This document shows, one piece after another, positions 1 to 64,000 of a DNA stretch of 64,000 bases. The stretch is from Wenzhouxiangella sp. 15190 (GTDB lineage: Bacteria > Pseudomonadota > Gammaproteobacteria > Xanthomonadales > Wenzhouxiangellaceae). A program made the position numbers and the translations under genes. Location of the stretch: assembly GCF_003417465.1 (NCBI RefSeq), contig NZ_QVMV01000046.1, positions 1-64,000 on the forward strand, given 5' to 3'. The number at the start of each line of letters is the position of its first letter. The first letter of the stretch is position 1. The notes below the pieces were generated by a model, which had not been told where the DNA came from, did no database searches, and was given only the letters and a program-made list of their open reading frames with translations.

Positions 1-216
1 CCGCCTGACGAACCTCAATCACTTCGCCCCTTCAGGCTCATCTCTGGATTGGAAAGGACTGCCCGATCCAGGAATTACCCTGATCCTTCCGGGCCCACCG
101 AACCCTGTCGATACACGGCCAGAGTCGATCCACGGTGTGGGTGACATTGTAACGGAGCCCGGTGAGAAGGCGTGTAGAATTCGGGAACAAATTCAATCCA
201 ATCGCTCACAATCGTA
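1..216. other. Leader region upstream of S9 peptidase
   Basis: No gene is supported here. A TAGAAT hexamer at 175-180 could be a -10 for the peptidase at 217, but no good -35 lies 16-18 bases upstream. No Shine-Dalgarno is visible before the ATG. Confidence 0.4.
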
Positions 217-2583
217 ATGAAACGACTTTCAATCCTGGCCGGCCTGCTACTGGCCGGCAGTGCATTCGCGCAGACGCCCGATCTCGAGCAAATCATGGCC
301 GATCCACAGTGGATCGGGCCGCCCGTCGAAGAGGCCTGGTGGCAGCTCGACGGCGAGGCCGTCTACTACCGCGTCGAGCGCGAAGACAGCGAGCTCTATG
401 ACATCCACCGCATCGATCTGGCCACGGGCGAGGACAGCGTGGTCGACTACGCCGGGCAGGCCGGCATCGACGGCACCGAACCGGTCGTTCATCCCGGCAC
501 CGGCCGTACCGTGTTCGTGCGCGAGGGCAATCTGTTTGCCCGCATGCCCGGTCACGATGAGCTGCTGCAGCTCACCCGCAGCACGGACACCGACGCCGAG
601 CCAGCCTTCAGCCCCGAAGGCGACCGCGTGATCTTTCGCCGCGGCAGCCAGTGGTGGGTGCACGACCTGGTCGATCACCTGAACTGGCCGGTGACCGACC
701 TGCGTTTTGAAGACAAGCCCGACGCCGAACCGGACGACGACCTGGCCGAAACGCAACTGCGCCTGTTCGAAAGCCTGCGCGACCGGCGCGAGGACCAGCA
801 GGAGGCCCGCAGCGAGGCCGAGAAGGCCGCCGCGGAGGATCCGAGCCGCTCGGTGGCGCCCTGGTACCTGGGCGAGGACATGGAACCGGGCACCTCGAGC
901 CTCTCGCCCGATGGCCGCTGGCTGCTGCTGGCCGTCCGGCCGGCCGGTCACGCCGACGGCAAGAACGGCCGGATGCCGCACTACGTCACCCAGTCCGGCT
1001 ACATCGACGTCGAGGACGTGCGCACCCGCGTGGGCCGCAACGCCCCGGCGCCGAGCAAGCTGTGGCTGCTCGATCTCGAGAATCGCAAGAAGCACGAGCT
1101 GGATTTCGAGAGCCTGCCGGGTATCGGCACCGACCCACTGGCCGAACTCAAGTCCGAACAGGACGTCGACCCCCTGGGCGAGGACGAATTGCGTGAGGTC
1201 AGCGTCAACGGCCTGGAATGGCACCCCGACGGCCAACTGGCCGCAGTGCAGCTTCGCGCCATCGACAACAAGGATCGCTGGACGGCAGTCGTGTCGACGA
1301 CGGCCGACGAACCGGCCCTGAACAACCGCCACCGCCTCACCGACGAGGCGTGGATCAACTGGTACTTCAACGACTTCGGCTGGCTGCCCGACTCCGAAAC
1401 CCTCTGGCTGCTGTCCGAAGAGACCGGCTACAGCCATTTCTATACGGTCGACGCACACTCGGGTGAGACTGAGCAGCACACGAGTGGCGATTTCGAGGTG
1501 TTCGACCCGGTCATCCGCCAGGACGGCGAATCGGTCCTGATGCTCACCAACCGCAGCCACTCGAGCGAATACGACCTCTATCGCCTGAAACTCGGAAGCG
1601 ACGAACTCGAGCGCATCACCGGGCACAAGGGCATTGAATCATTCACCGTCCGCCCGGGCGACGACGAGCATGTGCTGCTGCGCTACTCCGAGTCCTACCT
1701 GCCACCGCAGGCGGCACTGGCGGATCTCGAATCCGGCGAACTCGAGCCGCTGACCGACACACGCACCGAGCAATTCAAGGCCGTGGAATGGCAGCAGCCG
1801 GAGATCGTGCCCGTGCCCTCGAGCCATGTCGAGCGCCCGGTCTGGGCCAAGTTCTACCCCGCCCGCGGCGAGCCCGCCCACGGCGGCGATGAATATCCGG
1901 TGGTGCTGTTCGTCCACGGCGCCGGCTACCTGCAGAACACCTGGCTGCGCTACCCCAACTACTTCCGCGAGCAGATGTTCCACAACCTGCTCACCGAGCG
2001 CGGCTACCACGTGCTCGACATGGACTATCGCGCCAGCGCCGGCTACGGACGCGACTGGCGTACCGCCATCTATCGGCAGATGGGCACACCCGAGCTCGAA
2101 GACCTGATCGACGGCGTCGACTGGCTGGTCGAAAACCACGATGCCGACCCCGAACGCGTCGGCGTCTACGGCGGCTCCTACGGCGGTTTCATGGCGTTCA
2201 TGGCGATGTTCAAGGCACCCGAGGTGTTCGAAGCCGGGGCCGCACTCAGGCCGGTCACCGACTGGGCCCATTACAACCACTTCTACACCTCGAACATCCT
2301 CAACACACCCGAGGTCGACCCGCAAGCCTACAAGCGCAGCTCGCCGATCGAGTTTGCCGAAGGCCTGGAAGGCCACGTACTGATTGCCCACGGCATGCTC
2401 GACGACAACGTCTTCTACCAGGACTCCGTGCGCTTGGCGCAACGCCTGATCGAGCTCGGAAAGAATCACTGGGAAATGGCGTCGTATCCGATGGAGGGGC
2501 ACGGTTTTACCCGCCCGGATAGCTGGCGCGACGAATACTGGCGTATCCTGCACCTGTTCGAACGCACTATCGGGAGGGAGTAA
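217..2583 (+). CDS. S9 family prolyl oligopeptidase-type serine peptidase, exported
   Basis: This 788-residue protein starts with a clear signal peptide (MKRLSILAGLLLAGSAFA, cleavage near residue 18), so it should act in the periplasm. The long N-terminal part has repeated strand-rich blocks typical of a DPP-IV-like beta-propeller. The C-terminal third is the alpha/beta-hydrolase peptidase domain. The nucleophile elbow GGSYGG puts Ser at residue 654. The expected Asp is at 729/730 (HGMLDDN) and His at 762 (EGHGF), so the triad is complete. Family members cleave X-Pro or X-Ala dipeptides from oligopeptides; the exact specificity cannot be read here. It is followed after 6 bases by an SDR gene and then a serine hydrolase, all co-directional and probably co-transcribed. 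Confidence 0.93.
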   Translation: MKRLSILAGLLLAGSAFAQTPDLEQIMADPQWIGPPVEEAWWQLDGEAVYYRVEREDSELYDIHRIDLATGEDSVVDYAGQAGIDGTEPVVHPGTGRTVFVREGNLFARMPGHDELLQLTRSTDTDAEPAFSPEGDRVIFRRGSQWWVHDLVDHLNWPVTDLRFEDKPDAEPDDDLAETQLRLFESLRDRREDQQEARSEAEKAAAEDPSRSVAPWYLGEDMEPGTSSLSPDGRWLLLAVRPAGHADGKNGRMPHYVTQSGYIDVEDVRTRVGRNAPAPSKLWLLDLENRKKHELDFESLPGIGTDPLAELKSEQDVDPLGEDELREVSVNGLEWHPDGQLAAVQLRAIDNKDRWTAVVSTTADEPALNNRHRLTDEAWINWYFNDFGWLPDSETLWLLSEETGYSHFYTVDAHSGETEQHTSGDFEVFDPVIRQDGESVLMLTNRSHSSEYDLYRLKLGSDELERITGHKGIESFTVRPGDDEHVLLRYSESYLPPQAALADLESGELEPLTDTRTEQFKAVEWQQPEIVPVPSSHVERPVWAKFYPARGEPAHGGDEYPVVLFVHGAGYLQNTWLRYPNYFREQMFHNLLTERGYHVLDMDYRASAGYGRDWRTAIYRQMGTPELEDLIDGVDWLVENHDADPERVGVYGGSYGGFMAFMAMFKAPEVFEAGAALRPVTDWAHYNHFYTSNILNTPEVDPQAYKRSSPIEFAEGLEGHVLIAHGMLDDNVFYQDSVRLAQRLIELGKNHWEMASYPMEGHGFTRPDSWRDEYWRILHLFERTIGRE

Positions 2584-2589
2584 ATCACA

Positions 2590-3303
2590 ATGAACGTGTT
2601 CATTACGGGTAACAGCAGCGGCCTGGGACTGGGGCTGACCGAAGCGCTGCTCGAGCGCGACGCTCTCATCTGGGGCATGAGCCGGCGGGGCTGTCCGCTG
2701 GCCGAGCACCACGACGACGGCATCCGCGACCGCGAGCAGGACATCGGCAATCTCAACCATCTCGAGGAGGGCCTGGACGCACTGCTGTCCGACTGCCTGC
2801 GCCTCGACCTGGTGGTGCTCAATGCCGGCATGCTCGGCCGCATCCAGGAGATCTCGCACACCGACGTGCACGACCTCGAACACATGATGCGCGTCAACGT
2901 GTGGGCCAACAAGCTGATCCTGGACTGGTTCATCGAGCGCCAGATCCCGATCGACCAGGTGGTCGCCATCTCCTCCGGCGCGGCAGTCAACATGAACTAC
3001 GGCTGGGGCGGCTACTCGCTGTCGAAGGCCGCGCTCAACCACCTGATCAAGCTCTACGCCCCTGAAATGCCGGACACGCACCTGATCAGCCTGGCACCCG
3101 GCCTGATCGAGACCGGTATGCAGGACTACATCCGCGACGAGGTCGACAGCGAGGAATTCCCCTCGGTCCAGAAACTCAAGGAAGCTCGCGGTACCGAGAA
3201 AATGCCCAGCCCCCGCGAGGCGGCCGACAGCATTCTCGACCTGCTCGAGGACCTGAAGGAAAACCACGAGTCGGGCGACTTCGTCGATATCCGCGAACTG
3301 TAG
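2590..3303 (+). CDS. Short-chain dehydrogenase/reductase
   Basis: This 237-residue protein is a classical SDR. The dinucleotide-binding TGxxxGxG motif (TGNSSGLG) lies at residues 6-13, NAG appears mid-protein (LNAGML), the catalytic Ser is at 128/129 (ISSGA) and the Tyr-Lys pair at Y142/K146 (YSLSK). It should be a cytoplasmic NAD(P)(H)-dependent oxidoreductase on a carbonyl or alcohol substrate. The lack of an acidic residue right after strand 2 does not settle cofactor choice. It sits 6 bases after the S9 peptidase and 4 bases before a serine hydrolase, which suggests one operon. Substrate is unknown. Confidence 0.9.
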   Translation: MNVFITGNSSGLGLGLTEALLERDALIWGMSRRGCPLAEHHDDGIRDREQDIGNLNHLEEGLDALLSDCLRLDLVVLNAGMLGRIQEISHTDVHDLEHMMRVNVWANKLILDWFIERQIPIDQVVAISSGAAVNMNYGWGGYSLSKAALNHLIKLYAPEMPDTHLISLAPGLIETGMQDYIRDEVDSEEFPSVQKLKEARGTEKMPSPREAADSILDLLEDLKENHESGDFVDIREL

Positions 3304-3307
3304 TGCA

Positions 3308-4447
3308 ATGAACATTTCGGGGACGCCGGCCACAGCGCTCAGCGCAGCCGGCCGGCGCACCCAGCCTCTCCTGCTGTCGCTGCTGATCCTGCTGCTGCCC
3401 GCTTGCGTTAGCGTTCCGCCGGCCGAAAGACTCGATGCCGGCACAGCCGGTCTCCAGGCCGAACTCTCGAGACTGGAACAACAAGGCTTCGTCGGCCAGG
3501 TCGCCGTCGCCCATGCCGGTGAGCTGCTGTTACTCCGCGGCTACGGCACCATGGGCATTGACGATTCCCGCCGCGTCGATGCCGGGGCCGTCCTGCCGCT
3601 GGCCTCCCTGACCAAGCCCTTTACCGCCAGCGCCGTAGTGGCGCTTGCCGCCGACGGCCAGCTGGCGCTTGACGATCCCGTCAGCCGCCATCTCGAAGGT
3701 CTCGACGCCGCCTGGAATGATGTCACCATCGAGCATCTGCTGACCCACACCGCCGGCCTGCCGGCCGAAGTCCACAACCGCAGCTGGCAGGGCGATCCAC
3801 GCTTCGAGCCCATTGACCGGAAAGAACTGATCCGACGGATCAATCACTACCGGCCCGACCACATCCCGGGCAAGCGCTTCAACTACAGCAACATGACCTA
3901 CAACCTGCTGGCGACCGTCATCGAAACCGTCAGCGGCCAGACCTGGGAGCGCTTCCTTCATGAGCGCTTGCTACGACCGGCCGGCATCGAAGACATCGGC
4001 CTGCTCGGGCCAAAATGGACGAGTGACCAGCTCGTGCACGGGCGCAGCAAGGGAAAGGGCCGCGGCCATTATCTCCAACGGCCACGACTGGACGACGGCC
4101 TGGGCTACAACCTGCGTGGTGCCGGCGACCTGCTGGCCGAGCCTCGCGCCATCGTGGACTGGTATCGGGCGATCCGAAACCGGACCTGGCTGCCCGAGCC
4201 CTGGCAGGACATCTGGCTCGAGCCGAAGGTAGGTGAACCCGACGGCAGCCGCTACGGCTATGGCCTGAGCTTCCGCGACAGCCGCTGGGGCCCGGTCATC
4301 GGCCACCGCGGCGGCGACCGGGTGTTCGCCACCGACTTCTCCTGGTTCAGGGAACTCGATGTGATGGTCTACATCGCCACGGCCAACGCCCGTTATGAGG
4401 CCGACTTGATGGCGCCGCGCCTGCATCGACTATTGCTTGGGCCCTGA
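3308..4447 (+). CDS. Beta-lactamase-fold serine hydrolase, lipoprotein
   Basis: This 379-residue protein belongs to the class C beta-lactamase / penicillin-binding-protein family. The SxxK nucleophile is S100-L-T-K103, the YxN motif is Y193-S-N, and the third motif is HRGG at 333-336 in place of KTG, as in many esterase-like members. A hydrophobic segment ends in LLPAC, a lipobox, so it is probably an outer-membrane-facing or periplasmic lipoprotein; the n-region before it is long, so the true start may be internal. Likely roles are ester, amide or D-amino-acid peptide hydrolysis. It is unlikely to be a true antibiotic-inactivating enzyme, since family members of this type are mostly uncharacterised hydrolases. 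Confidence 0.88.
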   Translation: MNISGTPATALSAAGRRTQPLLLSLLILLLPACVSVPPAERLDAGTAGLQAELSRLEQQGFVGQVAVAHAGELLLLRGYGTMGIDDSRRVDAGAVLPLASLTKPFTASAVVALAADGQLALDDPVSRHLEGLDAAWNDVTIEHLLTHTAGLPAEVHNRSWQGDPRFEPIDRKELIRRINHYRPDHIPGKRFNYSNMTYNLLATVIETVSGQTWERFLHERLLRPAGIEDIGLLGPKWTSDQLVHGRSKGKGRGHYLQRPRLDDGLGYNLRGAGDLLAEPRAIVDWYRAIRNRTWLPEPWQDIWLEPKVGEPDGSRYGYGLSFRDSRWGPVIGHRGGDRVFATDFSWFRELDVMVYIATANARYEADLMAPRLHRLLLGP

Positions 4448-4587
4448 AAAACCTTACAGGCGCAGCGGCTGATCCGGCGGACCGGTGAACCGGACGGGCC
4501 GCGATCTGATTTGCAAGTGGCATAGTCCGGCCGGTTTTCCCGTAATATCGGACACGACCAACCTGGTATCAAAAGAGGGATTCCCAA
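4448..4587 (+). other. Intergenic, small dyads only
   Basis: The gap holds GC-rich short dyads (around 4475-4495) and a TAATAT at 4543-4548 with no spaced -35. No promoter can be asserted. A GAGGG Shine-Dalgarno precedes the next ATG. Confidence 0.3.
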
Positions 4588-5598
4588 ATGATGGACTTCA
4601 AGATCGGCGAAGTGCTGGGCCTGATGGCCAAGACACTGCCATTTCTGATCTTTCGCTTCCTGATCTATTTCGGCATCACGCTGGCCTACGTACTGGTCAC
4701 CGGCGTCGGTGCGGGGATCGGGTACTTTATCGGGCATATCGGCGATGACCCTGGCTCGTTCAGCGTCTGGGGCGGGCTGGTCGGTTTCGGCATCACGTCG
4801 GCCATCCTCTACTTCCTGCGCGAGTACCTGCTCTACATGGTCAAGGCCGGCCACATCGCGGTGCTGGTTGAACTGCTCGAAGGCCGGGAGCTTCCCGACG
4901 GCAAGGGCCAGATCGACTACGCCCAGGGCATCGTGCGCGAGCGCTTCGTGGAATCCTCCGTGCTGTTCGGTATCGACCAGCTGATCAAGGCCGTGCTCAA
5001 GACGTTCAATCGGGCGTTCTTCACCATTACCTCGTTCATCCCGATCCCCGGCCTGCAAGGACTGGTCAAGTTCATCAACACCGTCATCAACCTGTCGCTG
5101 ACCTACCTCGACGAGGTCATCCTGGCGCACAACATGCGCACCAAGGCCGACAACCCCTGGCGCTCGGGCCAGACAGCGTTGATCCTGTACGCGCAGAACT
5201 ACAAGACCTTCCTGAAGAACGCCTTCTGGCTGGCCTTCTTCATCTGGGCCATGACCTTCCTCGTGTTCCTGGTGGTGCTGCTGCCGGTCGCCGGACTGGT
5301 CTCCCTGTTTCCGGGTACCGCCGGCATCCTCACACTGGTTATCGCTGTGGTCTTCGCCTGGGGTATCAAGCAGGCCGTCATCGAACCCATCGGCATGACC
5401 GCCCTGATGCAGGTCTACTTCAATGTAACCGAAGGCCAGCAGCCGAACCCCGAATGGGACGACAAGCTCAGCAGCCTCTCCAAGAAGTTCGGCGAAATAA
5501 AAACCAAGGCCCTGGACTGGGACCGCGAAAAGGGCAGCAAGCCCACCCCGTCCGACGAACCAGCCCAGGGGAGCACGCCCCAGCCCGACGAGGGCTAG
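4588..5598 (+). CDS. Polytopic inner-membrane protein of unknown function
   Basis: This 336-residue protein has hydrophobic segments near residues 15-35, 38-55, 65-85, 205-235 and 240-265, separated by a long amphipathic middle region. The C-terminal ~70 residues are polar and end in a Pro/Ser/Asp-rich tail. No enzyme motif was recognised. Two ATG codons are adjacent (4588 and 4591); a GAGGG Shine-Dalgarno fits either. A strong intrinsic terminator follows at 5662-5693, so this gene ends a transcription unit. I do not recognise the family. Confidence 0.8.
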   Translation: MMDFKIGEVLGLMAKTLPFLIFRFLIYFGITLAYVLVTGVGAGIGYFIGHIGDDPGSFSVWGGLVGFGITSAILYFLREYLLYMVKAGHIAVLVELLEGRELPDGKGQIDYAQGIVRERFVESSVLFGIDQLIKAVLKTFNRAFFTITSFIPIPGLQGLVKFINTVINLSLTYLDEVILAHNMRTKADNPWRSGQTALILYAQNYKTFLKNAFWLAFFIWAMTFLVFLVVLLPVAGLVSLFPGTAGILTLVIAVVFAWGIKQAVIEPIGMTALMQVYFNVTEGQQPNPEWDDKLSSLSKKFGEIKTKALDWDREKGSKPTPSDEPAQGSTPQPDEG

Positions 5599-5661
5599 TC
5601 CCGAACAACAAAAGCGATGTACCCGCAGGGTTCAAGCCCTGCCACAACAAGAAACCGAACT

Positions 5662-5693
5662 GCCCCGCAGCCGCTGGTTGCGGGGCTTTTTTT
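5662..5693 (+). terminator. Intrinsic terminator
   Basis: GCCCCGCA at 5662-5669 pairs with TGCGGGGC at 5679-5686 and is followed at once by seven T residues. This is a textbook rho-independent terminator for the membrane-protein gene. Its T-tract ends at the stop codon of the convergent GGDEF gene. Confidence 0.93.
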
Positions 5694-7027
5694 CATTTGC
5701 TTCGCGCGCTTTGCTTCTGGGTGTACATGTCGGCATCGGCGTTGCGCACCAGACTGCCCGCTTCTTCCCCGTCACTCGGGTAAACCGCCACACCGATACT
5801 CACCGAAAGGTTCAGCGTATAGCCGTCCCCCTGCAATGGAACCGCCATAGCTGAGTGGATTTTATCGACCACGATATCGGCGCTACCCGAACCAGCCACA
5901 TTGGTTAACAACACGGTGAACTCGTCGCCACCCATACGAGCGATGGTGTCCGATACACGGGTGCAGTCCCTGAGCCGGCTTGCTACCTCACTCAACAATC
6001 GGTCGCCTGTTTCGTGACCCAGTGTGTCATTGACGGTCTTGAGATTGTCCAGGTCGAGGTAAAGCAGCGCCAGGTACTCCTGGTCGCGACGGGCACGGCG
6101 AAGCGCCATCTCCAGCCGGTCGTAAAACAGGACACGGTTGGGCAACCCCGTGAGCGCGTCATGATGCGCCATGTGACGCAGCCGTTCCTGCGCCTGCTTG
6201 CGCTCGATGGCCGTGGCCACCTGGGTCGAGACAAACTGCAAGAGATCGAGGTGTTTGTCGGTGTATTGCTCACTCGGCATACCGCTTTCGAGAATCACCG
6301 CACCCACGACGTCATTCCCGGATACCAGCGGCACGCCCAGCCAGTTTGCCTTGATCTCCGACGAGGCCGGCTTCGCACCCAGTTCGGAGCGATCTTCCCC
6401 CTGCATCGCCAACAGCGCCTTCCCCGTGCGGATCACTTCCGCCATGGCCGATTCGGGCAAAGGCTCTGCCTGACGCGGCGATTGGCGATGATCCGCAAAA
6501 TAGGGAAAAGCGATCGTTTCGTTGCCGAGGTCGTACAGCGCCACGTAAAACTTGTCCGCGGGCAGCAGATCCGCGATCGCCCGATGAATTTCGCGGCACA
6601 ACGCCGGCAGACTGTCCTCCGCGTGCGCCGCCTCGGAAATGCGATACAGGGCGCTCCGGACGTTCTCCGCGCGTTTGAGCGCCGTCACGTCGCGCGCCAC
6701 CGCGATTCGAACACGATGCTCCTCGGACCAGCGGGCAGACCAGAGAATGTGCACCACCCCGCCGTCCTTGCGCACGTAGCGATTCTCGAAATCGATATGC
6801 GAGGCGCCGCCGATAACCCGCTCGGCTGCCGTGCGCGTCCGATCCCGGTCTTGCGGATGGACGTGGTCGATGACGAAAGTACCCACCATTTCCTGCTGCG
6901 TGTAGCCGAGCAGCGCATTACAGGCCCTGCTCACAAACACGATCCGACCTGCCTCGTCGACCACGAAAACAGGGTCGAGCAGCAGATCCACAATTTCGGG
7001 CAGCAGGGCGTCCAGATCAATGGCCAT
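5693..7027 (-). CDS. PAS-GAF-GGDEF diguanylate cyclase
   Basis: This 444-residue protein has an N-terminal PAS domain (about 8-120, with NALLGY and ENRYVRKDG signatures), a GAF domain (about 145-275) and a GGDEF domain (about 290-444). The active-site loop GGDEF is intact at 366-370, so c-di-GMP synthesis from two GTP is expected. An RxxD inhibitory site (RVSD, 357-360) lies five residues before it, so product feedback is likely. There are no membrane segments, so it should be a soluble sensor. It is transcribed away from the frd operon; whether PAS or GAF binds haem, flavin or a small ligand is not visible. Confidence 0.92.
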   Translation of the reverse strand: MAIDLDALLPEIVDLLLDPVFVVDEAGRIVFVSRACNALLGYTQQEMVGTFVIDHVHPQDRDRTRTAAERVIGGASHIDFENRYVRKDGGVVHILWSARWSEEHRVRIAVARDVTALKRAENVRSALYRISEAAHAEDSLPALCREIHRAIADLLPADKFYVALYDLGNETIAFPYFADHRQSPRQAEPLPESAMAEVIRTGKALLAMQGEDRSELGAKPASSEIKANWLGVPLVSGNDVVGAVILESGMPSEQYTDKHLDLLQFVSTQVATAIERKQAQERLRHMAHHDALTGLPNRVLFYDRLEMALRRARRDQEYLALLYLDLDNLKTVNDTLGHETGDRLLSEVASRLRDCTRVSDTIARMGGDEFTVLLTNVAGSGSADIVVDKIHSAMAVPLQGDGYTLNLSVSIGVAVYPSDGEEAGSLVRNADADMYTQKQSARSK

Positions 7028-7184
7028 GTTTTGAGTTTAGCAGCGACGTTACTGCCATCCCCGTCACCCATATCATTCGAGCATGGGCACAAGCGATCCT
7101 GTCTGCCAGCAGGCGCGGCCTCATTCAGCGTTTTGCCGGTTGCGCGCCCTGGTTTCTTTGTTTCTGCGTCTCCGTCTTGTATTC

Positions 7185-7198
7185 TTGATGCAGATCAA
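7185..7198 (+). promoter_or_regulatory. Perfect FNR/Anr box upstream of frdA
   Basis: TTGATGCAGATCAA is an exact match to the FNR-family consensus TTGAT-N4-ATCAA. Its centre is at 7191.5. A GATAGT -10-like hexamer at 7221-7226 predicts a start near 7233, placing the box centre at -41.5, the standard position for class II FNR activation. It would switch on frdABCD-rquA when oxygen falls. Confidence 0.85.
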
Positions 7199-7220
7199 CC
7201 GGCCACTTTCGCTGCTACGT

Positions 7221-7226
7221 GATAGT
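7221..7226 (+). promoter_or_regulatory. Candidate -10 of the frd promoter
   Basis: GATAGT matches TATAAT at four of six positions and lies at the spacing expected for an FNR-activated class II promoter, with the FNR box replacing the -35. The predicted leader is about 68 bases. Confidence 0.6.
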
Positions 7227-7300
7227 GCGCCCAGGAACTGAAATCGGGAATTCCGGTGCCAGACCGGCACCGTGAAACCGGCAACGCCAAGGGAGCGACG

Positions 7301-9049
7301 ATGCGGTTTGTCAATGCGGATGTAGTCATCATCGGAGGGGGTGGAGCAGGCCTGCGGGCCGCGATCGCCGCCGCCGAAGCCGATCCTTCCCTGCACGTCG
7401 CCCTGGTGTCCAAGATCTACCCGATGCGCAGCCACACCGTCGCCGCCGAGGGCGGCGCAGCGGGCGTTGCGAGCGAAAACGACAGCCTGGAGAACCATTT
7501 CCGCGACACCGTGAGCGGCGGCGACTGGCTCTGCGACCAGGACGCGGTGGACCTGTTCGTCAAGGAAGCGCCCGGCGTGCTGCGGGAACTGGAGCACTGG
7601 GGCTGTCCCTGGAGCCGCCAGGCCGACGGCCGCGTCGCCGTCCGCCCTTTCGGCGGCATGAAGATCGAACGCACCTGGTATGCGGCCGACAAGAGCGGCT
7701 TCCATATCCTGCACACGCTCTTCCAGACCTCCCTCAAGTACGACGCAATTCATCGTTATGACGAGTACTACGTCGTGGATCTGCTGGTGGCCGATGGCCG
7801 ATGCATGGGTTGCGTGGCCATCGAGCTGAAAACCGGCGAGACGGTGGTCTTCGCGGCGCCGTCGGTGGTCATGGCCACGGGGGGTGCCGGACGCGCCTTC
7901 CCGTTCACCACGAATGCCGGCACCAATACCGGGGACGGCATCGCCATGGCCTATCGTGCCGGGGTGCCGCTCAAGGATATGGAGTTCGTCCAGTACCACC
8001 CCACCGGCCTGCCCGGCAAGGGCATCCTCATTACCGAGGGGGCACGGGGCGAAGGCGGGATCCTGGTGAACCGGGATGGCTATCGCTACCTGCAGGACTA
8101 CAACCTCGGCCCACCCGACCCGTGGCCGCGCAAGAAAGCCATGGAGCTGGGACCGCGCGACCGACTCAGCCAGGCCTTCTGGCACGAGCAGCAAAAGGGC
8201 CGCACGGTCGATCATCCCGCCGGCCAGGTCGTGTTGCTGGACGTGCGCCATCTGGGCGAGAAGAAGATCAACGAGCGCCTGCCCTTCGTGCGGGAGCTCG
8301 CGCGCATCTATGCCGCCGTCGACCCGGTGCACGAACCGATCCCCGTGCGCCCGGTCGTCCACTACACCATGGGCGGCATCGACACCGATATCGACGCGGC
8401 AAGCCCGGTGACCGGACTGTACGCGGCCGGGGAATGCGCCTGCGTGAGTATCAACGGGGCGAACCGGCTGGGCTCGAACTCGCTCACGGAGCTCCTGGTC
8501 TTCGGGCGCATCGCGGGCCACAACGCAGCCACCGCCAGGGCCGAGCATCCGGACGAGGCGTCGGCAAGGGAGTTGGCCGAAACCGCCATGTCCCGCGTCC
8601 AGCGCCTGCTCGATACGGACCCGGGTGAGGAATCCGTGGCAGGCCTGCGCGACGAACTGAACGGGTACATGGAGGAATGCGCCGGCATCTACCGAGACCA
8701 GGAACGGCTCGACCAGGCCTGCGAGGGCATTGCCGGGCTCCGCGAGCGCTACGGAAAACTGGGCCTCACGGACAAGAGCTGCGTGTTCAACACAGAACTC
8801 GCCTACGCACTGGAACTGGGCTCCATGCTCGAAATCGGCGAGGCCCTGGTGCATGCAGCGCGCATGCGCCGCGAGTCCCGCGGTGCCCACCAGCGCCTGG
8901 ACTTCACCGAGCGCAACGACGACGAATTTCTGGTCCACAGCATGGCCAGCTTTCGCGGCGACGGGCCGCCGGAAATCACCCGGAAACCGGTTACCATCAC
9001 ACGCTGGGAGCCCGCCGAACGCGTCTACGGAGGAACGAGCGATGACTGA
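7301..9049 (+). CDS. frdA: Fumarate reductase flavoprotein subunit
   Basis: This 582-residue protein is the FAD-binding catalytic subunit of quinol:fumarate reductase. The dinucleotide fold IIGGGGAG is at 10-17. The covalent FAD His is H45 in [10 protein letters not shown]. Active-site signatures are H233 (YHPTG) and R249 (GARGEGG), and the C-terminal FAD signature [13 protein letters not shown] is present. The start at 7301 follows a GGGAG Shine-Dalgarno and begins MRFVNADVV; an upstream in-frame start would add 15 unrelated residues. The protein lies on the cytoplasmic side of the membrane complex. Its stop overlaps frdB by 8 bases. The FNR box upstream and the FrdC/FrdD-type anchors argue for a reductase and against succinate dehydrogenase. 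Confidence 0.94.
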
Positions 9050-9782
9050 GCGCCGCATCCAGCTCGAGGTTCAACGGTACCGCCCGGAAACGGATTCGGA
9101 GCCCACCTGGGAAAGCTACGACGTTCCCGCCATGGAGGACTGGGTGGTGCTGGACGCGCTCAACTACGTCAAGGACCACCTGGACGGCACCCTGAGCTAC
9201 CGCTGGTCCTGCCGCATGGCGGTCTGCGGCAGCTGCGGCGTGATGGTCAATGGCCAGCCGGTGCTGGCTTGCAAAGCTTTCCTGCGCGATTACCCGGAAA
9301 CCGTGCGCGTGGAACCCCTGGCCAACCTGGCCGTCCACCGCGACCTGATCGGTGACATGGAAACGTTCGCGGCCCGGCTGCCGGAAGTCAAACCCTACCT
9401 GATACCGGGGGAGGAACCGCCCGAGGAGGACGTATTCCGTCAACAGCCCTCGGAACTGGCCGTATACCGCCAGTTCACCATGTGCATCAACTGCCTGTTG
9501 TGCTACTCGGCCTGTCCCCAGGTGGGACTGAACGAGAATTATCTGGGCCCCTCGATACTCGCCCTCGCCCACCGCTACAACCAGGACTCGCGCGACGGCG
9601 GACGGGCCGAGCGCGAGGAAGTCACCGCCAGCGAAGACGGTGTCTGGGAATGCACCTTCGTGGGAGAGTGCTCGGAGGTCTGCCCCAAGGGCGTTGACCC
9701 TGCTGGCGCAATCCAGCAAATGAAACTGGCCAGTTCCATGGACTGGATCACGCGGCCTTTGAAGCGCGGAGGCAAGTCATGA
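9042..9782 (+). CDS. frdB: Fumarate reductase iron-sulfur subunit
   Basis: This 246-residue subunit passes electrons from quinol to FAD. The [2Fe-2S] ligands are in [10 protein letters not shown] with a distal C (PVLAC), and the ferredoxin-like half has [12 protein letters not shown] and [12 protein letters not shown] for the [4Fe-4S] and [3Fe-4S] clusters. The length is close to E. coli FrdB. The ATG at 9042 overlaps the end of frdA by 8 bases, so the two are translationally coupled. Longer upstream starts in this frame run through frdA and have no similarity to the family. Confidence 0.94.
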
Positions 9783-10168
9783 AAGGACCCACGCCCTGGC
9801 AGCCGGAAATGCCGGCCTTATGGTGGCTGAGCCAGCCCAACTACGTGCGCTATATGCTCCGGGAACTGACCTGCATCTGGGTCGGCGCCTGGGTTGGCAT
9901 GGCCATTGTCGGCCTGATCAGGCTCCGGCAGGGGCCGGAAGCCTGGGAGGGCTTTCTCGGCGCCCTGGGGTCGGCCCCGGGCATCGTGTTCCAGATCGTG
10001 GCGCTGCTGTTCGTGCTGTATCACACGGTCAGCTGGTTCCGGCTGGCACCCAGCACGATGCCCATCTGGATCGGCGAAACCCGGGTGCCATCGGGATGGA
10101 TCGAACTGGCCCACTACGCGGCCTGGATCCTGGCGTCCCTCTTAATTCTCTATCTGGTGGGGGTGTAA
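9779..10168 (+). CDS. frdC: Fumarate reductase membrane anchor subunit C
   Basis: This 129-residue protein has three hydrophobic segments and matches the FrdC pattern: an early YxxYMLRE motif (YVRYMLREL), GPEAW at the first loop, and LxHTxxWFxLAP (LYHTVSWFRLAP). It anchors FrdAB and forms the quinol site with FrdD. It overlaps frdB by 4 bases. FrdC/FrdD-type (type D) complexes carry no haem. Confidence 0.92.
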   Translation: MKGPTPWQPEMPALWWLSQPNYVRYMLRELTCIWVGAWVGMAIVGLIRLRQGPEAWEGFLGALGSAPGIVFQIVALLFVLYHTVSWFRLAPSTMPIWIGETRVPSGWIELAHYAAWILASLLILYLVGV

Positions 10169-10169
10169 C

Positions 10170-10526
10170 GTGGCTCGATCGAACAAGCCAATGGTCTGGC
10201 TGCCATTCGCCGCTGGCGGCACCGTGGCCGCATTCCTGTTGCCCGCTGTCATGCTCGCCGTCCTGCTGGTCACGCTCGGCGTCCTGCCTGCCGATGCGTT
10301 GTCGCACGATCGCATACAAGCTTTCGTCGACCACCCGGTCGGCAAACTCGCGATCCTGGTCGTGCTGGCGCTGCCCCTGTGGCATGCTGCACACCGGCTT
10401 CGAATGACGCTACAGGATCTGGGCGTTCGACGTCCCGGCACGCGCCGGCTGGTTGCCCGTCTGTGCTACGGGCTGGCAACCGTGATCACCGTAGCGCTCC
10501 TGTACGGGCTACTGCCGACGGCATGA
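10170..10526 (+). CDS. frdD: Fumarate reductase membrane anchor subunit D
   Basis: This 118-residue protein has three membrane segments and FrdD landmarks: FAAGG near the N-terminus, LGVLPADALSHDRIQAF, and LPLWHAAHRLRMTLQDL. It starts with GTG one base after the frdC stop. Together with FrdC it binds quinone; in this locus the partner is probably rhodoquinone, because rquA follows. Confidence 0.9.
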   Translation: MARSNKPMVWLPFAAGGTVAAFLLPAVMLAVLLVTLGVLPADALSHDRIQAFVDHPVGKLAILVVLALPLWHAAHRLRMTLQDLGVRRPGTRRLVARLCYGLATVITVALLYGLLPTA

Positions 10527-10572
10527 ATTTCAAAATATCGATCCTGGGATCGGCCACCGTGGAGGCGGGGAC

Positions 10573-11355
10573 ATGAAGAATCAGAAAATGGAGTACCGCC
10601 AGGACGCTGCGATCGGCGGGCACACCACCACCAGCACTCCGGCCGTCCAGACCCCGACGCGGGACGACAAAGCCCTGCCGGATTACCTGGTCCGCTACTA
10701 CCGCTGGACCTATCTGTGGCCGTTCACCGTGTGGTTCTTCGACCACCAGCCGATCATCAACACCATTCTCTTCGGCAATTACCGCCGCATCATGAACGAG
10801 ACCCGGCGCCTGATGGATGCCCCCAACGCCGGCAAGACCCTCCAGATCGCGGCCGTCTACGGCGAGCTGACGCCGACCCTGGCCGCGGACGTCGATGAGT
10901 TGCACCTGGCCGAAATCGCGCCCGTCCAGATTCAGGCCGCCGAGCGCAAGCTCGAAGCGGCCGGACTGAAGGCCAACGTGGCACGCATGAACGCCGAACG
11001 CCTGGAATACGACGAACAAAGCTTCGATGCCGCACTGATGTTCCTGTTCCTCCACGAGCTGCCACCTGAGGCGCGGCGTAACTGCCTGCGCGAGGCCGTG
11101 CGCGTGCTTCGTCCCGGCGGCCGATTCGTCATCGCCGAGTACGGCGAGACTCGACGCCGCCATTTCTTCCATCGCTTTGCGCCCATACGCTGGACGCTCA
11201 CGACCGTGGAACCGTTCCTCCGCGTGTTCTGGAACGAGAACCTGGTGGAAACCATGGAGACATGTGCCGCCCAGGAAGGACGCGAAATCGAACTCGACGA
11301 GCACGTGGATATCTTCGGCGGGTTCTACCGGGTCATGCGATTCCGCGTTCTTTAA
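10573..11355 (+). CDS. rquA: Rhodoquinone biosynthesis enzyme RquA
   Basis: This 260-residue protein matches the RquA family of methyltransferase-like proteins. Diagnostic stretches are LPDYLVRYYRWTYLWP and WFFDHQPIINTILFGNYRR at residues about 37-76. The usual glycine-rich SAM motif of UbiE-type methyltransferases is replaced by QIAAVYGELTP, a known hallmark of RquA, which converts ubiquinone to rhodoquinone by installing an amino group. Rhodoquinone has a low enough potential to reduce fumarate. A GGAGG Shine-Dalgarno precedes the ATG at 10573, 46 bases after frdD, so the gene reads as the last member of the FNR-controlled frd operon. Its 3' end overlaps the convergent sufU by 23 bases. Confidence 0.92.
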   Translation: MKNQKMEYRQDAAIGGHTTTSTPAVQTPTRDDKALPDYLVRYYRWTYLWPFTVWFFDHQPIINTILFGNYRRIMNETRRLMDAPNAGKTLQIAAVYGELTPTLAADVDELHLAEIAPVQIQAAERKLEAAGLKANVARMNAERLEYDEQSFDAALMFLFLHELPPEARRNCLREAVRVLRPGGRFVIAEYGETRRRHFFHRFAPIRWTLTTVEPFLRVFWNENLVETMETCAAQEGREIELDEHVDIFGGFYRVMRFRVL

Positions 11356-11761
11356 AGGCACGCAATACAGTCCGCCACGGCAGCAGTGCATTACGCACCC
11401 GCGCGGGAAACCCGCTGACTGCCCGCAGATGGTTGATATCCCCCAGTTCTGAATCGTCGGGTCGTTCCGGGTCTTCGAGCAATTGACCGAACCGTTCGTA
11501 GGCAGTCTCGACCTCGGTCCGGGAGCGCCCCACCAGCCAATCCATCAGCATCGAAGCGCTGGCCGTGGTGATCACGCAGGCTTCTCCGGAAAAGGCGGCT
11601 TCCTCAACACGGCCGTCAGTAAGACGGAGTTCGACCAGGATATCATCGCCGCACAGGGCGTCCTGGCCCCGGGCGCTGTGGGTTGCGCCAGCGAGGCTTC
11701 CGTAGTGATGCGGGGAACGATTGTGGTCGAGGATGACCTGCTGATAGAGCTGATCGAGCAT
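11333..11761 (-). CDS. sufU: SufU-like Fe-S scaffold / sulfur-transfer protein
   Basis: This 142-residue protein belongs to the IscU/SufU fold. SufU accepts persulfide sulfur from SufS and passes it to the SufBCD scaffold. C37 and D39 (CGDD) and C62 (GEACVITTASASM) match the first metal ligands. The third conserved Cys, expected in a KCATLxW-like motif, is N124 here (RVRNALLPW). The ATG at 11761 gives the family length; longer starts run into sufS sequence. It is the last gene of the suf operon, 56 bases after sufS, and that gap holds a relic of the palindromic element found at 22343. No sufE is seen in the operon. Confidence 0.88.
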   Translation of the reverse strand: MLDQLYQQVILDHNRSPHHYGSLAGATHSARGQDALCGDDILVELRLTDGRVEEAAFSGEACVITTASASMLMDWLVGRSRTEVETAYERFGQLLEDPERPDDSELGDINHLRAVSGFPARVRNALLPWRTVLRAFKERGIA

Positions 11762-11779
11762 GGCTCGAAATTCTACCTT

Positions 11780-11813
11780 GGGAGTCTCTGAAAAACTTGC
11801 GCGGGCGCGACGG
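11780..11813. repeat. Relic end of the 22343-22618 palindromic element
   Basis: About 30 of 35 aligned positions match the inward-read right end of the element at 22343-22618, including the stretch CGGGCGCGACGG, with one indel. It fills most of the 56-bp gap between sufS and sufU. No second end is present, so it looks like a solo remnant. Confidence 0.6.
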
Positions 11814-11817
11814 TGCC

Positions 11818-13068
<1,251 letters not shown>

Positions 13069-13084
13069 TGTCGTAGCTTCCAAA

Positions 13085-13256
13085 AAAATCTTATTAACGC
13101 AAAGACGCAAAGCAGCGAAGAACGCAAAGAAATGAATGAATTGGCTTAGAAACTCTCCTTAACCTCACTAAATTGCATCAATGCTTGGGTCTTTGTTCAG
13201 AATATGGTTCCCTTTGCGCTCTTTGCTGCTTCGCGCCTTTGCGTTTGTAAGATTTT
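13085..13256. repeat. Inverted tandem-repeat element, sufD-sufS gap
   Basis: A 45-base left arm (13085-13129) and 45-base right arm (13212-13256) are inverted copies with about 39 of 45 identical positions. Each arm is made of 8-9 base units around CGCAAAG. The 82-base core is unique. The right arm ends on the sufD stop codon and the left arm stops 17 bases before the sufS ATG. In RNA the arms would form a long stem. Confidence 0.85.
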
Positions 13257-14458
13257 CAAAGCACCAATTCCAGCTCACGCAACAACCAATTCCGTAGCGT
13301 CTCATCGGCCAGGCCTTCCAGCGGGGCGGCGGCGAAGCCGTATTTGAGGAGGCGGTTAGCTTCCTCAGTCGGCAGGCCGCGCGAGCGCAGGTAGAACAGC
13401 GCGTCGTCGTCGAGCTGCCCGATGGTCGCACCGTGGGATGCCGTGACATCCTCGGAATAGATTTCGAGTTCCGGCTTGGCGTTGATGCGTGCCATCTCGC
13501 CGAGCAGCAGATTGGCCGTATTCAGATCGGAGTGACTGTCGTCGGCCTCGGCGTGGATGTGGATACGACCGTTGAACACGCCCACGCCGGTACCGTCGGC
13601 CAGAATGCGAAAGGACTCGCGGCTGTTGGTATGCCCGGTGCAGTGCTCGATCGAGGTGTGATAGTCGACGTGCTGCCTGGAGTCGAGCACCACTGTGCCG
13701 TCGATCTCGCCGACCGCGCCGGCCTCGTTGAGAAATACGTTGAGATCCTGTCGGCCCAGACGCGCGCCAGTATCGAGCACGTAGGAACGATATTCGGCGT
13801 CGCGCACCACGTCCACCCGGGTGCGAGCCACGCGCACGGTATCGCCCCCGCCGCGTTGGATGACGTGATCCAGGGCCGCCCCCTGGCGTACCCGGATATT
13901 CGTCACGGCATTGATCATGCCTTCACCGCCGCCGGATTGCGTTTCGACGAGCGAAGCGCGGGCGTTGTCGGCCAGGTCAATGAACAATCTCGGATGGACC
14001 GCCGCGGCAAAATCGTCGGACGTCGTGAAGGCCAGCACCAGCGGAGAATCCAGTTCGCCTTCGATGCCGATCCGCCAGGCCTGTCCGAAACGGGCCAGGT
14101 TGAGCCAGGCGAAGGCGTCTTCACGTCCACCGTATGCGATACCTTCGAAGTCTTCGCGCGTGGCCGGCGTCAGCTTGATGCCATCGGGAAGCTTCGTTTC
14201 ATCAGCGTTGAGGATGCCGTTGTCGAAGTGCAGCACATGGCCGTCGAACGGCAGTTCCGGAAGAGACGATGTCGAAGCGGGCGCCGGCTGGAACTCGCGT
14301 TTTTCGAGCAGCTTGATGGGCGTGTACTTCCAGGCCTCGGTCTTGAGGTCGGGAAATCCATGCTGCATCAGCGCACGCTGCGCGTTTTCGCGCAGGTCGC
14401 TGAAATCGTCGGCAGCCAATGATGACTGGGGAGCGAGTTTTTCCGCTAGTTCACTCAT
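13256..14458 (-). CDS. sufD: SufD subunit of the SufBCD scaffold
   Basis: This 400-residue protein pairs with SufB and SufC to assemble Fe-S clusters in the cytoplasm. The C-terminal beta-helix region carries the family signatures HGATIGQLDDDALFYLRSRG and a histidine-containing SHxxLN-like stretch (DSHSDLNTANLLLG). The ATG at 14458 (MSELAEKL) is 7 bases after sufC. A longer frame to 14572 would overlap sufC and adds no family-like sequence. Confidence 0.94.
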   Translation of the reverse strand: MSELAEKLAPQSSLAADDFSDLRENAQRALMQHGFPDLKTEAWKYTPIKLLEKREFQPAPASTSSLPELPFDGHVLHFDNGILNADETKLPDGIKLTPATREDFEGIAYGGREDAFAWLNLARFGQAWRIGIEGELDSPLVLAFTTSDDFAAAVHPRLFIDLADNARASLVETQSGGGEGMINAVTNIRVRQGAALDHVIQRGGGDTVRVARTRVDVVRDAEYRSYVLDTGARLGRQDLNVFLNEAGAVGEIDGTVVLDSRQHVDYHTSIEHCTGHTNSRESFRILADGTGVGVFNGRIHIHAEADDSHSDLNTANLLLGEMARINAKPELEIYSEDVTASHGATIGQLDDDALFYLRSRGLPTEEANRLLKYGFAAAPLEGLADETLRNWLLRELELVL

Positions 14459-14465
14459 TTGGTTT

Positions 14466-15221
14466 CTAGGCCTCGGCCGCTTCCGTTGCCAGATGCGCGT
14501 ATCCCTCGGCTTCGAGCCGATGGGCGAGTTCCTTGCCGCCTGTCTCGACGATGCGACCATCGGACAGGACATGTACCCGGTCCGGCGTGATGTGTTCGAG
14601 CAGGCGCTGGTAGTGCGTGATCACCATGAAACTGCGATTCGGATCCCGCAGGCGATTGATGCCTTCGGCCACCAGCTTGAGCGCGTCGATGTCCAGGCCG
14701 GAATCGGTCTCGTCGAGTACGGCCAGCTTCGGCTGGAGCACCGCCATCTGGACGATCTCGTTGCGCTTCTTCTCGCCGCCGGAAAAACCTTCGTTGACGG
14801 CGCGCTTGAGCAGCGAATCGTCCATCTTCAGTTGCCCCAGCGTTTCTCGCACGGTCTTGAGAAAGTTCATGGAATCGACTTCCTCCTCGCCGCGGGCCTT
14901 GCGCTGGGCGTTCAGGGCCGAGCGCAGGAAATAGGCGTTGTTCACGCCCGGGATCTCGACCGGGTACTGAAAGGCCAGGAACAATCCGGCGGTGGCGCGT
15001 TCTTCGGGCTCCATACCTTCGAGATCCTTGCCCTCGAACTCGATCGAGCCCTCGGTCACTTCGTAGCCGTCGCGCCCGGCCAGCACGTGGCCCAGCGTCG
15101 ACTTGCCCGAACCGTTCGGGCCCATGATGGCGTGCAGTTCACCGGCGCCGATCTCGAGGTTCAGGCCCTTGAGGATTTCCTTGCCATCGATGGAGGCGTG
15201 GAGGTTGGTAATTTTCAACAT
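14466..15221 (-). CDS. sufC: Fe-S assembly ATPase SufC
   Basis: This 251-residue ABC ATPase powers the SufBCD complex. The Walker A motif is GPNGSGKS at 34-41, the ABC signature reads FSGGEKKRNEI, and Walker B is LAVLDETDSGLD, with the SufC-typical DETDSGLD wording. It lies between sufB and sufD. The 168-base gap to sufB is unusually long for a suf operon and holds an inverted heptamer-repeat element. Confidence 0.95.
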   Translation of the reverse strand: MLKITNLHASIDGKEILKGLNLEIGAGELHAIMGPNGSGKSTLGHVLAGRDGYEVTEGSIEFEGKDLEGMEPEERATAGLFLAFQYPVEIPGVNNAYFLRSALNAQRKARGEEEVDSMNFLKTVRETLGQLKMDDSLLKRAVNEGFSGGEKKRNEIVQMAVLQPKLAVLDETDSGLDIDALKLVAEGINRLRDPNRSFMVITHYQRLLEHITPDRVHVLSDGRIVETGGKELAHRLEAEGYAHLATEAAEA

Positions 15222-15280
15222 ATGGGGATTTGTCTTTGTCCAGTTAGCTCTTTAAGTTGTGGTGCATTCGTTAGGGCTTC

Positions 15281-15348
15281 AGTAAATAGAAAATAGAAAA
15301 TAGTGAAATTGCCCGCCTCTATTTACTTTTTACTATTCACTATTTTCT
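15281..15348. repeat. Inverted heptamer-repeat element, sufB-sufC gap
   Basis: The left arm (15281-15309) is four units of the type AGNAAAT. The right arm (15319-15348) is four units of the same heptamer in inverse orientation plus a two-base remainder. Only 9 bases separate the arms. The stretch is very AT-rich against GC-rich neighbours. Confidence 0.85.
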
Positions 15349-15389
15349 GGTGATCCACCAACGGCACCAGCAGTGAGTTCATCGCACCG

Positions 15390-16831
<1,442 letters not shown>

Positions 16832-16835
<4 letters not shown>

Positions 16836-17293
16836 GAAACTTCCCGTTGAGATGAGGCCACGGCTTCCGCGCGGATGGCGATGCGTCGCGACGATGGCTC
16901 GGCCAGGTCGGCCAGACTCAGGCCCGCCAGGGCACTTTCGACGGCCTGCCCGATCTTTCGCCAGTTGCCCCGCAGGTTGCAGTCGGACTCATGTGAGCAA
17001 AGACCGGGCTCGAGTCCGCATTCGGTCAGGGCGATCGGCCCTTCCATGGCGCTGACGATACCCGCCACCGAGATGTCCTCGGGCGGCTCGGCCAGCTTGT
17101 AGCCGCCGTTGACGCCGCGAATCGAGGTCACCAGGCCGGCACGCGCCAGGGTCTTGAGCACCTTGGCCACCGTGGGCGGTTCGAGCCGGGTCAATTCCGC
17201 CAGCCGGCTGGCAGGCACGCACTCGTCGCGGCGATGCGCCAGTGCCGCCAGAAGTACTGTGGCGTAGTCGGTCAATTTGCTGATTCGAAGCAT
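16832..17293 (-). CDS. Rrf2-family SUF operon regulator
   Basis: This 153-residue protein has an N-terminal winged helix ([15 protein letters not shown], typical of the Xanthomonas-type SUF regulator) and three Cys at C92, C99 and C105 that can hold a Fe-S cluster, as in IscR. It should sense Fe-S status and control its own operon. It is first in the regulator-sufBCDSU unit, right behind a good sigma-70-type promoter. The family name suf_reg fits better than IscR because of both sequence and context. Confidence 0.92.
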
Positions 17294-17322
17294 GGCCTGC
17301 GCCCGCGGAAACTATGCTGTTT

Positions 17323-17351
17323 ATTATGCGGGTCGGGCGGCGCCGAAACAA
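17323..17351 (-). promoter_or_regulatory. Promoter of the suf operon
   Basis: Read on the minus strand, TTGTTT (17351-17346) and CATAAT (17328-17323) are separated by exactly 17 bases. The predicted start is near 17316, about 23 bases before the regulator ATG. No clear IscR-type dyad was found, so the operator is undefined. Confidence 0.75.
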
Positions 17352-17454
17352 GACCAGATTGGTATTGTTTCGGCGGCCGGGTCGTCGCGGCCGGGCGTGA
17401 AACGTTCAGCGTCGCTGGTAAACTGGCGCGGTTACTGAACGGCAATGGGGCCCG

Positions 17455-19284
17455 ATGAACGGCAACGATTTCAGCTTTTCCGTATCCGCCTCGCCCGGCG
17501 GTTCGCCCGCCAGCGAGCCGACGCGCTACCTGGCGCCTCCCTACAATGCGCGGCTCATCGATCGGCAGACGGTTTACCTGCTGATCAGCGGCGAGCCGCA
17601 GGTCAGGGAACTGCCGCTGCCGCTGGTGCAGATCCTGAGTCAGTGCGGTCGCTTCCGGACCCTGGACGAGCATGCGCGGGAAGTGTCGCGTGCGTTGCGC
17701 TTGCCGCCGCCGCGCGCCGCCGAGGTCCGCCGGTCCCTCGAGCGGCTGGTCGAGCTGGGCCTGCTGCTTTCGGAATCCGACGTACTGGCGCGACTGGCGA
17801 GTCGACGCTCGGAGCGGTCGCAAGGTTCGATCGAGGCCCTGTTCATCCGCACCTGCGGCCGACCCGACACCCTTCGCCGCCTCCTGGAATCGCTGGCGGA
17901 ACGGGAACTGCCGGAAGGACTGTCGCACTGCCTCGTGCTCGACGACAGCCGAAATGCCGAAGAACGTGCCGCAACACGCAGCGTGGTTTCGGACTTCGAG
18001 GACCGCCTGGCCGGCAGGTTGCGGCTGATCGACGTCGATCGGCGCCGAGGCCTGATCGATGCGATCACCGCCGAGTCCGGCATCGAGGTCCAACCGCTGC
18101 TCTGGACGCTCGAGGGCGACCCCGACGATCCAGCCCCGAGCTATGGAGCCAGCCTCAACCTGGCCCTGCTGCTGGGGGCCGGCTCGCGCATCGCCATCAT
18201 GGACGACGATGCCAGTTTCGATGCCTTCGAGCTGCCGGGCGTGGAAAGCGCACCCGCCTTTCGCTGCAGCCAGTCGGCGCGAATTCAGTTTCCGGAACCG
18301 GACTGGCAGCTGCCCGGTGATCACTACCCATCGCTCACGCGTCACCCCCTGAGCTGTCACGATGAACTGCTCGGCGCCACCGGCGGCGACCTCGCCGCGC
18401 TGGGTCAAGCCGACCAGCACGGTTTGCTCGAGGACCTGGACCCGCAGCTCCTGCACGAACTCTCGGGTGCGACCCGGGTTCGCCTGACCAGCAGCGGTAC
18501 GCTGGGCGACCCGGGCACGGGCAGTGTGCAGTGGTTGCTGACCGAGGATCCCGAGCATCTGCAGCCGCTGTGCGAAAGCGAAGCCCGCTACCGTGACCTG
18601 CTCGGCCAGCGCCGCCTGGCCCGATGCGCCGACCGCCCCCTGGCCACGACGGCCTTCGCGCTCATGACCACCACGCTGACCGGGATCGACAACCGCGAAC
18701 TACTGCTGCCCACGCAAGCGCGCGGCGCCAACGAGGATCTGCTGTTCGGGGCCCTGGTCGACTTTCTCCATCCCGGATCGTTGCAGCTCAGCCTGCCGCA
18801 CATGCTGTTCCACCTGCGCCCCGAACCGCGTCGCTGGAAGTCCGGGGACTTCGAACATCCGCGCAATATCGAACGCGGCGGCTTCCTGGCGCGACAGGTC
18901 GAAGAACTGGCCAAGACCAGCCGCTCGCACGACCCCGACCGGCGCGCCGACCTGCTCGCCGCTGCCCTGCGCGACCTCGCCCGCTGCGACGACCTGGAGT
19001 GGCGGCTCAAGCGCGAACTGCTGGAAACCCGGGCTGACATGATCGAACAGATCGGAACGACGCGCGAATCACTCAAGCCACCCCCCTGGCTGGACCGGGA
19101 CTTCGAGCGAACGCTTCAGGCCCAGCGCAATATCACGGACAGGGACGGAGAGCGATTGACCAACCTGGCGACCCACCTGCCGGCATTTCTCGAACGGTAT
19201 GCCGACAGTCTTCCGCACTGGCGCCGGGCCTGGCACACCTGCCGGTCGCTCGACCTGGCCAACCTGCTGGACGCCACCGAATGA
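17455..19284 (+). CDS. GT-A-like glycosyltransferase with N-terminal winged-helix-like domain
   Basis: This 609-residue protein is not a recognised named family. Residues about 28-110 are rich in short helices and end in a dimer-like pattern (LPLPLVQILSQCGRFRTLDE...VRRSLERLVELGLLL) that resembles PqqD/winged-helix folds. From about 125 on, a nucleotide-sugar-type fold begins (ALFIRTCGRPDTLRRLLESL, CLVLDDS), followed by a D250-D-D252 triplet in AIMDDDASFD, like the metal-binding DxD of GT-A enzymes. The C-terminal 200 residues are helical. No membrane segment is visible. Its stop overlaps the amgK start (ATGA), so the two are coupled; a link with cell-wall sugar recycling is possible but unproven. 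Confidence 0.65.
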   Translation: MNGNDFSFSVSASPGGSPASEPTRYLAPPYNARLIDRQTVYLLISGEPQVRELPLPLVQILSQCGRFRTLDEHAREVSRALRLPPPRAAEVRRSLERLVELGLLLSESDVLARLASRRSERSQGSIEALFIRTCGRPDTLRRLLESLAERELPEGLSHCLVLDDSRNAEERAATRSVVSDFEDRLAGRLRLIDVDRRRGLIDAITAESGIEVQPLLWTLEGDPDDPAPSYGASLNLALLLGAGSRIAIMDDDASFDAFELPGVESAPAFRCSQSARIQFPEPDWQLPGDHYPSLTRHPLSCHDELLGATGGDLAALGQADQHGLLEDLDPQLLHELSGATRVRLTSSGTLGDPGTGSVQWLLTEDPEHLQPLCESEARYRDLLGQRRLARCADRPLATTAFALMTTTLTGIDNRELLLPTQARGANEDLLFGALVDFLHPGSLQLSLPHMLFHLRPEPRRWKSGDFEHPRNIERGGFLARQVEELAKTSRSHDPDRRADLLAAALRDLARCDDLEWRLKRELLETRADMIEQIGTTRESLKPPPWLDRDFERTLQAQRNITDRDGERLTNLATHLPAFLERYADSLPHWRRAWHTCRSLDLANLLDATE

Positions 19285-20273
19285 GTCAAGTCGACGAACG
19301 ACGCGAACTGGCGCAGGACTGGGCGGCCGAACGGCTCGGCTGGACGGACTTCGAGGCCGAAGCTGTCTCCAGCGACGCCAGCTTTCGCCGCTATTTCCGG
19401 CTCCGGCACGGCGATTCTTCGCGTATCGTCATGGACGCCCCGCCCGAACACGAAGACACCGCTGCCTTCGTCGAGGTGGCCGCTCGCCTGAGGCGCAGCG
19501 GTGTACACGCCCCCGAAATACTCGCCCACGATCCCGACCGGGGGCTGGTGCTGCTCGAAGACCTGGGCACCCGCCCCTATCATCAGGTGCTCGACGAGAA
19601 CAACGCCGAGACCCTTTTCGGCGATGCGGTGGACGCACTGATCCGGTTCCAGGCTGAAACCGGGACCGACGGCCTGCCCGATTACGATCCCGCCCTGCTG
19701 ATGCGCGAATTGGCGCTGTTTCCCGACTGGTTTCTCGCCCGCCACTGGCGGGTCGAACCCACCGACGGCGAGCTCGACGCCTGGGACCTGGTCTGCGCCA
19801 CGCTGATTCGCTGGGCGCTCGACCAACCGCAGGTCTTCTGCCACCGCGATTACATGCCACGCAACCTGATGGTGTCCGAACCCAACCCCGGCATCATCGA
19901 TTTCCAGGATGCCGTGCGCGGCCCCGTCAGTTACGACCCGGTCTGCCTGTACCGCGATGCCTTCCTGAGCTGGCCGCCCGGGCGCGTCGACGCCTGGCTG
20001 GAGGACTACCGCCGCAAGGCGCTGGATACCGGCCTGCCGGTACCCGAAGACCCGGACTTGTGGCGCCGGACCTGCGATTTCATGGGCGTTCACCGCCATC
20101 TCAAGGTCGTCGGCATCTTCGCCCGGATCCGCTACCGCGACGGCAAACCGAAATACCTCGAGGACGCCCCCCGGTTTTTTGCCTATCTCGACCAGGCCAT
20201 CGACCGCAATCCGGAACTGGCCGAGCTGCGCCGGCTGCTGACCGCGTGGCGCAGCAGGTCGCAGGCGGCGTGA
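19281..20273 (+). CDS. amgK: N-acetylmuramate/N-acetylglucosamine anomeric kinase AmgK
   Basis: This 330-residue aminoglycoside-phosphotransferase-fold kinase phosphorylates the anomeric carbon of recovered MurNAc or GlcNAc. The catalytic loop is CHRDYMPRNL with Asp at 190 and the metal motif is IIDFQDAVRGPVSYD, both typical of AmgK. The product feeds MurU, which is encoded 1.4 kb away on the same strand, beyond an inserted GGDEF gene in the opposite direction. This is the cell-wall recycling route that bypasses de novo MurA/B, and it confers fosfomycin tolerance in pseudomonads. Confidence 0.88.
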   Translation: MSQVDERRELAQDWAAERLGWTDFEAEAVSSDASFRRYFRLRHGDSSRIVMDAPPEHEDTAAFVEVAARLRRSGVHAPEILAHDPDRGLVLLEDLGTRPYHQVLDENNAETLFGDAVDALIRFQAETGTDGLPDYDPALLMRELALFPDWFLARHWRVEPTDGELDAWDLVCATLIRWALDQPQVFCHRDYMPRNLMVSEPNPGIIDFQDAVRGPVSYDPVCLYRDAFLSWPPGRVDAWLEDYRRKALDTGLPVPEDPDLWRRTCDFMGVHRHLKVVGIFARIRYRDGKPKYLEDAPRFFAYLDQAIDRNPELAELRRLLTAWRSRSQAA

Positions 20274-20279
20274 GGTTCC

Positions 20280-21455
20280 TTACCCCAGTTCGACCCGGTC
20301 ACGGCCCCCGCGCTTGGCGCGGTAGAGGGCCCGATCGGCCTGGGTGACGCACTCGGCCCAACTCGCACCCTCGGTGCCGCACTCCACCACACCGAAACTG
20401 GCACGCAAGTCGACCTGACGGCCGTCGATACGAACTCCGCCGTGCCCCATCTCCATCCGGAGTCGCTGGGCAACCTGCTCGGCATGCTGCCGGTCGGCAC
20501 CGGGCAGCAGCACCATGAATTCCTCACCGCCGTAACGGAAGGCAAAATCACTGTCCCGGATCACGCGTTCGATCAGTTCGGCGGCACGGCAAAGTGCCCG
20601 GTCACCGACCTGGTGGCCAAAGCGATCATTGACGTCCTTGAAGTGGTCCAGGTCAATGAGCACGATCGAAAGCGGTGTCTTCCGCTCGCGCGCACGCTGC
20701 ATTTCCCGTTCCGCAATGGTGTCCAGCGACAGACGGTTGTACAGGCCGGTCAATGCGTCCTGCTCGGCCAGGTCGGACAACTCCACCTGCTTTTCCCGGA
20801 ACAGGACAAGGACGAGCGCCATGGTCAGCGCGTAGCCGTAGATCATCGAAACGACGAAAATACCGATCTGGAACGGATCGCTGACGAAGGAAGTGGTCAG
20901 GGCCGGGCTGACCAGGGCATAGCCGAAGCGTAGCGCCAACAGTGCGGCGAAGAGCATGATGACCACGGCGGCGGCACGATGAAAAAGCCGCATGCCGGGG
21001 CGACGTACCCGCCACAGCAAGCCGCCGGCGTAAAAGCCCAGCAGGATGTAGAATCCGGACTGCAGAATCACGCGCCAGCGCAGGCTCTCGCGCAACTCGG
21101 GCAACACGAAGACGGACAGGAACATGAACGCCACAACAGCCAGCATCGGCCAGAACCAGCTTCGACGCCCGAGATAGCGCTGGATGCCGACCAGCACCAT
21201 GCCGTGCCCGAACCCGATCAGGGAATTGGCCAGGGATGCAACAGCCCAGACAGGCACCGGCACCTCGAGCGTCTGCAGGATATGCCCCAACAGGTAGCCC
21301 AGGCCAAAACCAAGACCGGCGATGGCCCAGTCGATCAGTGCCCGCGAGCGCAGACCGGCCAGATAGATCCCGAACATCGTGGCCGCCATCAGAAAGCCGC
21401 TGACACTGGAGGCAAAAGCCAGGGTGCGCACATCCAGAAGCAGCAATTCAGTCAT
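20280..21455 (-). CDS. Membrane-bound GGDEF diguanylate cyclase
   Basis: This 391-residue protein has about seven membrane helices in residues 8-215, then a GGDEF domain. The active loop is GGEEF at 309-313, a functional variant, and an inhibitory RxxD (RDSD) is at 300-303. It should make c-di-GMP in response to an unknown membrane signal. Its 3' end is 6 bases from the end of amgK in convergent orientation, and its start diverges from murU, so it looks inserted between two functionally linked genes. Confidence 0.9.
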   Translation of the reverse strand: MTELLLLDVRTLAFASSVSGFLMAATMFGIYLAGLRSRALIDWAIAGLGFGLGYLLGHILQTLEVPVPVWAVASLANSLIGFGHGMVLVGIQRYLGRRSWFWPMLAVVAFMFLSVFVLPELRESLRWRVILQSGFYILLGFYAGGLLWRVRRPGMRLFHRAAAVVIMLFAALLALRFGYALVSPALTTSFVSDPFQIGIFVVSMIYGYALTMALVLVLFREKQVELSDLAEQDALTGLYNRLSLDTIAEREMQRARERKTPLSIVLIDLDHFKDVNDRFGHQVGDRALCRAAELIERVIRDSDFAFRYGGEEFMVLLPGADRQHAEQVAQRLRMEMGHGGVRIDGRQVDLRASFGVVECGTEGASWAECVTQADRALYRAKRGGRDRVELG

Positions 21456-21667
21456 TTCGGCGGTACTCGGTCGATTTCACGGACACTCATTCACAGCTTG
21501 GATCAGCCAGTCACCATGCAAGATGCCGGCCAGTCGAAAATGCGTGTCGACAATTTGGCAAAATGCCGTTCAAAAGCGAAGCAGGCGGGCAGGCGGCGTC
21601 CTGCATCGGACCGGCCGTGCTCGACGAGCACTGCCCGAGGCCGCCGGAAAGCGACGGAGAACGACTC

Positions 21668-22339
21668 ATGCGAGCAATGATCCTGGCGGCCGGCCGCGGC
21701 GAACGGTTGCGACCGTTGACCGACAGCACGCCGAAACCGTTGATCGAGGTCGGCGGCAAACCGCTGATCGTCCGTCATCTGGAGAGGCTGGCAGCCGCCG
21801 GCTTTTCAGAAATCGTGATCAACATTGCCTGGCTGGGTGAGCGGATCGTGGACCATCTCGGCAATGGCGACGCCTTCGGCGTGACGATTCGTTATTCCCG
21901 CGAACCGCCCGAGGCTTTGGAGACCGCCGGCGGTATCGTCCAGGCGCTTCCGCTGCTGGGCGACAGACCCTTTCTGACCGTCAGCGCCGATGTGCTCACC
22001 GACTATCCCTTCGAGCGCTTGCGCGATATAGAAAGCCCCCGGCTGGCCCACCTGGTGCTGGTGGACAACCCGCCACATCACCCGCAAGGCGACTTTTCAC
22101 TGGAAAACGGGCAGGTTCGATCCGGCAGCGGCAACGCAATGACCTTCAGCGGAATCGCGGTCTTCGATCCGCTGCTGTTCGCCGATCTCGCACCCGCGCG
22201 CCGGCCGCTGAGGCCGGTACTCGATCAGGCCATTGCCGCCGAGCAGGTGAGCGGCGAACCCTATGCCGGATTCTGGGCCGATATCGGCACCCCGCAACGG
22301 CTGGCAGAGGCTCAACATTCCTTCGACGAGTCGCCTTGA
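21668..22339 (+). CDS. murU: MurNAc-1-phosphate uridylyltransferase MurU
   Basis: This 223-residue nucleotidyltransferase converts MurNAc-1-P and UTP to UDP-MurNAc. The signature MILAAGRGERLRPLTDSTPKP covers the nucleotide loop and the active Lys, and ETAGGI and VSADVLTDYPF fit sugar and metal binding. The ATG at 21668 follows GGAGA at good spacing; an upstream in-frame start at 21563 has no family support. It works after AmgK. The palindromic element begins 4 bases after its stop. Confidence 0.9.
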   Translation: MRAMILAAGRGERLRPLTDSTPKPLIEVGGKPLIVRHLERLAAAGFSEIVINIAWLGERIVDHLGNGDAFGVTIRYSREPPEALETAGGIVQALPLLGDRPFLTVSADVLTDYPFERLRDIESPRLAHLVLVDNPPHHPQGDFSLENGQVRSGSGNAMTFSGIAVFDPLLFADLAPARRPLRPVLDQAIAAEQVSGEPYAGFWADIGTPQRLAEAQHSFDESP

Positions 22340-22342
22340 GCT

Positions 22343-22618
22343 AGGGAACCTCTGAACAACTCTGCACGGAGCGCGTTTTGTCGGAGAAGCCGCAGATCGT
22401 GTGGTGCGACGCGAGTGACAGTAGCCGTAGCTACGGCCGAGCGGCGCAACGCGCGAGATGCGGCCTCTCCGGCAAAACCCTTCGGGACGGGCCTTTGCGG
22501 GGTCTCCGCTCCGTTTCGGCTCACTCATTTGGAATGACCAAATCACGTTCGCCGAAGCCGGAACGGAGCCTCCCGCAAAGACCCGTCGCGCCCGTGCAGA
22601 GTTGTTCAGAGGTTCCCT
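22343..22618. mobile_element. MITE-like palindromic element with 27-bp perfect terminal inverted repeats
   Basis: The ends at 22343-22369 and 22592-22618 are perfect 27-base inverted copies. Inside are two further hairpins: 22375-22394 with 22459-22478 (18 of 20 paired), enclosing the 14-base palindrome GCCGTAGCTACGGC at 22424-22437, and 22486-22520 with 22551-22587, capped by ATTTGG-N5-CCAAAT. No protein is supported inside. The right end supplies the last residues and stop codon of phoA. No clear target duplication is seen. A relic end is at 11780-11813. It could be a non-autonomous transposon or a structured RNA gene. Confidence 0.75.
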
Positions 22619-24171
22619 GGGCAGACCAGACGCTGCCAGTCGGGCAACCCGTCCTCACCGGCCAATAACCCGGCCTTTTCGCGGAGCGGTGGCAACGCCT
22701 GGGCAATGACGTGGAAAAGCACGTTTTGCTCGAACACCCCGTGGATCGCCCCGGCACCCGGTCCCTGTGCATAGACGGGCACGTCCTCACCTGCATGGGT
22801 GGCCGACCAGACACCCACGGCCGATTCCTGCAGATAATCGGGATTCTGGGGATCGACTTCACTGAAGTCGGGCCGCTGCCCGTCGCGATAACCCGGGCCG
22901 TTCGCGTAGCCGAGCACGGTCATCGGCTTATCGCCTTCGTCGCGCATCAGGCGGGCTTCCTTGTCGCCCGCCGCTGGTCGTTCCGCCAACCCGACAATCG
23001 GATTGCCACGCTTGCCGTAACCGCCGAACGTGAGCGCGTGACCATGATCCGCCGTGACGATGATCAGCGTATCTTCACCGGTCATTTCGTCGGCCTTCTT
23101 CACGGCCTTGGCGAAGGCGATGGCGTCGGTCAGGGCCCGCCAGGCGTTGTTGGCATGGTGAGCATGGTCAATGCGCCCCCCTTCGATCATAAGGAAGTAG
23201 CCGTGCTCGTTGTCTGCGAGCAGTTCGATCGACTTGGCCGTCATCGCGGCCAACGAGGGCTCCCCGGCGATATCCTCGGGCCGGTCATGCTCATAGTTCA
23301 TATGGCTGGGCTGGAACAGGCCGAGAACCGGGCCGTCGCCGGTCCTGGGCAAGGCTTCGAAACCTTCCAGGTTCCAGACATAGTGGCCATTTTCGTACTT
23401 ATCCTGCCATTCATTAATCAGGTTGCGGCCATCGCCGCGATGGCCGCGCTGATCCGGGTCTTCCGGGTCGGTTTCGTCGGACGGCAGGAACGCCCGGCGG
23501 CCGCCGCCAAAGACGACATCAATGGTTCCGATTGGATATTCGACAAACTGTCGCGCGATATCACGGCATCCGGCGTCGCGCTGTGAAGGAGGTATACCTC
23601 TGTCGGTTTCCCAGTCGCGGTCGACCGAGCGCGAATAGAGCGCCGCCGGCGTGGCGTGGGTGATCCGGGTCGTGGTCACGATGCCCGTCTTCAGACCGCC
23701 TAGCGCCGCCAGGTCGAGAAGGGAAACCCGCTCACTGCCGGACCTGGAGGCACAGTCACCGCGCTCGGCGTTCTGGTCGACGGAGATTGCGCCCGCATAG
23801 CTCTTCACGCCGGTGACCATCGCGGTCATCGTGCCGGCCGAATCGGGCGTCTGGCGGTTGGTGTTGTAGGTCTTGGCCAGGCCGGTGTGGCGAAACCGCT
23901 CGAAATGGAGCATGTTCTCCTCGCCGGTTTCACCGCGTAGCTGTCCTTCGAGGATACGGGTGGCGGCCACCGTGGCGAGACTCATGCCGTCGCCGACGAA
24001 GAGGATCACGTTGCGTGCCTCGCCGGGGTCGTCCATGGCCGCACGACGTTCGGCGATCAGGCTTTCTCCGTCCTGGTACCACTGGGCCGGGCTCTCGTCG
24101 GCAACGGCGCCGGTGGCGATAAACAGGGCGGAAAGCGCGAAGGAAATGCGAAACAGGATTGTCGAGTTCAT
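22606..24171 (-). CDS. phoA: Alkaline phosphatase, exported
   Basis: This 521-residue protein has a signal peptide (MNSTILFRISFALSALFIATGAVA) and the full alkaline phosphatase motif set: metal-binding ILFVGDGMS, nucleophile PDSAGT with the phosphoserine, EGGRIDHAHH, and ADHGHALTFGGY. It should release phosphate from monoesters in the periplasm with Zn and Mg. The stop codon and final residues (about PGNL) come from the inverted repeat of the element at 22343-22618, so the native C-terminus has been replaced or trimmed. No clear Pho box was found upstream. Confidence 0.92.
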   Translation of the reverse strand: MNSTILFRISFALSALFIATGAVADESPAQWYQDGESLIAERRAAMDDPGEARNVILFVGDGMSLATVAATRILEGQLRGETGEENMLHFERFRHTGLAKTYNTNRQTPDSAGTMTAMVTGVKSYAGAISVDQNAERGDCASRSGSERVSLLDLAALGGLKTGIVTTTRITHATPAALYSRSVDRDWETDRGIPPSQRDAGCRDIARQFVEYPIGTIDVVFGGGRRAFLPSDETDPEDPDQRGHRGDGRNLINEWQDKYENGHYVWNLEGFEALPRTGDGPVLGLFQPSHMNYEHDRPEDIAGEPSLAAMTAKSIELLADNEHGYFLMIEGGRIDHAHHANNAWRALTDAIAFAKAVKKADEMTGEDTLIIVTADHGHALTFGGYGKRGNPIVGLAERPAAGDKEARLMRDEGDKPMTVLGYANGPGYRDGQRPDFSEVDPQNPDYLQESAVGVWSATHAGEDVPVYAQGPGAGAIHGVFEQNVLFHVIAQALPPLREKAGLLAGEDGLPDWQRLVCPGNL

Positions 24172-24355
24172 TCTATTCAGTTTAAGTCATCCCCATGAAG
24201 CTGGGGTTACATCTCGGCCGATTGAAGCCCAATCTCAATTGAACGAGCCGCTTGTGACCGGCTACACTCATCAAAAGGACAACACCCGCATGCTCCAGGG
24301 CGACGCCCCGACAGTGGCGCCGTCGCTGGTCGGCGGTGTGATATCGCCAGGGTGA

Positions 24356-24512
24356 TTTCGTTCTTTGGTTGAATCGATCGTTCGTTGCTCGACAGGACTT
24401 CGCCACAAGTTGCTCCATGGTGGCTACACGTCTTCAAAGAAACGCCTTCTCCAAACTCAACGCTGAACGAAAGAACGAAGGAACGAAGAAACGAAGGAAC
24501 GAAGAAACGACG
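24356..24512. repeat. Inverted octamer-repeat element, phoA-lipoprotein gap
   Basis: The right arm (24465-24512) is six tandem 8-base units around GAACGAAG. The left arm (24356-24390) holds degenerate inverse copies (TTTCGTTC, TCGTTCGTTGC). The core is about 74 bases. Here the purine-rich arm is on the right, the reverse of the other loci. Confidence 0.7.
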
Positions 24513-24521
24513 GAATGAAAC

Positions 24522-24548
24522 TTGACAAGTGTGTTGGTGTTGTATAAC
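24522..24548 (+). promoter_or_regulatory. Promoter of the lipoprotein gene
   Basis: A perfect TTGACA (24522-24527) and TATAAC (24543-24548) are separated by 15 bases, shorter than ideal. A suboptimal spacer at strong hexamers is typical of activator- or repressor-controlled promoters. Confidence 0.65.
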
Positions 24549-24550
24549 AC
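24537..24550 (+). promoter_or_regulatory. Candidate palindromic operator over the -10
   Basis: GTGTTGTATAACAC is a near-perfect dyad covering the -10. A second palindrome, ACTTGACAAGT, covers the -35 (24520-24530). Such an arrangement suits a dimeric repressor (GntR-like sites look similar), but no regulator gene is next to it. Confidence 0.5.
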
Positions 24551-24588
24551 TAGTACCACACAGACAGAACATCCCCGGAGGGAGTTGA

Positions 24589-26298
24589 ATGATGACCCGC
24601 AAGATCGCCTTGATCGGCTTTTGCGCCCTGCTCGTGGCCGGCTGTGGCCGCGACGAAACGGATACCGCATCGCAGGCCGACGCCGAATCCGCTGCCGGCC
24701 AACCCGGCGCCAGCGCGTTATTCCAGCGCATCGATGCCGATACCGCCTGGCTGGTTGCCAACCTCGAAACGATGCCGGAAGAACTCAACGAGAAGCTCTG
24801 GGCACCGCTGGCGTCGATGTCCGAACTCAACCGCCAGACCTACAACACCGTTGCCGACGAACTCGACGACTCTCCGGTCGTGGCCGCCGTGCTGCGCGAG
24901 TTCGCCGAGATCGACAGCCGCGAAGCCTTCATCGAGCGCGGCCTGGCGCCCAACGGCCACTGGGCGATTCACGCCGTCTCGCTGTATCCCTTCGTCCACT
25001 GGGAGCTGTCCGATCCCGAGGCCTTCCGCGCGACGCTGGAGCGGATCGCCGAGGAAGCCGAAGCCGAGCTGAACTGGCGCAGCGTCGACGATGCCGAAAT
25101 TCTCTGGGCGGAAATGGAAGAACTGGGCCTGGCGCTTTCCTACGACGACAATTTCGTCACGCTTGCCCTGGTGCCCGACGACGGTGCCCTGCTGCGCCGC
25201 GTCGCCAACCTGGATCAGCCGGCCGACGCCTACGCCCCCTCATCCCTGCGCGACTTTTCCGATGAACGCGACTACACGCCATACGGCAGCGGCTACGTGG
25301 ACTTCGGACGGATGGTCGACCAGTTGCTCGAAAGCGACGACGCCACGCTCGCTGCCGGACACGAGTCCAATCCCCTCAAGGAGATCGCCGGCAGCAAAGC
25401 CTGTCGCTCGGAGCTGGGTGCGCTCGTGGACCTGTTCCCGCGCGCCAGCCTCGGTTACACGGACGTCAACGAAACCTTCATGGCTTTCAACATGATTGTC
25501 GAGGCCGACTCGGCATTCGCCGAGCGCATGCAGGTCATCGCCGACACACCGGTCGACCTGAACAAGCCCGATGCCGGGCTGCTGGAATTCGGCCTGGCGC
25601 TCAACATCGTCGGCGCCCGCGACTTCGCCCGCGAAATCGTCGCCGGCTGGGTCGAAACGCCGCCGCAGTGCCAACTTTTCGACACCGTGCGTGAGAAGGC
25701 CGAGGACTGGAAGCTGGCCCTCAATCAGCCCATTCCGCCGGTGGTCACGAACTTCCACGGCCTGCGCCTGAACCTCGATGACATCACGCTGGCTGAAGGT
25801 TCCAACGTGGAGTCGGCCGAAGGCTCGCTGGCGCTGTTCATGCGCAATCCGCAAATGATGCTGGGCATGGCGCAGATGTTCTCCCCGGAACTGGCATCCC
25901 TGCAGCTCGAACCGGGCGGGGAGCCCCAGCCTGTGCCGGCTGGCGTCATTCCCAACCTGCCCGAAGACGTACCGGTCTTCATGGGTCTGGGTGAGGCTGC
26001 ACTCGGCCTGACCGTCGGCGAAAACCAGAAGGACCGGCTCGACGAAGCCATGGATCCGGGCGACGGCGGCAATGCCATCCTCAGCTACGGGATCAACTTC
26101 ACCCGTTATGCCGAAGTGCTCGGCGGCCTCCTCGACGACATGCAGGAAGAGCTCGAAGCCATGGGTGACGAATCGACCGAGACCGATCCGTCCGAAGCGA
26201 TGCGAGCAATGGCCGAACTGTACGAGTACACCGAGGCCAGCATGCATCTGACCGAGCGCGGCATCGAGTTCCGCAGCACGATGACGCTGAAAGAGTAG
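24589..26298 (+). CDS. Uncharacterised periplasmic lipoprotein
   Basis: This 569-residue protein begins with a lipoprotein signal (MMTRKIALIGFCALLVAGC, lipobox LVAGC), followed by a short acidic linker. The rest is acidic, soluble and without recognised motifs; three regions start with strand-helix patterns (about 60-180, 180-380, 420-569) that may be related folds. It has an excellent GGAGGGAG Shine-Dalgarno and a strong, possibly repressed promoter. It stands alone between two divergent/convergent neighbours. Family and function are unknown to me. Confidence 0.8.
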   Translation: MMTRKIALIGFCALLVAGCGRDETDTASQADAESAAGQPGASALFQRIDADTAWLVANLETMPEELNEKLWAPLASMSELNRQTYNTVADELDDSPVVAAVLREFAEIDSREAFIERGLAPNGHWAIHAVSLYPFVHWELSDPEAFRATLERIAEEAEAELNWRSVDDAEILWAEMEELGLALSYDDNFVTLALVPDDGALLRRVANLDQPADAYAPSSLRDFSDERDYTPYGSGYVDFGRMVDQLLESDDATLAAGHESNPLKEIAGSKACRSELGALVDLFPRASLGYTDVNETFMAFNMIVEADSAFAERMQVIADTPVDLNKPDAGLLEFGLALNIVGARDFAREIVAGWVETPPQCQLFDTVREKAEDWKLALNQPIPPVVTNFHGLRLNLDDITLAEGSNVESAEGSLALFMRNPQMMLGMAQMFSPELASLQLEPGGEPQPVPAGVIPNLPEDVPVFMGLGEAALGLTVGENQKDRLDEAMDPGDGGNAILSYGINFTRYAEVLGGLLDDMQEELEAMGDESTETDPSEAMRAMAELYEYTEASMHLTERGIEFRSTMTLKE

Positions 26299-26323
26299 AA
26301 AACCGCTCGATTTTTCGGTTGCC

Positions 26324-26360
26324 GAAGACCCCGTATTCCTCCGAGGAATGCGGGGTCTTC
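26324..26360. terminator. Convergent (bidirectional) terminator hairpin
   Basis: GAAGACCCCG (26324-26333) pairs with CGGGGTCTTC (26351-26360), extended by TATTCC/GGAATG to a 16-bp stem with a 5-base loop. It lies between the convergent lipoprotein gene and hda. The T-run is poor on the plus side; the A/T-rich 26299-26318 helps the minus side. Confidence 0.8.
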
Positions 26361-26364
26361 CGCT

Positions 26365-27048
26365 TTATCGGTCCAGGTGGTCGTTGAGCAGCTCGCGCAC
26401 CAGGGGAACTGAAAGCGTTCGACGCTCAGTCAGCGCTCGATGAGCGCCGGAGACGACCAACTCGGCCATCCGACCGGCGTTGCGCGGCGCACGGCTGAGG
26501 ATGTAGTCGACCACGCCGCGGCCGAGCAGTACTTCGTGCTCGGCTGCCAGGCATTGCACGAGTTCGCCCAGTTCGGCCTCTTCAAGCGGCCTGAGGGTCA
26601 GGCGCGTGGCCTGGCCCAGGCGCGAGCGAAGATCGGGCAATACAAAACCATCGCGTCCCGCCCCGCTCATCACTACACCCGTGCGCTCGGCACGCCAGCG
26701 GTTGAGCGCATTGAAAAGGGCGAGTTCGCCTGCCTCGTCACCCGCAAGCATATCGACGTCGTCGATGACGACCCAGTCACCTTCGGCATGCTCCAGCAAC
26801 ATGCGCTGCTGCGGTTTACCCAGGGCGATGAAATGCACCTGCTCATTCCGGCGGCAACGATCGGCGAAGAAAGCGGAGAGCAGGTGCGTGCGCCCCGAGC
26901 CTGCCGGCCCAGCGACGAAATACCAGGCGCCGGACTCGGCACCCTGGGAGAGCGTGGCAACCACCGGCTCGTTGGACCCGACGATAAAATTGTCGAAACG
27001 GGGTCTTCGGGGCGGCTTGAGCGCCAGGGGAAGTTGGGCACGACTCAC
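26365..27048 (-). CDS. hda: DnaA regulatory inactivator Hda
   Basis: This 227-residue AAA+ protein, a DnaA domain III homologue, promotes ATP hydrolysis by DnaA at the sliding clamp after initiation. The N-terminal clamp-binding motif QLPLAL, Walker A GPAGSGRT (with Arg for Lys, as known for Hda), and Walker B VVIDDVDML are present. I prefer the GTG at 27048, which follows GAGGG with 8-base spacing and lies 10 bases after the upstream stop; the ATG at 27078 would overlap the neighbour by 20 bases. Confidence 0.88.
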   Translation of the reverse strand: MSRAQLPLALKPPRRPRFDNFIVGSNEPVVATLSQGAESGAWYFVAGPAGSGRTHLLSAFFADRCRRNEQVHFIALGKPQQRMLLEHAEGDWVVIDDVDMLAGDEAGELALFNALNRWRAERTGVVMSGAGRDGFVLPDLRSRLGQATRLTLRPLEEAELGELVQCLAAEHEVLLGRGVVDYILSRAPRNAGRMAELVVSGAHRALTERRTLSVPLVRELLNDHLDR

Positions 27049-27058
27049 GGGGACACCC

Positions 27059-27640
27059 TCAGGACGTCGAATCGCCATCGCCTTCGCGACGCGAGCGACT
27101 CACTTCCAGCGCTCGCCCGGTCCAGATCCAGACATACTGGGCCAGGGTCACCAGCGCCATGACGCCGACCAGCCAGACCAGCCCGATCTGGGCTTCCCTG
27201 GGCAGTGGGAAGCCGGCCAGGCGGACCAGCACGAACCACATCAGGAAAATCTGGCAGAAGGTGTTGAAGCGTGACATCTGCGTCGGCTCGGCGTTGAAGG
27301 GCTCGAAGCGCGTGTAGTAGATATAGCCGCCGCCGACGATGACCAGATCGCGGAAGATGACCAGGCCGATCAGCCACCAGGGCAGTTCCCCGAGCCACCC
27401 GAGCGTCAGGTAGCCCGACATCATCAACAGCTTGTCGGCCAGGGGGTCGTAGATGCCGCCCCAACGCGACTGCCAGGCAAAACGCCGCGCAAGCCAGCCG
27501 TCGAGCAGGTCGGACACGCCGGCGAACACCGCCAGCGCCAGCGCCCACTGGAACTGGCCGACCAGCAGAAGCCACACGATCGGCGGTACTACGATCATGC
27601 GGGCGATGGTCAGCAGGTTGGGAATGAAGCTCAGGTTCAA
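27059..27640 (-). CDS. CDP-alcohol phosphatidyltransferase
   Basis: This 193-residue membrane enzyme has the family motif DGWLARR...GGIYDPLADK (Dx2DGx2AR...Gx3Dx3D), complete with both Asp pairs, and about five membrane helices. It transfers an alcohol or glycerophosphate onto CDP-diacylglycerol. It resembles PgsA, but the DUF2066-this-hda order is a conserved locus in related bacteria that often holds a second, PgsA-like paralogue, so no symbol is given. It overlaps the upstream DUF2066 gene by 4 bases. Confidence 0.9.
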   Translation of the reverse strand: MNLSFIPNLLTIARMIVVPPIVWLLLVGQFQWALALAVFAGVSDLLDGWLARRFAWQSRWGGIYDPLADKLLMMSGYLTLGWLGELPWWLIGLVIFRDLVIVGGGYIYYTRFEPFNAEPTQMSRFNTFCQIFLMWFVLVRLAGFPLPREAQIGLVWLVGVMALVTLAQYVWIWTGRALEVSRSRREGDGDSTS

Positions 27641-28677
27641 CGCGCCAGCCTGAAGTGAAGTTGCCCGTCGCTTGCGCGGCGCTCCGGTTGCAGCAGACCG
27701 CCCATGCCGAGATAGGTTTCGATGTCCTGTCGACCGGAAAAAACTTCGAAGGTGATCTGCCGACCCTGTGCGCCAACCACCCGGACATCCTCGACCACGC
27801 TGAGATTGTCGATATAGCGCAGCACTTCGGCATACTGCACTTCATCGACGATGCCGTGGACCGTGACCCGCCAGCTTGACGCCTCACCCGCCAGATCGAC
27901 CACCGCGTAGCGCGCAGCCAGGGCGGAAGCCAGGCGTTCGAGACCGCTACGGATCAGGCCTTCGGACGACTCGGCGCTGTGATTGAGTCCCGAATCCTGG
28001 CCGTCGATGCGCCAGCGCCAGCGCCCCGTCCACCAGGGGGCATCGGGATCGGCTTCCTGCAGCCGCAGGTCGAGCATGGCGATCACGCTGGCACCATATC
28101 GCTGTGCGCTCGCCTCCGCCGATCCCAGAAAGCCGCCGCGCACGTCCTGCAGGGAGATTTCAGTGAGATCCATGGCATCCCGCAGCGGGCGAATCACTTC
28201 CAGACCAACCCGTTCGGACTGGTCGCGTATCACGTATTCCAGCCGTGGATCATCGACGAAACGCGTACCGCTGTCGTCCTCGATGACCGCCCACAGCAAC
28301 ACGGCCGGGCGCTCCTTCCCCCAGCGCGGCAGATTGTTGCGCTGAAGAAGTTCGTTGATGGACGGCTCGTCGAATTCCACCTGCAGTCGAAGTGATTCGG
28401 CAGGCTCGCCGTCCTCGTCGACAACATTCCGTTGAACCAACTGCCGGGACAGTACCAGGTCATCCAGGTCGGATGCTCCGAGGCCGAGCTCGGAGACCAG
28501 CGATGCGTCGAAACGACCGGTCAGACGCGCGAGCACACGGTCGAGTGCCTCGAGCTGTTCGGCGACACTCGTCCTGGTCTCGGCTTCGACGGCAACCTCG
28601 CCGGTATAAAGCGAGGCAGCGGCTGTCGACGTGGCCAACAGAAGCAAGAAGGCGAGAAACGGCAGTATTCGAGGCAT
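27637..28677 (-). CDS. DUF2066 domain protein, exported
   Basis: This 346-residue protein has a signal peptide (PRILPFLAFLLLLATSTAAAS) and the DUF2066 layout: an N-terminal VxVxxxT region, ALDRVLARLTG, and a C-terminal domain with repeated strand patterns. The ATG at 28677 is chosen because it starts the signal peptide directly. In many gammaproteobacteria this gene lies next to purM; here an OPT transporter and partner separate them. Function is unknown. Confidence 0.85.
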   Translation of the reverse strand: MPRILPFLAFLLLLATSTAAASLYTGEVAVEAETRTSVAEQLEALDRVLARLTGRFDASLVSELGLGASDLDDLVLSRQLVQRNVVDEDGEPAESLRLQVEFDEPSINELLQRNNLPRWGKERPAVLLWAVIEDDSGTRFVDDPRLEYVIRDQSERVGLEVIRPLRDAMDLTEISLQDVRGGFLGSAEASAQRYGASVIAMLDLRLQEADPDAPWWTGRWRWRIDGQDSGLNHSAESSEGLIRSGLERLASALAARYAVVDLAGEASSWRVTVHGIVDEVQYAEVLRYIDNLSVVEDVRVVGAQGRQITFEVFSGRQDIETYLGMGGLLQPERRASDGQLHFRLAR

Positions 28678-28732
28678 CACGCGGCAAAGATAGCACAGCA
28701 ATTTATGCTGGGTGGAGCGGAGACTCTCCGGC

Positions 28733-29263
28733 TCAGCCCCGTTGTGCCGCGAAGTCCTCGCGGGCCTCGGAGAACTGGCGCTGCGCCTTGTCCAGATAGG
28801 TCATGACCTCGTCGACATAGCCGTCGGCCGAGGCGGTCCAGACGCGGTTGATGTAGCGCTCGCCAGCGGCAAATGAACTCATGATGTGGGCGTAGGCCTG
28901 CAGCCCGAAAGCATGCTGCATCGATTCACGCGCCTCGGCGAACGCAAACAGGTCGTCGCGGAAATGCCGGTCGATCTCGAAACGGAACTCGTGCGGTGGA
29001 ATAGCCTGCCGGCGGCCGACCAGCTCGTCGAGGTTACGGCAGATGTTGTCCAGCGACGTCTCGAGCGTGCCGATATTGCCTTCCACATGGTGTTCGTCGC
29101 TCGCGCCGGCGTGATGCGTGCGCTTGAGAATGACGATGCCCACGAACCCCAGTGCCACGGCAACGACATAGGGCAGCCAGGCGACAGCCTCGACCGAGAG
29201 TACGGCGAACAATGCGCCGAGCACGAAGCCGGCCGTAATCAGAAACAGTGCTAAAGCCTTCAT
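28733..29263 (-). CDS. Small membrane protein coupled to OPT transporter
   Basis: This 176-residue protein has two N-terminal membrane helices (about 3-23 and 28-46), then a His-containing linker (RTHHAGASDEHH) and a helical cytoplasmic domain that may form a coiled coil. Its ATG overlaps the transporter stop (ATGA), so the two are translated together. It may be an accessory subunit or regulator of the transporter. No family was recognised. Confidence 0.78.
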   Translation of the reverse strand: MKALALFLITAGFVLGALFAVLSVEAVAWLPYVVAVALGFVGIVILKRTHHAGASDEHHVEGNIGTLETSLDNICRNLDELVGRRQAIPPHEFRFEIDRHFRDDLFAFAEARESMQHAFGLQAYAHIMSSFAAGERYINRVWTASADGYVDEVMTYLDKAQRQFSEAREDFAAQRG

Positions 29264-30990
29264 CAGCCCATCCCCTGGTAGATCTTGGCCAGCGCAAAGC
29301 CGACACCGACCAGCGCCTCGCCGACGATCAGTCCGGCAGCGACCGGAATTCCCACATCGTCGGCGAAACGATGGCCCAGCCGCCAATCGCTGACGACGCG
29401 TATCAGTGTGCCGATCGCGTAGGTCAGCACGATCGCGAACGGCAGGTAGAAACCGAGCCCGGCGGTAATGCCCAGCCCGGGCGAGGCGACGCTCAGCAGC
29501 GCACCCAGGCCGGCACCGGCAATGTACTTGTCCAGCGGCACCTCACCGCCCAGGATGCCCGAAACCATGCTGGCCAGGGCGGTGCCCTGGGGCGCCGGCA
29601 ATTCCTCGCTGCCGATGCCATAGGCCTCGTGCAGGATGAAGATCAGCGACACGATCAGGATCGGGCCCAGCCAGGCACCCAGGAACTGCCCCATCTGCTG
29701 GACCCGGGGTGTGGCACCGATGAGGTAACCGGTCTTGAGATCGAGCATCAGGTCGGTCGCCTGGCTCATCGCCACGCACACGGCCGCGCCGACCATGATG
29801 GCGGCGATGATGGCCTCCGAGTCGTCCATGCCGCGGGTGATGAAGATCAGGATGGTCACCGCGATCAACGTCATGCCCGACAGCGGCGACCAGTTGGTGC
29901 GGCCGATGGCCTCGGCCAGAATCACACCGGCAATCCAGATCCACAGCGTGCCCACGACCGCCATGGCGATGCCGCGCAACCATCCGGTCTGATCGGTCGA
30001 GGTCACCGCCATGACCATCAGCAGCAGGGCCGCCCCGCCGATGGCGAAGTACAGCAGCTTGATCGGCATTTCGTCCCTGGCCAGGGCCGCTTCGCTCTTC
30101 GCGGAATTCTGCATGCTCTTGATGGCGGTCACGATCAACGGCAGCGCCATCAACACGCCGGCCAGGGCGCCGCCGATGAGCATGCCGATACCCACGGGGC
30201 GATAGAGCAGCCCCTGAAGATTGCCGGGGTCGGTAAGCGCTTCTCCTGTTTCGGGATTGGCGGGCATCAGGCCGCTGATGTCGAGAAACGGCGCCAGAAT
30301 CCAGTAGCACAGGAAGCCGCCGATGATGAAAGCCACCCCGCCCCTGCCGGCGATGTAGGCCACGCCCACGGTCAGCAGCGACAGGTACCACACGCCGTTC
30401 ATGTACTCGGGCATGCCGATGCGGCTGCCCAGGTCGTAGTAGCTGCTGCCGCTAAGCTGGACAATGCTGTGGATACCCGCGGCGAACAGCGCCGCACCGA
30501 TCAGGTACATGGCCTTGCGCATGCCCGCGCCGGGCGACTTGAGGATGGTGGCCACGGCCACCCCGCCCGGATAGGTCAGGCGCTCGTAGTCGATCATCTG
30601 CTTCCTCAGCGGAATGATGAAGGCAATTCCGAGGAAGGCGCCGGCGATGCAGCCGAAAGTCAGCAGGTAGGGGTCGAAGTCCGTCTCGCCCAGGATGAAG
30701 AAGGCCGGCACCGAGAACATCAGCCCGGAGGCGGCGCCGTTGACTGCGCTGGCCACGGTCTGGACGATGTTGTTCTCGATGATCGAGTTGCGCCGCAGCA
30801 AGCCGCGCAGGATGGCGAAACCGAGGATGGCGGCCAGTTCCGACCCCTCGATCGAGAAGCCGAGAATCAGCGCTGCATAACCGATGCTGACCGCGATGAT
30901 GGCACCGAGAAAATAGCCGACGAGAACGGCGGTAACGGTCAGCTCGGGGTAAGGCCCGTAACGGACGACGGGTTCAGCTTTCGCACTCAA
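29263..30990 (-). CDS. OPT family oligopeptide/metal-chelate transporter
   Basis: This 575-residue protein has about 14-16 membrane helices and matches the OPT superfamily by the N-terminal ELTVTAVLVGYFLGAI, the repeated glycine-rich helices and the length. Members move small peptides or metal-siderophore complexes with protons. The start is a TTG at 30990 that follows GGAG with 8-base spacing; an upstream frame reaches 31167 but encodes an Arg-rich non-family stretch. It forms a two-gene operon with the 176-residue partner. Confidence 0.88.
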   Translation of the reverse strand: MSAKAEPVVRYGPYPELTVTAVLVGYFLGAIIAVSIGYAALILGFSIEGSELAAILGFAILRGLLRRNSIIENNIVQTVASAVNGAASGLMFSVPAFFILGETDFDPYLLTFGCIAGAFLGIAFIIPLRKQMIDYERLTYPGGVAVATILKSPGAGMRKAMYLIGAALFAAGIHSIVQLSGSSYYDLGSRIGMPEYMNGVWYLSLLTVGVAYIAGRGGVAFIIGGFLCYWILAPFLDISGLMPANPETGEALTDPGNLQGLLYRPVGIGMLIGGALAGVLMALPLIVTAIKSMQNSAKSEAALARDEMPIKLLYFAIGGAALLLMVMAVTSTDQTGWLRGIAMAVVGTLWIWIAGVILAEAIGRTNWSPLSGMTLIAVTILIFITRGMDDSEAIIAAIMVGAAVCVAMSQATDLMLDLKTGYLIGATPRVQQMGQFLGAWLGPILIVSLIFILHEAYGIGSEELPAPQGTALASMVSGILGGEVPLDKYIAGAGLGALLSVASPGLGITAGLGFYLPFAIVLTYAIGTLIRVVSDWRLGHRFADDVGIPVAAGLIVGEALVGVGFALAKIYQGMG

Positions 30991-31112
30991 TGGTTTTTCT
31001 CCGCTTGCTGGACGCCGCCGACGATTCCGACTCCCCGACCGTCGGCGCCGGGCAAGCCTAGCGCATCTGGCGGCCCGGCTCAACGGCGGTGTCGGTTGCT
31101 CCCCCGATCCGT

Positions 31113-31118
31113 CATAAT
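31113..31118 (+). promoter_or_regulatory. Candidate -10 for purM
   Basis: CATAAT lies 36 bases before the purM ATG. No convincing -35 is spaced 16-18 bases upstream. Confidence 0.4.
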
Positions 31119-31153
31119 ACGCAGCTTCATTCAAGACAACCCGGCGGCAAGCG

Positions 31154-32185
31154 ATGAACGAGCGCAACCCCCCGTCCCTGAACTACCGTGATGCCGGCGT
31201 CGACATCGACGCCGGAAATGCCCTGGTCGACCGCATCAAGCCGCTGGTGGCGGCCACGTCCCGTCCGGAAGTACTTGGCGGGCTGGGCGGCTTCGGCGGC
31301 CTGTTTCACCTGGGCGACAAATACCGCGATCCCGTGCTGGTTTCAGGTACCGATGGCGTCGGCACCAAGTTGCTGCTGGCCCGCCAGCTCGAGCGTCACG
31401 AAACCATCGGCATCGACCTGGTTGGGATGTGTGTCAACGACATCCTGGTCTGCGGGGCCGAGCCGCTGTTCTTCCTCGACTATTTCGCCTGCGGCAAGCT
31501 CAACGTCGATGCCGCCGCCGATGTGGTCTCAGGCATTGCCGAAGGCTGCCGGCAGGCCGGCTGCGCTCTGATCGGCGGCGAGACGGCCGAAATGCCGGGC
31601 ATGTACGGGGCCGGCGAGTACGACCTGGCCGGCTTCGCCGTCGGGGCCGTCGAGCGCGACGGCATCATCGACGGCTCCGCCATCGACACCGACTGCGTGG
31701 TGCTCGGCCTGGCCTCCAGCGGGCCGCACAGCAACGGTTATTCGCTGATCCGCAAAGTTGTGGAGGTCACCGGGGAATCCCTTGATCGCCCCTTCGGAGA
31801 CAGGCGCCTGGGCGAAGCCCTGCTCGCCCCCACCAGAATCTACGTGCCGCAGGTGCAAAAGCTGATCGGGCGATTCGATGTTCGCGGCATGGCGCACATC
31901 ACCGGCGGCGGACTGACCGAAAACATCGTCCGTGTTCTGCCGGAAGAGCTGGGCATCGAGCTCGACACCGGCGCTTGGCAGCCGTCCGCGGTGTTCGAGT
32001 GGCTGCAGCAGGCGGGCGGCGTCGACGACGCCGAAATGCGCCGCACCTTCAATATGGGCATCGGCTTCGCCCTGATCGTGCCCGAAAACGAAGCGCACGC
32101 GATCGCCGAAGCGCTGGGCGAACCGGCGCCGGTTATCGGGCGGGTGGTACAACACGGCGACGCCGAGCGCGTGCGCTATCTCTGA
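31154..32185 (+). CDS. purM: Phosphoribosylformylglycinamidine cyclo-ligase
   Basis: This 343-residue enzyme performs step five of purine synthesis, closing FGAM to AIR with ATP. Family signatures are [43 protein letters not shown] and [10 protein letters not shown]. Its stop is one base from the purN GTG, so the pair is coupled. The OPT transporter gene diverges from it. Confidence 0.96.
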
Positions 32186-32186
32186 C

Positions 32187-32885
32187 GTGAGTGCCGGCGA
32201 TCTTCCGCGCCTGGTCATCCTGCTGTCGGGCCGCGGCAGCAATTTTCGGGCAATTCACGATGCCATCGTAGCCGGGAAGATTAACGCGGAAATCGCTGCG
32301 GTGATCTCTGACCGCCCCGATGCACCGGGCCTGCAGCTCGCCGCCGACGCCGGCATCGACACGGTGACCCTGGAGCGGGCCCGCTTTGCCGGTCGCGAAG
32401 CCTTCGAACGCGGCCTGGAGACCGCCATTGCGGGATTCGAGCCGAAGTACGTGGTCCTGGCCGGCTTCATGCGGGTGCTCGGGGCGGACTTCGTCAACCG
32501 GCACCTCGGAAGCCTGATCAACATTCACCCCTCGCTGCTGCCGCGCCACCGCGGACTGAACACGCACCAGCGCGTGCTCGATGCCGGTGAGCGCGAGCAC
32601 GGTGCGAGCGTTCATTTCGTCACGCCCGCCCTCGACGCCGGTCCCGTCCTCAGCCGTGTGACAATCGACGTTCGCGACGACGACGATGCCGACATGCTGG
32701 CCGACCGCCTGCTGCCACTGGAACACCGGCTCTATCCCGCCACACTGGCACTTTTGCTCAATCACCGGGTCGAATTACGCCATGAAACCATTCAGATCGA
32801 TGACCAAGCACTTGATCGGCCGCTGGATCTTGACCGCGATCTTGATCCTGACGGCCATCTGCTCGACCACCGCCATGGCGGCTGA
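32187..32885 (+). CDS. purN: Phosphoribosylglycinamide formyltransferase
   Basis: This 232-residue enzyme formylates GAR using 10-formyl-THF. GRGSNFRAI marks the phosphate loop, and INIHPSLLP plus HFVTPALDAGP hold the catalytic Asn, His and Asp. The start is GTG. The last ~20 residues form a Asp/Arg/His-rich tail (such as PLDLDRDLDPDG) not typical of PurN; it is encoded over the DUF3108 gene, which starts inside purN. Confidence 0.93.
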   Translation: MSAGDLPRLVILLSGRGSNFRAIHDAIVAGKINAEIAAVISDRPDAPGLQLAADAGIDTVTLERARFAGREAFERGLETAIAGFEPKYVVLAGFMRVLGADFVNRHLGSLINIHPSLLPRHRGLNTHQRVLDAGEREHGASVHFVTPALDAGPVLSRVTIDVRDDDDADMLADRLLPLEHRLYPATLALLLNHRVELRHETIQIDDQALDRPLDLDRDLDPDGHLLDHRHGG

Positions 32886-33561
32886 CGGTCCCCCGCTGCC
32901 GGCCCATGAAGCCACCTACGAGGTTCTGCGCCACGGCAAGAAGGTGGGGGAATTGATGGTCAGCCTGGAACAACTCGATACCGGTGTGTGGCACTACCAA
33001 TCCGACACGCGCGCCACTGCCTGGTGGGCGCGTGCACTCGATCTCGCGGCCGAGGAAGCGGCCCACTTCGTCTGGCGCGACGATCGCATCATGATGCTCA
33101 CCTACCACCATGCCCAGCACGCCCCGGCCAACAACCGCTTCTTCCAGCACCGTACCGACTGGGAAGCCGGCACCACCAGAGTGCGCACCGAAAATGGCAG
33201 CCAGACCGTTGAACTGGTCGACAACATGGTCGATCCCTTGAGCCTGCGCCTGCAACTGGCCGTCAACCTGGCCGATGAATCACAACGGCGGACCACACAC
33301 GATTTCACGCTGCTCGACCGCGACGAGGTCAAGCACAAGCGCTACACCTTCGACGGCGAAGAGCGTATCGACGTGCCGGCTGGCTGTTTCGACGCTGTAC
33401 GCATCCGCCGCATCGAAAAGCCCGAATCGGACAAGAACAACCTGTCCTGGCACGCCGCCGACTTCTACTGGATGCCGGTCCGCATCCTGCGCCAGGAGGA
33501 CGGCAAGGACAAGCTCGACATCCGGCTGCTGGAGACCGACCTGCCGCTGAACGGTTGCTAG
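32782..33561 (+). CDS. DUF3108 domain protein, exported
   Basis: This 259-residue protein has a signal peptide (LIGRWILTAILILTAICSTTAMA) and the DUF3108 fold: YEVLRHGKKVGE near the start and YWMPVRI near the C-terminus. It follows purMN in many gammaproteobacteria. The first in-frame ATG at 32782 overlaps purN by 104 bases; an ATG at 32800 fits the signal peptide equally well. Its role is unknown. Confidence 0.82.
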   Translation: MKPFRSMTKHLIGRWILTAILILTAICSTTAMAADGPPLPAHEATYEVLRHGKKVGELMVSLEQLDTGVWHYQSDTRATAWWARALDLAAEEAAHFVWRDDRIMMLTYHHAQHAPANNRFFQHRTDWEAGTTRVRTENGSQTVELVDNMVDPLSLRLQLAVNLADESQRRTTHDFTLLDRDEVKHKRYTFDGEERIDVPAGCFDAVRIRRIEKPESDKNNLSWHAADFYWMPVRILRQEDGKDKLDIRLLETDLPLNGC

Positions 33562-33568
33562 TCCTGGG

Positions 33569-33690
33569 TTGGCTTGTTGGCTTGTTGGCTTGTTGGCTTG
33601 TTGGCCAATGATATCCGTGGCTCGCAGACCTGAAGCGGCAAAGCCGCCCCGCGAAGCGACAGGCTGCCGAACCAGCAAACCACCGAACAA
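33569..33690. repeat. Tandem octamer element with degenerate inverse partner
   Basis: Four exact copies of TTGGCTTG plus a partial fifth lie at 33569-33606. A degenerate inverse arm with spaced CCGAAC/CAAACC blocks is at 33665-33690. The core is 58 bases. Confidence 0.6.
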
Positions 33691-33694
33691 GTCC

Positions 33695-33714
33695 GTCGGC
33701 GATGTAACGCCGAC
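33695..33714. other. Hairpin upstream of M48 gene
   Basis: GTCGGCG at 33695-33701 and CGCCGAC at 33708-33714 form a perfect 7-bp stem with a 6-base loop. No T-run follows, so it may be a factor-dependent terminator of purMN-DUF3108 or only a structure. Confidence 0.4.
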
Positions 33715-33761
33715 CTAGGCGGCTTTCGGTTCACCGCACATAACTCGTAAACGCGAACCCG

Positions 33762-33767
33762 TATAAT
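33762..33767 (+). promoter_or_regulatory. Candidate -10 for M48 gene
   Basis: A perfect TATAAT lies 28 bases before the M48 ATG. The matching -35 is weak. GGAGG serves as Shine-Dalgarno. Confidence 0.5.
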
Positions 33768-33795
33768 CAGTGGCACGCCCACCGCGGAGGCCACC

Positions 33796-35082
33796 ATGTA
33801 CCGAATCATCAGCATCCTCGCCGTCCTGCTCCTGCTGGCCGGTTGTGCCACCAACCCGGTCACGGGCGAGAGTCAGTTCAGCCTCTACGGAGAAGAATGG
33901 GAACATCAGGTCGGCGCCCAGCAGTACGCCCCGATGCGCCAGGCCCAGGGCGGTGACCTGGTCATCGACGAATCCGCGGTCGACTATGTCCAGTCCGTGG
34001 GACGGCGAATCGCGCAGTATTCCGATCGCGAGCTCCCGTACGAATTCCAGGTCATCAACAGTTCGGTGCCCAATGCCTGGGCTCTGCCGGGCGGCAAGCT
34101 CGCAATCAACCGCGGACTGTTGACCGAGCTGGGCTCGGAGGCCGAGCTGGCCGCCGTGCTCGGCCACGAGATCGTGCATGCCGCAGCCCGCCACAGCGCC
34201 CATGCCGCCTCGCGCGCCGCCCTGGCACAGGGCGCGGTCATCCTGGGCACCGTGGCCGTCGGCGCCAGCACCGAAGATGACCAATACACCCAGGTCGCCA
34301 TGCTTGGGGGGATGATCGGCGCCCAGCTCATCCAACAGCGCTATTCGCGCGACGCCGAGCGCGAAGCCGACTACTACGGCATGAAGTACATGAAGGACGC
34401 CGGCTACGACCCGGCCGCCGCCGTCGACTTGCAGGAGACGTTTGTGCGCCTGTCGGAGAACCGGCAATCGGGCTGGCTGAACGGCCTGTTCGCCTCGCAT
34501 CCGCCCTCGCCCGAGCGCGTCGAGAACAACAGGAAAAGGGCCGACGAACTGGGCCGCGGCGGGCGCATCGGCCGCGAGGAATACCAGCAGCAGATGGCCT
34601 ACCTGCAACAGCTTCAGCCCGCCTACGAGGCGCACGACGATGGCCGCAAGGCCCTTCAGGAGGGCAATGTCGACGAAGCGCTCGCAAAGGCACGGGAAGC
34701 ACTGGCCGTCGAAGACGGCGAAGCCCTGTTCCACGCCCTGCGTGGCGACGCGCTGGCCACGCGCGAGGATTTCGCAGCGGCCGAACGTGCGTTCTCGGCA
34801 GCACTGGAGCGGGATTCGAGCTGGTTCTACCACCATTTGCGCCGCGGCATGGTGCGCGCGCAACGCGAGCAGTGGTCCGGCGCCCGCTCCGACCTGAAAG
34901 CGAGTCTCGGGATGCTGCCGACCGCCGACGGCCACCTCCACCTGGGCAACATCGAGCGCGCCACGGGCAATCGCCAGCAGGCTATCGAACACTACCGGAC
35001 CGCGGCCCAGTCCGACACGCCCGCCGGCGAACGTGCCCGGCAGCACCTGGTCGAGATGGGCGCCGTCCAGTCGCAGGGGTAG
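33796..35082 (+). CDS. M48 metalloprotease with TPR repeats, lipoprotein
   Basis: This 428-residue protein has a lipoprotein signal (ILAVLLLLAGC), an M48 peptidase domain with zinc motif HEIVH and third ligand in EREAD, and a C-terminal TPR array of about 150 residues. The layout resembles BepA/YfgC, which checks outer-membrane protein assembly and degrades stalled LptD. It should work on the periplasmic face. The stop codon lies at the start of a tandem-repeat arm, so the repeat abuts the gene directly. Confidence 0.9.
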   Translation: MYRIISILAVLLLLAGCATNPVTGESQFSLYGEEWEHQVGAQQYAPMRQAQGGDLVIDESAVDYVQSVGRRIAQYSDRELPYEFQVINSSVPNAWALPGGKLAINRGLLTELGSEAELAAVLGHEIVHAAARHSAHAASRAALAQGAVILGTVAVGASTEDDQYTQVAMLGGMIGAQLIQQRYSRDAEREADYYGMKYMKDAGYDPAAAVDLQETFVRLSENRQSGWLNGLFASHPPSPERVENNRKRADELGRGGRIGREEYQQQMAYLQQLQPAYEAHDDGRKALQEGNVDEALAKAREALAVEDGEALFHALRGDALATREDFAAAERAFSAALERDSSWFYHHLRRGMVRAQREQWSGARSDLKASLGMLPTADGHLHLGNIERATGNRQQAIEHYRTAAQSDTPAGERARQHLVEMGAVQSQG

Positions 35083-35332
35083 GGTTCAGGGTTCAGGGTT
35101 CAGGGTTCAGGGTTCAGGCGGCGCGCTGAATGTTTGCGGGCCGGCTCTGCCGGGAAGGGTTTGCGGGAGGCGGATGGTTTAACGGATTCGGGGTTTCGGA
35201 CTCGAAGTTCGTTGGCCCCTACCACTGCATCCGGCTAGCACTGCGCGATGCTTTTCGGCAACGCGGCTTCAGTCTTCTCCCAACGCTCCTGAACCCTGAA
35301 CCCTGAACCCTGAACCCTGAAACCTGAACCCT
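35081..35332. repeat. Inverted heptamer-repeat element between convergent genes
   Basis: The left arm is five exact copies of AGGGTTC (35081-35115, plus three bases) whose first base belongs to the M48 stop codon. The right arm is six copies of GAACCCT, its inverse, at 35291-35332 with one substitution. The core is about 172 bases and unique. The right arm ends 4 bases before the stop of the EamA gene. Confidence 0.9.
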
Positions 35333-35336
35333 TTGT

Positions 35337-36212
35337 TCAAAACGCCACCATCAACCCCACGCCGGAGAACGTCATCGCGATTCCGGCCACTCGCCGCCAG
35401 TTCATGTCTTCCTTGAGGAACAACCAGGCGAAGAGCACGATGAAAGCCGCCGCGGTTTCGTTGAGCACGGACGCGACCGAAGCCAGCGTCAGTTTGTAGC
35501 CGGCCAGCCACAGCATCATCGATACATAGCTGCCGAGCAAGCTGGCCACCACGATCGTTCCCCAGGGCTGGGGCGAGCGGTACAGGTCGAGCGCCCGTTG
35601 CCAGCCCTGCGTCCAGTGCAGGAACAGCAGCATTCCCCCCGCCCCGGCCGCCAGGCGCACACCCATCGTCCACATGAACGACTGCGTCTCGAGAATCGGC
35701 TTGACCATGACGATACCGCTGGCCATGAGGAGTACGGCTCCGGCGCCGAAGCCGACACCCAGTCGAATCGCCCGCAGTGACACGTCGCGCCGATTCTGTC
35801 GCCAGGTAACGAGAAGAATGCCCCCGAGAACCAACACGAAGCCGAAATACTGCCACCACAGCAAAACCTCGCCGAGGAACAGGATTGACAGGACGATGAC
35901 GAAGGGCGAGTAAAGACTGGCGGTGACACCCGTTCTCGATGCCCCCATCAGGTTGAGCGCACGCAGGTACCAGGTATCGGCAATGGCGATGCCGACGATA
36001 CCGGAGAGGATCACGATCAACCACTCGAGCAAGCTGTAACCCGGCCAGCTGATGCCGTCGACCAGCAAAATGGTCGGCACCATCAGGCCGGCGGCAAGCA
36101 GATTCTTGAACAGATTGAGCTCGAAGGCCGGCAGCGTCTCGCCGGAGCGGCGGAAAAGCACGACCGCCAGTGCCCAGCAGGCGGCGCAGGCAACGGAAAA
36201 GAACTCACCCAC
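35337..36212 (-). CDS. EamA/DMT family transporter
   Basis: This 291-residue protein has ten predicted membrane helices in two five-helix halves, each an EamA repeat. It should exchange a small metabolite or amino acid across the inner membrane. The start at 36212 overlaps the VUT gene end by 8 bases, so the two are co-translated. The substrate is not predictable. Confidence 0.88.
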   Translation of the reverse strand: MGEFFSVACAACWALAVVLFRRSGETLPAFELNLFKNLLAAGLMVPTILLVDGISWPGYSLLEWLIVILSGIVGIAIADTWYLRALNLMGASRTGVTASLYSPFVIVLSILFLGEVLLWWQYFGFVLVLGGILLVTWRQNRRDVSLRAIRLGVGFGAGAVLLMASGIVMVKPILETQSFMWTMGVRLAAGAGGMLLFLHWTQGWQRALDLYRSPQPWGTIVVASLLGSYVSMMLWLAGYKLTLASVASVLNETAAAFIVLFAWLFLKEDMNWRRVAGIAMTFSGVGLMVAF

Positions 36213-36696
36213 GCCTTGCCACCACGCGCCAGGGAACCAGCAACATCAAGGCAATGGCCACCTTGACGCCATAGTCGCCGATCGCCAGCGTGACCCAGGG
36301 CATGGTCGTACCCCAGAACGCCAGGGCAAAGAACAGGGCGGTATCGATCAGGGATCCGATGACGCTGGAGAACAACGGCGGCTGCCACCAGGCACGCTCG
36401 CGCAGGCGATCGAAGATGGCCACATCCATCAGCTGCGAAACCAGGAAGGCCGTGCCCGACGCGATGGCGATGCGCGGACTCGCCAGCCAGATCGAGGCCA
36501 GCACGGCCAGGGCAAAACCGATGTAGACGACCCGGCGCGCCGAGTCGGAACCGAAGCGTCGATTGGTCAGATCGGTAACGAAATAGGAAACCGGATAGGT
36601 CAATGCGCCCCAGGTCAACCAGTCATTGACCGGAAACTGGACGAGATAGTTGGCACTGGCGACCACCAGCACCATGGCGAGAATCATCAGGGGCAT
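36205..36696 (-). CDS. VUT family queuosine-precursor transporter (YhhQ-like)
   Basis: This 163-residue protein has about five membrane helices and VUT landmarks: VASANYLVQFP near the start, LTYPVSYFVTDLTNRRFG, and SQLMDVAIFDRLR. YhhQ-type members take up preQ0/preQ1 for queuosine in tRNA. It heads a two-gene unit with the EamA transporter. Confidence 0.88.
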   Translation of the reverse strand: MPLMILAMVLVVASANYLVQFPVNDWLTWGALTYPVSYFVTDLTNRRFGSDSARRVVYIGFALAVLASIWLASPRIAIASGTAFLVSQLMDVAIFDRLRERAWWQPPLFSSVIGSLIDTALFFALAFWGTTMPWVTLAIGDYGVKVAIALMLLVPWRVVARRG

Positions 36697-36818
36697 GACG
36701 ACCGGCTAAGCGTGATCCGACAGTCGGCTATTCTACCGGCCCGACGGACACGCGAGCGGAAAGTGTGCTTGATACGGTATCCTCGAATGCCGAATCGAGA
36801 GAGGGATGACACGCTGTC

Positions 36819-37772
36819 ATGACGATCTGGCTGTCCGTGCTCGGGATCGCGCTCGCCGCGTGGGCCGTTTTCTGGTTCCTGTGGCCACAACCGCTGGCAC
36901 GATTTTTCATGGCCGCCGAGCGTCGACAGGGACGCGTGGCAGCGTGCCACGTGCGGTGCGGCAATATCGAGTGGCATTGCCTGCAGGGCGGGCACGGCGA
37001 ACCCCTCGTGCTGCTGCACGGCTTCAACGGCGACGCCTATCATTTCACCCGCGTCGCGCGCCGGCTCGGCAAGCACTTTCGGATCATCGCCCCCGACCTG
37101 CCGGGCTTCGGCCAGACCGATTTCGAGGGAGAGCTCGACCACCGCGTGGAAGCACAGGCGGAAAGGGTGCTCGAACTGCTCGATGAGCTCGGTATCGAAC
37201 GGTTTTACCTGGGCGGTAGTTCCATGGGCGGTTACATTGCATGCGCCATGGCCCGCAAGGCACCGGATCGGGTGCGCGCCCTGTGGCTCCTCAATCCCGG
37301 AGGACTGCAGAACGTCCCGCTCTCACCGCTTTTCGAAGTGGTCTACCACGGTGGGCACAACGCGCTGGTCATCCGGGACCGGAAGGATTTCCGTCGGCTT
37401 ATGGACTACTGTTTCGTGCGTCCGCCCTGGCTGCCGGGACCGCTGGCCCGGCAATTGGCCGATCGAGCCAGTCGCCACTCGGAGCGGGCGGCGAAAATTT
37501 TCGATGCGATCCGCTTCGACTCCCCGCCGCTCGAGCAACTGGCCCCGGAAGTGGACGTGCCGACGCTGATCGTCTGGGGCCAGGCCGACCAGGTGCTGCA
37601 TCCCGACGGTCTCAAGATCCTGGCCGAGTGTATGCCACAGGCACGCACGCTTCTGCTACCGGCCACGGGCCATCTGCCGATGGTCGAAAGGCCGAAACAG
37701 ACCGCCGAAGCCTGGATCAGCTTCGCCGAGGCGAACGCCAGGCAACAGACCAAGGAGTCGGCTCGGGTATAG
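36819..37772 (+). CDS. Alpha/beta-fold hydrolase with N-terminal membrane anchor
   Basis: This 317-residue protein has an N-terminal hydrophobic helix (about 4-26) and an alpha/beta-hydrolase core. HGFN fits the oxyanion region, the nucleophile elbow is GGSSMGGY, the acid lies in WGQADQVLHPDG, and the His is in ATGHLPMVE. It should hydrolyse an ester or amide near the inner membrane; a lipase-like or lactonase role is possible. It precedes the Lon-like gene on the same strand. Confidence 0.85.
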   Translation: MTIWLSVLGIALAAWAVFWFLWPQPLARFFMAAERRQGRVAACHVRCGNIEWHCLQGGHGEPLVLLHGFNGDAYHFTRVARRLGKHFRIIAPDLPGFGQTDFEGELDHRVEAQAERVLELLDELGIERFYLGGSSMGGYIACAMARKAPDRVRALWLLNPGGLQNVPLSPLFEVVYHGGHNALVIRDRKDFRRLMDYCFVRPPWLPGPLARQLADRASRHSERAAKIFDAIRFDSPPLEQLAPEVDVPTLIVWGQADQVLHPDGLKILAECMPQARTLLLPATGHLPMVERPKQTAEAWISFAEANARQQTKESARV

Positions 37773-37814
37773 TATCGGCACACAGGGGGAGTGACACGAC
37801 ATACGGGAGACATC

Positions 37815-37841
37815 ATGAAAGACCATCAGGGAGACTCGTAA
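37815..37841 (+). CDS. Candidate 8-codon leader ORF before the Lon-like gene
   Basis: ATG...TAA encodes MKDHQGDS, with its own GGGAGA four bases upstream of the ATG. Its TAA stop is one base before the GTG of the Lon-like gene, and the Shine-Dalgarno of that gene lies within it. This could couple translation or be chance. Confidence 0.35.
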   Translation: MKDHQGDS

Positions 37842-37842
37842 A

Positions 37843-40176
37843 GTGGCACGATACGCAATCCCCCCTGAGCGGCTGCGCTGGCGGCCCGACAACTCCGACA
37901 TCCCCGGCGAATCGACACGCGACATCCCGGTCCTGGAGGGCACGCTGGGACAGGAAGCGGCCGCCGAGGCGCTGCAGTACGGCATCGCCAATCCCGGCCA
38001 CAACCAGCACGTCTTCCTTCGCGGGCCGCGCGGCAGCGGCCGGCAACGACTGCTCGACAGCATGTTCAACAGCCTGCGTCCAAAGGCACGCCGCAATCGC
38101 GATTTCTGCTTCGTCCACAATTTTTCCAACCCGGATCGGCCAAGACTGATCGTGCTGCCCCGCGGCGAGGGACGACCCTTTCAGAAACAGATGCAGCGCA
38201 TCGCTTTGTTCGTGCGCGAACGCCTGCCCGACATTCTTGCCAACGAGCCCATTCGAAGCCGGCGCGAGGCCCGTCGCGAGGCGGCCGAGCGCGATATCGC
38301 TCAGCTGCTTCGCCCGCTGGAGAAGAAACTCGAATCGGAAGGCCTGGCCCTGACCCGCAGCCAGGCCGGTCCCAATGCCCGATTGCAGGTATCGGTTCGC
38401 ATCATGGGCAAGCCGGTCTCGCCGGAGGAATTCCGCAACATGGTCGCGCGCAAGCAGGCCAGCGATGACGACCGCAAGAAATACGAAGAACGCATCAAGT
38501 CCTACGACGAGGAGATCCAGAAGGCTTCACGCCAAATCCGCAAGAAGTGGCAGCAGGCGCAGCGGCACATCGAGCAGATCGACATGACCGAAACGGCCCG
38601 CATCATGGGTGACATGACCGCCGAGGTCGCCCAGCGCTTCAAGGCCAACGGCATCGAAACCTATCTGCGGGAAATCATCGACGACGTACTCGAAAAGCGG
38701 ATCGGCCACGAAACCAGCGAACTGGCCGACCCGACCGTGCTCTATGGGGTCAATGTGCTCAATATGGGTCAGGAAGAAGACGGCGCGCCGATCGTTACGA
38801 CCCACTCAACCTCTCCGGCGAGCCTGTTCGGCACCGTCGATCCGGCGTGGCGCAGCGGGGGCCGCGCCGTGGCTTCTTTCCAGGGGATCCGCTCGGGCAC
38901 GCTGATCCAGGCCGACGGCGGATTCCTGATACTGGACGCGGAAGACCTCGTCAGCGAACCCGGCGTGTTCCGTCAACTCCTGCGCATCCTGCGCGCCGGA
39001 GAAGTGGCGATCAACACGCCGACCACCGGCTGGAACCAGGCCGCGCAGTCACTGCGGCCCGAAGTCGTCCCGATCGATGTCGGCGTCGTTCTCGTCGGCG
39101 ACAACGCGGCCTACGATGAGCTGGCGTCGATCAGCCCCGAGTTTTCCAGGCGGTTTCGCTTGCTCGCCGACCTCGAAGCCAGCGTGCCACGCGATGCCAA
39201 GGGCATCGATCGGACCTGCCGGTTCATCGCCTCCGTGGTCCAACTCGAAGATCTGTTGCCACTGACCCGACCCGCGCTGACGACTGTCATGGAAATCAGC
39301 GCCCGCCTGTCCGACCGGCCATCGCGGCTGACGAGCCACGTCGGGCGACTGGCCGATATCGTCCGTGAAGCCACCTTTCTCGCCGGCCAGGAGGACGAAA
39401 CCGAGATTGGCCGTGAACGCATCGAGGAAGCATTCAACCGAATTCGGCGGCGCGCTGGCCTGCCGTCGGCCAGCCGGGTGCTGGACAGCGTCGACAGCGG
39501 GCTGATTCGCCTGCGTGGACGCTCCGCCGGCCAACTCAACCTCGTCACGCGAGAGCGGCTGGCCGAGGAGACTTTCGGCATACCGGCCAGGCTGGACGTC
39601 ACGATCATCGGCGCCCCGCATGCTGACGTATCGCTGGAAAGTGGCGGGCGACAGATTCCGGTGCCTCACTTCCTGATGCCGATGATCACCAGACTTCTGC
39701 GCATCGACGCCCTGCCCGACATCCATGTGGCAATGACCCTCAGCCCCACGGTCATGCCCGAGGACTCGGCATCAACGCTTCTTGGTCAGACCTGCGGCCT
39801 GCTGGCGGCACTGTCCGGCTTGTCACTCCGGCAGGACCTGGCGGTGATCGGAAGCATCGACGCCCACGGCCAGACCATCGGCGTCGACCACATCAACGAA
39901 CGTATCGAAGCCTTCTATGATGCCTGCAGCCACGTGGGCCTCAACGGACAACAGGGTGTGATCATTCCGGCCATGGACAGGGATCGACTGGCACTGGAAA
40001 GGCGCGTCATCAAGGCCTGCACCAATGACCAGTTCCACATCATGCCGGCCGCCAGCATCACCGAGGCAATCGAACGTCTCACCGGCAAGACCGCCGGCGT
40101 CTGGAAGGAAGACAGTTTCCCCGAGGATTCGGTGCTGGGCCTGGCCCGAGCCAACCTGCTGAAAAACCGGGAATGA
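37843..40176 (+). CDS. Lon-like AAA ATPase/protease homologue lacking the catalytic lysine
   Basis: This 777-residue protein matches the Lon-type family with an inserted coiled-coil region (about 120-260) and a C-terminal S16 domain (about 580-760). Walker A reads GPRGSGRQ, with Arg for the usual Lys, and Walker B is FLILDAEDL. The catalytic Ser is S642 (PEDSAS). The residue expected for the dyad Lys is R687 (INERIEAF) and no Lys occurs between 642 and about 725. It may therefore be a non-proteolytic ATPase or a variant dyad. It starts with GTG after GGGAG. Confidence 0.85.
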   Translation: MARYAIPPERLRWRPDNSDIPGESTRDIPVLEGTLGQEAAAEALQYGIANPGHNQHVFLRGPRGSGRQRLLDSMFNSLRPKARRNRDFCFVHNFSNPDRPRLIVLPRGEGRPFQKQMQRIALFVRERLPDILANEPIRSRREARREAAERDIAQLLRPLEKKLESEGLALTRSQAGPNARLQVSVRIMGKPVSPEEFRNMVARKQASDDDRKKYEERIKSYDEEIQKASRQIRKKWQQAQRHIEQIDMTETARIMGDMTAEVAQRFKANGIETYLREIIDDVLEKRIGHETSELADPTVLYGVNVLNMGQEEDGAPIVTTHSTSPASLFGTVDPAWRSGGRAVASFQGIRSGTLIQADGGFLILDAEDLVSEPGVFRQLLRILRAGEVAINTPTTGWNQAAQSLRPEVVPIDVGVVLVGDNAAYDELASISPEFSRRFRLLADLEASVPRDAKGIDRTCRFIASVVQLEDLLPLTRPALTTVMEISARLSDRPSRLTSHVGRLADIVREATFLAGQEDETEIGRERIEEAFNRIRRRAGLPSASRVLDSVDSGLIRLRGRSAGQLNLVTRERLAEETFGIPARLDVTIIGAPHADVSLESGGRQIPVPHFLMPMITRLLRIDALPDIHVAMTLSPTVMPEDSASTLLGQTCGLLAALSGLSLRQDLAVIGSIDAHGQTIGVDHINERIEAFYDACSHVGLNGQQGVIIPAMDRDRLALERRVIKACTNDQFHIMPAASITEAIERLTGKTAGVWKEDSFPEDSVLGLARANLLKNRE

Positions 40177-40200
40177 ACGTCCAGGGAAGAAAATAACCAC

Positions 40201-40223
40201 CCCGGTTTCATTTCCGGGCTTTT
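40201..40223. terminator. Bidirectional terminator between Lon-like gene and kdkA
   Basis: CCCGG (40201-40205) and CCGGG (40214-40218) form the stem, followed by C and TTTT. On the other strand the kdkA stop lies in the same T-tract and a TTATTTT follows the stem. The stem is short, so strength is moderate. Confidence 0.65.
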
Positions 40224-40896
40224 ACGACGTCTCCCTGAGCAGCGCTCGTTCGCCGGCGATGCCGAGCTTGTCGAGCGAGCGCTCGAGTCGCCTGAGCATG
40301 GGTTCCGGGTCGACGGGTTCGTCCTCGATTCGGGCCCGGTCGAAATCGATGACGTACCAGTGACCCTCCCCGTCGATCAGGAGATTGTGGGCGTTGAGAT
40401 CGGGATGGACGACGCCGGCGCGAAAGAAGCGGTCGAGGATTTTACCCAGTCGCCGCCAGTGAAAAGGCTCGAGAATGTCGGCGGCCTGCGGCAAGCTGAT
40501 GGTGTTGGCCAGCAAGTGGGTGAGAATGGCCGCGCGGCAGGTCGGCCCCTGTCGTTGGCAACCGGCCAGCAGCGGCTGAGGAACGGGTAATCCCATCTCG
40601 TGCAGTCTTGCCAGGACCCGGAACTCGCGGAAGCTGCGGCTTCGCTGGTAACCGGTAAACAAATAGCGGTCGCGGCTGACGCGAGCGATCAAGCCGCCAC
40701 GCAGGTAACGCCGAAGCACCGCCGGACCCACCTCGGTGTCCACCGCCAGGGCCTGCCCGCGGCCGCCGAACTCCGCCAGAACGGCGTTGCGGATACGCCA
40801 GAAGCCCGGATCGAGCCACTCCGGGCTGACCACATCAAGCTCGGACGGGTCATATAGAATACGCAGTGAGCCTGCTTGCAGTTGTGTTTCCGGCAT
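40222..40896 (-). CDS. kdkA: 3-deoxy-D-manno-octulosonic acid kinase
   Basis: This 224-residue kinase phosphorylates Kdo on lipid A at the 4-position. The protein-kinase-like core has the catalytic loop HPDLNAHNLLID and the metal motif WYVIDFDRAR, both KdkA signatures. The ATG at 40896 gives family length; longer frames upstream overlap the divergent GT9 gene. It is divergent from a heptosyltransferase, which fits LPS core assembly. Confidence 0.9.
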   Translation of the reverse strand: MPETQLQAGSLRILYDPSELDVVSPEWLDPGFWRIRNAVLAEFGGRGQALAVDTEVGPAVLRRYLRGGLIARVSRDRYLFTGYQRSRSFREFRVLARLHEMGLPVPQPLLAGCQRQGPTCRAAILTHLLANTISLPQAADILEPFHWRRLGKILDRFFRAGVVHPDLNAHNLLIDGEGHWYVIDFDRARIEDEPVDPEPMLRRLERSLDKLGIAGERALLRETS

Positions 40897-40932
40897 ATCG
40901 CCTTTTCGCTTTTGAATCCCTTTCGCCGCATC

Positions 40933-41985
40933 GTGCCCGATCTCCAGACGAACGAGCCGCCAAATTCCCTGTGCCTGCTGCGCCTGTCGGCCCTGGGCGA
41001 CGTGTGCAATACCGTGCCCCTGGTGCGGGCGCTCAAGCGTGCCTGGCCGGAGACCGCACTGACCTGGATCGTCGGCAAGGCCGAACACCGGCTGGTGCAC
41101 GACCTGCCCGGCATCGACTTCATTGTATTCGACAAGGGCGGCCCCTTCGCCGGCTTCCAGCACGCGCGCCGATCACTGCACAAGCGGCACTTCGACATGC
41201 TCCTGCTCGCCCAGGTCTCGCAACGCTCCTCACTGCTCGCCAGCCTGGTACAGGCAGACCGTCGCATCGGCTTCGACCGGGCACGTTCGCGCCCCGGCCA
41301 CGGCCTGGTCATCAACGAGCGGATCAACACCGTGCCTTTCCAGCACCAGGTCGATGCGTTTCTCGAGTTTGCCCGTTACCTGGGTCTGTCCACGGACGGG
41401 GTGGACCGCCGCCTGCCCGTGCCGGAGAAAGCGTACGAGTTCGCCCGCGAGCACCAGCCGGATGCCGGTCGCGCGGTCATCATCAGCCCTGCATCGAGCC
41501 ATACCCGCCGCAACTGGTACCCCGCCGGCTATGCCGCGGTAGCCGACTGGGTGATCGAGAGGACCGGCCGCCCCGTCATCCTGATGGGCGGCCCCGGGCC
41601 GATCGAAAAGGCACTCGGCGAAGCCGTCGAACACGAAATGAAGAACACGCCGGTCAACCTGATCGGGCGGGACACGATCAAGCAGGCGCTTGCCATGTTC
41701 GAGCGCGCCGCCTGCGTGATCTCTCCGGACTCCGGCCCGGCCCATTTCGCCGACGCCATGGGCACGCCGGTGGTCGGCCTTTACGCGGCGACCTGGGCGC
41801 GACGTTCCGGGCCGATCGACAGCCTGAAACACACCATCGACTGCTTCCCGGAGGCTGCACGAAAGTTTACGCGGCGACCGCCCGAGGATCTGCGCTGGGG
41901 CAAGCGGCTGGAGCGCCCCGGGGTGATGGAACTCATCACCCCGGAGATGGTTATAGAAAAGCTCGAGCCGCTCCTGTCCGACTGA
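40933..41985 (+). CDS. GT9 lipopolysaccharide heptosyltransferase
   Basis: This 350-residue protein matches GT9 (WaaC/WaaF-like) with LCLLRLSALGDV at the very start, SPASSHTRRNWYP, and the donor-site ISPDSGPAHFADAMGTPVVGLY. It adds heptose or a related sugar to the LPS core from ADP-heptose. I prefer the GTG at 40933, 12 residues before the domain; the frame extends to a TTG at 40876 that would overlap kdkA. Exact acceptor is unknown. Confidence 0.85.
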   Translation: MPDLQTNEPPNSLCLLRLSALGDVCNTVPLVRALKRAWPETALTWIVGKAEHRLVHDLPGIDFIVFDKGGPFAGFQHARRSLHKRHFDMLLLAQVSQRSSLLASLVQADRRIGFDRARSRPGHGLVINERINTVPFQHQVDAFLEFARYLGLSTDGVDRRLPVPEKAYEFAREHQPDAGRAVIISPASSHTRRNWYPAGYAAVADWVIERTGRPVILMGGPGPIEKALGEAVEHEMKNTPVNLIGRDTIKQALAMFERAACVISPDSGPAHFADAMGTPVVGLYAATWARRSGPIDSLKHTIDCFPEAARKFTRRPPEDLRWGKRLERPGVMELITPEMVIEKLEPLLSD

Positions 41986-44328
41986 TTACCAGCCAACGCA
42001 CTCAGGGGACGCGTTTTCGGTGTCCGAACCCGAAACGCGATTGACCGAGACATTGGCTTGCGCCGTGGCTCCCGAAGGATCCGAGATCGTGTACCGGAAC
42101 CGGTTGCGGCCGTTGCACGAGTCGCTGACGCGGAACGTGATGGTGCCATCGTTGTTGACGGTCACCTCGGCCGGCATGCCGTACCACTGAACCACGTCCA
42201 CGATTTCGAGCGGGTCGCCGTCGGGATCGAAGTCATTGGCCAGCACATCGACTGTGACGGGTTGGCCGACCGTGGTCTCGGCAGCATCGGGATTGGCCAC
42301 CGGTGCGCGATTGGCGAAGGCAACGTCAATGGTGACCGTGCCCGAAGCCTCGCCGCCCCGGCCGTCGGATATCGTGAAGGTGAAGCTGTCACTACCGACG
42401 AACTCGTCGTCCGGAAGGTAGCGCAACTCGTCACCCGACTGCGTGACCGTGCCATTGTCGGGCTGTGTGAAGCCGGCGATACTCAGTTCGTCACCGTCCG
42501 GATCGGTGGCTTCAGCCAGCACGTCGATGTCGACCGACTGGTTGCGCAACGTATTCGCCGTCAGGTCACCGACCACCGGCGGCTCGTTGGGCGACTCGAC
42601 CGTGACGCTCACCGTCGCGGAAGCCTCGCCGCCGAAACCGTCCTCGACCGTATAGCTGAAGCTGTCGCTGCCGGCGAACCCGCTCTCGGGCGTGTAGATG
42701 ACTTGATCGCCGCTGACTGAAGCCTGGCCATTGGCCGGCTGGGTCACGCCGACGAGGGTCAGCGGATCGCCGTCGGCATCGCTGTCGTTGGCCAGCACGT
42801 CGAGGGCATTGTCGACCGAATCAGTCTCGACGGTGAATTGATCGTCGGCCGCCTGCGGCGCCTCGTTGGCGAACTCGACCTCGCCTTCGGTGACGCTGGC
42901 CGTGCTTTCCTGGTAGCGGTAGTAGTCGACGATGCGCTTGTGGCGGACCGGATTGCGCAGCGCGCGACGAATCCACGGCGCCTCGACCGGCACTTCCACC
43001 TGGCGAATCTCGGTGGCGGACTCGTCCGGGCCGACGGTGACCTTCTTGGTGCTCTTGCGCTCGGTCGCGAAGCTGATCTCCACGCGGCGGTTGCGGCTCC
43101 GGTTTTCCTCGGAGTCATTGGGGAAGCGTGGCTCGGTCTCGCCTTCGCCACGCCATTCGATATCACCCGAATCGACGCCGTTGGCGGACAGGTAGTCGAC
43201 CACGGAGCGGGCGCGCCGCTCACTCAGGCCCTGGTTATAGGCTTCAGTACCGATATCGCAGGTGTGCCCGACGATCTGGATGTCGCCGACCAGACCGCCG
43301 TCCTCGATCGCGGCCACGATCTCGTCGAGGGTGTTCTCCGCACCCGATTTCAGTTCGGAGCTGTCGAAATCGAAGGTCGTGCGATCAGTGAGGGTGACTT
43401 CATTGATGGTGACACGTTCCTCGGTACGCGGCTCCCCGGGCACTTCGACTTCCACATCGCGATACTGACGCAACGGACGGAAGGAACTGTCGGCGCCACC
43501 GAAACTGAAACTGTAGACGACGCTGCCGCGCAGATCACTGTCGTCGACGACGAAGTCACCGTCCTTGTGGGCATAGCTGGTGCGGAAACTGAGGCTGTGA
43601 GGCGACTTGTGGAAGTGCTTGTCCAGCGACAGCGAGGCGGTGACCTGCGAAGAGCTGAAGTCGCCCTCCTCGTAATCCAGGCCGCCTCTGAGGCGCAGCA
43701 GCGGGTTCTCGAAGAACCGCTCGGCACGCAGGCCCAGGCCCCACTCGTAGGGTTCCTCGAACCATTCAGTCACGGTTTCGATGGTATCGACGCGCGAGAA
43801 GGCGCGGCCGTCGATCTCGCCGCTGACCAGCATTTCCTCGATGGTGGTCCCCCGGTCGACGAGTCGCTCGTCGGACAGGGCCGTCATGCCGTAACCGGAA
43901 AAGGCCCACTTGCGGCCTTCCCAGCCGCCGCCGAAGGTCAGCTTGCGGTCTTCGAGCTGGTTCTGGTCGGCGGCAACGAACAACTTGGCCACATTACCGT
44001 CGGTGTAGACCGGTCCGTCGGGGCCTTCCTCGGCGGTTTCGTTGATCAGCCAGTGATAGTTGAGCTTGACACCGCCAGCACCTTCGCTGCCGAGCCAGCC
44101 GTCGCCGATAAAGCTCGAACGCTGCGATTCATAGACGGCTGCCTCGAATTCACCGATGACATCGAACTCGCTGTCGAGCCCGATACCAACACGATAACGA
44201 TCGCCAATGAAGTGGAAGGTCGGCGTTCCGGCCTGGCTGCGAGGCGCATCTTCGTCCTCGACCTGGGCAATCGCCACGGCGGCCAGCCCCTGGGCCAGCA
44301 CCAGAGAAAGCATCATTTTTCGAAACAT
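41986..44328 (-). CDS. OmpA-family protein with C-terminal Ig-like repeats
   Basis: This 780-residue protein starts with a signal peptide (FRKMMLSLVLAQGLAAVAIA). Residues about 30-285 look like an outer-membrane beta-barrel. An OmpA peptidoglycan-binding domain spans about 310-418 (TFDFDSSEL, GHTCDIGTEAYNQGLSERRA, NRSRNRRVEI). Three tandem ~93-residue cadherin/Ig-like repeats follow, starting near 487, 580 and 673 with NxAPxAxxD and LANDxDxDGD calcium-type signatures. Placing the repeats after the OmpA domain would put them in the periplasm, which is unusual. Confidence 0.85.
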   Translation of the reverse strand: MFRKMMLSLVLAQGLAAVAIAQVEDEDAPRSQAGTPTFHFIGDRYRVGIGLDSEFDVIGEFEAAVYESQRSSFIGDGWLGSEGAGGVKLNYHWLINETAEEGPDGPVYTDGNVAKLFVAADQNQLEDRKLTFGGGWEGRKWAFSGYGMTALSDERLVDRGTTIEEMLVSGEIDGRAFSRVDTIETVTEWFEEPYEWGLGLRAERFFENPLLRLRGGLDYEEGDFSSSQVTASLSLDKHFHKSPHSLSFRTSYAHKDGDFVVDDSDLRGSVVYSFSFGGADSSFRPLRQYRDVEVEVPGEPRTEERVTINEVTLTDRTTFDFDSSELKSGAENTLDEIVAAIEDGGLVGDIQIVGHTCDIGTEAYNQGLSERRARSVVDYLSANGVDSGDIEWRGEGETEPRFPNDSEENRSRNRRVEISFATERKSTKKVTVGPDESATEIRQVEVPVEAPWIRRALRNPVRHKRIVDYYRYQESTASVTEGEVEFANEAPQAADDQFTVETDSVDNALDVLANDSDADGDPLTLVGVTQPANGQASVSGDQVIYTPESGFAGSDSFSYTVEDGFGGEASATVSVTVESPNEPPVVGDLTANTLRNQSVDIDVLAEATDPDGDELSIAGFTQPDNGTVTQSGDELRYLPDDEFVGSDSFTFTISDGRGGEASGTVTIDVAFANRAPVANPDAAETTVGQPVTVDVLANDFDPDGDPLEIVDVVQWYGMPAEVTVNNDGTITFRVSDSCNGRNRFRYTISDPSGATAQANVSVNRVSGSDTENASPECVGW

Positions 44329-44427
44329 CGCAGCGCCCCTGCCGTTGTTGAAAGTACGGGGCAATTCTACTCCCTCGGTGGCGACAAGGCCACGAAAAGT
44401 ACGGGAGAATCTTGTGGATTCGAAGGT

Positions 44428-44817
44428 TCAGGTATATTCGGTATACGACTTTTCTTCGATGATCTCCGACCCCAGCATCTCGTTGATCCGTTTCTTCAGC
44501 GCCGCGCGATCATCGTTGCGCTGGTAGACCGATCGCGCCAACTCGATGAAGCGATCACCAAAGCGCTTTTCGCGCTCCTCGTCGCGGATGGCGTCTTCGA
44601 TCTCCCATAGCGCCTCGTTCATCTCTCGCAGTTGAGCGCGCAGACGAGTGACCTCGTCGTCATCCAGATCGCATTCTCGCCAGACGCGGGACAGGAACTC
44701 GTACTCACGCTGCACATTGGCCCGCTGGGCCTCGTTGCCGATACGCTCGAGCTTGATCTCGAGGATGGTGAGCTTGTCGAGCAGTTCACCGGGAGAGACG
44801 GGGATCAGCAGTTCCAT
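44428..44817 (-). CDS. DUF6165-like helical protein
   Basis: This 129-residue protein begins IPVSPGELLDKLTILEIKLERI, the typical DUF6165 start, and is mostly helical with likely coiled coil. It has no signal peptide or membrane segment. In other genomes such proteins lie by glycan or LPS genes; here it lies by an OmpA protein and pnp. Function is unknown. Confidence 0.75.
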   Translation of the reverse strand: MELLIPVSPGELLDKLTILEIKLERIGNEAQRANVQREYEFLSRVWRECDLDDDEVTRLRAQLREMNEALWEIEDAIRDEEREKRFGDRFIELARSVYQRNDDRAALKKRINEMLGSEIIEEKSYTEYT

Positions 44818-44869
44818 AAGACGTCCCTGGCCGCCATAGCGCGAAACCTAAATGACACAGAATAAAGAA

Positions 44870-44954
44870 AACCGCGAAGACTCAAAGTTCGCAAAGTTAA
44901 TGAATGAAAGTTTATCCATTCCCAATCTTTGCGTTCTTAGCGCTCTTCGCGGTT
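44870..44954. repeat. Inverted nonamer-repeat element, DUF6165-pnp gap
   Basis: The left arm (44870-44906) and the right arm (44917-44954) are inverse copies built of 9-base units around CGCGAAGA and CGCAAAG. Pairing is roughly three quarters. The core is about 10 bases. The unit is close to that of the sufD-sufS element. Confidence 0.8.
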
Positions 44955-44974
44955 AGTCGCTTTTCGGATCAACA

Positions 44975-44996
44975 GTTGCCCGGGCGTCCGGGCAAC
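44975..44996 (-). terminator. Hairpin downstream of pnp
   Basis: GTTGCCCGG-GCGT-CCGGGCAAC is a perfect 9-bp stem with a 4-base loop, 14 bases after the pnp stop. No T-run follows on the minus strand, so it may protect the 3' end or act with Rho. Confidence 0.55.
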
Positions 44997-45009
44997 CGCC
45001 TTGAGGCGA

Positions 45010-47121
45010 TCAGCTGCTCTCGCCTTCCTTCTCGTCTTCCTTGAGCGCCTTCATGCTCAGGCGAATGCGACCCTGCTTGTCGACCTCGAGGACCTTGACC
45101 TTGACCTTGTCGCCTTCGGCCAGCTCGTCGGTGACATTCTCGACGCGCTCGTCGGAGATCTGCGAAATGTGCACCAGACCATCCTTGCCCGGCAGGATCG
45201 TCACGAAAGCACCAAAGTTCATGATCTTGGTGACCGTGCCCTCGTAAACCGCACCCACTTCGACATCGGCAGTGATCTGCTCGATCATTTTGCGCGCGTC
45301 ATCGGCTGCAGCCTGGTTGACGGAGGCAATCGTGACCGTGCCGTCGTCCTGGATGTCGATGGTGGTGCCGGTTTCCTCGGTGATCTGACGGATGGTCGCA
45401 CCACCCTTGCCGATCACGTCGCGGATCTTGTCCGGATGCACCTTCATGGTGAACAGGCGCGGCGCGTACTCGCTCATCTCTTCGCGCGGATGATCGATGA
45501 TCTGGTTCATCTGCTCGAGAATGTGGCCACGGCCGGCATTGGCCTGCTTGAGCGCGACTTCCATGATCTCTTTGGTGATGCCGGTGATCTTGATGTCCAT
45601 CTGCAGCGCCGTCACGCCGTCGGCGGAGCCGGCTACCTTGAAGTCCATGTCGCCGAGATGATCCTCATCACCGAGAATATCGGTCAGCACGGCAAAACGG
45701 TCGCCGTCCTTGATCAGACCCATGGCAATACCGGCCACCGGCGCCTTGATCGGCACACCGGCGTCCATCATCGCCAGCGAGGAACCGCAGACGGTCGCCA
45801 TGGAGCTCGAACCGTTGGACTCGGTCACTTCCGAGACGATACGCAGCACGTAGGGAAACTCCTCACCCTTGGGTACCACCGCGCCCAGTGCGCGTTTGGC
45901 CAGCTTGCCGTGGCCGATTTCGCGACGCTTGGGACCGAGCATGAAGCTGGTCTCGCCAACACAGAACGGGGGGAAGTTGTAGTGGAGCATGAACTGCTCC
46001 TTGTACTCACCCTCGATGGCGTCGATGATCTGCGCGTCCCGGCCGGTACCCAGCGTGACCACGCACATGGCCTGGGTCTCGCCGCGGGTGAAGATGGCCG
46101 AACCGTGGGTCCGCGGGAAAACGCCGACCTGCATGTCCAGCGGACGCACGGTGGTCAGGTCGCGGCCGTCGATGCGCGGCTTGCCGTCGAGAATCTGGTC
46201 GCGCACGTAGTTCTTCTCCAGTGCGGCGAATTCGTCCTTGACGTCGTCCTCGCTCGGAGCGTTCTCGTCGCCTTCCGGGCACAGCTTCTCGACCACGCTC
46301 GCGCGCAGTTCGCTGATGGCCTCACGACGGACGGTCTTGTCGGTGTTCTCGTAGGCCTTGGCCAGGCTTTCGGAAGCCAGTTCGGCAACTTTCTGGTCCA
46401 GGCCGGCCGGGCGTTCCGGCGCCTGCCAGTCCCACTTGGGCTTGCCGGCTTCGCTGGTGAGTTCCTCGATGGCCTTGATGGCCACCTGCATCTGCTCGTG
46501 GCCGAAGGTGACCGCGCCGAGCATCTGCTCCTCGGAAAGCTGATCGGCTTCGGATTCGACCATCAGCACGGCCTCGGAGGTGCCGGCGACGATCAGGTTC
46601 AGGCGCGATTCCTCGAGCTGGGTGGCGGTCGGGTTGACGACATATTCACCGTCGATGAAGCCGACACGAGCACCGCCGATCGGACCCTGGAACGGGGCAC
46701 CGGACAGCGACAGCGCGGCCGAAGCGCCGATCATGGCCGGAATGTCGGCGTCGACCTCCGGATTGGAGGACATCACCGTGGCGATGACCTGGGTTTCGTT
46801 GAGAAAGCCCTTGGGGAACAGCGGCCGGATGGGACGGTCGATCAGGCGCGAGGTCAGGGTTTCCTTCTCGGTCGGACGCCCTTCGCGCTTGAAGAAACCG
46901 CCGGGAATGCGGCCGGCGGAATAGAATTTTTCCTGGTAGTTGACGGTCAGCGGGAAAAAGGGCTGACCCGGCTTGGCTTCCTTGCGAGCCACGGCGGTCA
47001 CCAGAACCACGGTATCGGCCATTGTGACCAACACGGCACCGTCGGCCTGACGCGCGACATGCCCGGTCTCGAGTGTCACATCGTGTTCGCCGAATTTGAA
47101 CGTTTTGCTGAACTTCTTCAC
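45010..47121 (-). CDS. pnp: Polyribonucleotide nucleotidyltransferase
   Basis: This 703-residue protein is the phosphorolytic 3'-5' exonuclease of RNA decay. Two RNase PH domains are followed by a KH domain ([15 protein letters not shown]) and an S1 domain ([21 protein letters not shown]). The GTG at 47121 has GGAG at 8-base spacing and gives an N-terminus aligned with known PNPases ([19 protein letters not shown]). rpsO lies upstream, with a terminator between, as in E. coli. Confidence 0.96.
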
Positions 47122-47146
47122 TTCACTCACTCCACTTTGCACTTGC

Positions 47147-47188
47147 AATAGAAAACACCCCGGAATAGCTCGCAAGCTACCGGGGTGT
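47147..47188 (-). terminator. rpsO terminator
   Basis: On the minus strand ACACCCCGG-TAGCT pairs with AGCTA-CCGGGGTGT (47155-47188, with a 2-base bulge) and TTTTCTATT follows. It is a good intrinsic terminator between rpsO and pnp, matching the classic arrangement where part of transcription reads on into pnp. Confidence 0.85.
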
Positions 47189-47215
47189 CGGTATCAATCG
47201 GATAAAATCCGCTTC

Positions 47216-47485
47216 TTAGCGGCGCAGGCCAAGGCGCTCGATCAGGTCGCGATAACGCTGGATGTCCTTTTTCTTGACATAGTCCAGCAGGGAGCGACGC
47301 TGATTGACAAGCTTGAGCAGGCCTCGACGGGAGTGATGGTCTTTCTTGTGATTCTCGAAATGCCCGGTCAGGTGCTGGATGCGCGCGGTCAGCAACGCAA
47401 CCTGCACTTCCGGTGAACCCGTATCACCCTCGGAGAGCTGGTAATCCTTGACAACCTGGCTCTTTTCTTCAGCGGTCAGAGTCAT
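47216..47485 (-). CDS. rpsO: 30S ribosomal protein S15
   Basis: This 89-residue protein has the S15 signature ([59 protein letters not shown] split across helices). It binds 16S rRNA in the platform and usually represses its own mRNA. A GGAG Shine-Dalgarno lies close upstream. Confidence 0.98.
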
Positions 47486-47744
47486 TGTTCAATCTACTCC
47501 TGAAAACAGTTCTGTAGAGCGACCGGGCTTTTCCAGAAAACCCCCTGGGATGGTCCCAGGCCGGGCTTTGTGCAAAAGCCCCAGTCGCCGGATTTCATCA
47601 AGCCCAGCATTATAACCGCCCCGAACAGGCCGGAGCAACCAGTTTGGGCACCAAAATCCGTGGTCCGTGGCCGGAATCCGTAGCCTGAGAATCGTAAATC
47701 GCCTGATGCTCACTACCGCGATCCAAGCACAAGAATTCCGACTT
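47486..47744 (-). other. rpsO leader and gap after the RND operon
   Basis: The leader between the promoter and rpsO has a CCTGGG-N5-CCCAGG hairpin followed by GGTTTTC (about 47544-47560), which may be part of S15 autoregulation. Closer to 47745 a degenerate tandem of TCCGTGG-type heptamers is at about 47650-47685. No gene is supported. Confidence 0.5.
47609..47638 (-). promoter_or_regulatory. rpsO promoter
   Basis: On the minus strand TTGCTC (47638-47633) and TATAAT (47614-47609) are separated by 18 bases. The -10 is perfect. Predicted start is near 47602, giving a leader of about 115 bases. Confidence 0.7.
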
Positions 47745-50700
47745 CTACGCATCCAGCGGCAAAAACCGCCGACACACTGCCGGCACGACGAGCATGTTGA
47801 GCAGCGTCGAGGACACCAAACCCCACAGGATAACGACCGCCATCGGCGACTGGATCTCACTGCCCGGCTCGCCGGCGGCCAGTGCCAGCGGGACCAGGGC
47901 CAGGGCCGTGGCCAGGGCGGTCATGAGGATCGGCACCAGCCGTTCCTCGGCGCCGCGACGAATCGCTTCCTCCAGGCCCAGGCCGTCGGTTCGCAGCCGG
48001 CCGATGTGATCGACCAGGATGACACCGTTGCGCGTGGCGATGCCGAACAGGGCGATGAACCCGATGAGCGCCGCGATCGTCATGATGCCACCGGTCAGCC
48101 ACACGCCGACTACTCCGCCGATCAGCGCCAGCGGCAGGTTGAGCATGACGATAAAGGCCGAGCGCGCATTGCCGAAGGCGCCGACCAACAAAAGGAATAT
48201 ACCGACGATTACCGCCCCGCCCAGAAACATGAGACGGGTTCCGGCCGAAGCGGCGCTCTCGAACTGTCCGCCGTACTCGATGTGATAACCCGGCGGCAGC
48301 TCGACACTTTCGCCCAGCGCACGGCGAATATCATCGACCACACCCACTAGATCGCGTCCGGCGACGTTGGCCATGACGACCATCCGTCGCTGCACATTCT
48401 CGCGACCGATGGTGTTTGGCCCACGATCGCGCTCGATATCGGCAATCGCAGCAAAGGGTACGCGCGCACCCGAATCCAGCGTCAGCGCTGTCTGCCGAAT
48501 GGTCTCCAGACTCTCCCGCACCGACTCGGGGAAGCGCACGACCAGGTCGTGGCTGGCCTGCCCTTCGAGGATGCGACCGACGGTGGCGCCCGTCATGGCC
48601 CCCTCCAAAGCCTCTGAGGCCTCCTGGACGCTCAGGCCATAGTTGGCCAGCGCCAGGCGATCGAAGCGCACGCTCACGAAGGGGATCTCGCTTTGCTCCT
48701 CCATCGCCACGTCGACCGCGCCGGGCACTTCAGCCACCCGCGACTCGACCTGCGAGCCCAGGTTTCGGAGCTCGGCCAGGTCCTCGCCGAAGATCTTGAT
48801 GGCAATATTGGCCCGCGTGCCCGAGAGCATGTGATCGATACGATGGGAGATGGGCTGTCCGATGATGACGTTGGTTCCGGGCAACAGCGCAAACTGCGAG
48901 CGGAGTTGCGCCAGCAGTTCAGCTTTCTCTCTTTCCTGCATCTCGAGAGAGACATCGATTTCCGAAGCGAAAACCTGCTGCGCGTGTGGATCAAGCTCCG
49001 CACGCCCCGTGCGCCTGGCCGTAGCCACCACCTCGGGTTGCTCCAGCAGGATGGTCTCGACCCGCCGCCCGATGGCGTCGGACTGCTCCAGCGAGGTTCC
49101 CGGCAGGGTGACCACGCTCAAAGTTAGGCTACCTTCGTTGAACTCCGGCAGGAACCCGCGCCCGGCCATCGTCAGCATGATGATCGATGCGGCCAACAAG
49201 GTCGCCGCCGCAGCGATGACCAGACGCCAGTGATCCATGGCAAATCCCAACGCTGGGCGATAGATGCGCTTGAGCCCGGATATCAGGCGGGTGTCGTGGT
49301 CCTGATGAACCGCCCGGCTGCCCGGCAGGCCGAGCAGCGCCAGCACCGGCGTCACCGTGACGGCCACCAGCAGCGAGGCGGCCAGGGAAATGACGTAAGC
49401 CAGCCCGAGCGGCTGCAACAGCCGCCCTTCCACGCCGTGCAGAAAAAACAGTGGCAGGAAGACCAGGATGATGATCAGCGTGGCGAATACGATGGAGGCC
49501 TCGATTTCGCGCGTGGCCTCAAATACGACGCTCAGGTTCCCGCGCCCTTCCTCGGCGGGCTTTTGCGCGTTCTCGCGAAGCCGCCGGACGATGTTTTCAA
49601 CGACTATGATGGCGTCGTCGACCAACGCGCCCAGGGCGATGGCCATACCGCCGAGCGTCATGGTGTTGATGCTGCCACCCACGAAGCGGATACCCAGCAC
49701 GGCCACCAGCAACGACAGCGGAATCGCCAACAGCGCAATGCCTGTCGCACGCAGGCTGAACAGGAATACGAACATGATCAGCACCACCAGCACGGCACCG
49801 TCGCGAACAGCCACGACCAGGTTGTCGATGGCGACCTCGATGAAGTCGGCCTGCCGGAAGGCGTCGGTCTCGATGCGCATGCCGTCGGGCAATGCCGCGC
49901 CGAGATCAGCGATCACTTCATCCAGTCGCTCGGTCAGCATCAGGGTATTGACGTCGGGCTGCTTCTGAATCCCGAGCACGACGGCCGAGTGCGCGTTGTA
50001 AGCTGCCGACCCGCGGCGCGGTGCCGGGCCGATACCCACGTCGGCCACATCCTGCACCAGCACCGGAATCTCGTCCCGGTGCAGGACAACGGCCCGGCGG
50101 ATGTCCTCCAGGCCCTCGGCGCGTCCAATGCCGCGGATGAGGAATTCCTGGCCGTTTTCGGTCATGAACCCCGCCGAGGCATTGGCGCTGGCCTCGCCGA
50201 CCGCCTCGCTGAGCTGGTCGAGCGTAATGCCATAGGCGGCAAGTCGCTCCGGACTGGCCACGACCTGATACTGCCGGGTGCGGCCGCCGTTGGGAATCAC
50301 CTCGGCCACCCCGGGCACGGCCAGAAGGCGCCTTCGAACGGTCCAGTCGGCCACGGTCTTGAGCGCCATCTCGTCGTGTTCGTCCGAGACCAGGGCGATG
50401 AACATCACCTCGCCCATGATTGAGGTCACCGGCGCCAGCTGCGGCGGGGGCAGGTCGGCCGGCAGCGAGCTGCGTGCGCCCTGCAGTTTCTCCGATACAA
50501 TCTGGCGGGCGCGATAGATATCGGTGCCCCACTCGAATTCAACCGTGATCACGCTGATACCGATGCCGCTGTTGGAGCGCACGCGGCGTACGCCGCTGGC
50601 CCCGTTCATCGCTGTCTCGATGGGAAAAGTCACCAGCCGCTCAACATCTTCGGGCGGCATGCCGTGAGCCTCGGCGACCACCGTCACCGAAGGCGCAGTC

Positions 50701-50825
50701 AGGTCGGGAAAGACGTCCATGGGCGAGCGCAGCCCCACCCAGGTACCCCAGGCCAGCAGGAAGACCGCCGCTGCCAGAACCAGCAGACGGTTGTTCAGCG
50801 AAATGCTGATGATGCGATCGATCAT
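47745..50825 (-). CDS. HME-type RND metal efflux permease (CusA/CzcA family)
   Basis: This 1026-residue pump has the RND plan: 12 membrane helices in two halves and two large periplasmic loops. The TM4 signature GALVDDAIIVVENI carries the proton-relay acidic residues, and the N-terminus (SPMDVFPDLTAPSVTVVAE) is of the heavy-metal type. It drives metal efflux from the periplasm with the adaptor and the TolC protein in this operon. Which metal (Zn, Co, Cd, Cu, Ag or Ni) is not decided; the His-rich partners suggest Zn or Ni. Confidence 0.92.
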   Translation of the reverse strand: MIDRIISISLNNRLLVLAAAVFLLAWGTWVGLRSPMDVFPDLTAPSVTVVAEAHGMPPEDVERLVTFPIETAMNGASGVRRVRSNSGIGISVITVEFEWGTDIYRARQIVSEKLQGARSSLPADLPPPQLAPVTSIMGEVMFIALVSDEHDEMALKTVADWTVRRRLLAVPGVAEVIPNGGRTRQYQVVASPERLAAYGITLDQLSEAVGEASANASAGFMTENGQEFLIRGIGRAEGLEDIRRAVVLHRDEIPVLVQDVADVGIGPAPRRGSAAYNAHSAVVLGIQKQPDVNTLMLTERLDEVIADLGAALPDGMRIETDAFRQADFIEVAIDNLVVAVRDGAVLVVLIMFVFLFSLRATGIALLAIPLSLLVAVLGIRFVGGSINTMTLGGMAIALGALVDDAIIVVENIVRRLRENAQKPAEEGRGNLSVVFEATREIEASIVFATLIIILVFLPLFFLHGVEGRLLQPLGLAYVISLAASLLVAVTVTPVLALLGLPGSRAVHQDHDTRLISGLKRIYRPALGFAMDHWRLVIAAAATLLAASIIMLTMAGRGFLPEFNEGSLTLSVVTLPGTSLEQSDAIGRRVETILLEQPEVVATARRTGRAELDPHAQQVFASEIDVSLEMQEREKAELLAQLRSQFALLPGTNVIIGQPISHRIDHMLSGTRANIAIKIFGEDLAELRNLGSQVESRVAEVPGAVDVAMEEQSEIPFVSVRFDRLALANYGLSVQEASEALEGAMTGATVGRILEGQASHDLVVRFPESVRESLETIRQTALTLDSGARVPFAAIADIERDRGPNTIGRENVQRRMVVMANVAGRDLVGVVDDIRRALGESVELPPGYHIEYGGQFESAASAGTRLMFLGGAVIVGIFLLLVGAFGNARSAFIVMLNLPLALIGGVVGVWLTGGIMTIAALIGFIALFGIATRNGVILVDHIGRLRTDGLGLEEAIRRGAEERLVPILMTALATALALVPLALAAGEPGSEIQSPMAVVILWGLVSSTLLNMLVVPAVCRRFLPLDA

Positions 50826-50842
50826 CGTCTAGAAACCCTGGT

Positions 50843-52420
50843 TCAGTGCGCGTGGCCGTGGCCGATTTCATTGCCGCCGGCGGCGGCCAGACGGACGGGA
50901 TACGCCCCTTTCGAAACCACGCGTTCGCCGGCGCTCACACCCGAGAGCACGGCAACGTAGTCGCCGTCGATGGCGCCCAGCCTCACGGGCCGACGGGCGA
51001 AAGTCTCCCCGCCGGTCTGTACGTAGACCACCTCACGCCCACCGTCCTCGACAACGGCCGATCGCGGCAGGGCCAGTCGCGACTGCGACTCGGCCACGAA
51101 AACGTGGGCGGGTAGGCGCGCCCCGATCAGCCGCGGGCCGGACTCGACCGGGTAGTCCAGGGTCACACCGACCGTTCGAGTCACCGGGTGGACGGCTGCC
51201 TCGGTCTGCACCACCCGCGCGCCCGTTGCCTGATCGAGGACGACGACCGAACCGTCGTTTCCTTCCAGCCAGGCGCCGGAGGCGCGACCGATGTCACCGG
51301 CAAAGCGCTCGGGCAGCCGGACTTCGAGCCAACGACGCTCGGGTGAGGCCACGCGGAAGACGCGATCGCCGGCGCGCACGAAAGCACCCGGCCGGGCGGT
51401 CACCTCGACCACCTCGCCGGCGACCGGCGATCGCAGGGCGATACCGGCAACGCCGTCGCCCTGCTCGTATTGCTGCAGCCGCGCGCGGGCGGCCTCGAAC
51501 TCGGCCTGGGCGACTTCGACGCGCTCGCGCGCCTCGATCAGGCGGCGCTCGGGCACCGCGCCCTGCTCAAACAGGGGCGCAAGCCGCTCGACGTCGCGCC
51601 GGGCCAGGGCCAGGGTTGAACGGGCCTGCTCCAGATCGACGCGCAGGCGGCCGAAATCGGTTTCCGCGCCCAGGCGCGGCACGACGAAACCCAGCACCTC
51701 GCCCGCGGCGACGCGGTCGCCGGCGCGAGACAGCGCCCGGTGCGCGATATGGCCGTCGGCCGGCGCCCGGAGTTCGGCTCCGGCGTCGGCCGGGGCAGTC
51801 ACCGTGGCAAAACCCAGCACCGAGGGCCTGAGGGGACGTTCGACCACCGGTTCGGTGGCGAACACGTCCGTCCACTGCTGTTCCTTGAGATAGTTGATGT
51901 CGCCTTCCGGCGCCGGGGCGGTGACGCGGGCGGCCTGCGGCGAGTCGTAGACGCGGAAGCTACCGAGATCGTGCTCGACTTCAAGACCTTCTCCCTGCAC
52001 GCGCACCAGCAGACGAAACTCACCCGCCTCGCGCGGGGTGACCGCCGGGGTAAACAACCCGGCACGTGCCGGCTCATTGACGCGAAAACGCGCCACGGTG
52101 CGGCCGTCCTGCTCCAGAACTACATCCAGACGCCCGGCACGCATGGGCTGGAAATCGCTCAGGCGCGTGATGTGGGCGGCAAACCTCGAGGTCTCACCGG
52201 CCACCAGGGGTGGAAACTCGACGAACAACTCCGTCTGTGCGCTGTGGTCGGTGACGACCACCGATTCGCCGGCGGGCGCATTATCGTGTTCGTCTTCGCC
52301 GGCTCCGGCCGCGCCATGGTCGTGACCGGCCTCGTCACCGACGCTGCAGCCGGATCCAAGCAGGATCAACAGGGCCAGCGCGGCTGCGACCGGGCCGGCC
52401 CCGCTTCGATCAATGGTCAT
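50843..52420 (-). CDS. RND periplasmic adaptor (CusB/CzcB family), lipoprotein
   Basis: This 525-residue protein has a lipoprotein signal ending in LGSGC and a His-rich segment (GHDHG, DEHDN) just after it, which may bind metal. Then follow an Ig-like region (about 45-150) and the barrel-sandwich and helical-hairpin domains of adaptor proteins. The ATG at 52420 starts the signal; it overlaps the upstream His-rich gene by 11 bases. It ends 17 bases before the permease. Confidence 0.9.
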   Translation of the reverse strand: MTIDRSGAGPVAAALALLILLGSGCSVGDEAGHDHGAAGAGEDEHDNAPAGESVVVTDHSAQTELFVEFPPLVAGETSRFAAHITRLSDFQPMRAGRLDVVLEQDGRTVARFRVNEPARAGLFTPAVTPREAGEFRLLVRVQGEGLEVEHDLGSFRVYDSPQAARVTAPAPEGDINYLKEQQWTDVFATEPVVERPLRPSVLGFATVTAPADAGAELRAPADGHIAHRALSRAGDRVAAGEVLGFVVPRLGAETDFGRLRVDLEQARSTLALARRDVERLAPLFEQGAVPERRLIEARERVEVAQAEFEAARARLQQYEQGDGVAGIALRSPVAGEVVEVTARPGAFVRAGDRVFRVASPERRWLEVRLPERFAGDIGRASGAWLEGNDGSVVVLDQATGARVVQTEAAVHPVTRTVGVTLDYPVESGPRLIGARLPAHVFVAESQSRLALPRSAVVEDGGREVVYVQTGGETFARRPVRLGAIDGDYVAVLSGVSAGERVVSKGAYPVRLAAAGGNEIGHGHAH

Positions 52421-52817
52421 GCGCCTCCCCGCCGTCGTGATCATGCGAGTCGTCTTCGTGCGCGTGCTCGCCTTCTTCGTGCTCGTGCCCGTCGTCGTGA
52501 TCGTGTGCTTCGCCCTCGGCGTGAGCTTCGTCGTGGTTCTCGTCGTGCATCATCTCGCCGGAATGGCCGGCGGAGTCGGCCGCCTCGTCGCCGTAATAGG
52601 CTTCGGTTTCGGTCGTCGCGCCTTCGTCGTGCGGATGGCCGTGATCGTCGCCCGACTCGCCGTCATGGGCGTGATCGCCCTCGTGCGAATCTGCATCGGC
52701 ATGCTCGTGCGCTTCGCCGTCGTCATGGGCATGACCGTGATCACCGTCGCCGGCGCCACAGGCGGTCAGCGCCAGGGCCAGCAGGCCCGCCAGAATGGTC
52801 AGCAGGGACTTGTTCAT
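52410..52817 (-). CDS. His-rich metal-binding lipoprotein
   Basis: This 135-residue protein has a lipoprotein signal (LLALALTAC) and then a low-complexity mature part with 25 His, many Asp/Glu, and repeated HxH and DHDH patterns. It should buffer or deliver Zn, Ni or a similar metal in the periplasm, in the place CusF takes in Cus systems, though it lacks the CusF fold. It overlaps the adaptor by 11 bases and the TolC gene by 4 bases. Confidence 0.85.
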   Translation of the reverse strand: MNKSLLTILAGLLALALTACGAGDGDHGHAHDDGEAHEHADADSHEGDHAHDGESGDDHGHPHDEGATTETEAYYGDEAADSAGHSGEMMHDENHDEAHAEGEAHDHDDGHEHEEGEHAHEDDSHDHDGGEAHDH

Positions 52818-54010
52818 GGTTCACCTCTCATCAGTTGCAATTCGATATGGGATTGTCTTGCCGCCAGCGCGCGGCGAATTCGCTCGCGGCTCGCGGCCAA
52901 TTCCGTTCGGTGGGCGTCGATCAGTTCAAGCACCCCGATCTCGCCCGCCCGGTAGGCGCTCTCGGCGATTTCGGCCAGGGACTCGGCGTCCTGGATCTCG
53001 CTCAACGCCAGTGCGGCGCTGCGACGCGCCTCGAGTTCGCGGGCGGCGCTTCTGATCTCGGACGTCAGTCGTGAAATCATCAATTCGCGTTCGGCGGCGA
53101 GCCGACGCGCCTGGGCGCTTTCGGCCTGGGCCCGCCCGGCCCCGCGGTCGAACAGGGGCACTTCCAGGCCCACCATGAAGAGATTGCCGCTGGCCGAAAT
53201 TCCGGGCTCGTCGAGTTCGCGCCGGCCCACGCCCAGCGTCATTTCCGGCCAGCGGCCGCGCTCGGCCGCCCGAGCAGAAAGTTCGGCAGCCCGGATTTCC
53301 GCGTTTAGGGCCCGCAACTCGGGATGGTCGGCCACCAGGTGGCGCGGCTCCGCGACCTTCGACATCGGCGGGAGCAGTTCTCCGGCCAGTTCGACCGGCT
53401 CATGCTCGATCAGACCGAACAAGCGGTCGCGCGCGGAAGCCGCCCGGGCCTGCGTCTCCAGTCGGTCACCTTTGAGCGCGGCGAGTTCGTGGCGCAATCG
53501 CAACGCGTCGAATCGGGAGGCGTCCCCTGCCCGCGCACGCTCATCGACGTCGGCGACCAGCTGCGCCAGGCGGTCGTGCCAGCGATCTACCGCCTCGGCC
53601 TGACTAGACGCCGCCAGGGCGTCGTAGAAGTGCCGACGGATCAGCGCCGCCTGCTCGTTGCGGTCCAGGTCGATGCGCGCGCCGCTGGCGGCGCTTCGGA
53701 AACGTGCCGAGCGCCGCTCGAGTCCATGGACGCCGGCGAGATTGAACCGCTGTCGAAGCCAGTAAAAGTGGTCTTCGACGGCACCGCCGGCGAGGTCGGC
53801 TTCTTCATAGCTGTACTCGATCTCCGGGTTGTCCCACTGGCCGGCCGTGCGGGCGAGGCCATCGGCCTGAGCTCTTCCCGCTTCCAGCCAACCCGCAAAA
53901 TCCGATCTTTCGAGCCCGATCCGAACCGCTTCGGCTTCGGAAAGATACGGCTGGGCGTAGGCATGCAAGGAGACAGCCAGCAACCCGATGAGGGCGAGAA
54001 ATTTCGACAT
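52814..54010 (-). CDS. TolC-family outer-membrane efflux protein
   Basis: This 398-residue protein has a signal peptide (SKFLALIGLLAVSLHAYA) and two halves rich in long helices with periodic Arg/Ala/Glu, as in CusC/CzcC. FDALRLRHELAALKGDRLETQ and VGLEVPLFDRGAGRAQAESA mark the repeats. The ATG at 54010 starts the signal directly and lies one base from the M56 stop. Confidence 0.9.
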   Translation of the reverse strand: MSKFLALIGLLAVSLHAYAQPYLSEAEAVRIGLERSDFAGWLEAGRAQADGLARTAGQWDNPEIEYSYEEADLAGGAVEDHFYWLRQRFNLAGVHGLERRSARFRSAASGARIDLDRNEQAALIRRHFYDALAASSQAEAVDRWHDRLAQLVADVDERARAGDASRFDALRLRHELAALKGDRLETQARAASARDRLFGLIEHEPVELAGELLPPMSKVAEPRHLVADHPELRALNAEIRAAELSARAAERGRWPEMTLGVGRRELDEPGISASGNLFMVGLEVPLFDRGAGRAQAESAQARRLAAERELMISRLTSEIRSAARELEARRSAALALSEIQDAESLAEIAESAYRAGEIGVLELIDAHRTELAASRERIRRALAARQSHIELQLMRGEP

Positions 54011-54011
54011 G

Positions 54012-54971
54012 TCAGGCTCCCAGGATGGCACCCAGAAAGGTCTCCATGGCGTGATGCGCGCCTGCCAGCGGCCAGGCCGAGGCCAGGGCCATGACGCCCA
54101 GGGCAACGGCAGCCCAGTCAGCGGCGGCAGAAGCCCGCCCGCCATCGTCAAGCAGCCGCTCGACGCGAAATGCGACGTTCGCACCCCCGGCCGAAAGACC
54201 GGCGGTGGCGGGAAAGTGCTGCTGCCGGACCACCTTGAGCAAGACCTGCGCCGTGATGGAGCGGCCGAAGCGAAGCGCAACCCGATCGTCGGCGCGTTCT
54301 TCGATTGCCTGGCGCCAATTGGCCCGCAGGCGCTTGGCCATGGCCGGCCAGTGAACCGTCAGCAGCCATTCGAACAGCGACGACTTGACGAGATCGCCCT
54401 GACGCAAATGGGCGGCTTCATGGGCGACGACCACGCGCCGCTCACGTCGATCGAGCCCCTCGAGCAGCCCGCGCGAAATCAGGAGCACGGGCCGAAGCGG
54501 CCTTGCCACCAACGCCATCGAACGTCTGTCTTCGATGCGACGCATCAAGCCGCCGGTGGGCAGCAGGCGCAACAGCCCGTTGAGACGCCTGCGCCGACCC
54601 AACGCAGCCATCAAGTGGCGAACGGCGGTAACCGCCAAGACTGCCAGCACCAATAGCAGCGCCGCAGCTGCCAGCGGGTCGACCTGAAAGGCCGGAAAGT
54701 GTTCGAAACAGAGATGGGGATGCCCATCGCCGTGGGCCCGGCAGTGATCGTCCAACCAGCCCGCGCGCTTGCCGGCAGCCACCGCGCCGAGCGATGCGAT
54801 CCAGGTCACCGGAAGCAGCCAGGGCAAAAGCGCCACCAGCGTAGTCCGCCGAATCCGGCGATCAGGCGACTCTGGCTCGCAAGACCATCTCGACAGCATG
54901 CTCGACAGCACGATGCCGACCGCCCAGGCCAGCACGCCCAGAACCAGAAACATCGTGAGCAACTCGATCAC
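54012..54971 (-). CDS. M56 family (BlaR1-like) metallopeptidase sensor
   Basis: This 319-residue protein has about four membrane helices and the M56 zinc motif HEAAH in VVVAHEAAHLRQGD. Unlike BlaR1 it has no penicillin-binding domain. The loop after helix 2 holds H76, C77, H80, H84, H86, C88 and H91, a candidate metal site facing the periplasm. By family logic, ligand binding triggers cleavage of the BlaI-type repressor. The GTG start at 54971 overlaps the repressor stop by 4 bases. Confidence 0.87.
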   Translation of the reverse strand: MIELLTMFLVLGVLAWAVGIVLSSMLSRWSCEPESPDRRIRRTTLVALLPWLLPVTWIASLGAVAAGKRAGWLDDHCRAHGDGHPHLCFEHFPAFQVDPLAAAALLLVLAVLAVTAVRHLMAALGRRRRLNGLLRLLPTGGLMRRIEDRRSMALVARPLRPVLLISRGLLEGLDRRERRVVVAHEAAHLRQGDLVKSSLFEWLLTVHWPAMAKRLRANWRQAIEERADDRVALRFGRSITAQVLLKVVRQQHFPATAGLSAGGANVAFRVERLLDDGGRASAAADWAAVALGVMALASAWPLAGAHHAMETFLGAILGA

Positions 54972-55345
54972 CGCGATTCCTCTTGGCGCCGGCGATTCAG
55001 GACGGCCTCCAGCCGCTCGATGGTGGCTTCGTCCATGCCCTCGGCCGACTCCACGAAGGCAGCAATGGAGGCCGCCGGGTCGCCGCCCAACCGGCCCAAC
55101 ATGTCCCGCATGTAGGCGGCAACCAGTTCGTCCCGGCAAACCTTCGGCGAATATCGAAACGCATGGCCTTGCTTGCGGCGTTTCACCAGCTGCTTGCGGT
55201 GCAGGCGCTCGAGGGTCGACTGGACCGTGTTGAGAGAAATACCCCGCTCCACGCCCATGCAATCGTGAAGCGCCTTGGCCGTCCACTCGGACTCGGTCCA
55301 GAGCCGTTCCATCACGGCGACTTCAAGGTTACCGAGCAAAGGCAT
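54968..55345 (-). CDS. BlaI/MecI/CopY-type repressor
   Basis: This 125-residue winged-helix protein has the BlaI pattern: LGNLEVAVMERLW at the start and GISLNTVQSTLERLHRKQLVKRRKQGHAFRYSP over the recognition helix and wing. It is the first gene of a six-gene metal efflux operon. The ATG at 55345 is preferred because the predicted transcript begins near 55407, which makes the in-frame GTG at 55411 unusable. Confidence 0.88.
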   Translation of the reverse strand: MPLLGNLEVAVMERLWTESEWTAKALHDCMGVERGISLNTVQSTLERLHRKQLVKRRKQGHAFRYSPKVCRDELVAAYMRDMLGRLGGDPAASIAAFVESAEGMDEATIERLEAVLNRRRQEESR

Positions 55346-55413
55346 GGGCGAACGGATGTCGCTGGCGTTATCGCTTGACACTTTTTCTGGATCTCGCGCG
55401 AACCGGGGCACGA

Positions 55414-55442
55414 AGTCTACGCAGGCAAAAACCGAGCGTCAA
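55414..55442 (-). promoter_or_regulatory. Promoter of the metal efflux operon
   Basis: On the minus strand TTGACG (55442-55437) and TAGACT (55419-55414) are separated by exactly 17 bases. The predicted start is near 55407. Confidence 0.7.
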
Positions 55443-55451
55443 TCGGTTTTT
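55427..55451. promoter_or_regulatory. Candidate BlaI-type operator dyad
   Basis: AAAAACCG-N9-CGGTTTTT is a perfect 8+8 dyad covering the -35 and spacer of the promoter. It does not match the known TACA/TGTA bla box, so binding by this repressor is inferred from position only. Confidence 0.55.
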
Positions 55452-55531
55452 ACGGCTAACGAGTCAGGGCTCGAAGCCCGGATAGGCCTCGTTGGTCTTC
55501 ATGCAATGAGCCAACCACCCGGCCAACCCGC

Positions 55532-55537
55532 TACAAT
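55532..55537 (+). promoter_or_regulatory. Candidate -10 for liuB
   Basis: TACAAT lies 28 bases before the ATG at 55565. The -35 is weak or absent. Confidence 0.35.
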
Positions 55538-55564
55538 GAAACGCTTTGACCGACTGGAGCGCCC

Positions 55565-57172
55565 ATGCCCCGCCTGGACAGCCACGTCAACCGCAAGGAC
55601 GCCGATTTCGTCGCCCGCGACGAGCATCACCGGCAACTGGCCGCCGACCTGCGCGAGAAACTCGAGCGAACCGCGCTGGGCGGGCCGGAGAAGTCACGCG
55701 AAAAGCACGAGGGTCGTGGCAAGCTGCTTCCACGCGAGCGCGTGCGCACCCTGCTCGACCCCGGCAGCCCGTTCCTGGAGGTCGCGCCGCTGGCGGCCTT
55801 TGGGCTGTACGAGGATGCCGCGCCCGGCGCGGGCATCATCACCGGCGTGGGGCGCGTCAATGGCGTCGAGTGCATGGTCGTGGCCAACGACGCCACGGTG
55901 AAGGGCGGTACCTACTACCCCATCACGGTCAAGAAACACCTGCGCGCCCAGGAAATCGCGCTGGAGAACAACCTGCCCTGCATCTACCTGGTCGATTCCG
56001 GCGGCGCCTTCCTGCCGTTGCAGGACGAGGTCTTCCCCGACCGCGACCATTTCGGCCGCATCTTCTACAACCAGGCGCGACTGTCGGCGAAGAACATCCC
56101 GCAGATCGCGGTCGTGATGGGCTCGTGCACCGCCGGCGGGGCCTATGTGCCGGCAATGTGTGACGAGGCGATCATCGTCAAGGAACAGGGCACGATCTTT
56201 CTCGGTGGCCCACCGCTGGTCAAGGCCGCCACCGGCGAGGAAGTCGATGCCGAAACGCTGGGCGGCGCGGACGTGCACACCCGCCTGTCCGGCGTGGCCG
56301 ACCATTTCGCCGAAAACGACACCCATGCGGTGGCCATCGCACGTGAGCTGGTCGGCAACCTCAATCGTCCCGAGCCGGCCTTCGGTCCGAGTGAAGAACC
56401 GAGCGAGCCGGCCTGGACCGTCAAGGACATCTACGGCATCCTGCCCGACGACACCCGCTACCCCTTCGAGGTGCGCGAGATCATTGCCCGCATCGTCGAC
56501 GGCTCGGAGTTCACGGAGTTCAAGGCCCGCTACGGCACCACCCTGGTCTGCGGCTTCGCGTCGATTCACGGTTACAAGGTGGGCATCGTCGCCAACAACG
56601 GCATCCTGTTTTCCGAGTCGGCCCTGAAAGGCGCGCATTTCATCGAACTGTGTAACCAGCGCAACATCCCGCTGGTATTCCTGCAGAACATCACCGGCTT
56701 CATGGTCGGCAAGAAATACGAGCAATCGGGTATCGCCCGCGACGGCGCCAAGATGGTCACCGCCGTGGCCTGCTCGCATGTACCCAAGTTCACGGTGGTC
56801 ATCGGCGGCTCCTTCGGTGCCGGCAACTACGCCATGTGCGGCCGCGCCTACCAGCCGCGCTTCCTGTGGATGTGGCCCAATGCCCGCATCTCCGTGATGG
56901 GCGGCGACCAGGCCGCCAGCGTGCTCGCCACAATCAAGCGCGACGCGCTGGAAGCACGCGGCGAGGAGTGGTCGGACGACGAGGAAGAGAAGTTCAAGGC
57001 GCCGATCCGTGACCAGTACGAACACCAGGGGCATCCCTACTACGCCAGCGCACGCCTTTGGGACGACGGCATCATCGATCCCGTCGATACACGGCGCGTG
57101 CTTGGCCTGGCCATCGCGGCTTCCGCCAACGCCCCGATCGAACGGGGGCGCTTCGGCGTATTCCGGATGTAG
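55565..57172 (+). CDS. liuB: Methylcrotonyl-CoA carboxylase beta subunit
   Basis: This 535-residue carboxyltransferase moves CO2 from biotin to 3-methylcrotonyl-CoA in leucine breakdown. It has the double crotonase fold with [30 protein letters not shown] and [19 protein letters not shown], which set MCC-beta apart from propionyl-CoA carboxylase. liuC and the alpha subunit follow in order. The upstream dehydrogenase (liuA) is not in this block. Confidence 0.92.
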
Positions 57173-57180
57173 CGGAAAAA

Positions 57181-57321
57181 GTGTTAAGTGTTAAGTGTTA
57201 AGTGTGAAGTGTGCAGGTGTTAGGTGTTAGGTGTTAGGTGTTAGGTGTTATGCGGCGAGCTTAGCCCTTGGTGCACAACTTCAACGTGACTGCCGAAACT
57301 TAACACTTCACACTTTACACC
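57181..57321. repeat. Inverted heptamer-repeat element, liuB-liuC gap
   Basis: The left arm is ten 7-base units at 57181-57250: three GTGTTAA, GTGTGAA, GTGTGCA, and then five GGTGTTA. The right arm at 57297-57321 is about 3.5 inverse units. The core is 46 bases. The left arm shows two unit variants in blocks, as if the array had expanded twice. Confidence 0.88.
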
Positions 57322-57373
57322 GACGACTAGGCCCACCACTGGGTGAGTAGCCAAAAACGTACGAGATCAGACC

Positions 57374-58168
57374 ATGACTGACCTGCTTAAACTCAAAATC
57401 GACGACCGCGGCGTGGCCACGGTGACGCTCAACCGGCCCGAGGTGCACAACGCCTTCAACGCCGAGCTGGTGGCCGAGCTGTCGGAGACTTTCGACAAGG
57501 TCGCCAAGGAGAATGCACGGGCCATGATCCTCACCGGCGAGGGCCACAGCTTCTCTGCCGGGGCGGATCTCAACTGGATGCGCTCGATGGCCGAAGGCTC
57601 GGAAGCCGAGAACCGCGACGATGCCAAGCGTCTGGCGGCCATGCTGCGCAAACTGGACCAGCTGGCCTGCCCGACCGTTGCACGCGTCAACGGTCACGCC
57701 TTCGGCGGCGGCGTGGGCCTGATCGCCTGCTGCGACCTGGCCGTGGCGCTCGAGACCGCAAAGTTCGGCCTGACGGAAGTGCGCCTGGGCCTGGCGCCGG
57801 CGACCATCGCGCCGTTCGTCATCCCGCGCATCGGCGTCAACAATGCCCGTCACTACATGCTCACCGGTGAGCGCGTCGACGCCGAACGCGCCGTGCATAT
57901 CGGCCTGGTCAGCGATACCGTACCCACCGGCCAGCTCGACGGCCACGTGGCCGACCTGGTCGACCTGCTGCTCGCCGGCGGCCCGCACGCGCAGGCGCAC
58001 TGCAAGGAATTGATCCACACCATCGCCAGCGGCCGTCACGATGAAGCCGAAACCGACCGCCGCACCTCCGAACTGATCGCCGCCCTGCGCGTCTCCCGAG
58101 AAGGCCAGGAAGGCCTCAACGCCTTCCTCGAAAAGCGTAAGCCGTCCTGGATTGCAGGCGATTCCTGA
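57374..58168 (+). CDS. liuC: Enoyl-CoA hydratase, likely methylglutaconyl-CoA hydratase
   Basis: This 264-residue crotonase hydrates an enoyl-CoA; in this context 3-methylglutaconyl-CoA to HMG-CoA. NRPEVHNAFN, GHSFSAGADLNWM and AFGGGVGLIACCDLA contain the oxyanion-hole and acid/base regions. It sits between the two MCC subunits. The exact substrate is inferred from neighbours. Confidence 0.88.
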   Translation: MTDLLKLKIDDRGVATVTLNRPEVHNAFNAELVAELSETFDKVAKENARAMILTGEGHSFSAGADLNWMRSMAEGSEAENRDDAKRLAAMLRKLDQLACPTVARVNGHAFGGGVGLIACCDLAVALETAKFGLTEVRLGLAPATIAPFVIPRIGVNNARHYMLTGERVDAERAVHIGLVSDTVPTGQLDGHVADLVDLLLAGGPHAQAHCKELIHTIASGRHDEAETDRRTSELIAALRVSREGQEGLNAFLEKRKPSWIAGDS

Positions 58169-58178
58169 AAAATCTTTA

Positions 58179-58313
58179 TGTCCACAGATAAACACAGATT
58201 AAAAACAACAGGCGAGCCAAACGAGGTGGATTGGGTAGATCCCGATTCTTCCATCGAGCGCCCGCACCCGGACTCTTTCTTTATCTGTGTTCATCTGTGT
58301 TCATCTGTGGACA
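58179..58313. repeat. Inverted decamer-repeat element, liuC-liuD gap
   Basis: The right arm (58280-58313), read inversely, has three units of CACAGATGAA type. The left arm (58179-58203) has two. The first 21 bases of the arms match at 20 positions. The core is 76 bases. Confidence 0.85.
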
Positions 58314-58332
58314 ATTTTATTATTGGGGGACT

Positions 58333-60303
58333 ATGTTCAAAACAGTTCTGATTGCCAATCGCGGCGAGATCGCCTGCCGCATCATCGCCACCTGCCGCCA
58401 CCTGGGCGTGGAGACCGTGGCCGTCTACTCCGACGCCGACGCGAACGCGCGGCACGTGCGCCTGGCCGACCGGGCCGTGCATATCGGTGCCGCGGCCGCG
58501 CGCGAGTCCTACCTCGATGTCGATCGCATCATCCAGGCGGCGAAGGCCACGGGCGCGCAGGCCATTCATCCCGGCTACGGCTTCCTGGCCGAAAACGTCG
58601 ACTTTGCGCGAAAGCTCCGCGATGCCGGCGTGACTTTGATTGGACCCACCCCGGAGACCATGGACCTGATGGGCTCCAAGGCCGCGGCCAAGGCGAAGAT
58701 GGAAGCCGCCGACGTGCCGCTCATCCCCGGCTACCACGGTGACGACCAGGACGACAATAAGTTGATGAAAGAGGCCGAGCGCGTCGGCTTCCCGCTGATG
58801 CTGAAAGCCGCAGCCGGCGGCGGCGGCAAGGGCATGCGCGTGGTGCATTCGAAAACGGATTTCGAAGAGGCATTGAAAGCTGCCCGGCGCGAAGCCGCCG
58901 GCGCTTTCGGCGACGAGCGCATGATCATCGAGCGCTACCTGCCCACGCCCCGCCATATCGAGGCCCAGGTCTTTGCCGACACCCACGGCCATACCGTGCA
59001 CCTGTTCGAACGCGACTGCTCCAGCCAGCGCCGCCACCAGAAGATCATCGAGGAAGCCCCGGCCGCCAAACTCGATGACGAGGTTCGCCAGCGCCTGCTG
59101 GCCGCGGCCGTACGTGCGGCCGCAGCGGTCGACTACGTCGGCGCCGGCACGGTCGAATTCCTGGTCGACGGCGACGAATTCTTCTTCCTGGAAATGAATA
59201 CCCGTCTGCAGGTCGAGCACCCGGTGACCGAATGCATCACCGGCCTGGACCTGGTCGAGTGGCAGCTCCGCGTTGCCGCCGGCGAGCAGTTGCCTTTGAG
59301 GCAGAATGACATCCGCGCGACCGGCCACGCCATGGAAGCGCGTATCTACGCCGAGGACCCGGACCACGGATTCGTTCCCTCGACCGGCCGCATTGATGCG
59401 CTGGCGCTGCCCGAGACCGACTGGGTGCGCATCGATTCGGGCGTGGACGAAGGCGACGAGGTCAGCATGCACTACGACCCGATGATCGCCAAACTGATCG
59501 TCCACGACAGCACGCGCGAGGCCTGCCTGGCCCGGCTCAACCAGGCCCTGGCAGCGAGCTTCGTTGCCGGCCCGACCACCAACCTGGGCTTCCTGCAGGC
59601 CCTGGCCGGGTCGCAGGTGTTCACGGAAGCGGCCATCGACACCGGCCTGCTCGACCGCGAACTGTCGACGATTCTCGAAGCCGGCGAACCGCCACTCGAC
59701 GTACTGGCCGCGGCCGCCGGCCGCTGGCTGCTGATGCAGGAATCGAAGGCGACCGGCGATACTCCCTGGGACACCTGCGACAGCTGGCGCCTGGGCGAGC
59801 CAGCCACGCGATCGCTCGACATCGAATGCGCCGACAAACGCGTCACTGTCGAGGCGATCGGTTTCGGCGGAGATTACCGCCTGCAGATCGATGACGAGAC
59901 CCACCCGGTCCGCATCAAACAGTTGTCCGACACCGAATTCAGTCTGACGCTGGACGGCCAGGGCCGTCGCCTTCAGATCCACGCCGCCGGCGAACACCGC
60001 CTGGAAGTCTGTCTCGACAACCGCCGCTGGCCCGTCAACCGCCATGCCCGCTTCGAAGCCGCCGTTGACAGCAGCGCCGGCGACGGCCGCCTGCTCGCCC
60101 CCATGCCCGGCAAGATCCTCGAAATCCGCGCCAAGGCCGGTCAGTCGGTCAGCGAAGGCGAAACCCTGCTGATCATGGAAGCAATGAAGATGGAACTGGC
60201 GATCAAGGCGCCTATGGACGGCGAAGTCAGCGAGATTGCCGTCACCGCCGAAGACATTGTCGAGGCCGACACACTGCTTCTGGCCTTGGATCCGAAAATC
60301 TAG
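58333..60303 (+). CDS. liuD: Methylcrotonyl-CoA carboxylase alpha (biotin) subunit
   Basis: This 656-residue protein has a biotin carboxylase domain (MFKTVLIANRGEIACR, KAAAGGGGKGMR, FLEMNTRLQVEHPVTE), a linking region, and a biotinyl domain with the lysine in EAMKMEL. It carboxylates biotin with ATP and bicarbonate. The ATG at 58333 has GGGGGA as Shine-Dalgarno. Its stop shares a CTAG with the convergent small gene. Confidence 0.94.
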   Translation: MFKTVLIANRGEIACRIIATCRHLGVETVAVYSDADANARHVRLADRAVHIGAAAARESYLDVDRIIQAAKATGAQAIHPGYGFLAENVDFARKLRDAGVTLIGPTPETMDLMGSKAAAKAKMEAADVPLIPGYHGDDQDDNKLMKEAERVGFPLMLKAAAGGGGKGMRVVHSKTDFEEALKAARREAAGAFGDERMIIERYLPTPRHIEAQVFADTHGHTVHLFERDCSSQRRHQKIIEEAPAAKLDDEVRQRLLAAAVRAAAAVDYVGAGTVEFLVDGDEFFFLEMNTRLQVEHPVTECITGLDLVEWQLRVAAGEQLPLRQNDIRATGHAMEARIYAEDPDHGFVPSTGRIDALALPETDWVRIDSGVDEGDEVSMHYDPMIAKLIVHDSTREACLARLNQALAASFVAGPTTNLGFLQALAGSQVFTEAAIDTGLLDRELSTILEAGEPPLDVLAAAAGRWLLMQESKATGDTPWDTCDSWRLGEPATRSLDIECADKRVTVEAIGFGGDYRLQIDDETHPVRIKQLSDTEFSLTLDGQGRRLQIHAAGEHRLEVCLDNRRWPVNRHARFEAAVDSSAGDGRLLAPMPGKILEIRAKAGQSVSEGETLLIMEAMKMELAIKAPMDGEVSEIAVTAEDIVEADTLLLALDPKI

Positions 60304-60470
60304 CGACTGCCATTACCCCGATCCGGGCGAGCCTCCCGCTCGAGCGCGTCCGCCTTCCGGTTCATCAATCGTGTAGCCGACAGGAGGAACCTGACGGCCA
60401 ACACTGCCAGGGTAATCAGCAGTGCCAGGCCAATCAGCTGACCCACCAACGTTCCCATTGAAAATTCCAT
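60300..60470 (-). CDS. Small single-pass membrane protein
   Basis: This 56-residue protein has one membrane helix (about 8-31) and a basic/acidic tail (NRKADALEREARPD). AGGA precedes the ATG at 60470 with 8-base spacing. Its stop codon overlaps the liuD stop in a CTAG palindrome. Function is unknown; it could be an assembly factor or regulator of a membrane complex. Confidence 0.65.
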   Translation of the reverse strand: MEFSMGTLVGQLIGLALLITLAVLAVRFLLSATRLMNRKADALEREARPDRGNGSR

Positions 60471-60609
60471 TTGACTATCCTGGTTTGTAGTACCTTTCCG
60501 CAGATTAACAGGTCCGTTCCGATAGCTGAATTCGGACCCCCCCGCCAATCGTAAGAACCACTGCGCGAAAGGGTGGTCACAACTCATATATTCCAATCGG
60601 AAAACGCCA

Positions 60610-61476
60610 ATGCGGTGGATCATCAGCGTTCTCGTCGTCCTGGCCCTGGTAGCGGGCCTGTGGTGGATGGAGCAACAACGGCAGGCGGAACTGGTGCCGG
60701 AGGCCGACCTGGACATCCCGGCCGAGCCCGAGCAGCCCGAACCACGCCATCCCTTGCCCGAACCCGAGCCGATCCCGACGCCCGACGAAACCATGGGAGA
60801 CGACAGCCCGGAAGCATCCGATACGTCGCCGGAAGCCCAACCTGAGCCGGAGCCACTACCGGACCTGGCCGACAGCGACACCGCCGCACTCGAAGCGTTG
60901 GCAAGCCTGCTCGGCAACGACTTCGTCCAGCAGTGGATCAAGCCCGAGTTCGTCATCCCGCGCGCGGTTTCGGTGATCAACAGCCTCGAAGGCGAAGCAC
61001 CGGCGCTGAAATCGTTGCCGGTACGAACGCTGGATACCGAGCCGCTCACCGAGGAGAGTGGTGATGGTGAGAAGCTACTCTGGACCGAAGCCAACACCGC
61101 CCGCTACGAAAGCCTGGTCGCCTCGATCGAGTCCATACCGGCAGACGAAGCCGCGATGCTCTACCGACGCTACTACCCGTTGTTTCAGGAAGCCTGGCAA
61201 GAGCTCGGCGAGACAGAGCCGTATTTCAATGACCGTCTCATTGACGTCGTCGATCACCTGCTGGCCACGCCGGAAGTCGAACTGCCGTTCGAGGTCGTGC
61301 CCTACGAGGGGCGACTGCATTTTGCAGACGAAGCGCTGCAGGAAGAGTCATGGGGCCGCAAGCTGCTGATCCGGATGGGACCGGATCAGGCTGCCGCCAT
61401 CAAGCAATGGCTGCGTGATTTCCGGCAGGAGCTTGCCGCTCCGCCTGAGGGCGAGGAGGAGAAGGATTTCTCCTGA
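60610..61476 (+). CDS. DUF3014 domain protein
   Basis: This 288-residue protein has an N-terminal membrane helix (about 3-20), a Pro/Glu-rich linker (about 30-82) and a DUF3014 domain (ALEALASLLGNDFVQQWI through YYPLFQEAWQELG). The linker is typical of proteins that reach across the periplasm. It ends 3 bases from parC in convergent orientation. Function is unknown. Confidence 0.85.
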   Translation: MRWIISVLVVLALVAGLWWMEQQRQAELVPEADLDIPAEPEQPEPRHPLPEPEPIPTPDETMGDDSPEASDTSPEAQPEPEPLPDLADSDTAALEALASLLGNDFVQQWIKPEFVIPRAVSVINSLEGEAPALKSLPVRTLDTEPLTEESGDGEKLLWTEANTARYESLVASIESIPADEAAMLYRRYYPLFQEAWQELGETEPYFNDRLIDVVDHLLATPEVELPFEVVPYEGRLHFADEALQEESWGRKLLIRMGPDQAAAIKQWLRDFRQELAAPPEGEEEKDFS

Positions 61477-61479
61477 ACG

Positions 61480-63729
61480 CTAATCCGCCAAGGTCAATTT
61501 CGTCACCTTCTGGAAACCTCGCGGCAATTTCCGGCCGCGCTGGGCGCGCTCACCCCAGTAGTTTTCGGTATCCGCCCAGCTCAGACGCAGGTAGCGCTGC
61601 CCGGCCCAGACCAGGCAATCCTCGCCGGCGGCGATGACGATGGCACCGGCCATTTTCTCGCCGGCCTTCTTTGCCTTGGGCGGGATATTGATGAGCTTGT
61701 TGCCCTTGCCCTTGGACAGCTCGGGGACTTCGGACAGGTAGTAGGCGAGCAGGTAGCCCTCGGTGGTGGCGCAGACGATGACGGCTTCCTCGTCCTCGGT
61801 CACCGGTGAGATCGGCAGCACGTCCGAGCCCGCCGGCACGGTGAGCATTTGCTTGCCGGCCTTCTGGCGTGTGTGCAGGTGCTCCAGCTGCGTGACGAAG
61901 CCGTAGCCGGCATCACTGGCCAGCAACACCCGATCTTCGGGCGCGCCGATGGCCAGGCTGCGGAAAGCCGCGTCGGCCTTGGGACTGAAGCGGCCGGTGA
62001 GCGGCTCGCCCAGGCTACGAGCCGAAGGCAGTTCATGGGCAATCAACGAATAGCTGCGTCCGGTGGAATCCAGAAAGCAGGCCGTCTGCGTGCTGCGGCC
62101 GCGCGCGGCGGCCAGGAATTCGTCGCCGGCACGGTAATTGAGTTCCTCGGGCTTGATGTCGTGGCCCTTGGCCGCGCGCACCCAGCCATTGTCGCTGAGC
62201 ACCACGGTGACCGGCTCGGACGGCACCAGGTCGGTTTCCTTCAGGGCCTGGGCGGCGGCACGTTCGACGATCTGCGAGCGGCGCTCATCGCCGTAGGCTT
62301 CGGCGTCTTCGAGCAGTTCGTCACGAATCAGGCGGGTGAGCTTCTTCGGCGAAGCCAGGATGGCCTCGATCTGCTTGCGCTCGTCTTCGAGCTTGTCCTT
62401 TTCGCCCTGGATCTTCATTTCCTCGAGCTTCGCGAGATTGCGTAGCTTGAGCTCGAGGATGGCCTCGGCCTGGGTACCGGTCAGGCCGAAGCGCTCCATC
62501 AGGACGGGCTTGGGCTCATCTTCGGTGCGGATGATGTGGATCACCTCGTCGATATTGAGATAGGCGATCAGCAGACCATCGAGAATATGCAGGCGATCGA
62601 CGACCTGATCGAGCCGATATTCCAGACGCCGGGTGACGGTCTGGCGCCGGAACTCCAGCCACTCGATCAACAGTTCCTTGAGATTGCGCACGCCGGGCCG
62701 GCCGTTGAGGCCGATGACGTTGAGATTCATGCGCGCACTCTTTTCCAGGTCGGTGGTCGCGAACAGGTGGCCCATGAGCTGTTCGAGATCGACCCGGTTG
62801 CTGCGGGGCACGATGACCAGGCGGGTGGGATGCTCGTGGTCGGACTCGTCGCGCAAGTCGGTCACCCAGGGCAACTTCTTGGCCTGCATCTGCGAGGCGA
62901 TCTGCTCGAGCACCTTGGCCGGCGAGACCTGGTGCGGCAGCGCCGTGATGATGATCTCCTCGCCTTCCCGTTCCCACTTGGCGCGCTGTCGGATACCGCC
63001 CGAGCCGGTCTCGTAGAGGTTGAGCAGTTCCTCCCGGGAGCTGACGATTTCCGGCCCGCCGGGAAAGTCCGGGGCGGGGATGTGTTCGCACAGCTCGGCC
63101 ACGCTGGTCTTCTTGGGCGCCTCGAGCAGGCGCACGCAGGCCGAGACCACCTCGCGCAGGTTGTGCGGCGGGATGTCGGTGGCCATGCCCACGGCGATAC
63201 CCTGCCCGCCATTGAGCAGCACGTTGGGTAGACGGGCAGGCAGAAGCTTGGGCTCTTTCAGCGTGCCGTCGAAGTTGGGCACCCACTCCACAGTGCCCTG
63301 CCCCAGCTCGGCCAGCAGGGCCTTGGCATACGGCGCCAGGCGCGACTCAGTGTAGCGCATGGCCGCGAAGGACTTGGGGTCATCGGGCGAGCCGAAGTTG
63401 CCCTGCCCGTCGACCAGCGGGTAGCGATACGAGAACGGCTGGGCCATCAGCACCATGGCCTCGTAGCAGGCGGAATCGCCGTGCGGATGGAATTTGCCGA
63501 TCACGTCACCCACCGTGCGGGCGGATTTCTTGTGCTTGGACGCCGCCGACAGCCCCAGCTCGCTCATGGCGTAGACGATGCGCCGCTGCACGGGCTTGAG
63601 ACCGTCGCACACGTTGGGCAGGGCGCGGTCGAGCACGACGTACATGGCGTAGTCGAGATAGGCGCGCTCGGCGTAGGTGCGCAGGGGTTGCTGTTCGAAG
63701 TCGCCGGAAACGGGTTTGATTTCGCTCAT
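61480..63729 (-). CDS. parC: DNA topoisomerase IV subunit A
   Basis: This 749-residue protein separates daughter chromosomes with ParE. The active Tyr is in [14 protein letters not shown], and the quinolone-determining region [12 protein letters not shown] keeps the wild-type Ser and Glu. The C-terminal half has the strand repeats of the ParC propeller. No parE is in the window. Confidence 0.96.
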
Positions 63730-63841
63730 GGCCGGGAATTGTCGCCCAAGACGGGCAACCTTGCCACAGCGATTACCGACGAAATACCGGAAGTACCGGT
63801 GGCCGGCGCTCCCTATGGATGGCTGGGGCCGGAATGCTCTC

Positions 63842-64000
63842 CTAGAGGAGAACCCAGGCGATAATGGCGAACGTCACCAGCACGCTCCCGGCGGCGGTCA
63901 GGTAGACCTTCACCGGCGTGGTGTCGGTGCTCACCTTCGGCTCTGACCATTCGCCTTGCGGCATTGACGCCTCGGTGGACTCCCTGAGCACATCGAGCAC
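63842..64000 (-). CDS. C-terminal part of a membrane protein, cut by window end
   Basis: The open frame reads VLDVLREST... to [13 protein letters not shown] and a TAG at 63842-63844. It ends in a single membrane helix. Either it continues past 64000 or it begins at the ATG near 63962, giving about 40 residues. No family could be assigned. Confidence 0.5.

What the first reader, a model, noticed from the sequence alone, without database searches (positions are those of the whole stretch)
13085..58313. A family of intergenic inverted tandem-repeat elements with locus-specific units
At least eight gaps have the same plan: a head-to-tail array of short units on one side, its inverse on the other, and a unique core. 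Units are 7 bases at 15281, 35081 and 57181, 8 at 24356 and 33569, 8-9 at 13085, 9 at 44870 and 10 at 58179, and the sequences are mostly unrelated. The arms often end within a few bases of a start or stop codon. Constant layout with changing sequence points to a mechanism that makes inverted arrays locally (for example hairpin-templated slippage), or a protein that reads structure. I know of no named class for it.
Basis: partly seen in the sequence, partly recalled or inferred. Interest (0 to 1): 0.8.

Follow-up and report, generated by a model that had tools for sequence, protein, structure and literature searches.

The report
Single-gene mobile elements with repeat-array ends
The paired repeat arrays in this window look like the ends of tiny mobile DNA elements that carry no gene or one small gene, sit just behind the stop codons of other genes, occur in many bacterial phyla, and show no known transposase of their own.

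Summary
The arrays are real and far above chance, but not isolated local products. They are ends of two related kinds of small element. In one, 8-10-base units flank a GxxExxY gene (PF13366/TIGR04256, nuclease fold nearest Cas4 and lambda exonuclease). In the other, mostly 7-base units flank an S23 four-helix-bundle gene (PF05635/TIGR02436), the protein of 23S rRNA intervening sequences. Arms were found at 103 of 134 GxxExxY and 47 of 58 S23 loci tested. Seven of eight window elements match arms of a gene-bearing element in the genus; the window copies lack the gene. Two genus-mates with neither gene showed none in 200 kb each. Cyanobacterial plasmids give filled and empty versions of one site, so the elements move. 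They sit beside stop codons in tight gaps; gene-bearing copies read with the operon in 60 of 61 co-directional contexts. Left and right arms change together without the G.U excess an RNA stem predicts. Nearest known: 23S rRNA intervening sequences and the heptamer repeats of Xanthomonas and cyanobacteria. How they move is inferred, not shown.

The parts
13085..13256 (.). Gene-less element, GxxExxY class (8-base ACGCAAAG); arms 13085-13129 and 13212-13256, core 82 bp; between sufS and sufD, right arm ending on the sufD stop codon
   Evidence: left arm scores 37.5 against arms of GxxExxY loci L120 (G016) and L126 (G003), best of 40 shuffles 15.5; SufS and SufD by NCBIfam
15280..15349 (.). Gene-less element, S23 class (7-base AAATAGA/GTAAATA); arms 15280-15309 and 15321-15349, core 11 bp; between sufC and sufB
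   Evidence: matches S23 locus L136 of the same genome, 19.5 and 20.5 vs best shuffle 13.5 and 14.5; SufC, SufB
24357..24519 (.). Tandem array (GAACGAAG, 24465-24519) with a weak partner (24357-24392); unassigned, polarity opposite to the others
   Evidence: no gene-bearing match above shuffles in the usual orientation; not seen at the orthologous gap of G003 and G016
33568..33705 (.). S23-class element (8-base GTTGGCTT); clean left array 33568-33605, diverged right arm about 33665-33705; left array starts 6 bases after the stop of the ORF 32686-33561
   Evidence: matches S23 loci L155 (G000) and L147 (G024), 28 vs best shuffle 14; right arm 21 vs 12.5
35075..35332 (.). Gene-less element, S23 class (7-base AGGGTTC); arms 35075-35118 and 35288-35332, core 169 bp
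   Evidence: matches S23 locus L153 (G003), 23.5 and 26 vs best shuffle 13.5 and 14
44870..44954 (.). Gene-less element, GxxExxY class (ACCGCGAAG, 8-9 bases); arms 44870-44896 and 44927-44954
   Evidence: matches L117, the GxxExxY locus of the same genome, 19.5 vs best shuffle 13
57181..57320 (.). Gene-less element, S23 class (7-base AAGTGTT/AGGTGTT); arms 57181-57250 and 57298-57320
   Evidence: matches S23 locus L160 (G018), 23.5 and 18 vs best shuffle 17.5 and 11
58179..58313 (.). Gene-less element, GxxExxY class (10-base CCACAGATGAA); arms 58179-58202 and 58290-58313; left arm 10 bases after the stop of the enoyl-CoA hydratase-like gene 57374-58168
   Evidence: matches GxxExxY loci L132 (G024, gene incomplete) and L108 (G003), 18.5 and 23 vs best shuffle 12 and 11.5; neighbour

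Best explanation
The window arrays are ends of small mobile elements (70 bp to about 560 bp) without a transposase of their own. Full forms carry one gene, usually in sense with the host operon: a GxxExxY protein (nuclease fold near Cas4 and lambda exonuclease) with 8-10-base arms, or an S23 four-helix-bundle protein with mostly 7-base arms. The window elements are gene-less relatives with the same arms. SHOWN: the arm-protein pairing, insertion (filled versus empty sites, a nested insertion), placement beside stop codons, sense orientation of gene-bearing copies, joint change of the two arms, and, on samples, dependence of element class on the genes within the genus. INFERRED: (1) the protein recognises the tandem units, which is why unit and protein change together (about 0.6); (2) copies integrate preferentially just 3' of stop codons in operons, perhaps on short duplications that keep stop and start codons, rather than being placed there by selection alone (about 0.5); (3) the two arms fold back on one DNA strand, slip by whole units, and repair synthesis copies units across, which spreads a new unit to both arms (about 0.45). 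For S23 elements the chemistry would have to come from host enzymes, since a helical bundle with no known catalytic site is not expected to cut DNA (recalled).
For: Arms: GxxExxY 103 of 134 and S23 47 of 58 loci, mirror control 3 of 134 and 1 of 58; Y1 loci 3 of 11 (none periodic), RT loci 0 of 8; best period 7 in 0 of 87 GxxExxY and 37 of 44 S23 elements with a clear period. Window arms match gene-bearing arms for 7 of 8. Genus: G007 and G023 (neither gene) 0 elements in 200 kb each, G017 (no S23) no 7-mer element in 200 kb, G012 (no GxxExxY) three 7-mer elements; 25 genomes, class-A arm counts higher with PF13366, Mann-Whitney p=0.0006. Insertion: sites A, D and E and a nested insert of about 180 bp in L318. 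Target: residual gap <=40 bp in 43 of 58 gene-bearing elements vs 2.1% for length-weighted random insertion; gene-less ones 31 of 46 stop distances within -8..+16. Orientation 51:1 and 9:0. Arm-protein co-change r=0.41 (n=99) and 0.565 (n=46), 0 of 999 permutations each. No G.U excess. Fold.
Against: No movement was observed and no activity is known for either protein here. Arm-protein correlation also follows from shared descent. 31 of 134 GxxExxY and 11 of 58 S23 loci show no arms at the cut used. Cores of gene-less elements do not match interiors of gene-bearing ones, so they are not simple internal deletions. 24356 is unassigned. G013 (net 4) and G003 (net 5, high control) have PF13366 but few class-A arms, and G001 and G021 have net 17 and 16 without a hit, though 65% complete. 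In G012 the mirror control gives 4 hits against 5, so its count rests on reading the three 7-mer arms by eye. The strict samples of G018 (80 kb) and G019 (133 kb) gave no 7-10-mer element although both have the genes; G018 does have one at the gap of 57181 and two long 7-mer arrays. Per gap rather than per base, 51% of other gaps are <=60 bp vs 23 of 40 for gene-less elements, so targeting and selection for operon sites are not fully separated. One array-flanked ORF (Aulosira, L323) runs against its neighbours; it is outside the orientation count.
Confidence: 0.72

Rival explanations
1. RNA-level explanation: the elements are tolerated intercistronic stem-loops like 23S rRNA intervening sequences; arms stay complementary because the transcript stem is cut by RNase III or protects mRNA, and selection alone leaves them between cistrons.
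For: The S23 intervening sequence of Coxiella is cut by RNase III in its stem (passages of PMC4990558); sense orientation in 60 of 61 co-directional contexts and operon placement.
Against: Selection for an RNA stem should enrich G.U over A.C mismatches on the sense strand; counts were 91 vs 113 (GxxExxY, 103 elements) and 30 vs 38 (S23, 47 elements). Placement beside stop codons is also tight for gene-less copies.
Confidence: 0.2
2. Elements moved in trans by a known enzyme (REP-associated Y1 transposase, reverse transcriptase, or an IS transposase), with S23 and GxxExxY as passengers.
For: Gene-less copies with near-identical dispersed arms look MITE-like; 3 of 11 Y1 loci have flanking inverted repeats.
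Against: Y1 hits are 0 in the element-bearing G003, G016 and G024, RT hits 0 in G000, G003 and G016; no Y1 or RT locus had periodic arms; unit class follows the S23 or GxxExxY gene. DDE and other IS transposases were not searched.
Confidence: 0.15
3. Purely local origin: hairpin-templated slippage or template switching makes inverted arrays in place from chance palindromes; no mobile element.
For: Left and right arms stay matched while units differ between elements; array lengths vary between relatives.
Against: Near-identical arms at unlinked places, empty sites and a nested insertion, dependence on two genes in samples, the same arm types across phyla.
Confidence: 0.05

Closest known systems
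23S rRNA intervening sequences (IVS) with S23 protein
   Same: S23 ORF, terminal inverted repeats, about 430 bp, sense orientation; the Coxiella IVS has two or three tandem heptamers (GACAGAT) before the ORF (PMC4990558, passages)
   Different: Here between protein genes beside stop codons, many copies, gene-less derivatives, arms made of tandem arrays on both sides; RNase III excision untested
Xanthomonas GGGAATC and Nostoc GGGGA(C/T)T heptamer repeats (PMC4692102)
   Same: Intergenic tandem 7-mers, some as inverted pairs, mostly within 50 bp of stop or start codons (passages); an array with GGGAATC units flanks a partial S23 gene in G035, same order as the window (L149)
   Different: Described there as quadruplex-forming repeats, generally not associated with mobile elements; no S23 link seen in the passages
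TAACTGA heptamer repeats of Beggiatoaceae and cyanobacteria (PMC4679880)
   Same: Intergenic 7-mers with patchy spread across phyla (passages)
   Different: Direct repeats with a single inverted case; mostly before start codons
Cas4 / lambda exonuclease / LHK-Exo nucleases
   Same: Best structural hits of the GxxExxY model (E 0.006-0.04, none under 0.001); invariant E, D-x9-E-x-K and Q-x3-Y
   Different: GxxExxY is a separate, smaller family; activity unknown
REP/REPIN with RAYT
   Same: Dispersed intergenic inverted repeats in many copies (recalled)
   Different: Not tandem arrays; no Y1 transposase hit in three element-bearing genomes

Membership tests
23S rRNA intervening sequence (S23 type) | S23 / four-helix-bundle ORF | tested here: met
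   gene-bearing 7-base class: TIGR02436 at 116 and 106 bits vs cut-off 24 for two proteins; 2GSC matched by one. Window copies lack the ORF
23S rRNA intervening sequence (S23 type) | Inverted terminal repeats flanking the ORF | tested here: met
   47 of 58 S23 loci
23S rRNA intervening sequence (S23 type) | Location inside a 23S rRNA helix | tested here: not met
   window elements: no rRNA or other Rfam match in the window. Fetched S23 loci were not scanned for rRNA
23S rRNA intervening sequence (S23 type) | Excision of the transcript by RNase III | not testable with these tools
   needs RNA
REP/REPIN-RAYT | Y1 (RAYT) transposase in the genome | tested here: not met
   0 hits in G003, G016, G024; 3 in G000
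REP/REPIN-RAYT | Short palindromes, not tandem arrays (recalled) | tested here: not met
   arms are periodic at 7-10 bases
Retron / DRT / group II intron | Reverse transcriptase gene | tested here: not met
   0 hits of PF00078 in G000, G003, G016
MITE of a known insertion sequence | Ends shared with an element that carries a transposase | tested here: inconclusive
   ends are shared with S23 and GxxExxY elements; known IS ends were not searched
Intergenic heptamer repeats (Xanthomonas, cyanobacteria) | Tandem 7-mers in gaps near stop or start codons | tested here: met
   7-base class only
GxxExxY family (TIGR04256) | Model score above the curated cut-off | tested here: met
   136.6 and 147.1 bits vs 35 for two genus proteins

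The most novel reading that the evidence does not exclude
A phylum-spanning class of transposase-less, single-gene mobile DNA in which a small nuclease (GxxExxY) or an S23 oligomer reads tandem units, inserts sense-oriented copies just behind stop codons, and rebuilds both arms by DNA synthesis on a slipped hairpin, so that unit sequence and protein co-evolve. 23S rRNA intervening sequences would be the rRNA-resident members of a much larger family.
Probability: 0.4. Interest if true: 0.93.

Novelty: new variant of a known kind. Interest (0 to 1): 0.86.

Why it matters
It would join several unexplained things: the widespread, uncharacterised GxxExxY proteins, the S23 protein of rRNA intervening sequences, and the intergenic heptamer repeats of Xanthomonas and cyanobacteria. 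It suggests a mobile-element type with no recognisable transposase that uses stop codons as safe sites. It makes two questions testable: what S23 does, and how inverted arrays keep both arms alike while the unit changes.

Tried and rejected
Y1/RAYT and reverse-transcriptase drivers: searched in 41 genomes each, no hit in several element-bearing genomes. RNA-stem selection: no G.U excess. Gene-less copies as internal deletions of gene-bearing ones: at E 0.01 the alignments listed for 7 window elements fall in the arms (best six rows per element shown). Other genes between array pairs: 100 fetched stretches scanned for pairs up to 1.5 kb apart gave 9, which by their ORFs look like two neighbouring elements around a host gene. 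Rfam: no match in the window at gathering scores. PADLOC: weak Cas4 hits for one GxxExxY protein (E 0.007, 0.013), none for one S23 protein. Literature: the listings show no paper that joins GxxExxY or S23 to intergenic arrays; the library holds only openly licensed papers. I saw passages of three papers and listings of the rest.

Rows dropped: L128 (second piece of the L122 gene), L069 and L159 (left out of the arm table), L106, L163 and L268 (flank under 60 bp); proteins too short or broken (99 of 103 and 46 of 47 elements kept); period-6 hits of G012, G018 and G019 (1, 18, 209) set aside as probable low complexity and not explained; loci above 55% or 60% G+C or shorter than 2,500 bases in the target tests. 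Arm tests used the best-scoring loci each search gave: all 28 matches, 30 loci each (one of 39 already held), 80 of at least 555 relatives. A first translation pass read some loci on the wrong strand and was redone.
Full report
OBSERVATION. The places at 24356 and 33569 have one clean array and a weak partner. A stricter periodic filter keeps 5 in the window and 16 in 333,665 bp sampled from the rest of the same genome (3.13 Mb, 55 contigs), with 0 in three dinucleotide shuffles of each and 0 and 2 in a mirror-image control.

RECURRENT FAMILIES. The sample elements use recurring units (AGTGTGA, GGTTTCA/GGGTTCA, GAAAATA, CGAAATA, CACGGAA, GTTGGCTT). The 48-bp arm of the 13085 element recurs at other places in G000, G003, G016 and G024 at about 83-94% identity. 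At the same sufS-sufD gap, G016 and G015 carry the same family, G011 and G019 related GCAAAG-type units, G003 AGGTTTC, G024 CACGGAA and G022 CACCGAA, while G018, G012 and G005 show none (read by eye). Across the eight window gaps and four syntenic relatives (G003, G016, G018, G024), four gaps (13085, 15280, 33569, 57181) hold an element of another unit family in at least one relative (by eye; the one at 33569 is weak).

TWO PROTEINS. In G024 the sufC-sufB gap holds 10-base arms around a GxxExxY gene. Arms (inverted alignment >=14 within 260 bp of the matched stretch) flank GxxExxY genes in 24 of 26 loci (genus and order), 24 of 29 (phylum) and 55 of 79 (named genomes of many phyla), and S23 genes in 24 of 29 and 23 of 29. 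Mirror controls are 0, 1, 2, 0 and 1. Y1 loci give 3 of 11, none periodic; RT loci 0 of 8 (single arms). Among elements with a clear period, GxxExxY arms are 8-12, mostly 8-10 (0 of 87 at 7), and S23 arms 7 in 37 of 44 (six at 8, one at 9). In evenly drawn samples of the phylum PF13366 occurs in 64 and PF05635 in 62 of 398 genomes.

WINDOW ELEMENTS PLACED. Compared with 300 arms of 150 gene-bearing elements, 7 of 8 window elements match one in the genus in the same outer-to-inner orientation above the best of 40 shuffles: 13085, 44870 and 58179 to GxxExxY; 15280, 33569, 35075 and 57181 to S23. For 15280, 33569 and 44870 a partner lies in the same genome (L136, L155, L117). 24356 matches none in that orientation. 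The cores do not match interiors of gene-bearing elements.

PRESENCE FOLLOWS THE GENES. In 25 genus genomes, net counts of class-A arms (pattern, control subtracted) are 4-135 in the 17 with PF13366 and -4 to 17 in the 8 without (Mann-Whitney p=0.0006). Five of those 8 are 63-84% complete; G007, G012 and G023 are 95-99% complete with net -2, 4 and 0. Scans of sampled stretches gave 0 elements in G007 and G023 (200 kb each, neither gene), no 7-mer element in G017 (200 kb, no S23; one 8-10-mer and one other), and in G012 (289 kb, one S23, no GxxExxY) three 7-mer, one 8-10-mer and one other hit with a mirror control of 4; by eye the three 7-mers are genuine arms and the other two GC-rich chance. 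Against this, the samples of G018 (80 kb) and G019 (133 kb) gave no 7-10-mer element although both have the genes; G018 has one at the gap of 57181 and two long 7-mer arrays.

MOBILITY. Cyanobacterial plasmids supply filled and empty sites. L304 (Calothrix) carries an S23 element between an integrase gene and the next gene; L310-L312 have three bases between stop and start there. L314, L316 and L318 carry an S23 element where L305, L315, L317, L320 and L322 have three bases between stop and start; L319 and L321 have another small ORF there. L305 is filled at the next junction, where four others overlap by one base and four have 2-4 bases. L318 also holds a gene-less element of about 180 bp with the same units inside its S23 gene, uninterrupted in L314 and L316, so arms and core arrived together. 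Possible short duplications (TTCTA at one site, ATG at another) were read by eye and are not proven. Sites B and C were too diverged to place ends.

TARGET AND ORIENTATION. For 58 gene-bearing elements in loci of at most 55% G+C, both neighbours run the same way in 49; the gap left after removing the element has a median of 17.5 bp and is <=40 bp in 43 of 58, against 2.1% for random insertion weighted by gap length and 36.5% of 96 other gaps counted singly. With G+C up to 60%, co-directional neighbours share the element gene's direction 51:1 (GxxExxY) and 9:0 (S23); 18 further elements lie in convergent or divergent gaps. An array-flanked ORF of Aulosira (L323) that runs against its neighbours is an exception outside that count. 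Elements with arms too close to hold such a gene behave alike: 41 in 703,606 bp of four genomes, none inside a called gene, 30 of 40 between co-directional genes, 31 of 46 distances to stop codons within -8..+16 bp, residual gap <=60 bp in 23 of 40 against 3.5% by length and 51% per gap. For these, insertion looks about equally likely per gene junction whatever its size, as expected for an anchor at the stop codon. Gene calls were heuristic and start codons were chosen nearest the element, so only stop distances are firm.

ARMS. Arm similarity rises with protein identity (Mantel r=0.41, n=99 and 0.565, n=46; 0 of 999 permutations each; inverse-orientation control 0.05 and -0.03). Within an element, left and right arms are far more alike (0.68, 0.72) than arms of different elements (0.30, 0.23); the arms were found by that likeness, which favours the first figure. 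Shared descent explains part of the correlation. On the sense strand G.U mismatches are not commoner than A.C (91 vs 113; 30 vs 38), which speaks against RNA-stem selection and for pairing or copying at DNA level.

PROTEINS. Ten GxxExxY proteins keep E (of GxxExxY), D-x9-E-x-K and Q-x3-Y (reading these as PD-(D/E)XK motifs is recalled). The AlphaFold model of the L260 protein (44 sequences, pLDDT 95) is nearest SSO0001, LHK-Exo and lambda exonuclease, E 0.006-0.04, none under 0.001 (that SSO0001 is a Cas4 is recalled). One S23 protein matches 2GSC (XCC0516 of Xanthomonas campestris) and 2RLD; PMC4990558 reports the Xanthomonas protein as a toroidal homopentamer of four-helix bundles (passage).

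KNOWN RELATIVES. The Coxiella intervening sequence has an S23 ORF, a 28-bp terminal inverted stem cut by RNase III, and two or three tandem heptamers before the ORF (PMC4990558, passages): the anatomy of the 7-base class at another kind of place. Xanthomonas and Nostoc heptamer arrays, some in inverted pairs near stop and start codons, were described as quadruplex-forming and generally not associated with mobile elements (PMC4692102, passages). Four S23 genes on Nostoc and Calothrix plasmids are flanked by short inverted arrays, in three of a 7-base type (GGGAGTA, GGGTGTA, TAGCTGT). I found no paper that joins these or describes GxxExxY elements (searches under tried and rejected).

MECHANISM. 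Most likely, copies arrive just 3' of stop codons in operons, helped by a protein that recognises the tandem units; on single-stranded DNA the arms pair, slip by whole units, and repair synthesis copies units across, which keeps both arms alike while the unit drifts. Association, insertion, placement and arm matching are shown; recognition, targeting and the hairpin copying step are inferred. The S23 class has no obvious catalytic part, so host enzymes would have to do the chemistry.

VERDICT. I file it as a new variant of a known kind because the 7-base class shares its protein and anatomy with a 23S rRNA intervening sequence; the GxxExxY class taken alone would be closer to a new kind.

Noticed in passing
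window 22343-22618: A 33-bp inverted repeat (AGGGAACCTCTGAACAACTCTGCACGGAGCGCG) with 211 bp between the arms and nested inverted repeats inside; not a tandem array, MITE-like.
   Followed up: no
sufC-sufB gap in G016 and G018 (orthologous to window 15222-15394): The gap holds a non-tandem inverted pair GTAGGTCGGGGTCGCATCCCCGA..., so a REP-like element type uses the same gap.
   Followed up: no
L105, L107, L112, L113, L124, L174, L175, L180: Inner arm units appear to be translated as the protein N-terminus (ATGAACGCGGAT = MNAD; MNTD; NHKDTK), so array and reading frame overlap.
   Followed up: partly
L046 (G022, sufS-sufD gap): One side of the element with its core is repeated several times in tandem, a likely rearrangement at the arms.
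   Followed up: no
L085 8300-9422 and L092 10665-11830: Two elements of the same 10-base family flank an enoyl-CoA hydratase-like gene, a composite-transposon-like layout.
   Followed up: no
G018 (L097-L100) and G019 (L374-L383): 18 and 209 inverted hits with period 6, set aside as probable low complexity; cause unknown.
   Followed up: no
L318 447-1050: A gene-less element with units TCAGGAG/TCAGAAT sits inside the S23 gene of an element with the same units: an element within an element.
   Followed up: partly
L323 1820-2335: At the junction used by L304's relatives, an Aulosira plasmid has TTCAAAA arrays around a reverse-strand ORF of 122 codons annotated as hypothetical.
   Followed up: no
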